Below, piece by piece: positions 1-21,011 of a stretch of DNA of 21,011 nt; position 1 is the first letter of the stretch, and each line of letters starts with the position of its first letter. Below the pieces are notes generated by a model, which was not told where the DNA came from, made no database searches, and saw only the letters and a list, made by a program, of their open reading frames with translations. The DNA is taken from positions 1-21,011 of the IMG/VR virus record IMGVR_UViG_3300045947_000364; one strand, 5' to 3'. A program made the translations under genes and the position numbers. The stretch is from a virus.

Positions 1-1032
1 CGGCTCTACAACTACTGGGTGAGTGCGGAAACCGAAGCCATTGCCCTCGCCCCCCGGGCGCCGTTTATTGGGGCGGAAGGGCAGTTTGAAGGCCATGAAA
101 CCGAGTGGGCCAACGCCAACACGCGCAACTATGCCTACCTGGAGTACACGCCCACCAGTCATGGCGGGCAGCCGCTCCCCCCACCGCAGCGGATGGCGTT
201 AGAGCCCGCGGTCCAGGCCATTACCCAGGCCCGCATGCTGGCGGCCGACGACATAAAATCGGTCACTGGGATATACGATGCAGCCCTTGGGAATCGCAGT
301 AACGAAACCAGCGGCGTGGGCATTCGTGCCCGCAAAACCGAGAGCGATACGGCCACGGCGCATTTCCCGCTCAATTTTACCTATGCCCTGCGCCACTGCG
401 GGGTCATCCTGCTTGATCTCATCCCCAAACTCTACGATCGGGCCACCATCCTGCGCATCATCGGCGAGGACGGCCAGACCCAACAGGTGCCGGTCAACCA
501 GCCCTTTGTCGACAACGAGGGGATCGAGCGCATCTACCGGCTGGGCGTGGGACGCTATGACGTGGTGATCAGTACCGGGGCCACCTATGCCACGCAACGC
601 GAAGAGGCGGTCGACCGCCTCACCCAGCTGGTGCAGGCCTTCCCGCCCCTCCTGCAAGTGCTGGGCGATCAACTGATTCAGCACATGGATTTCCCCGGGG
701 CCCCGGAGATGGCTGAGCGTTTAAAACTCCTCCTGCCGCCTGAGGTGCAGGGCCAGGGGAATCCGGCCCAGATGCAGCAGGCCCTGCAGCAGATGACGCA
801 GCAACTGGAAGCGATCAATGCCTATGCGAAGCAGATGGAAGGGCAAGCGCAGGAGCTGGCGCAGCGCAATCAGGAGTTGGAGTTGCAGGTCAAAGATAAG
901 ACCGAGGCGAACGCGCTGAAGGCCCGGGAGCTGGAGATTGAACGCGAGTACAACGTCTGGCAGGTCGGCCTGAAAGAGCAGGAACTGGCGCTGCAAGCCG
1001 CGCAAATCGCCGGCAATGGGCAGGGAGAATAA
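1..1032 (+). CDS. Portal protein, P22 gp1-like (C-terminal part)
   Basis: The portal is the dodecameric ring at one vertex of the capsid through which DNA is packaged and ejected. The frame is open from base 1 (it reads RLYNYWVSAETE), so the gene starts outside the window; the first in-window start codon, GTG at 19, is not the true start. 343 residues are visible; P22 portal is about 725 aa. Family-typical motifs are NYWVSAETEAIALAP, RSNETSGVGIRARKTESDT, ILLDLIPKLYD and YDVVISTGATYATQREEA, which match the wing/stem/crown part of P22-type portals. From about visible residue 255 it becomes a Gln/Glu-rich coiled coil, a plausible short crown/barrel. The stop at 1030-1032 directly abuts an inverted-repeat element. 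Confident by motif and by synteny with the scaffold and coat genes. Confidence 0.93.
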   Translation, partial: RLYNYWVSAETEAIALAPRAPFIGAEGQFEGHETEWANANTRNYAYLEYTPTSHGGQPLPPPQRMALEPAVQAITQARMLAADDIKSVTGIYDAALGNRSNETSGVGIRARKTESDTATAHFPLNFTYALRHCGVILLDLIPKLYDRATILRIIGEDGQTQQVPVNQPFVDNEGIERIYRLGVGRYDVVISTGATYATQREEAVDRLTQLVQAFPPLLQVLGDQLIQHMDFPGAPEMAERLKLLLPPEVQGQGNPAQMQQALQQMTQQLEAINAYAKQMEGQAQELAQRNQELELQVKDKTEANALKARELEIEREYNVWQVGLKEQELALQAAQIAGNGQGE

Positions 1033-1126
1033 TGCACAATGCATAATGGAAAATTGAGAATGATAAGAGCATTTTTAAGTCATTGTGCATTCTCCATTGT
1101 GCATTCTCCATTTGCTCCGAAGGAGC
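1031..1126. repeat. Heptanucleotide inverted-repeat element, copy 1
   Basis: Left arm 1031-1062 is four 7-bp units (AATGCAC, AATGCAT, AATGGAA, AATTGAG) plus AATG. The centre is 1063-1080 (begins ATAAGAGC). The right arm 1081-1112 is the inverse orientation (ATTGTGC, ATTCTCC, ATTGTGC, ATTCTCC, ATT). The arms can pair along most of their 32 nt. A short perfect hairpin follows (GCTCC-GAA-GGAGC, 1114-1126). It fills the junction between the portal stop and the 74-aa gene. No transposase and no obvious target-site duplication is present. Confidence 0.9.
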
Positions 1127-1139
1127 AGGAGGGCTAGCC

Positions 1140-1364
1140 ATGCGGGAGGCGGCCGGGCCAGGCCCCTGTTTCTGCTGTCAGATGGAGACGGATCTGGTGC
1201 ACCGATACGACGTGTCGATGACGCTCTGCCCCCCCTGTGCCGACCTGCCGCGCGCCACCCTCGTGCAGCTGGCGATGCTGGGGGATCTGCGGGATAGCGT
1301 CGAGGACATGCGGCGGATGCTCGCACAGCTGGTCGAACATCTGGGCCTTCGGGTGGAGGACTAA
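1140..1364 (+). CDS. Small Cys-rich (zinc-ribbon-like) hypothetical protein, 74 aa
   Basis: Not recognised as a named family. The ATG at 1140 is chosen because AGGAGG (1127-1132) lies 7 nt upstream; a longer frame from 1083 would run through the right arm of the repeat element. Cysteines cluster as CFCC near residue 10 and CPPC near residue 28, a spacing compatible with one zinc-binding knuckle. After that comes an amphipathic helix (RDSVEDMRRMLAQLVEHLG), perhaps for oligomerisation. It sits between portal and scaffold. Function unknown: a small structural accessory or a nucleic-acid-binding protein are both possible. Its ribosome binding site lies at the end of the repeat element. Confidence 0.72.
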   Translation: MREAAGPGPCFCCQMETDLVHRYDVSMTLCPPCADLPRATLVQLAMLGDLRDSVEDMRRMLAQLVEHLGLRVED

Positions 1365-1377
1365 GCATGCCGTTCTC

Positions 1378-1406
1378 TTGACACCCTAACTGCCTCATTT
1401 TAGAAT
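1378..1406 (+). promoter_or_regulatory. Near-consensus sigma70-type promoter
   Basis: TTGACA (1378-1383), a 17-bp spacer, then TAGAAT (1401-1406). All of the -35 and five of six -10 positions match consensus, with optimal spacing. A start near 1413 is predicted. It points along the + strand, antisense to the HNH gene and towards the scaffold gene, and begins 14 nt after the 74-aa stop codon. Activity in the real host is inferred. Confidence 0.62.
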
Positions 1407-1421
1407 TGCTCGCAAACTTTC

Positions 1422-1455
1422 GCGCTCCGCTCGGCGGCCACTGAGCGTTGAGCGC
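1422..1455. other. Imperfect hairpin downstream of the HNH gene
   Basis: GCGCTC and CGCTC (1422-1432) pair with GAGCG and GAGCGC (1443-1455) with a 2-nt TT bulge and a 10-nt loop. In + orientation it would lie about 10 nt into the RNA started by the 1378-1406 promoter. In minus orientation it follows the HNH stop but has no T-run, so it is at best a weak end signal for that gene. Confidence 0.5.
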
Positions 1456-1468
1456 AGCCTTTCACGGC

Positions 1469-2101
1469 TTATGGTGTGCGGCGATTTCTTCGATTGTTAC
1501 AACGGCGATGAGCCAGACGAAGATTGTTGGGGTCATGCGTACCGTTGCGATACCGTGGGATGAGATGATCAATCGATGCGGTCTCCCAATCGACGGTCAC
1601 GGAGCACACGTGACAACTCCATCCATCCCTTTCGGTCAGTAACCCGATGACCATGATCCACAGAATTTTTCCTGGGGCACCTCCATCGCGTTTGGCTCGC
1701 ATGCGATTGCGTTCACGCTCCTTGGCTCGATATTTGTCGCGATAGTCCCTGTCGGTTTGCAAGCGTTCCTTATGTCGTGCCGCTTCTTTCTCTGCAGTGA
1801 GGCAGGCAGGGCACGGGATGGTCTCTGGGCAGGTATGGATACGCGATGGACGCTTCCTGAGACGTGTTTTGTTCCGGTCGTGTTCCTTTGCTTGATACGC
1901 TGGATCACCTTTGATGCGCTGATAGCGTGCTTTCGCGTTCTCGATATTCTTCATGCGGTAGTGTGGCTTTGCGTATCGGTTTCGTGCTTGTTCTTGGAGG
2001 CGTTGCCGATAGGCCGAATCCGTGTGATAGCGTTCCCGTAGCCGTTCAAGACGGGCACAGGCTCTACAAGGCAGTACGGTTGGACAGGTATGTGAGGTCA
2101 T
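1469..2101 (-). CDS. HNH endonuclease with duplicated Cys knuckles (homing-type)
   Basis: A DNA endonuclease of the HNH/McrA-like fold, 210 aa. The C-terminal HNH core shows WSCHVC, then DHLIPRYRNGTHDPNNLRLAHRRCN: two Cys pairs for structural zinc and the D-H...N...H metal/catalytic set. The N-terminal half has two copies of a module starting HTCP-x3/4-PCxAC, each followed by a basic helix rich in R, K and Y (about residues 3-45 and 90-140), likely DNA contacts. The ATG at 2101 is chosen: upstream in-frame codons would translate the terminator region and look non-coding. It is the only minus-strand gene in the head block and is less GC-rich than its surroundings (53% over two 60-nt samples), which suggests a mobile, free-standing homing endonuclease. 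Alternative: a packaging-associated HNH, but those usually lie next to terminase. Confidence 0.88.
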   Translation of the reverse strand: MTSHTCPTVLPCRACARLERLRERYHTDSAYRQRLQEQARNRYAKPHYRMKNIENAKARYQRIKGDPAYQAKEHDRNKTRLRKRPSRIHTCPETIPCPACLTAEKEAARHKERLQTDRDYRDKYRAKERERNRMRAKRDGGAPGKILWIMVIGLLTERDGWSCHVCSVTVDWETASIDHLIPRYRNGTHDPNNLRLAHRRCNNRRNRRTP

Positions 2102-2116
2102 AAGAAAAGTATAGCA
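2101..2116 (-). promoter_or_regulatory. Extended -10 promoter giving a leaderless HNH mRNA
   Basis: Read on the minus strand, TGCTATACT covers 2116-2108, an extended -10 element. Six bases lie between it and the A of the ATG at 2101, so the expected transcription start is the start codon itself. No Shine-Dalgarno precedes this ATG, in contrast to almost every other gene here. There is no good -35 at the right distance. Inference from sequence only. Confidence 0.45.
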
Positions 2117-2197
2117 GAAAAAAAGGGCACACGCTGCTTTTTCTGCTTTATACCCCGCGCCCACACCGGCTGATCCCCGATGGAGCGGCGTGTACTC

Positions 2198-2234
2198 AAG
2201 GCGTTCTCGTGCACGAGCGAGAGCGCCTTTTTTT
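2198..2234 (+). terminator. Intrinsic terminator, + strand
   Basis: The arm AAGGCGTTCTCG (2198-2209) pairs with CGAGAGCGCCTT (2218-2229) with one G-T wobble and an 8-nt loop. It is followed at once by seven T (2228-2234, the first two shared with the stem). On the minus strand no T-run follows, so it is one-directional. It lies upstream of the scaffold gene, inside what should be one late transcription unit. Confidence 0.72.
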
Positions 2235-2250
2235 GTGCCCGTTTCTGGGC

Positions 2251-2290
2251 GCGGGATCACCCCGCTTTCGCCTGGCGGGTTATCCAGGCG
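2251..2290 (+). promoter_or_regulatory. Structured leader of the scaffold gene (two hairpins)
   Basis: Two adjacent stem-loops follow the terminator: GCGGG (2251-2255) with CCCGC (2261-2265), and a perfect 7-bp stem CGCCTGG (2269-2275) with CCAGGCG (2284-2290). The scaffold ribosome binding site AGGAG (2305-2309) begins 15 nt later, 9 nt before its ATG. Role unknown; mRNA stability or translation control are possible. I see no convincing + promoter between the terminator and the gene. Confidence 0.4.
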
Positions 2291-2318
2291 GCTCATCGCC
2301 TCGTAGGAGCGTTATCCT

Positions 2319-3281
2319 ATGCCGATCACCATTCTCAGTTCCCGTGATGGGCCCGAGCCATCTCCCGTTCCCGACCCGGCTGCGCCCTCGCCTCCCGCGA
2401 GCGGTGATCCTGGCGCCTCAGCCCCGCCGCCTGCGCCCCCGGCTGCGCCTGCTCCTGGTGAGGAGGCACCCCCCGAGTCAGCCCCGGATGGTCTTGATCG
2501 ACCCGATGCAACCGAGGACGAGGACGAGGCGGACCGCCCCGAGCCGGTGCCGCGTGGGGTGCAACGCCGCATTGACCGCGAAGTGCGCCGCCGCCATGAG
2601 GCCGAACGCAAAGCCGCCGCGATCGAAGCGCGCCTCCAGATGTACGAACAGGGCTACCAGCGCCCAGACCCGGCGCCCCAGCCGGTGCCGCTGCACCAGC
2701 AACCGGAACCGCGCGAAGAGGACTACCCCTCGCAGCAGGAGTGGTTCAAGGCGGTGCGCGACTGGGACAAGGCGCAACTCAAGCAGGAGTGGGCGTACGA
2801 GCAGCAGCAGGTGCGCCAGCAGCAGGCCGACCAGCAGCGCCAGCAGCTCCTCGTCGAGCAAGCCACGGCAGCCCGGAAGAAGTACGCCGATTTTGACACG
2901 GTGCTGGACCGCCTGCGGGACGTCTATAGCGCCCCAGCGCTGGATGCCTGCGTGCAGGAGAGTGAGCTGGGCGCCGAGCTGGCCTATTACCTGGCGCAGC
3001 ACCCCGACGAGATCCAGCGCCTGAACCAGGTGGCGCAGACCGCCCCCTTGGCCATGGCACGCGAAATCGGCAAGCTGGAGATGCGCTTGAACAGTCCTAC
3101 GAACGGCACGCCCGCCTCTCGTCCCTCGGGGTCCTCGGGGTCTCCCGTCCCACCACCCCCACCACAGCCCGTGTCTGGGGGGAGCCATGGGGCGCCCACT
3201 GACTACCGCGACGACATGAGCCAGGCCGAGTTTGAAGCCTGGCGCCGCCGGGCCCTGGCCCCGATGCGGCCGGCGCGGTAA
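2319..3281 (+). CDS. Scaffolding protein (P22 gp8-like)
   Basis: Directs coat assembly into the procapsid and then leaves; 320 aa (P22 gp8 is about 303). The N-terminus is a Pro/Ala-rich, acidic, disordered arm (residues 10-78). Residues 80-110 are highly charged helix, and 150-190 a Gln/Arg-rich coiled coil. The segment YADFDTVL...ESELGAELAYYLAQHPDEI...AREIGKLEMRL (189-257) is the recognisable phage scaffold domain. The C-terminus, after a Pro/Ser/Gly linker (260-290), has DMSQAEFEAWRRRAL, a small basic helix like the coat-binding end of other scaffolds. It has good ribosome binding site spacing and stands directly before the coat gene, as in P22. It is the first gene after the HNH insertion and terminator. 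Confidence 0.9.
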   Translation: MPITILSSRDGPEPSPVPDPAAPSPPASGDPGASAPPPAPPAAPAPGEEAPPESAPDGLDRPDATEDEDEADRPEPVPRGVQRRIDREVRRRHEAERKAAAIEARLQMYEQGYQRPDPAPQPVPLHQQPEPREEDYPSQQEWFKAVRDWDKAQLKQEWAYEQQQVRQQQADQQRQQLLVEQATAARKKYADFDTVLDRLRDVYSAPALDACVQESELGAELAYYLAQHPDEIQRLNQVAQTAPLAMAREIGKLEMRLNSPTNGTPASRPSGSSGSPVPPPPPQPVSGGSHGAPTDYRDDMSQAEFEAWRRRALAPMRPAR

Positions 3282-3305
3282 TTTCACCGAGGGAGTAGTC
3301 CGAAA

Positions 3306-4526
3306 ATGAATACCCTGCTCACGATCACCCAGGTCACGCGTGAACTGTTGATGATCCTGAAAAACAACATCGTCTTTGCCGAGGGCGCGGATCGGCGCTA
3401 CGAGAATCAATTCGCCGTGGCCGGCGCGAAGATCGGCGATACGCTCAATATCCGGTTGCCGCCCCAATTTACGGTGCAGGATGGCCCCACGCTGGTCGTC
3501 CAAAACTACCTGGAAGAGTCCGTGCCGCTGGTCATTACCTCGCAGAAGCACTGTGATGTGTCGTTCTCCTCGGTGGAACGCACCTTGAGTCTGGATGACT
3601 GGAGTCGGCGGATTGGCACGCCCCAGAGCGTCCAGTTGGCCAACACGGTGGATCGCTCCGGCCTCGAAACCTACGTCGATGTGTACAATTCGGTGCTGTC
3701 GCCCGCCCTCAGTCCCACCACGTCCAAATGGGAGGTGTATCTGTTGGCCGGGGCCCTCCTGGACCAGGAAGGCACGCCGCGCGATGGCCAGCGCTCGGTG
3801 GTGCTGGAGCCGATGGAGCAGGCCCATGTCGTGACCGAAAACAAGGGCCTGTTCCAGCAAGCGACGCAGATCGGCGAGCAATACGTGGCCGGCGAGATGG
3901 GCCGGAGTGCCGGCTTTACCTGGAAAATGGACCAGAACATTGTGATCCATACCACCGGGGCCCGCGGCGGGACGCCCACCGTGACCACCGGCAACCAGAC
4001 GGGCAGCGCGATTGCCACCACCGGCTGGACGGCCGCCGCCGCGCTGCGCCTCAAGAAAGGCGATGTGATTCAACTGGCCGGCGTCTATGCGGTCAACCCG
4101 ATGAGCCGCCAGACCACGGGGCGGCTGCGCGACTTTACCGTGACCGCTGACGTCAGTAGCGACGCCTCCGGCAATGCCACCATCCCGATCAGCCCGGCGA
4201 TCATTCTGGCGCCCGATCCCCGGCAGACGGTGAGCAATGCCGCCGCCGCCTCGGCCCCCATTACCTTCCTCGGCACGGCCAATACGCCCTATGCGCAGAA
4301 CCTGGCCTATCATCGCCGCGCCTTTACCCTGGCCATGGTCGATCTGGTGGAGCCCAACAGTGGCCGCTTTGCCCGGGTCAATGATCCGGATGCGGGCCTC
4401 AGTATGCGGAGTTGGCAGGATAGTGACATCAATACCGATATGCACCCGGCCCGGGTGGATATCCTCTACGGCTGGAAATGTGTCCGGCCCGCCATGGCCG
4501 TGCGCGTGTGGTCCCCACTGAGTTAA
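3306..4526 (+). CDS. Major capsid (coat) protein, P22 gp5 family
   Basis: The HK97-fold shell subunit, 406 aa (P22 coat about 430). The start MNTLLTITQVTRELLMILKNNIVF and the following DRRYENQF...KIGDTLNIRLPPQFTVQDG are typical of the P22_CoatProtein family N-arm and E-loop/P-domain. FSSVERTLSLDDWSRRI and GLFQQATQIGEQYVAGEMG continue the P-domain. Residues about 235-310 (GDVIQLAGVYAVNP...LRDFTVTADVSSDASGNATIPISPAI) look like the inserted beta-rich I-domain of this family. The C-terminus YGWKCVRPAMAVRVWS closes the A-domain. GAGGGAG lies upstream of the ATG. The stop is followed after 1 nt by repeat element copy 2. Confidence 0.93.
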   Translation: MNTLLTITQVTRELLMILKNNIVFAEGADRRYENQFAVAGAKIGDTLNIRLPPQFTVQDGPTLVVQNYLEESVPLVITSQKHCDVSFSSVERTLSLDDWSRRIGTPQSVQLANTVDRSGLETYVDVYNSVLSPALSPTTSKWEVYLLAGALLDQEGTPRDGQRSVVLEPMEQAHVVTENKGLFQQATQIGEQYVAGEMGRSAGFTWKMDQNIVIHTTGARGGTPTVTTGNQTGSAIATTGWTAAAALRLKKGDVIQLAGVYAVNPMSRQTTGRLRDFTVTADVSSDASGNATIPISPAIILAPDPRQTVSNAAAASAPITFLGTANTPYAQNLAYHRRAFTLAMVDLVEPNSGRFARVNDPDAGLSMRSWQDSDINTDMHPARVDILYGWKCVRPAMAVRVWSPLS

Positions 4527-4527
4527 G

Positions 4528-4627
4528 AATGCACAATGGAGAATGGAGAATGGAGAATGAAAAACTCCGAATAGACTCCATAATTCTCCATTATCCATTT
4601 TCAATTTTCCATTGGCTCCGAAGGAGC
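4528..4627. repeat. Heptanucleotide inverted-repeat element, copy 2
   Basis: Left arm 4528-4559: AATGCAC, three AATGGAG units, AATG. Centre 4560-4582 contains the direct repeat ACTCCGAATAG/ACTCC. Right arm 4583-4613: ATTCTCC, ATTATCC, ATTTTCA, ATTTTCC, ATT. Then comes the same GCTCC-GAA-GGAGC hairpin as copy 1 (4615-4627). Here its 3' arm is the only Shine-Dalgarno of the next gene. Located exactly between the coat and 63-aa genes. Confidence 0.9.
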
Positions 4628-4632
4628 AGGCG

Positions 4633-4824
4633 ATGGCTGAACTGATTCTCCCCGAATTTCCGCACTGGTTGCACCATCCGACGGAGCCCTCCCGGCTGTT
4701 TGCCAGCCAGGAGGAGGTCGACGCCGCGCTGGCCCTGAGCCCGCTGTGGCGCGTGCAGGGCTATACGCCGGAGGAGGCGGCCGCGGCGCAGAGTGAGGCG
4801 GCACCGGCGCCGCGCAAGCGGTAA
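4633..4824 (+). CDS. Small conserved-type phage protein between coat and gp4-like genes, 63 aa
   Basis: Reads MAELILPEFPHWLHHPTEP then SRLFASQEEVDAALALSPLW. This resembles short proteins of the type 'yPkwLYhp...v.saeEEaal...W' that often lie beside head-completion genes in phages; function unknown. The ATG at 4633 is chosen over a TTG at 4612 that lies inside the repeat; AAGGAG is 6 nt upstream and sits in the stem of the element's terminal hairpin. The C-terminus is Ala/Glu-rich and ends PAPRKR. Three nt separate it from the next start, so the two are probably translationally coupled. Confidence 0.75.
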   Translation: MAELILPEFPHWLHHPTEPSRLFASQEEVDAALALSPLWRVQGYTPEEAAAAQSEAAPAPRKR

Positions 4825-4827
4825 GCC

Positions 4828-5574
4828 ATGGTGACCGCACGGACGGTGATTCGCCGCAGTCTGCTGCTGCTGGGGGTCATTGCGTCCAGTGAACCCCTGG
4901 TGGCGGATGAAGCGGCAGACGGCCTGAGTAGTCTCAATGCGCTCGTCGAGTCGTGGAGTCTCGAGCGCTGGATGATCTACCACATTCCACGCCTGGACGT
5001 GCCCCTCGTGCCCGGCCAGGCGTCCTATACCTGGGGGCTGCCAGGTGGGCAGATTGCCTCGGTCCGCCCGCTCAAACTTGATGGGGCATTGGTGCGGCTG
5101 GCCAGTACGCCCGAGCTGGATTGGCCGGTGGCGGTGCTCACGCCGATGGAGTACCAGCGCGGCGTTGGCCTGAAGGACCTGGAGAGTACCTATCCGTTGG
5201 CCGTGTCGTATGCGCCGAGCTGGCCGCTCGGCGTCCTGTCCGTGTGGCCGGTCCCGCAGTCCGCCGATACGCTGGGGCTGTTTCCGTGGGTCCCGCTCAC
5301 CGGGTTTGCCTCCCTCGATACGGTGGTGAATCTGCCGCCGGGGTATGAACGGCTGCTGGTGGCCGGGCTCGCCACCGAACAGGCGCCGATGTACGGCAAA
5401 GAGGTGCCGGTCACGATTGCGGCGATGCTCTCAGAGGCCAGAAGCAACGTCAAGCGTCTTAACGCTGTAACACCCGTCCTGGGCTGTGATCCGGCACTCC
5501 AGACCCCGGCGTACGGGACCAGCGATCTCGCCGGCTTCACCAGTGGCGGCATGGATACAGGCTGGGGGAGATAG
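4828..5574 (+). CDS. Head completion / tail accessory factor, P22 gp4-like
   Basis: Binds under the portal ring and builds the tail-neck junction; 248 aa against 166 for P22 gp4, but other family members are longer. Motifs: TARTVIRRSLLLLGVIASSEP, then ADGLSSLNALVESWSLERWMIYH (the classic LN-x-LV-x-SW-x-x-ER helix), SYTWGLPGG, RPLKLDGA, LSVWPVPQ, and LPPGYERLLVAGLATEQAPMYG near residue 170. The last 40 residues are Gly/Ser-rich and variable. No strong own Shine-Dalgarno is visible; the start lies 3 nt after the preceding stop. Synteny (coat, gp4, gp10) agrees with P22. Confidence 0.9.
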   Translation: MVTARTVIRRSLLLLGVIASSEPLVADEAADGLSSLNALVESWSLERWMIYHIPRLDVPLVPGQASYTWGLPGGQIASVRPLKLDGALVRLASTPELDWPVAVLTPMEYQRGVGLKDLESTYPLAVSYAPSWPLGVLSVWPVPQSADTLGLFPWVPLTGFASLDTVVNLPPGYERLLVAGLATEQAPMYGKEVPVTIAAMLSEARSNVKRLNAVTPVLGCDPALQTPAYGTSDLAGFTSGGMDTGWGR

Positions 5575-5582
5575 GCGAGAAT

Positions 5583-5614
5583 AATGCAGCATGCAGAATG
5601 GATAATTGAGAATG
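5583..5614 (+). repeat. Heptanucleotide element, copy 3: left arm only
   Basis: AATGCAG, CATGCAG, AATGGAT, AATTGAG, AATG: the exact 32-nt length and unit order of the left arm in the other copies, with no centre and no right arm after it. The ATG of the last unit is the start codon of the gp10-like gene. It begins 9 nt after the gp4-like stop. Solo arm probably left by deletion, or a partial copy. Confidence 0.82.
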
Positions 5615-7045
5615 GAACTGCCGTTTGCAGGACCTTCCTACCGGTCGCGCAGTCTGGACGTGAGCCCTGACCGCACGATCAACATGGTCAGTGAGCCCGT
5701 CGAGAGCGGCGTGAGTCGCCCGACGCTGGCCCTGTACGGCATTCCGGGCTTGCGCGTGGGCTGGACCCTGCCGCAGGCGCCCATCCGGGGCCTGTACACC
5801 GCCACCAATGGCCGCGTCTGGTGTGTTGCAGGCCGTGGGCTGTACGAAATCACGGCGGCGGGCCAGGGCCTCGCCATGGGGGGATTGCAGTCGTCCTCCG
5901 GCGTGGTGAGTATGACGGATAACGGCCTCATGCTGGCGCTCGTCGATGGGACGCGCGGGTATGGGCTGACCTTTGCCACCAACCGCTTCAGTGTGTTCAC
6001 CGATCCAGACTTCCAGGGTGGGGAGACTATCGGCTTTCTCGATGGCCGCTTTGTGGTCAACATCCCCGGCACGGGCCAGTACCAGTGGAGCGAACTCTAC
6101 AGCCCCGACATTGATGGCCTGGCCTTTGCCACCGCCGAAGCGCGGGCCGATCCGCTGGTGGGCCTGCTGGTGGATCACCGCGAATTGTGGCTGTTTGGCA
6201 CCCAGACGACGGAGGTGCTGTACTCGACGGGCGATCCGTTCACGCCGTTCCAGCGCTTGCCGGCTGGGCTCCTCGAGCAGGGTAGCGTGGGGCCCCATGT
6301 GGCGCGCTCGCTCTCGAATCAGGTGTTCTGGGTCACCAGCAGCCCGCGCGGCGACGGCATTGTGGTCCAGGCGCAGGGCTATCAGCCCCAGCGCATCTCG
6401 ACGCCCCCGGTCGAGTGGGCGCTCAGTCAGTCGAAGCGGCTGCGGGAGGCGGTGGGGATGACCTACACCCAGGAGGGGCATGCCTACTATGGGCTGTATG
6501 TGCCGGACCTGGAGACGAGCTGGTTTTACGACGTAACTTCAAAACAGTGGGCGGAGCGGGGCACGCTGTGGGCCAATAGTCTCCAGATGATCGGCAGTGA
6601 TCCGGTGTTCTATCCCTGGCGGCCCTATGTGCACACCTTTGGCTTCGGGCAGCATCTGGTGGGAAGTTGGGAGACGGGCACGATTTATGAGCTGGCCGCA
6701 GACTGTTACACCGACGCTGAGCGGCCGTTGGTGCGTCAACGCGTCACCCCGGTCCTGCGGCAGGAGCAGGAGTGGCTGCAGGTGCAGCGCTTGCGGGTGC
6801 TCCTTGAAACCGGCGTGGGGCGGGACGGCGGCCAGGAGCCAGGAGTGGAGCCGCAGGTCATGTTGCGCGTGAGCCGCACGAACGGCCATACCTGGGAGAA
6901 TGCCCGCTGGGTGTCGGCAGGCCGGCAAGGTGAGCATGGGCGTACAGCTGAATGGCGCAGGCTGGGGCGGGCGAGGCAATGGTGTTTCGAGGTCACGGTA
7001 TCTGACCCGGTGCCCGTGGCATTTTTTGGTGCGAGTATTGCGTGA
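5612..7045 (+). CDS. Packaged DNA stabilisation protein, P22 gp10-like
   Basis: Forms the hexameric nozzle that plugs the portal after packaging, between gp4 and the needle; 477 aa (P22 gp10 about 472). The whole chain looks like the Phage_stabilise family: SRSLDVSPDRTINMVSEPVE at the start, a run of short beta-blades (IRGLYTATNGRVWCVAG), FLDGRFVVNIPGTGQYQWSEL, ADPLVGLLVDHRELWLFGTQ, TTEVLYSTGDPFTPFQRL, LEQGSVGPHVARSLSNQVFW, and SWFYDVTSKQWAERG. The ATG at 5612 is preferred; a TTG at 5606 adds two residues. No normal Shine-Dalgarno is present because the upstream sequence is repeat arm, which is odd for a needed gene. C-terminal residues 380-470 are more basic and Gly-rich. Confidence 0.92.
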   Translation: MELPFAGPSYRSRSLDVSPDRTINMVSEPVESGVSRPTLALYGIPGLRVGWTLPQAPIRGLYTATNGRVWCVAGRGLYEITAAGQGLAMGGLQSSSGVVSMTDNGLMLALVDGTRGYGLTFATNRFSVFTDPDFQGGETIGFLDGRFVVNIPGTGQYQWSELYSPDIDGLAFATAEARADPLVGLLVDHRELWLFGTQTTEVLYSTGDPFTPFQRLPAGLLEQGSVGPHVARSLSNQVFWVTSSPRGDGIVVQAQGYQPQRISTPPVEWALSQSKRLREAVGMTYTQEGHAYYGLYVPDLETSWFYDVTSKQWAERGTLWANSLQMIGSDPVFYPWRPYVHTFGFGQHLVGSWETGTIYELAADCYTDAERPLVRQRVTPVLRQEQEWLQVQRLRVLLETGVGRDGGQEPGVEPQVMLRVSRTNGHTWENARWVSAGRQGEHGRTAEWRRLGRARQWCFEVTVSDPVPVAFFGASIA

Positions 7046-7058
7046 GGAGGAGTCGACG

Positions 7059-7649
7059 ATGCCGACGACCTTAGCCCCGGTGCTCGCCAATGCGCCGTTT
7101 GTCGATGCCCGAGGCTATTTGACCCGGGCCGCGACAGGCTGGCTGCAAGAATCGTATCTCCGGCAGGGTGGCCAGGAGGCAGCCAGCAACACCGAGTTGG
7201 CCGGGGCGACGCTGAGCAATGCCGGGCATATCAGCCAGGTCGAGAGTGACCTGGGCGACACCAATACGAGCGTCGCCGACCTGGCGGCCGAACTGGACAG
7301 CCTGCAAACGGCCTTCCTGCAACTGGCCAGTGACGTCGAAGCCCTCACGGAGCGTGTGACCACGCTGGAAGGCGAGGTGACGGCGCTCGAGGGCCGGGTG
7401 GACACGCTGGAGACCACCGTTGCGGCGCACGAAACCCGGCTGGACGCGCTCGAGGCGTGGCGGACAGCGGTGGTGGCTGGACTGCCAGCGGTGGTGAGTG
7501 TGACGAACGTCCCGGCCTTAGCCAACGATCCTGCGACGGCAACGTTATTGGAAAATGATTTGACGGCCAACTGGCGCAGTCCACTGAATACGAATGATTC
7601 CGGGCTGGCCAGCGCGGTGAACGCGGTCAGAAATGCCCTGGCAGCCTAA
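7059..7649 (+). CDS. Coiled-coil tail needle / portal plug candidate (P22 gp26-like)
   Basis: 196 aa. In P22 the gene after gp10 encodes gp26, a trimeric coiled-coil needle that closes the portal and pierces the outer membrane. This gene holds the same place. The N-terminus (VDARGYLTRAATGWLQESYL) resembles in style the gp26 plug segment. Residues about 65-145 are a continuous heptad pattern (VEALTERVTTLEGEV, then TALEGRVDTLETTV) strikingly like the VTTAEGEI...LDGRVTTAEN repeats of gp26. The last 45 residues are a possible tip. GAGGAGG lies 8 nt before the ATG at 7059; the open frame extends upstream only as a shadow of the gp10-like gene. Shorter than gp26 (233 aa). Function inferred from order and coil. 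Confidence 0.75.
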   Translation: MPTTLAPVLANAPFVDARGYLTRAATGWLQESYLRQGGQEAASNTELAGATLSNAGHISQVESDLGDTNTSVADLAAELDSLQTAFLQLASDVEALTERVTTLEGEVTALEGRVDTLETTVAAHETRLDALEAWRTAVVAGLPAVVSVTNVPALANDPATATLLENDLTANWRSPLNTNDSGLASAVNAVRNALAA

Positions 7650-7651
7650 CC

Positions 7652-7915
7652 ATGCAGCTCTGGACGCTGGTGGAGCCGCTGGTGGCGTGGCGCCACCCAG
7701 ACCGTGTGTGGCGGCTGTTTGCGGTGGCCTGTATGGTGCAGGCCGAACTGATCCGGCGCCATCCGGGTTATCAGCCGGCCTCGGTGCACACGGTGCCGCT
7801 GGCTGTGGTGGACGAAGTCAAGGAGATGCTCCATGTCCTCCTGCGACCTGCCCGTGCTCCCAGGTTCCCAGACCATGGCCCCGGTCCACCGTCGGGCGCA
7901 CATCCTGGCCTTTGA
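7652..7915 (+). CDS. Hypothetical protein, 87 aa
   Basis: Not recognised. Begins MQLWTLVEPLVAWRHPDRVW, then RLFAVACMVQAELIRRHPGY: an alpha-helical, Trp/Arg-containing small protein. It starts 2 nt after the needle-candidate stop and has no strong Shine-Dalgarno, which suggests coupled translation. Its last 28 codons overlap the cupin-like gene by 83 nt in another frame, and that tail (RPARAPRFPDHGPGPPSG) looks non-conserved. Possibly its useful part is only the first 60 residues. Real gene likely, because otherwise 180 nt would be empty in a tightly packed block. Confidence 0.55.
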   Translation: MQLWTLVEPLVAWRHPDRVWRLFAVACMVQAELIRRHPGYQPASVHTVPLAVVDEVKEMLHVLLRPARAPRFPDHGPGPPSGAHPGL

Positions 7916-8399
7916 AGCGGCACTGGCGCAGCATCCGGAGGCGGTACACGGGGATAGTCCCCAGTTTCCGCTGACGCATTACTTTGCGCCCGGCGTGTAT
8001 CTCCGGGCCATCGCCATCCCGGCGGGCTCGCTCGTGGTGGGGAAAATTCACAAGGAGGAGCATCTCATTGTGCTCCTGCAAGGGGCGCTCCGCCTGTATA
8101 CCGAGGCCGGCGGGCTGCAGGAGGTGCACGCCCCGCAGGTGCTGCGGTCGCCGCCAGGGGCGAAACGGGCGGCGCTGGCCCTGGCCGATACCGTGTGGAT
8201 CACCTGTCATGCCAACCCGACCGATACGCAGGACCTGGACCAGTTAGAAACGCAGATTATTGCCCCCTCCTTTGCGGAATACGAGGCCTATCGGGCGGCG
8301 CTGGAGGCGGGAAGCGAGCCGGGAACAGAAGGAGACGACGCATGTCATTTATTGCGGCCGGCGTGGCCGGGGCGGTCGCCATTGGCGGCGCAGCCCTGA
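7833..8399 (+). CDS. Cupin-like phage protein, 188 aa
   Basis: A single double-stranded beta-helix (cupin-type) core at residues 45-130: FPLTHYFAPGVYLRAIAIPA, GSLVVGKIHKEEHLIVLLQG, ALRLYTEAGG, then RSPPGAKRAALALADTVWITCHANPTD and DLDQLETQIIAPSFAEYEAY. H73, E76, H77 and H126 are placed to bind a metal. Proteins of this pattern are frequent in podovirus structural blocks, but I know of no proven function. It sits in the slot where P22 has gp14. AAGGAG lies 6 nt before the ATG. The last 19 residues overlap the next gene and are likely unconserved. A virion protein or an enzyme on host sugars are both possible. Confidence 0.78.
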   Translation: MSSCDLPVLPGSQTMAPVHRRAHILAFEAALAQHPEAVHGDSPQFPLTHYFAPGVYLRAIAIPAGSLVVGKIHKEEHLIVLLQGALRLYTEAGGLQEVHAPQVLRSPPGAKRAALALADTVWITCHANPTDTQDLDQLETQIIAPSFAEYEAYRAALEAGSEPGTEGDDACHLLRPAWPGRSPLAAQP

Positions 8400-9277
8400 G
8401 TGCCTCCATGCAGGCCAAAGCTTCCAAGGAGGCGGCGCAGACGCAAGCCGCCTCTGCCGATCAAGCCACCCAACTGCAACGCGAGATGTGGGAGCAGCAG
8501 CGGGAGGACCTGGGCCCGTGGCGGGAAGCCGGGCAGTGGGCCTTGCCACGCTTGCAGGAGATGATCGAGCAGGGCCCGGGGCGGGGCTTCCGGGCGCCCC
8601 GCGGCCTCGATCCGCGCCAGTACCAGTTCAACGCGGCGCGCTTCCAGTTTACCCCGCCGACGCCGGAGAGCCTCGCCAATGATCCGGGCTATCAGTTCCG
8701 TTTGCGCACGGGCCAGCAGGCTCTGGAGTCGAGTGCCGCGGCGCGGGGCGGGCTCTTGAGTGGCGGCGCGGCGCGGCGGCTGACCGAGTTTGGCCAGGAG
8801 CTGGGCTCGCAGGAGTATCAACAGGCCTACGGCCGCGCCTTGCAACAGAACCAGCTCGGCTATGGACGCGCCCTCGCCGGCAACGAACTGCGCTATAGCC
8901 GGGATCTGGCCGCCAATCAGGATCGGTACAACCGGGCGTTGACCCAGTGGCAGGCCGGGCAGGGCCTCAACCAGGCGCAGTATAACCGGCTGGCCGGGCT
9001 CTCGGGGGTCGGGCAACAGACCGGGCAGGCGTTGGGGCAGCTCGGCTCGCAGTACGCCCAGAACGCCGGCAACCTGGCGCTGCAACGCGGCAATGTGCTG
9101 GCGGCTGGGCAGGTAGGCGCCTCGAATGCGTGGGGCAGTGCGATCAATCAGGGGGTCAACACCATCGGCGGGCTTGCCGGCATGTATCAGCAACGGTTCG
9201 CGCCGCCTCCGCCGGCCCAGGTGGGGTATAACCCCAACAGCGCTCCCTACGACCCCTGGGAATTCATGGGCGAATAG
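8342..9277 (+). CDS. DNA ejection / internal virion protein (gp7-like position)
   Basis: 311 aa. ATG at 8342 with AAGGAG upstream (8328-8333). An N-terminal small-residue hydrophobic segment (FIAAGVAGAVAIGGAALSAS, residues 3-22) is followed by an Ala/Gln helix and WEQQREDLGPWREAGQWALP, the 'mfdqQradfePWR.aG..AL' pattern found in many phage DNA-transfer proteins. Residues about 105-260 are Gln/Tyr/Arg-rich with near-repeats (ALQQNQLGYGRALAG, then NELRYSRDLAANQDRYNRAL). The C-terminus is Gly/Pro-rich. Such proteins leave the virion and help form the DNA channel across the periplasm; that role is inferred from composition and order. Confidence 0.8.
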   Translation: MSFIAAGVAGAVAIGGAALSASMQAKASKEAAQTQAASADQATQLQREMWEQQREDLGPWREAGQWALPRLQEMIEQGPGRGFRAPRGLDPRQYQFNAARFQFTPPTPESLANDPGYQFRLRTGQQALESSAAARGGLLSGGAARRLTEFGQELGSQEYQQAYGRALQQNQLGYGRALAGNELRYSRDLAANQDRYNRALTQWQAGQGLNQAQYNRLAGLSGVGQQTGQALGQLGSQYAQNAGNLALQRGNVLAAGQVGASNAWGSAINQGVNTIGGLAGMYQQRFAPPPPAQVGYNPNSAPYDPWEFMGE

Positions 9278-9291
9278 CCGAGGAGCACCGT

Positions 9292-10713
9292 ATGCCACTC
9301 GATCCACGTCTCGCGCTGATGGCCGGCCAGGGCGTGACCCCGATTGACCCGTTGGCCTTTCAGCGGGGCCAGCAGGCGGCCTTACAGCTCCAGTCCGCCC
9401 AGCGCCAGGGCCAGGTGGAACAGATGCAACTGGCCGAGGCGCAGCGCGAGGAACGTGAACGCGGCACCCTGGCGCAAGCCTTCCGGGGGGCGCTGGTGAC
9501 GGACCCGGCCACCGGGGAGACCCGGGTGGATATGCCGCGGGCGTTTTCCGAGGCGTATCGCACCACGAGTGACCCGCTCACCGTGTTCAAGGCGCAGCAA
9601 GCCTACGAGAAGCAGCAGGCCGGCAGTGCCAAAGACACGCTGGAAGCCCGCAAAGTGCAGCTTGAAACGGCGCAGAAGCGCAACGACTATGTGTCGCAGC
9701 TCGCCAATGGGCTGCTGGCGGTCGAAGAGCAAGGCGGCGACGTGCAGACGGCGTATCAGCAGACGATGCGGCAAGCGGCCCAGGATCTGGGGGTGCCGCA
9801 GATTCCGGGCATGCCGCCGACGTATGACCGCAGTGTCGTGCTCCAGCTGGCGGCGCAGGGGCAAACGTATAACGAGGGCATCAAGAATCAACTGGATCGG
9901 ACCAACCAGCAACTGCGGGAGTATGAAATCGCCAACACGACGCAGCGCACCGCGTTGGAAAGACGGCGCCTGGATCTCCAGGAGCGGAAAGACCTGCGGG
10001 AGGCGGCCAAGCCTGACGTGTCTCCCGGGCAGAAACTCCAGGATGCCCTGTTAGCCCGGTATGGCTCACGACCAGCGGGGCAGGGCTATACGCAGGCAGA
10101 GATGAGCCAGGCGGCGGCGGACGTGGTGGCCAATGAACGCGCGGTCTCCGGGGCGCAGGGAGCCGAGGCAGCCCGCATTGCCCGCACGGACAAGCCGTTA
10201 GAGGGCGAGGCCGCCAAAGCGGTGGCGGAACTCGATACGTTGCAAAAGATGACCGATGACGTGACCGATCTCTTCCAGCCGGGCTATACCGGCCAATGGG
10301 AAGGGCGGTGGGGGGCGGTCAAGCAGTGGGCCGGCAATGCGTCAAGGCGCGAGGTGGTGTTTCGGCGCATTGTGCAGGACATGAAAGATCAACTGTTGCG
10401 GGCCAGGTCGGGCGCCGCGATTACCCAGCAAGAGTATGAACGACTCAGTCAGATTGTCCCCAACGTGACGGATGCGGACGAGACATTTCAGGCGAAGCTG
10501 CTGGGGTTTCGGCGGGCGCTGGACCAGACGAAACAGTCACGCCTGGAAGCGGCCACGACGGGGCGTGGGCCACTCAGGGAGCAGCAACCAGGCGTCACGC
10601 CGTTGCCGGGCAGCGGCGGCGCCAGCGGGGCGGGGAGTCCGCCGCTCCCGACCACGAAACAGGACGCCTTGCGGGAAATTGCCGACATTGAACGCCAACT
10701 GCAAGGGCAATAA
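9292..10713 (+). CDS. DNA ejection / internal virion protein (gp20-like position), 473 aa
   Basis: A long, almost wholly helical Gln/Arg/Ala-rich protein with coiled-coil stretches (about residues 25-60, 105-145, 195-240). Residues 360-410 contain FRRIVQDMKDQLLRARSGAA, then ITQQEYERLSQIVPNVTDAD, a segment common in phage ejection proteins and lysis-type virion proteins ('lRarSGAAITe.E..r...ivP...D'). The tail is Gly/Ser/Pro-rich. GAGGAG precedes the ATG. Lies 14 nt after its upstream neighbour and 3 nt before the next gene, in the block equivalent to P22 7-20-16. Specific role unproven. Confidence 0.78.
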   Translation: MPLDPRLALMAGQGVTPIDPLAFQRGQQAALQLQSAQRQGQVEQMQLAEAQREERERGTLAQAFRGALVTDPATGETRVDMPRAFSEAYRTTSDPLTVFKAQQAYEKQQAGSAKDTLEARKVQLETAQKRNDYVSQLANGLLAVEEQGGDVQTAYQQTMRQAAQDLGVPQIPGMPPTYDRSVVLQLAAQGQTYNEGIKNQLDRTNQQLREYEIANTTQRTALERRRLDLQERKDLREAAKPDVSPGQKLQDALLARYGSRPAGQGYTQAEMSQAAADVVANERAVSGAQGAEAARIARTDKPLEGEAAKAVAELDTLQKMTDDVTDLFQPGYTGQWEGRWGAVKQWAGNASRREVVFRRIVQDMKDQLLRARSGAAITQQEYERLSQIVPNVTDADETFQAKLLGFRRALDQTKQSRLEAATTGRGPLREQQPGVTPLPGSGGASGAGSPPLPTTKQDALREIADIERQLQGQ

Positions 10714-10716
10714 TCC

Positions 10717-13578
10717 ATGGCCGATGTGTACGCCCAGCTCGACCCTACGCTGGGGGAGAAAGCCCGGCAGTTCGAACGGCTTGCGGCCCAGGAAGGCATT
10801 CCGGTACGCATCACCACGGGGTACCGTTCGCCCGAGGAGCAGGCACGGCTCTATGCCCAGGGGCGGAGTGCGCCGGGCAAGATCGTGACCTATGCCAAAC
10901 CAGGGGCCTCGCGGCATCAGCTCGGCACAGCGCTTGACCTGGTGCCCTTGAAAGACGGCCAGCCCGATTGGAACAGCCCGCATTGGGAGCGGCTGGGCGC
11001 ACTCGGGGAATCTCTGGGGTTGCGCTGGGGGGGCCGTTTTACACGCTTGAAAGACCGGCCACATTTTGAGTTGGCTTCCACAGCGGAGAATCGACCAGTG
11101 CCCGGCGCTGGAGGGAACCAGCGGGCCTTAATAACTCGGCTGATTCAACTCCATGCCGTGGCTGAGGGCGTGGATCCCGATCTGGCGGTGGCGGTGGCCA
11201 CGCAGGAATCGAGCCTGGATCCCGGCAAGGTGGGCGACAACGGCAAGAGTCTGGGACTGTTTCAACTCCAGGAAGCGGCCGCGATCGATGCCGGGATTGA
11301 TCCGCGCCGCCGTGGCAACATTCGCGAGAATGTGCGCGGCGGGGTGCGCTATCTCAAACAAGGGCTGGAGCGTTTTGGGGGGAATACCAGAGCGGCACTT
11401 GAGCAGCACTACAACCGGGGGGGTGATCCCGACTATTACGCGCATGTGATGCAGTATTATCCCGGAAGCCAGCCTGCTCCTGCCTCGCGTCCTGGCTCTC
11501 GTCCTGGGCTGCTGTCGCGGGTGATCGGAGCGGTCAGCCCGGCAAGCGCAGAAGCGGCTTCTCCCCCTGCGCCCTCTGGATCGGAAAGGCGAGGAGAGCT
11601 TATGCCCGCATCCCCTGTGAGTGCACCGGATCGGCAGGCCCTTGAACAGCGGTTGCAGCACCTCAAATCCTTACTTCCCAGTCTGCCTGATGCGCCGAGT
11701 GCCACACCAGCACCTCCCCCCAGTGCCCCGCCAGCGGCGGCCGCGGCACCCGTGGCGGGCCCGCCGACCGCCGCGACCCAGATGCAGATGCTGGAGCAGC
11801 AGGAACAGGGCCGCCTCGCCGCCGAACGGACGGTGGGCAGTCCCACCCGGCCGGCGCCGACCCTGGCCGAACTGGGTCGGGGCGCGGCGGCGACCGGGAT
11901 CAGTGCCACGGGCGCGATGCTGGGCACCGCGGCGGGCACGCTCGCCGCGCCCTTTTTCGGCCCGGCGGCGCCGGCTATCCCGCTGGTGGGCGAGATGGCC
12001 GGGAGTTATCTGGCGCGTCAGGCCAATGTGGCGTTGGGACTCGAAGACCCAGGAACGCTTGGGGATGTGCTCAGTGTCGCCACGCCGGGCATCTTTGGTC
12101 TGCGGGGCGTGGTACGCGGCTTGCGGCAAGCGCCTGGTCCCAATATTCCCATGGTCCCCCGTGGGCGGGAGCAGATGGCCGCTGAAGCGCAAGCCGCGGG
12201 GGTGCCGCTGAGCTATGGCGAAATGACCAATCAACCGCTCGTCAAACGCGCGGAGACCGCCTTAGAACAGGTGCCCTTCGTGGGGACGTCTGGCGCACGA
12301 CGCCGGCAACAAGAGGCGGTGACGCAGGCGGCGACTGCCGAAGCAACGTGGTTGCGGGAGCAAATGGTCCAGACCCCTTGGCGCGGGCTGGCGGAGGTGC
12401 AGCAGGCCGCGCAGCAAGGGAACCGCCAGGCGCAACAGGTCCTTGATGACCTCAACCGTGCGGGGGAGGATTGGCCCCGCATCGTGCAGGCCAGTGGCAA
12501 TTTGCGGGCCTACCGTGCCAGACAAGTCGCCAATCGGCTCTATAACCGGGTAGAGCAACTGACCCAGGGGATGGGGTATATCGAGCCCGCACGCAGTACC
12601 CAGGTGCTTGATACGGTGATTCAGGAACTCGATACCGCCGTGGTGCCTGACCCTGGCACCCAGCGCCTGTTTGAGCAGATGCGGGAACGCCTCCTGGCGC
12701 AACCACGGACGTATCAACAGATGCGCCAATTTGATAGTGACGTGGGGGATATGGTCCGCGATTATTATCAGGGCACAAATGCCGTGGTGGGCGCCAAAGG
12801 CGTGGGCAGTGTGACCCGGCTGCGGGCGGCGATCCGGGAAGACATGGATACGTTTGCCCTCCAGAGTGGTGTACCAGAAGTGCAAGAAGCGGTACGGCGG
12901 GCCAATCGGTTTTACCAGCGGACGGTGATCCCGTATGAAGATAAGGCCTTAGCGCAGGCTCTCGCCAGCGAGACCCCCGATGAAATTTATCGCGCCTTTA
13001 TCCAACGGGGACACCGCGACCGGGCGCAGAACTTTTACACGGCCCTCGATCAGCGGGGCCGGGCCGCGGTGCAGTATGGCATGGTCAGTGAGGCCATGGA
13101 GAAGGCCATGCAGCCCACGACCGGGCTGTTCAGTCCGGCCAAGTTTGCCGGGGAACTGGAACGCATTCGCGAGGCACGCGGCGTGTTCTTTCGGGGCCAG
13201 GACGCCTGGCAACTCGACGGCTTGACCCGCGTGATGCGGGCTGCAGAACGGGCCGGACAATTTGCGGAGAATCCCCCGACGGGACAGCGCGTCATTCCGT
13301 GGCTCATTCTGGGCGGCGCGGGCGCCGGGGCGGCCATGGCGCCCGGCGCGCTGGCAGGCACAGCGGCGGCCACGCGAGGGCTGTCCTGGCTTCTCACCTC
13401 GCCAGCAGGCAGCCGCTTACTGCTCCGTGCGCATCGCGTTGGGCAGGAGACGCTGGCGATGCAGAATATTCTCCGGGAGATTGGCGTGCAGGGTGCCCGG
13501 GTGCTGGCGACCGAAGGCGGGGAAGGCGTGCAGGAGGGCACTCAGGTACAGGTGGAACCGGGCCGAGTCACGCGTTAA
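10717..13578 (+). CDS. Ejection protein with M15 peptidase and lytic transglycosylase domains, 953 aa
   Basis: A virion protein (gp16-like position) with two wall-cutting domains. Residues 20-120: M15/VanY-type DD- or LD-peptidase, TTGYRSPEEQARLYAQGR, SRHQLGTALDLV (H67, D74) and DRPHFEL (H116), the H-x6-D...H zinc set, which would cut peptide cross-links. Residues 135-245: SLT/lysozyme-like fold, AVATQESSLDPGKVGDNGKS with catalytic-type E164, then LGLFQLQ and NVRGGVRYLKQGLERFGGN, which would cut glycan strands. Residues 250-380: Pro/Ala linker. Residues 388-435 and about 875-905: Ala/Gly-rich hydrophobic stretches that could insert in membrane. The rest is helical, like large internal virion proteins. 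No separate endolysin is seen in the window. The stop overlaps that of the convergent minus gene (TTAA, 13575-13578). Confidence 0.88.
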   Translation: MADVYAQLDPTLGEKARQFERLAAQEGIPVRITTGYRSPEEQARLYAQGRSAPGKIVTYAKPGASRHQLGTALDLVPLKDGQPDWNSPHWERLGALGESLGLRWGGRFTRLKDRPHFELASTAENRPVPGAGGNQRALITRLIQLHAVAEGVDPDLAVAVATQESSLDPGKVGDNGKSLGLFQLQEAAAIDAGIDPRRRGNIRENVRGGVRYLKQGLERFGGNTRAALEQHYNRGGDPDYYAHVMQYYPGSQPAPASRPGSRPGLLSRVIGAVSPASAEAASPPAPSGSERRGELMPASPVSAPDRQALEQRLQHLKSLLPSLPDAPSATPAPPPSAPPAAAAAPVAGPPTAATQMQMLEQQEQGRLAAERTVGSPTRPAPTLAELGRGAAATGISATGAMLGTAAGTLAAPFFGPAAPAIPLVGEMAGSYLARQANVALGLEDPGTLGDVLSVATPGIFGLRGVVRGLRQAPGPNIPMVPRGREQMAAEAQAAGVPLSYGEMTNQPLVKRAETALEQVPFVGTSGARRRQQEAVTQAATAEATWLREQMVQTPWRGLAEVQQAAQQGNRQAQQVLDDLNRAGEDWPRIVQASGNLRAYRARQVANRLYNRVEQLTQGMGYIEPARSTQVLDTVIQELDTAVVPDPGTQRLFEQMRERLLAQPRTYQQMRQFDSDVGDMVRDYYQGTNAVVGAKGVGSVTRLRAAIREDMDTFALQSGVPEVQEAVRRANRFYQRTVIPYEDKALAQALASETPDEIYRAFIQRGHRDRAQNFYTALDQRGRAAVQYGMVSEAMEKAMQPTTGLFSPAKFAGELERIREARGVFFRGQDAWQLDGLTRVMRAAERAGQFAENPPTGQRVIPWLILGGAGAGAAMAPGALAGTAAATRGLSWLLTSPAGSRLLLRAHRVGQETLAMQNILREIGVQGARVLATEGGEGVQEGTQVQVEPGRVTR

Positions 13579-13796
13579 GGGACATAGCCTGCAGCGCGTT
13601 GCCGAGCCAACTCCTTTTCCATAATACGGAGCCGAGTGGGGCCATACTTCTGGAGCATGCTCGTCCGCACCATGCGGGCGATCTTTTCAGGGTCTGGAGG
13701 CGGCGGCGGCGAGAGGCGTTGGGACGTGCTCTCCCAGATGCCATAGAGGGCAGCGCTGAGGAGAGCGATGCAGAGAAACGACAGATCAATACACAT
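13575..13796 (-). CDS. Single-pass membrane protein, 73 aa (end of reverse cassette)
   Basis: Begins MCIDLSFLCIALLSAALYGI, one transmembrane helix at about residues 4-21, then a Pro run (PPPPPDPEKI, 32-41) and a basic helical tail (MVRTSMLQKYGPTRLRIMEK). AAGGAG lies before the ATG at 13796. Last of four minus-strand genes with 1, 10 and 13 nt gaps, so one operon. Its stop codon shares bases with the stop of the 953-aa gene. A small phage membrane protein; superinfection exclusion, holin or spanin-type roles are all possible and none is shown. Confidence 0.72.
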   Translation of the reverse strand: MCIDLSFLCIALLSAALYGIWESTSQRLSPPPPPDPEKIARMVRTSMLQKYGPTRLRIMEKELARQRAAGYVP

Positions 13797-13809
13797 GAGG
13801 CGACTCCTT

Positions 13810-14040
13810 CTAGCGCCGGTGCAGGTCGCGCACCATGGCGGCGATGTGTTCGGCGATCTGGGTAATGCGTTCCGCACTGGCTTCGATGCGTTCCAGGCTG
13901 GCGTGTTGTTCCCGCAAGCCCCGGTTCATATAGCGCACCATCAGGAAAAAGTAGACGAACGTGAGCAGCAGACTCAGGATGGTCAACCCGAGATTGGCGG
14001 CCATCACGTGGAGCAAGAGTTGGAGAATCTGGGTATCCAT
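13810..14040 (-). CDS. Single-pass membrane protein with coiled coil, 76 aa
   Basis: One strong membrane helix (residues about 16-38, LGLTILSLLLTFVYFFLMVR) followed by a basic turn and a short coiled coil (HASLERIEASAERITQIAEH). The arrangement, short N-tail, one helix, charged coiled coil inside, resembles pinholin/class III holin-like or signalling-type small phage proteins, but the family is not recognised. AAGGAGG stands before the ATG at 14040; longer upstream frames are shadows of the secreted-protein gene. Middle of the reverse cassette. Confidence 0.75.
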   Translation of the reverse strand: MDTQILQLLLHVMAANLGLTILSLLLTFVYFFLMVRYMNRGLREQHASLERIEASAERITQIAEHIAAMVRDLHRR

Positions 14041-14050
14041 CCTGGCCTCC

Positions 14051-14326
14051 TTAGCGCCGTGGCACCAGATAGCCCGCGTCGTACGGCGACGTGGGCAGCG
14101 GCGTGTACGGCGTGAGCGGCTGGTGCGTGCCGTACTGGCCGGTATACGGGTTGACGTTGCCCCTGGTACTCCAGTTGTTGGAGGGGTTGCCATCGGGGTA
14201 TGTCCGATAATGCGGCTGCACATACGTGCCATCCCGACGGGTGTAGCCGTTGACGTGCACCTGAGCAGCGACAGTGCTGGCCAGGGCAGTGAGGACGACG
14301 AGCGAGAGGACGAGACGACGGATCAT
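14051..14326 (-). CDS. Small secreted protein with GYTRRDGTYVQPHYR-type motif, 91 aa
   Basis: A clear Sec signal peptide (MIRRLVLSLVVLTALASTVAA, cut expected after A21, VAA|Q). The mature part has VNGYTRRDGTYVQPHYRTYP, then NWSTRGNVNPYTGQYG, a pattern seen in many short bacterial secreted proteins of unknown function ('vnGYtRkDGTYV.PHyRs.p...NWSTkGNvNPyTGk.G'). No enzyme motif. The rest is Pro/Tyr/Thr-rich. AAGGAG lies before the ATG at 14326, which is 1 nt after the stop of the RHH gene. A host-type periplasmic protein in a phage tail block is typical of a moron; it may change the envelope of the lysogen. Confidence 0.85.
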   Translation of the reverse strand: MIRRLVLSLVVLTALASTVAAQVHVNGYTRRDGTYVQPHYRTYPDGNPSNNWSTRGNVNPYTGQYGTHQPLTPYTPLPTSPYDAGYLVPRR

Positions 14327-14327
14327 G

Positions 14328-14489
14328 TTACGACTCCTTGGCGATCGCCTGCGATTGCACCCGGGTCCATTCCATGGTCAGGAGGCGTTGCAGAATCGCG
14401 TATTGTTTTTCGCCGGTCGTGGCTGCGATCAGTCGCAAGAGCCGTAAGGCGTCCGGCTTGATTTTCATATTGACGAGCTTGGCATCCAT
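14328..14489 (-). CDS. Ribbon-helix-helix (Arc/Mnt-type) small regulator, 53 aa
   Basis: Reads MDAKLVNMKIKPDALRLLRL, then IAATTGEKQYAILQRLLTME, WTRVQSQAIAKES. The form is that of the RHH fold: strand LVNMKIK (5-11), helix A PDALRLLRLIAATT (12-25), the turn G26-E27-K28, helix B QYAILQRLLTMEW (29-41). RHH proteins bind DNA as dimers through the strand. GAGGAGG lies 7 nt before the ATG at 14489. First gene of the reverse cassette. A predicted promoter and a palindrome lie just upstream, so autoregulation is likely. P22 has two RHH repressors, Arc and Mnt, at this very map position. Could also be an antitoxin-like protein, but no toxin gene is recognisable. Confidence 0.75.
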   Translation of the reverse strand: MDAKLVNMKIKPDALRLLRLIAATTGEKQYAILQRLLTMEWTRVQSQAIAKES

Positions 14490-14503
14490 ATCAACCTCCT
14501 CAG

Positions 14504-14518
14504 AGGGTATTTTACCCT
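14504..14518. promoter_or_regulatory. 15-bp palindromic operator candidate
   Basis: AGGGTA-TTT-TACCCT, a perfect inverted repeat with 6-bp arms and a 3-bp centre. It overlaps the predicted -10 of the RHH promoter and stands between the divergent RHH and tail fibre genes. Symmetric half-sites suit a dimeric RHH protein; the assignment is inferred. Confidence 0.5.
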
Positions 14519-14538
14519 ATAGCAGTATACATCGGCAA
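14509..14538 (-). promoter_or_regulatory. Promoter of the reverse cassette
   Basis: On the minus strand TTGCCG (14538-14533), an 18-bp spacer, then TAAAAT (14514-14509). Directed into the RHH gene 20 nt downstream. A competing -10-like TATACT lies at 14529-14524. Four of six -35 and five of six -10 bases match consensus. Confidence 0.45.
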
Positions 14539-14565
14539 GTCTGAGGAAACCTTGAGGACTTTTTT
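14537..14565 (+). promoter_or_regulatory. Hairpin plus T-run just before the tail fibre start
   Basis: AAGTC (14537-14541) pairs with GACTT (14557-14561), with an inner AGG/CCT pairing (14544-14546 with 14550-14552), followed by six T (14560-14565) and the ATG at 14568. The likely ribosome binding site TGAGGA lies in the 3' arm. It could be a weak terminator/attenuator or could mask translation initiation. Confidence 0.35.
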
Positions 14566-14567
14566 CT

Positions 14568-17054
14568 ATGCCTGCATCAGGAACACTCGGAATTTACCCA
14601 CGTTTTAGGGCAGACGACCGTGATGGAAACCCGCTTGAAGGTGGTAAGTTATACTCATTTTTATCTGGTACTTCTACTCCTTTAGCACTATATCATGACG
14701 CCCAGCTCACCAGCGAGTGGGAGAATCCTTTAGTGCTCGACTCCTCTGGGGAGGCCACCTATTTTTACGGTCCTGCTACGTATCGCCTCGCCCTCCATGA
14801 CGCCGCCGACGTGCCGCTGTGGGTGATTGACCCGGTGACCGGCACCGGGGGCGGCAGTGCCGGCGCCAGTGCCGGCGTCGGCTGGGGCCAGAACACGGTG
14901 GAGCTGCGTCCGGCCAACGGCGCCGCACAGGCTGCCGCGAGTGTGTTTCCCCCCGACGTGCTGGCCATTGGCCTCACCCTGTGGATTAGCGAGACGTTTG
15001 GCGTCAGTCGCGGGCTCCAACAGGTCGGGATTGGCACCGCGCTCCAGCCCGACCAGTGGGGCGTTCTGCCCACCCTCACGGCGGCGACCGACACCACCGC
15101 GGGCGCCTTTCAGGCGTACAGCGGCCAGCCTCAGCCCACGCCCGGCCTGGTGACGCTCACCGCCTATGGGGGGCTGTTTGACGGGGCCGGGGCGGTCTAT
15201 CTCACCGGGCATTTTTTGACCCTCACCCCGAGTCAGCAGCTCGGCAGTAGTTATGTGCCGCCGGCGGGCGGCGTGGTGCAGCCCCTGCCCCCGGCGACGG
15301 TGGACAGTCCCGGCCTGGTCGAACTGGCCACCGTGCCCGAACACCTGGACGGGCTGCGCGGCGATGTGGTCTGTACCCCGGAGGGGTTGCAGGCCAGGTG
15401 GGACACCCTGCCAGTCATCTCGCCCGCCAGTGAACTCACCGTCGGGATCACGCGCTATGGCACCGACGCCGAGACCGTGACCGGCACGCTGCGCACCGTC
15501 GCCACCCATCCGGCCGGGGTGAAAACCGCCATCAATGACGCCATCAGCGCCTCGGGCGCCACCACCACCACCGGGCTCTGGCGCTTTGAAACCGCCGTAA
15601 GCGGCGCGCCGGCCAGCGGCGATGTGGCGCTCAACCAGACGGATTACGCGCTGGCCACCGAGGTCAGGATCCACAAGACCTCCTCCGGCGGCACCGACAC
15701 CAGCGCCGTCCTGGCCGGCCTCTTGCCGGGCGATGGCATCTATATTCAGGACCGGAACGACTCGACCCGCCGGGCCAGGTATAGCGTCACTGCGGCCGGC
15801 GTGGACCAGGGCACCTGGGTGAGCTTTGCGGTGTCCAACGTGGCGGTAGGCACCGTGGCCCTGGGCAATAACCAGGAAGTCACCGTCACCTTCACCATCG
15901 CCACCAGCCTGCCCCCGGCCACGGAGACGCAGGCGGGGATCACGCGCTACGCCACCGCGGCGGAAACCACCGCCGGCAGTGTCGCCACGGCGGCGGTGAC
16001 GCCGGCGGGGCTGGCGGCGCGGGTGCCGGCCGGCACGGCGCTCAGTGTGGCGCGCTATGCCGCCGGGGGCACGACCCTGGAAGCCAGCCCCACCGTGGTC
16101 ATTGACGCTAGCGGCCGCCTCGGGGTCGGGACCGCCGCGCCGACCAGCGGCCTGCACCTCCAGGGCGAGACGAACCCGGCCTACATTGCGACGATCACCG
16201 CCTACACGGCGACGGCCAACGCGCCGATTCTCGCGATGCAACATGCCGGGGGCACGCCGGGCAGTCCCGCCGTGGTGGCCAGCGGCGCCCGCAGTCTCAA
16301 TGTCTCCGGGAGCGTCTGGGCCCGGGATGCGGGCGATACCACGCACACCTTTGTTGGGGCCGCGCAGGTGCTCTCAGGGGTTGAGAGCGTCGATGCGCAG
16401 GGGCGCATTGGCGCCCATCTGGCCTTCTACACCGCGCCCGGCGGCTCCGCCGCGATCACCGAAAAGTTGCGCTTGACCCAGGCGGGCAACCTGCACGTCG
16501 GCGCCAGTGCCGGCACCAATGCGAGTCGCGTCCTGGCCCTGGGCAGTGGGACGGACCCGACGGCCGCCCATCCCGCCGATGCGGTGCAGCTGTGGGTGCG
16601 CGATCGCGCCGCGATCGCCGGCAAGGGCAGCCTGCTGCTGCGGGCCGAGGACGGGACCCCGCACCTGCTGGGCGATCTCACCGGCCATGGGACCCTGCTG
16701 GAGGCGACGCTGGGCAGTGGGGCCAGCTATCAGGCGCTGAACGTCAAGGGCTCGACGCTCTACGTCGGCCAATCCAGTGTGCAGGAGCGCGCCGTCGCGG
16801 GGGTGACTGCGAGTTTCGTGAGTAGTACGGATGCGACCCGCACCGGGCGCCTCACCGTGAGCGCCTACGATGCCACGGCGGCCCGCGAAGGGCTGCGCGT
16901 GGAGGCGGACGGCAGCGCGGCGCGGATCGGGTTTCTGGGGGCGCTCGCCGTGGCGCGGCAGACGGTGCCGGCGGCGGCGAGCGACGCCACCACGACGCAG
17001 GCGCTGGCCAATAGCCTGCGCACGGCCCTGGTGAATTTGGGATTGTGTGTCTAA
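14568..17054 (+). CDS. Tail fibre protein, 828 aa
   Basis: Receptor-binding fibre, expected trimer. Residues 8-90 are the widespread phage fibre N-terminal attachment domain (YPRFRADDRDGNPLEGGKLY, then SGTSTPLALYHDAQLT, NPLVLDSSGEATYF, YRLALHDAADVPLWVIDPV). Three degenerate fibre repeats follow: DSPGLVELATVPEHLDG (about 246-278), LTVGITRYGTDAETVTG (290-321) and TQAGITRYATAAETTAG (454-486). Between the last two lies a beta-rich domain (335-445, with GDGIYIQDRNDSTRRARYSV). Residues 505-800 are Gly/Ala/Thr-rich beta repeats ending VNLGLCV. The first 130 nt of the gene are much richer in AT than the rest (43% GC at 14581-14700 against 68% at 14881-15000), a sign of domain exchange. Confidence 0.88.
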   Translation: MPASGTLGIYPRFRADDRDGNPLEGGKLYSFLSGTSTPLALYHDAQLTSEWENPLVLDSSGEATYFYGPATYRLALHDAADVPLWVIDPVTGTGGGSAGASAGVGWGQNTVELRPANGAAQAAASVFPPDVLAIGLTLWISETFGVSRGLQQVGIGTALQPDQWGVLPTLTAATDTTAGAFQAYSGQPQPTPGLVTLTAYGGLFDGAGAVYLTGHFLTLTPSQQLGSSYVPPAGGVVQPLPPATVDSPGLVELATVPEHLDGLRGDVVCTPEGLQARWDTLPVISPASELTVGITRYGTDAETVTGTLRTVATHPAGVKTAINDAISASGATTTTGLWRFETAVSGAPASGDVALNQTDYALATEVRIHKTSSGGTDTSAVLAGLLPGDGIYIQDRNDSTRRARYSVTAAGVDQGTWVSFAVSNVAVGTVALGNNQEVTVTFTIATSLPPATETQAGITRYATAAETTAGSVATAAVTPAGLAARVPAGTALSVARYAAGGTTLEASPTVVIDASGRLGVGTAAPTSGLHLQGETNPAYIATITAYTATANAPILAMQHAGGTPGSPAVVASGARSLNVSGSVWARDAGDTTHTFVGAAQVLSGVESVDAQGRIGAHLAFYTAPGGSAAITEKLRLTQAGNLHVGASAGTNASRVLALGSGTDPTAAHPADAVQLWVRDRAAIAGKGSLLLRAEDGTPHLLGDLTGHGTLLEATLGSGASYQALNVKGSTLYVGQSSVQERAVAGVTASFVSSTDATRTGRLTVSAYDATAAREGLRVEADGSAARIGFLGALAVARQTVPAAASDATTTQALANSLRTALVNLGLCV

Positions 17055-17055
17055 C

Positions 17056-17093
17056 GTGACGTCCTCAATGCGGTGTGCGTCACCGGGCACACG
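17056..17093 (+). other. Inverted repeat between fibre and tailspike genes
   Basis: GTGACG (17056-17061) and CGTCAC (17088-17093) form a 6-bp stem with a 26-nt loop, directly after the fibre stop. There is no T-run after it, so it is not a standard terminator. The remaining intergenic bases to 17132 hold only the ribosome binding site GGAGGAGG of the next gene. Confidence 0.3.
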
Positions 17094-17132
17094 ACCGTGC
17101 TGTAGACCTTGAAACAGGAGGAGGCCCGCCCG

Positions 17133-19265
17133 ATGCCCAGTTTTCCGGCGCTGAGCGATCTGACTGCCACCACGCAGGCGCAGTGGGGCGCCTATAGCAC
17201 CGGCTACCTGTGCGGAGCGCAGACCGGCGTGGTCAGTGCGAGTAGCGGAACCACCGTCACCGTCAGCCCCGGGGCGGCCTTTGCGCCGGCGCCCGACAGC
17301 CCGACGCGCCTGGTGGGGTTTGGCGAGGAGGTGCCGCGGGCCCTGACCACGCCGGGCGAGGGCACGTCCTGGCTGGCCGGACGGGTGAGCCCGGCCTGCG
17401 CCCTGGCGGGCTGGACCGGCGTGCCGGGGACGCACTACGCCTGGCTCACGCACCTGGCCCGCCCCGCCGTGCCCCCCGGGGGGGTGCTGCTGGCGCAGGT
17501 GACCGTGAGTGGCGGGGCCGTGACCACGGTGGTCGATTATGCCTGCCGGCGGCTCACCGGCCAGGAGGTCCTCAGTGCGCCCCGCACGGTGCACAGCAGT
17601 GCCCTGTGGGTGGTCGAGCCGGGGGCGCGGCTGCAGGTGGGCAGCGGCGTGACCTTCCTGTTTGGCGGCCAGCTGGTGGCGGGCCGCTATGCGATTTTTG
17701 ACCAGAGCAGTGGCGGCACCTTCAGCTTTGCGCGCGGCGCGGTGGTCTTCCCGGAATGGTGGGGGGCGGTCACCGATGACCCCACGGTCGATAGTGCGCC
17801 GGCGCTGCAGTCCGCCCTCAGTCTGCGCGATGACATGGTGGTCGATTGTGCCCAGGGGGTCTATACGCTGGCCTCGCAGGTGACCGTGCCGCACCTCCAG
17901 GGCTGGATCCTCCAGGGCCAGGGCAAGATGGTGACCACCTTCCGCAGGGCCCCGGGCTACGTGGGCCCGCTGCTCAGCATTGGCTCGATCATGCCGCTGA
18001 TCACCACCGGCGATGTGCAGATCAAAGACCTGGGGTTCGATGGGATCGACAAAGCGGTGGGGGTGATCGGCATCGAGGCCACCCAGATGACGCGCTCCAA
18101 ATACTCGCGGCTGCATTTTACGCAATGCGACGTGGGACTCAAAGAGCATTTCACCGTGACGCAGCTCTATGAACTCCTGACCTTTCAGGAAAACCGCATC
18201 GGCTACCTGCTGATCAACCAGGACCAGGGCGCGACCATGCACACCTGGATCGGCGGGCGCTTTAGCGCCAACCTGCTGTGTGGCCACAGCATTGACGGCA
18301 CCGCCGGGACGGGGCTGATTCGCCGCCTGACGTTTTATGGCACGGTGTTCGAGGCCAATGACGCGCTGGTGCCGGCGGGGGATAATGTCGGCCTGTCGAT
18401 CAAGCGGGCGTTTGCCATCCAGTGTATCAACTGCTGGTTCGAGGGCAACGCCACGCACGTGTATTTGAATAATGCCGGGGCCGAGGCCTCCAACCCCATG
18501 CGCTATATCGAGTTTCGGCACTGCCAGTTCTCGCCGCGCAATATCAACGCGGTGAGCCCGAATAGCTTCCTGTGGGAGGAGGGGATTTCCGGCGATGGGC
18601 AGGGCTCCCTCCTCGAAAACTGCTTCATGCGCGATGGGGTCTATCAGTTCAATCAGAATATCGTGGTGCCCGTCATCGGCTCGACGCTCAACCCCGTGGC
18701 CAGCCTGGCGGGGAATTTCGTCAAAGATGACTTCTTGAACCGGACACGCACCCGCACGCGCGATCCCGCCGCGACTGGCCCGTGGGTGCCCGAGCTGGTG
18801 CGGCGCGAGTTTGGGCCGTATAACGTGGATTTTACGCAGCGCTACGTCAGTATTACGACCACCAGTGATGTGAACCTGGCGATCGACCTGTTTGACCTGG
18901 AGGTCTTCCTCCCCAACGACGGCACCCTGGCCATCTGGGTCTATATGGTCGGCACGCAGGCGGATGCGACCCAGTATGCAACCTATTCGTATGTGGGGAT
19001 CTTCCAGATGCTGGGGGGGGTGGTGGCGGATCCCTTTTTCGAGGCGGAGCTGCATCCCCCGATCGAAACCGCCGGCGCCACGGCCTGGAACGCCGGCTTT
19101 ATCCTCGATGCCGGGGTGGTCAAAGTGGTGGTGAAGGGCGCCCCGGCGCCGACGGAGGTCTACTGGGCGGGGTATCTGCGCGCCACGCGCACGCTGTTTA
19201 CGCCCACGGCGCCCCTGGAGGCGCCGTGGGAAACGGTCGGGGAGTGGCGCCTGCACGACGTCTGA
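17133..19265 (+). CDS. Tailspike, parallel beta-helix (pectate-lyase superfamily), 710 aa
   Basis: Probable glycan-binding or glycan-cutting spike. The ATG at 17133 is chosen because GGAGGAGG ends 8 nt upstream; the TTG at 17109 lies before that site. Residues 1-150 form a beta-rich particle-binding/neck region. VFPEWWGAVTDDPTVDSAPA and LQSALSLRDDMVVDCAQGVY (206-243) are the entry motif of phage right-handed beta-helix spikes ('fGA.gDg.tDDt.Aiq.Al'). Residues 250-520 carry the coil ladder (IKDLGFDGIDKAVGVIGIEA, LHFTQCDVGLKEHFTVTQLY, IEFRHCQFSPRNINAV). The C-terminal 170 residues are a separate beta domain (FDLEVFLPNDGTLAIWVYMV), likely trimerising. The active residues cannot be assigned by eye. 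Confidence 0.87.
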   Translation: MPSFPALSDLTATTQAQWGAYSTGYLCGAQTGVVSASSGTTVTVSPGAAFAPAPDSPTRLVGFGEEVPRALTTPGEGTSWLAGRVSPACALAGWTGVPGTHYAWLTHLARPAVPPGGVLLAQVTVSGGAVTTVVDYACRRLTGQEVLSAPRTVHSSALWVVEPGARLQVGSGVTFLFGGQLVAGRYAIFDQSSGGTFSFARGAVVFPEWWGAVTDDPTVDSAPALQSALSLRDDMVVDCAQGVYTLASQVTVPHLQGWILQGQGKMVTTFRRAPGYVGPLLSIGSIMPLITTGDVQIKDLGFDGIDKAVGVIGIEATQMTRSKYSRLHFTQCDVGLKEHFTVTQLYELLTFQENRIGYLLINQDQGATMHTWIGGRFSANLLCGHSIDGTAGTGLIRRLTFYGTVFEANDALVPAGDNVGLSIKRAFAIQCINCWFEGNATHVYLNNAGAEASNPMRYIEFRHCQFSPRNINAVSPNSFLWEEGISGDGQGSLLENCFMRDGVYQFNQNIVVPVIGSTLNPVASLAGNFVKDDFLNRTRTRTRDPAATGPWVPELVRREFGPYNVDFTQRYVSITTTSDVNLAIDLFDLEVFLPNDGTLAIWVYMVGTQADATQYATYSYVGIFQMLGGVVADPFFEAELHPPIETAGATAWNAGFILDAGVVKVVVKGAPAPTEVYWAGYLRATRTLFTPTAPLEAPWETVGEWRLHDV

Positions 19266-19278
19266 AGGAGGGCTCCCA

Positions 19279-19521
19279 GTGGCGTTGCCCGCCCCGGAGC
19301 ATGCACGTGGCTGGCTCGGCATCCTGCTCTACGTCGTCGAGCGCGGCGGGCCAATTACCCTCTTGTTCACACTGCTGTTTGCCGGGATGGGCATCTGGGG
19401 CCTGACCCGCGAGGTGCAGCGCGTGCACCGCGTCAATACCATCCTGTGGACGCAGCTCCTCGAGGCCCAGCAGGCGCACCTCGAGCTGGCCGCCCGCTGT
19501 AAACCGCTGGACGCGAGATAA
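19279..19521 (+). CDS. Holin-like single-pass membrane protein, 80 aa
   Basis: The GTG start at 19279 has AAGGAGGG 6 nt upstream, overlapping the tailspike stop. One membrane helix (residues about 24-43, GPITLLFTLLFAGMGIWGLT) is followed by a basic amphipathic helix (REVQRVHRVNTILWTQLLEA) and a short tail with one Cys. Size and layout suit a phage holin or a small inner-membrane lysis factor; no family is recognised and no endolysin gene follows. Its stop TAA lies in AAGGAG, the ribosome binding site for the repeat-borne start codons downstream. Confidence 0.65.
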   Translation: MALPAPEHARGWLGILLYVVERGGPITLLFTLLFAGMGIWGLTREVQRVHRVNTILWTQLLEAQQAHLELAARCKPLDAR

Positions 19522-19528
19522 GGAGAAG

Positions 19529-19610
19529 AATGCACAATGCAGAATGGAAAATTGAGAATTATAAGAGCCTTCTTCCGCCATTCTCCATTCTCCATTGTCC
19601 ATTCTCCATT
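19529..19610. repeat. Heptanucleotide inverted-repeat element, copy 4 (translated)
   Basis: Left arm 19529-19560: AATGCAC, AATGCAG, AATGGAA, AATTGAG, AATT. Centre 19561-19579 begins ATAAGAGC as in copy 1. Right arm 19580-19610: ATTCTCC twice, ATTGTCC, ATTCTCC, ATT. It lacks the GCTCC-GAA-GGAGC hairpin. Unlike the other copies it is open in the frame of the following gene, so it is read as protein. Confidence 0.9.
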
Positions 19611-21011
19611 CTTCTGCCTCCTGCTTCTCCTGCCGCGCCTGCTGCTGGCCGCTCCCTGTACCCACTACGCGGCTCCTGGTGGGACAGGCAGCGGAACATC
19701 CGTGACCCAGCCCTTCACCATCAGCGCCTTCTGGGCCGTGGCCCAGCCCGGCAGTGTGCTGTGTCTGGTCGATGGCGTGTACACCGGCAGTGCCAATATG
19801 CTCGATGCCCCGGCCACGCTGGCCGGCACGGCCGCGCAGCCCATCACCATCCGGGCGCTCACCGACGGGCTGGTGACCATCGATGGTGAAGATCAGCGCC
19901 GGCCCGCCGACCTCGAAGGCGCCTACGGTGTGCTGGAGGGCATCAACGTCACGCGCGGCGACAACAGCAACCTGGCCCTGCGGGGCTCGGACTGGATCGT
20001 GCGCCGGGTCGTCTCCTGGGATGTGGGGCACGACGGGGATACCAATATTCGCGTCGAAGGGCACCGCAACCTGCTGGAAGACTGTGCCGCCTTTGGTCCC
20101 GCGCGCAAGCAGATCGCCGCCGGGGCGGGGGGCGCCGGACGGCGCTTCAACACCATCCGCCGCTGCTGGACGCGCTGGGAGGCCAATCTGCATCAGACCA
20201 GCAACCCGACGGTGTCGCTGGAAATCGGCTACGGGCAAGACACCGTCTGGGCGGAAAATATGCTGAGCACGTGGGACACGTTGGGACGCATTACCGAGCC
20301 GGAAGGCGTGCTGGAACTGTTTGCAACGCAGGACTCGACGCTGCTGGCGTCCATCTTCTATGTGCCCCCAGGAGCCACCTATCACCCCGCCGCGGTGGTG
20401 TTTGCCACCAGTGACGCGGGCAGCCACTGGCAGCAAGGCGACTACCACCCCACCAGTGGCGTCCGGATCGCCCAGCTCGTCATCTGGCTCCCCCCCGAGC
20501 TGGCCGCCAAAGACAGCGCCCGCTTCAGCGTGGCGACGAGTGGCCCCGCCGGCGGGCCGAACTGGGTCACGGACCTGACCGCGATCGGCGGCACGCCGCC
20601 CACCTTCACGAGCAATTGGACCCCGAGCGCCATCCGGCACGGCGCCACGCTGGCCGCGGCGACCGGCGGGGGGGTGCTGTGGGAGCAGTACGCCGGCCTG
20701 TGCCGGCAGGTGGTGGCCGGGCAGCTCACCAGCACGCCGCTCTGGCCCTGGCCGATGAACGCCCGCATCGTGGCGGCCATGCAGCAGGCCGGGGTGCCCC
20801 CGGTCGATGTGACCGCCCAGATGGAAGCCCTTCTGGGCCCCATCCCGCCGGCGTGTCGCCCCGGCACCCCGCCGCAGCCCTCGCCGGCCGTGGTGCTCGA
20901 ATACGCGCTCGATGGCGGGCAGACGTGGCAGCCCGCGGCGACCCTGCCGGCGGTGCCGCCAGCGCTCTGTCTGCGGCTCACCGAGGGCCCCTGGACCAGT
21001 ACGCGGCTGTG
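19537..21011 (+). CDS. Secreted-type beta-helix protein (partial, runs off the window)
   Basis: Open from the ATG at 19537 to the window end: 491 codons, no stop. The N-terminus (MQNGKLRIIRAFFRHSPFSI) is encoded by repeat copy 4, then CLLLLLPRLLLAAPC gives a signal-peptide-like core. Next come THYAAPGGTGSGTSVTQPFT and GSVLCLVDGVYTG, the entry motif of secreted right-handed beta-helix proteins ('yyvspsGsDsnpGT...PG.tvl..dGtY.g'), followed by coils (ITIRALTDGLVTIDGED, VLEGINVTRGDNSNLALRGS, RVEGHRNLLEDCAAFGPA, FNTIRRCWTRWEAN). Later parts are Pro-rich and end with LEYALDGGQTWQPA. AAGGAG (19520-19525) lies 11 nt before this ATG, 4 nt before an out-of-frame ATG at 19530; a TTG at 19552 is a third choice. 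A glycan-related role is likely, unproven. Confidence 0.77.
   Translation, partial: MQNGKLRIIRAFFRHSPFSIVHSPFFCLLLLLPRLLLAAPCTHYAAPGGTGSGTSVTQPFTISAFWAVAQPGSVLCLVDGVYTGSANMLDAPATLAGTAAQPITIRALTDGLVTIDGEDQRRPADLEGAYGVLEGINVTRGDNSNLALRGSDWIVRRVVSWDVGHDGDTNIRVEGHRNLLEDCAAFGPARKQIAAGAGGAGRRFNTIRRCWTRWEANLHQTSNPTVSLEIGYGQDTVWAENMLSTWDTLGRITEPEGVLELFATQDSTLLASIFYVPPGATYHPAAVVFATSDAGSHWQQGDYHPTSGVRIAQLVIWLPPELAAKDSARFSVATSGPAGGPNWVTDLTAIGGTPPTFTSNWTPSAIRHGATLAAATGGGVLWEQYAGLCRQVVAGQLTSTPLWPWPMNARIVAAMQQAGVPPVDVTAQMEALLGPIPPACRPGTPPQPSPAVVLEYALDGGQTWQPAATLPAVPPALCLRLTEGPWTSTRL

Follow-up and report, generated by a model that had tools for sequence, protein, structure and literature searches.

Bacterial chromosomes are well known to contain small dispersed repeats, but such repeats seem to have been little described in compact phage operons. 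The GTAG/CGTC REPs are 20–40 nt long and carry an unpaired GTAG or CGTC tag, with a link to RAYTs for the GTAG type (PMC3733652). In phages, SAS and ESAS have been found in cluster K mycobacteriophages (PMC3203893, PMC11373665, PMC12699233). Repeats of the heptamer TAACTGA occur in Beggiatoaceae, Cyanobacteria and Bacteroidetes (PMC4679880), and the paired sites of Geobacter metallireducens include class 3, with MTYCTGA repeated five times on opposite strands, and elements of four heptanucleotides (PMC2700814).

The repeat analysed here, whose arms are made of degenerate heptads, lies in a virus record of 21,011 nt, the whole of which is called the window below. The window belongs to the late region of a P22-like podovirus, as its genes for portal (phrog_156), scaffold, P22-type coat (phrog_283) and head closure (phrog_578), together with families for tail fibres and DNA ejection, indicate. 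No DNA-level match to it was found among cultured phages, and among deposited phages no coat protein is more than 42% identical to its own. One contig, G001 (39,930 nt), is near-identical across the entire window, and three contigs from other samples, L147–L149, are about 82–93% identical over much of its first half. At its two ends (L146 and L150) G001 has different forms of the coat region, of which one includes copy 2 of the repeat and the other lacks it, and the contig seems to be a join, made in assembly, of two co-occurring strains. The argument from empty sites is therefore based on L147–L149 and not on the G001 end alone.

Architecture of the heptad elements

Copies 1, 2 and 4, at 1031–1112, 4528–4613 and 19529–19610, consist of two inverted arms of 32 nt, each built of four AATKNAN heptads and a closing AATK, with a loop of 18–22 nt between them. 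The initial annotation had reported four copies and their arms, at these places and at 5583–5614, and this is borne out, as is the 32-nt length of the left arms in copies 1, 2 and 4. The pattern of four AATKNAN units has 12 overlapping matches in the window, all within copies 1, 2 and 4, and none in 100 dinucleotide-preserving shuffles; heptad arrays number seven in the window and zero in 300 Markov shuffles. A chance origin of the pattern is excluded. The copies are 33–39% GC in a window of 65% GC. When copies are defined by BLAST, heptad positions 1, 2, 3 and 6 show 8 deviations in 240, against 49 in 180 at positions 4, 5 and 7. Near-invariance of positions 1–3 and 6 goes beyond what mere tolerance would lead one to expect and suggests either a function or a biased generator.

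The left arm of copy 1 (1031–1062, plus strand; four heptads and AATG) overlaps the stop codon of the portal gene, the TAA at 1030–1032 sharing letters with the first AAT of the element. The loop (1063–1080, plus strand) is followed by the right arm (1081–1112), whose heptads are on the minus strand, and by a 3' module, TGCTCCGAAGGAGCAG (1113–1128, plus strand), a small hairpin with a Shine-Dalgarno core; the next gene begins with the ATG at 1140. Copy 2 is placed similarly, its left arm (4528–4559, plus strand) starting just past the stop codon that ends the major coat gene (3306–4526) and its loop, ACTCCGAATAGACTCC (4560–4581, plus strand), preceding a minus-strand right arm (4582–4613), the module GGCTCCGAAGGAGCAG (4614–4629, plus strand) and an ATG at 4633. 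Copy 3 is a left arm only (5583–5614, plus strand), and the head-closure gene takes its start codon (5612) from the final AATG of this arm. In copy 4 the left arm (19529–19560, plus strand) contains the ATG (19537) of ORF 19537–21009, and both the loop (19561–19578, plus strand) and the right arm (19579–19610, minus strand) are translated, the latter as part of a signal-peptide-like N-terminus.

The 3' module of copies 1 and 2, (T/G)GCTCCGAAGGAGCAG, which forms a hairpin round the Shine-Dalgarno core and is followed by ATG, adds to the initial description, as do four copies of G001 that lie beyond the window: E and F, which are full, and G and H, which are single arms. Two loop families can be distinguished. 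Family A (ATAAGAGC.TT.TT) comprises copies 1, 4 and F, and family B (ACTCCGAATA.ACTCC) copies 2 and E. The common centre start noticed earlier in copies 1 and 4 is ATAAGAGC, and the two copies align at 88% identity over 89 nt. Each copy had also been said to lie between a stop codon and the next start. All eight copies of G001 are indeed at gene boundaries, but the wording fails for copy 3, which contains the next start, and for copy 4, which is coding. Copy E supplies the stop of the preceding gene, and the genes on either side of copy F are convergent.

A TnpB-like gene (L209:10592–11698, minus strand), recognized by a Cas12f1-like TNB domain at 62 bits, lies near half copy G in contig G001. 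An HNH endonuclease gene (window 1469–2293, minus strand) lies between copy 1 and the scaffold gene. Contigs L147–L149 are without alignable sequence across 1129–2268, the region of this endonuclease, and the gene is therefore probably a recent insertion. A strong sigma-70-like match (1378–1406, plus strand; TTGACA-17-TAGAAT, 11 of 12 positions) follows the small gene, and a terminator-like hairpin (2198–2229, plus strand; 13 pairs and a T-run) precedes the scaffold gene.

Gene junctions with and without elements

The position of the elements relative to reading frames was compared with a transplant null, in which each element was removed and put back at a random place in the contig it came from, a procedure that allows for stops inside the element. 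Among 49 phage elements, 29 abut a stop, defined as the end of an ORF of at least 80 codons from −3 to +2 nt of the 5' end of the element (5.7 expected), and 13 have in addition an ATG 0–12 nt past the 3' end (0.2 expected). A stop abuts at least one end (−8 to +2) in 30 of 39 bacterial elements (4.3 expected) and both ends, between convergent genes, in nine (0.1 expected); the phage and bacterial counts alike include some orthologues and are not fully independent, though the excess is far above what kinship could explain.

Comparison with related phages points to a probable gain of elements at three of the window's four sites. Copy 1 is present in all of L147–L149, at 92% identity. Copy 2 is wholly absent from them: in the window the coat stop TAA leads into the element with its GGAG module and then to ATG, in these contigs into GGAGTCTCGTC and then to GTG. 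Copy 3 is likewise missing (L148), and the gene starts with GTG in place of the ATG of the element. Copy 4 is wholly absent from contig L210, in which the same gene begins MSLYVLLLLLLLPRLLLAAPCTHYA; the window version begins MQNGKLRIIRAFFRHSPFSIVHSPFFCLLLLLPRLLLAAPCTHYA. Since the relatives are without copies 2, 3 and 4 at otherwise aligned sites, these copies were probably acquired; loss in the relatives is the less simple account when judged by parsimony.

Copy 4 replaces a signal-peptide start. Translation can be read through from the left-arm ATG by way of the loop and right arm, and all of the N-terminal sequence of ORF 19537–21009 up to the hydrophobic core is translated from the element. 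The product of this gene (plus strand) has a signal-peptide-like start and a weak similarity to chondroitinase B, below the cut-off, which suggests that it may be an exported polysaccharide-degrading enzyme.

A second phage family, that of contigs L011 and L018, offers further filled and empty sites. Its element-free relatives show overlapping or adjacent stop–start junctions, such as GTGA in L180 and TAAGGAAGATG in L206. At one junction the full palindrome occurs in the L183 group and a single arm in L011. Filled sites have in some cases lost 10–25 nt of the old junction as well, so that an insertion can be less than clean. In L178, two junctions of the family have GTAGGGGCGATTCATGAATCGCCCCTAC-type palindromes in place of the heptad element, and these fit the description of GTAG-tagged REPs (PMC3733652). 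Palindromes of the GTAG type (GGGGCGATTCATGAATCGCCCC) are seen in phage contigs at L178:3633, L178:8551 and L024:357, two of them at junctions where a relative has heptad elements.

The initial annotation had pointed to phage and bacterial genomes at large as the place to look for similar arms. Viral contigs contain 21 stretches with the arm pattern and bacterial genomes at least 117, and the titles of the bacterial records name Bacteroidota, Bacillota, Cyanobacteria, Chloroflexota, Acidobacteriota, Planctomycetota, Desulfobacterota, Campylobacterota and candidate phyla; the element architecture occurs in bacteria of at least eight phyla. The palindromic pattern matches 47 viral stretches, and many unrelated phages have exactly four heptads and AATK on each side. 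One such phage, L175, has the same arms and an identical CCATTGGCTCCGAAGGAGCAG module, with a different gene after the element. Among cultured phages in INPHARED, copy 1 has no match, and a search with an L018 element gave two faecal records. A match is also carried by the plasmid of a strain of Parabacteroides distasonis, a culturable bacterium. In 24 bacterial genomes picked because they carry the arm, 13 have the palindrome, with zero control matches. Of 297 Desulfobacterota genomes drawn evenly, only one has it, the genome already known, with 23 pattern matches, some of them overlapping; the distribution is thus patchy.

Loops were also compared with bacterial genomes as a guide to the host, and no close match was found in 301 Chloroflexota and 297 Acidobacteriota genomes. 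Motifs of the TCCGG/TCCGA type occur in nearly all loops of L011 and its relatives, L010, L178, L184 and L020, and also in loops of one Syntrophobacter genome (G019). The likeness is a possible lead, and a lead only, to the host of the L011 phages.

Origin and role of the elements

The proposal that a family of elements is dispersing is upheld. Because the loops are shared in two families, relatives have empty sites and similar arms are widespread elsewhere, the junctions do not hold unrelated sequences of independent origin. The narrower suggestion of spread within one phage's structural operon by gene conversion is rejected, because L175 and many other phages and bacteria, unrelated to this one, share the element.

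We lean, with some reserve, towards a short (~60–105 nt) dispersed element of a REP- or MITE-like kind that survives at gene junctions through translation punctuation of its own. It would consist of two 32-nt inverted AATKNAN arms, a family-specific loop and sometimes a 3' Shine-Dalgarno hairpin module, and would spread within and between phages and bacteria in the manner of REPs and MITEs, as the empty and filled sites, the shared loops and the recurrence of the same module in an unrelated phage lead us to think. It may be found at junctions because only there is it tolerated, and tolerated unusually well because it brings punctuation with it. A stop is formed where AAT follows T, and AATTGA contains one; along AATG units, each frame meets an ATG every 21 nt; a ribosome site could come from GGAG units or from the 3' module, often with the next ATG directly after it. 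These signals are seen in the sequence, and we infer their use by ribosomes. The initial annotation had suggested that ATG in all frames could matter, and this is supported by the arms of copies 3, 4, G and H, which from their sequence appear to provide the start codon of the gene that follows. An imperfect hairpin could form in the mRNA between the stop and the following start, and would probably alter re-initiation, coupling or the ends of the mRNA. Against this reading stand the missing target-site duplication and linked transposase, in the searches described below, the near-invariance of four heptad positions, and the filled sites that lost part of the old junction.

On this account junctions with adjacent or overlapping codons gained inserts of 60–105 nt while both genes stayed open, and one insert, copy 4, became the start of a protein of secreted type. 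The phage thus would offer a concrete case of the rewiring of gene junctions in an operon, and the idea that a repeat gains tolerance by carrying translation signals becomes testable.

A stronger version can be put forward only tentatively. It would see in the element a single class of mobile translation-junction cassette, common to phages and many bacterial phyla, that inserts at overlapping stop–start codons or against stops, splits the junction, brings in a new stop codon, a ribosome site and a start, which may even be that of a signal peptide, keeps the neighbouring genes expressed and is moved by some enzyme.

It is possible, though doubtful, that the arms are instead arrays to which a sequence-specific protein of the phage or its host binds, in mRNA or DNA, where genes begin and end, and that copies accumulate by regulatory selection and not by mobility. 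Left and right arms make different, position-specific choices of unit, and the conserved feature is a strand-asymmetric heptad sequence and not exact pairing. The arms vary independently of one another, and four of the seven heptad positions are almost invariant, as binding sites might be; protein binding has been proposed for the TAACTGA repeats (PMC4679880) and the ESAS inverted repeats (PMC3203893). No candidate protein is at hand, however, and the scatter across phyla, with identical loops and modules in unconnected places, is more easily explained by copying than by convergence of binding sites. Both views can nevertheless hold together.

Another reading, which we consider unlikely, sees in the element a hairpin of the mRNA, placed between cistrons, by which translation is coupled or insulated or 3' ends are protected, its sequence being free as long as a stem forms. 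The interval from stop to start is matched almost exactly by the element, convergent genes flank many of the bacterial copies, and a different palindrome, the GTAG-type REP, stands at two of the junctions in L178. The initial annotation had allowed for a part played by RNA folding, and to some extent folding is seen: copies 1, 2 and 4 fold better than shuffles (z of −4.0, −3.1 and −3.6), but copy 3, with its left arm only, does not fold (z of +0.45). In 17 elements of the L011 family, oriented by coding strand, arms form duplexes with their own partners at a mean of −16.6 kcal/mol, no better than the −18.3 kcal/mol with arms of different elements, where a perfect partner would give −41.5 kcal/mol. 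A conserved exact hairpin is therefore unsupported. Single-arm copies also occupy the same kind of junction, as in L011 where the L183 group has the full element, and the copies contain no terminator-like match of a stem and U-run, so an intrinsic terminator is set aside as well. A comparison with Rfam gave only two chance-level matches, far below the gathering score.

It is very unlikely that no mobile element is involved and that the arrays form spontaneously at AT-rich ends of genes, by slippage over 7 nt and copying templated by a hairpin, with polymerase bias producing the likeness across phyla. In most genomes the long simple repeats of highest abundance are heptanucleotides, for which slippage has been proposed, according to the account of Mrazek et al. 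2007 given in PMC4679880; some bacterial loci indeed have long tandem arrays. Slippage would nevertheless leave unexplained the constant four-heptad arms in unrelated phages, the loop families common to several copies, and the arrival of elements in 65% GC phages at sites that, when empty, have no precursor.

That the element is a phage or host promoter ahead of genes is scarcely credible: it is an AT-rich insert in a GC-rich phage, promoter-like matches are seen on the minus strand of copies 1 and 4 and on the plus strand of copy 2, and ESAS motifs contain putative SigA-like promoters (PMC11373665), but the best sigma-70-like score on the sense strand of G001 and L011-family elements averages 8.5 of 12 against 8.1 in shuffles, not clearly above them, the antisense strand scores higher (9.4 of 12), and some copies lie between convergent genes.

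Comparison with described repeats

Like REPs, the heptad elements are dispersed extragenic palindromes, found mostly after coding regions and scattered across phyla (PMC3733652); here they lie in the gaps of tandem or convergent genes, downstream of coding regions. They differ in their 32-nt arms, in having no GTAG or CGTC tag at either end, and in having no RAYT nearby: in six element-bearing genomes, none of 28 Y1_Tnp loci has heptad arrays within ~1.5 kb on each side, so that a RAYT/REPtron link is rejected. With bacterial MITEs and other small mobile sequences (for instance those of PMC2229807 and PMC2759123) they share short length, inverted terminal arms, many copies, filled and empty sites, and the ability to contribute coding sequence. 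In contrast to MITEs, the arms are degenerate heptads and not fixed terminal repeats. Neither a target-site duplication nor an autonomous partner was found. No duplication flanks copies 1, 2 and 4, none is evident by eye in the filled and empty pairs of the L011/L018 family, and a search that covered the Y1 family revealed no autonomous transposase relative near the copies.

The cluster K repeats offer a likeness within phages. Imperfect inverted repeats lie directly 5' of start codons in many copies per phage, and some then carry a short conserved module with a ribosome site; in some ESAS the right repeat terminates on the start codon. Differences between the arms of ESAS argue against pairing, a conclusion drawn by the authors themselves (PMC3203893), and the arms of heptad elements are likewise unmatched. 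ESAS arms, however, are of 17 nt and not heptads, and ESAS belong to the non-structural half of the genome, with their putative SigA-like promoters (PMC11373665); neither their occurrence in bacteria at large nor their gain at overlapping junctions has been reported. SAS is a 13-bp GGGATAGGAGCCC at the start codon, and the window has only 3-mismatch matches to it, at chance level.

Among heptamer repeats, TAACTGA units lie just 5' of start codons, are patchy over phyla and have been given a translational role (PMC4679880), much like the elements described here. Their unit is a different one, with no match in the window, and they are mostly direct and not inverted, vary in arm length and are undescribed in phages. 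The G. metallireducens sites are also tandem heptads in inverted intergenic pairs, regarded as possible sites for a global regulator (PMC2700814); again the unit differs, the distance within pairs is variable, a single bacterium is concerned and placement at stop codons is unreported. A search of open-licence PMC papers for the unit sequence as a string found no relevant paper, and an earlier description elsewhere is possible.

By analogy, the heptad element would work most like SAS/ESAS and REPs, and the rule by which it is built resembles that of the TAACTGA repeats and of the paired heptad sites of G. metallireducens. It fails one defining feature of each named family that can be tested, and hence lies outside all of them. 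The heptad element appears to be a dispersed intergenic palindromic repeat of a kind not described before.
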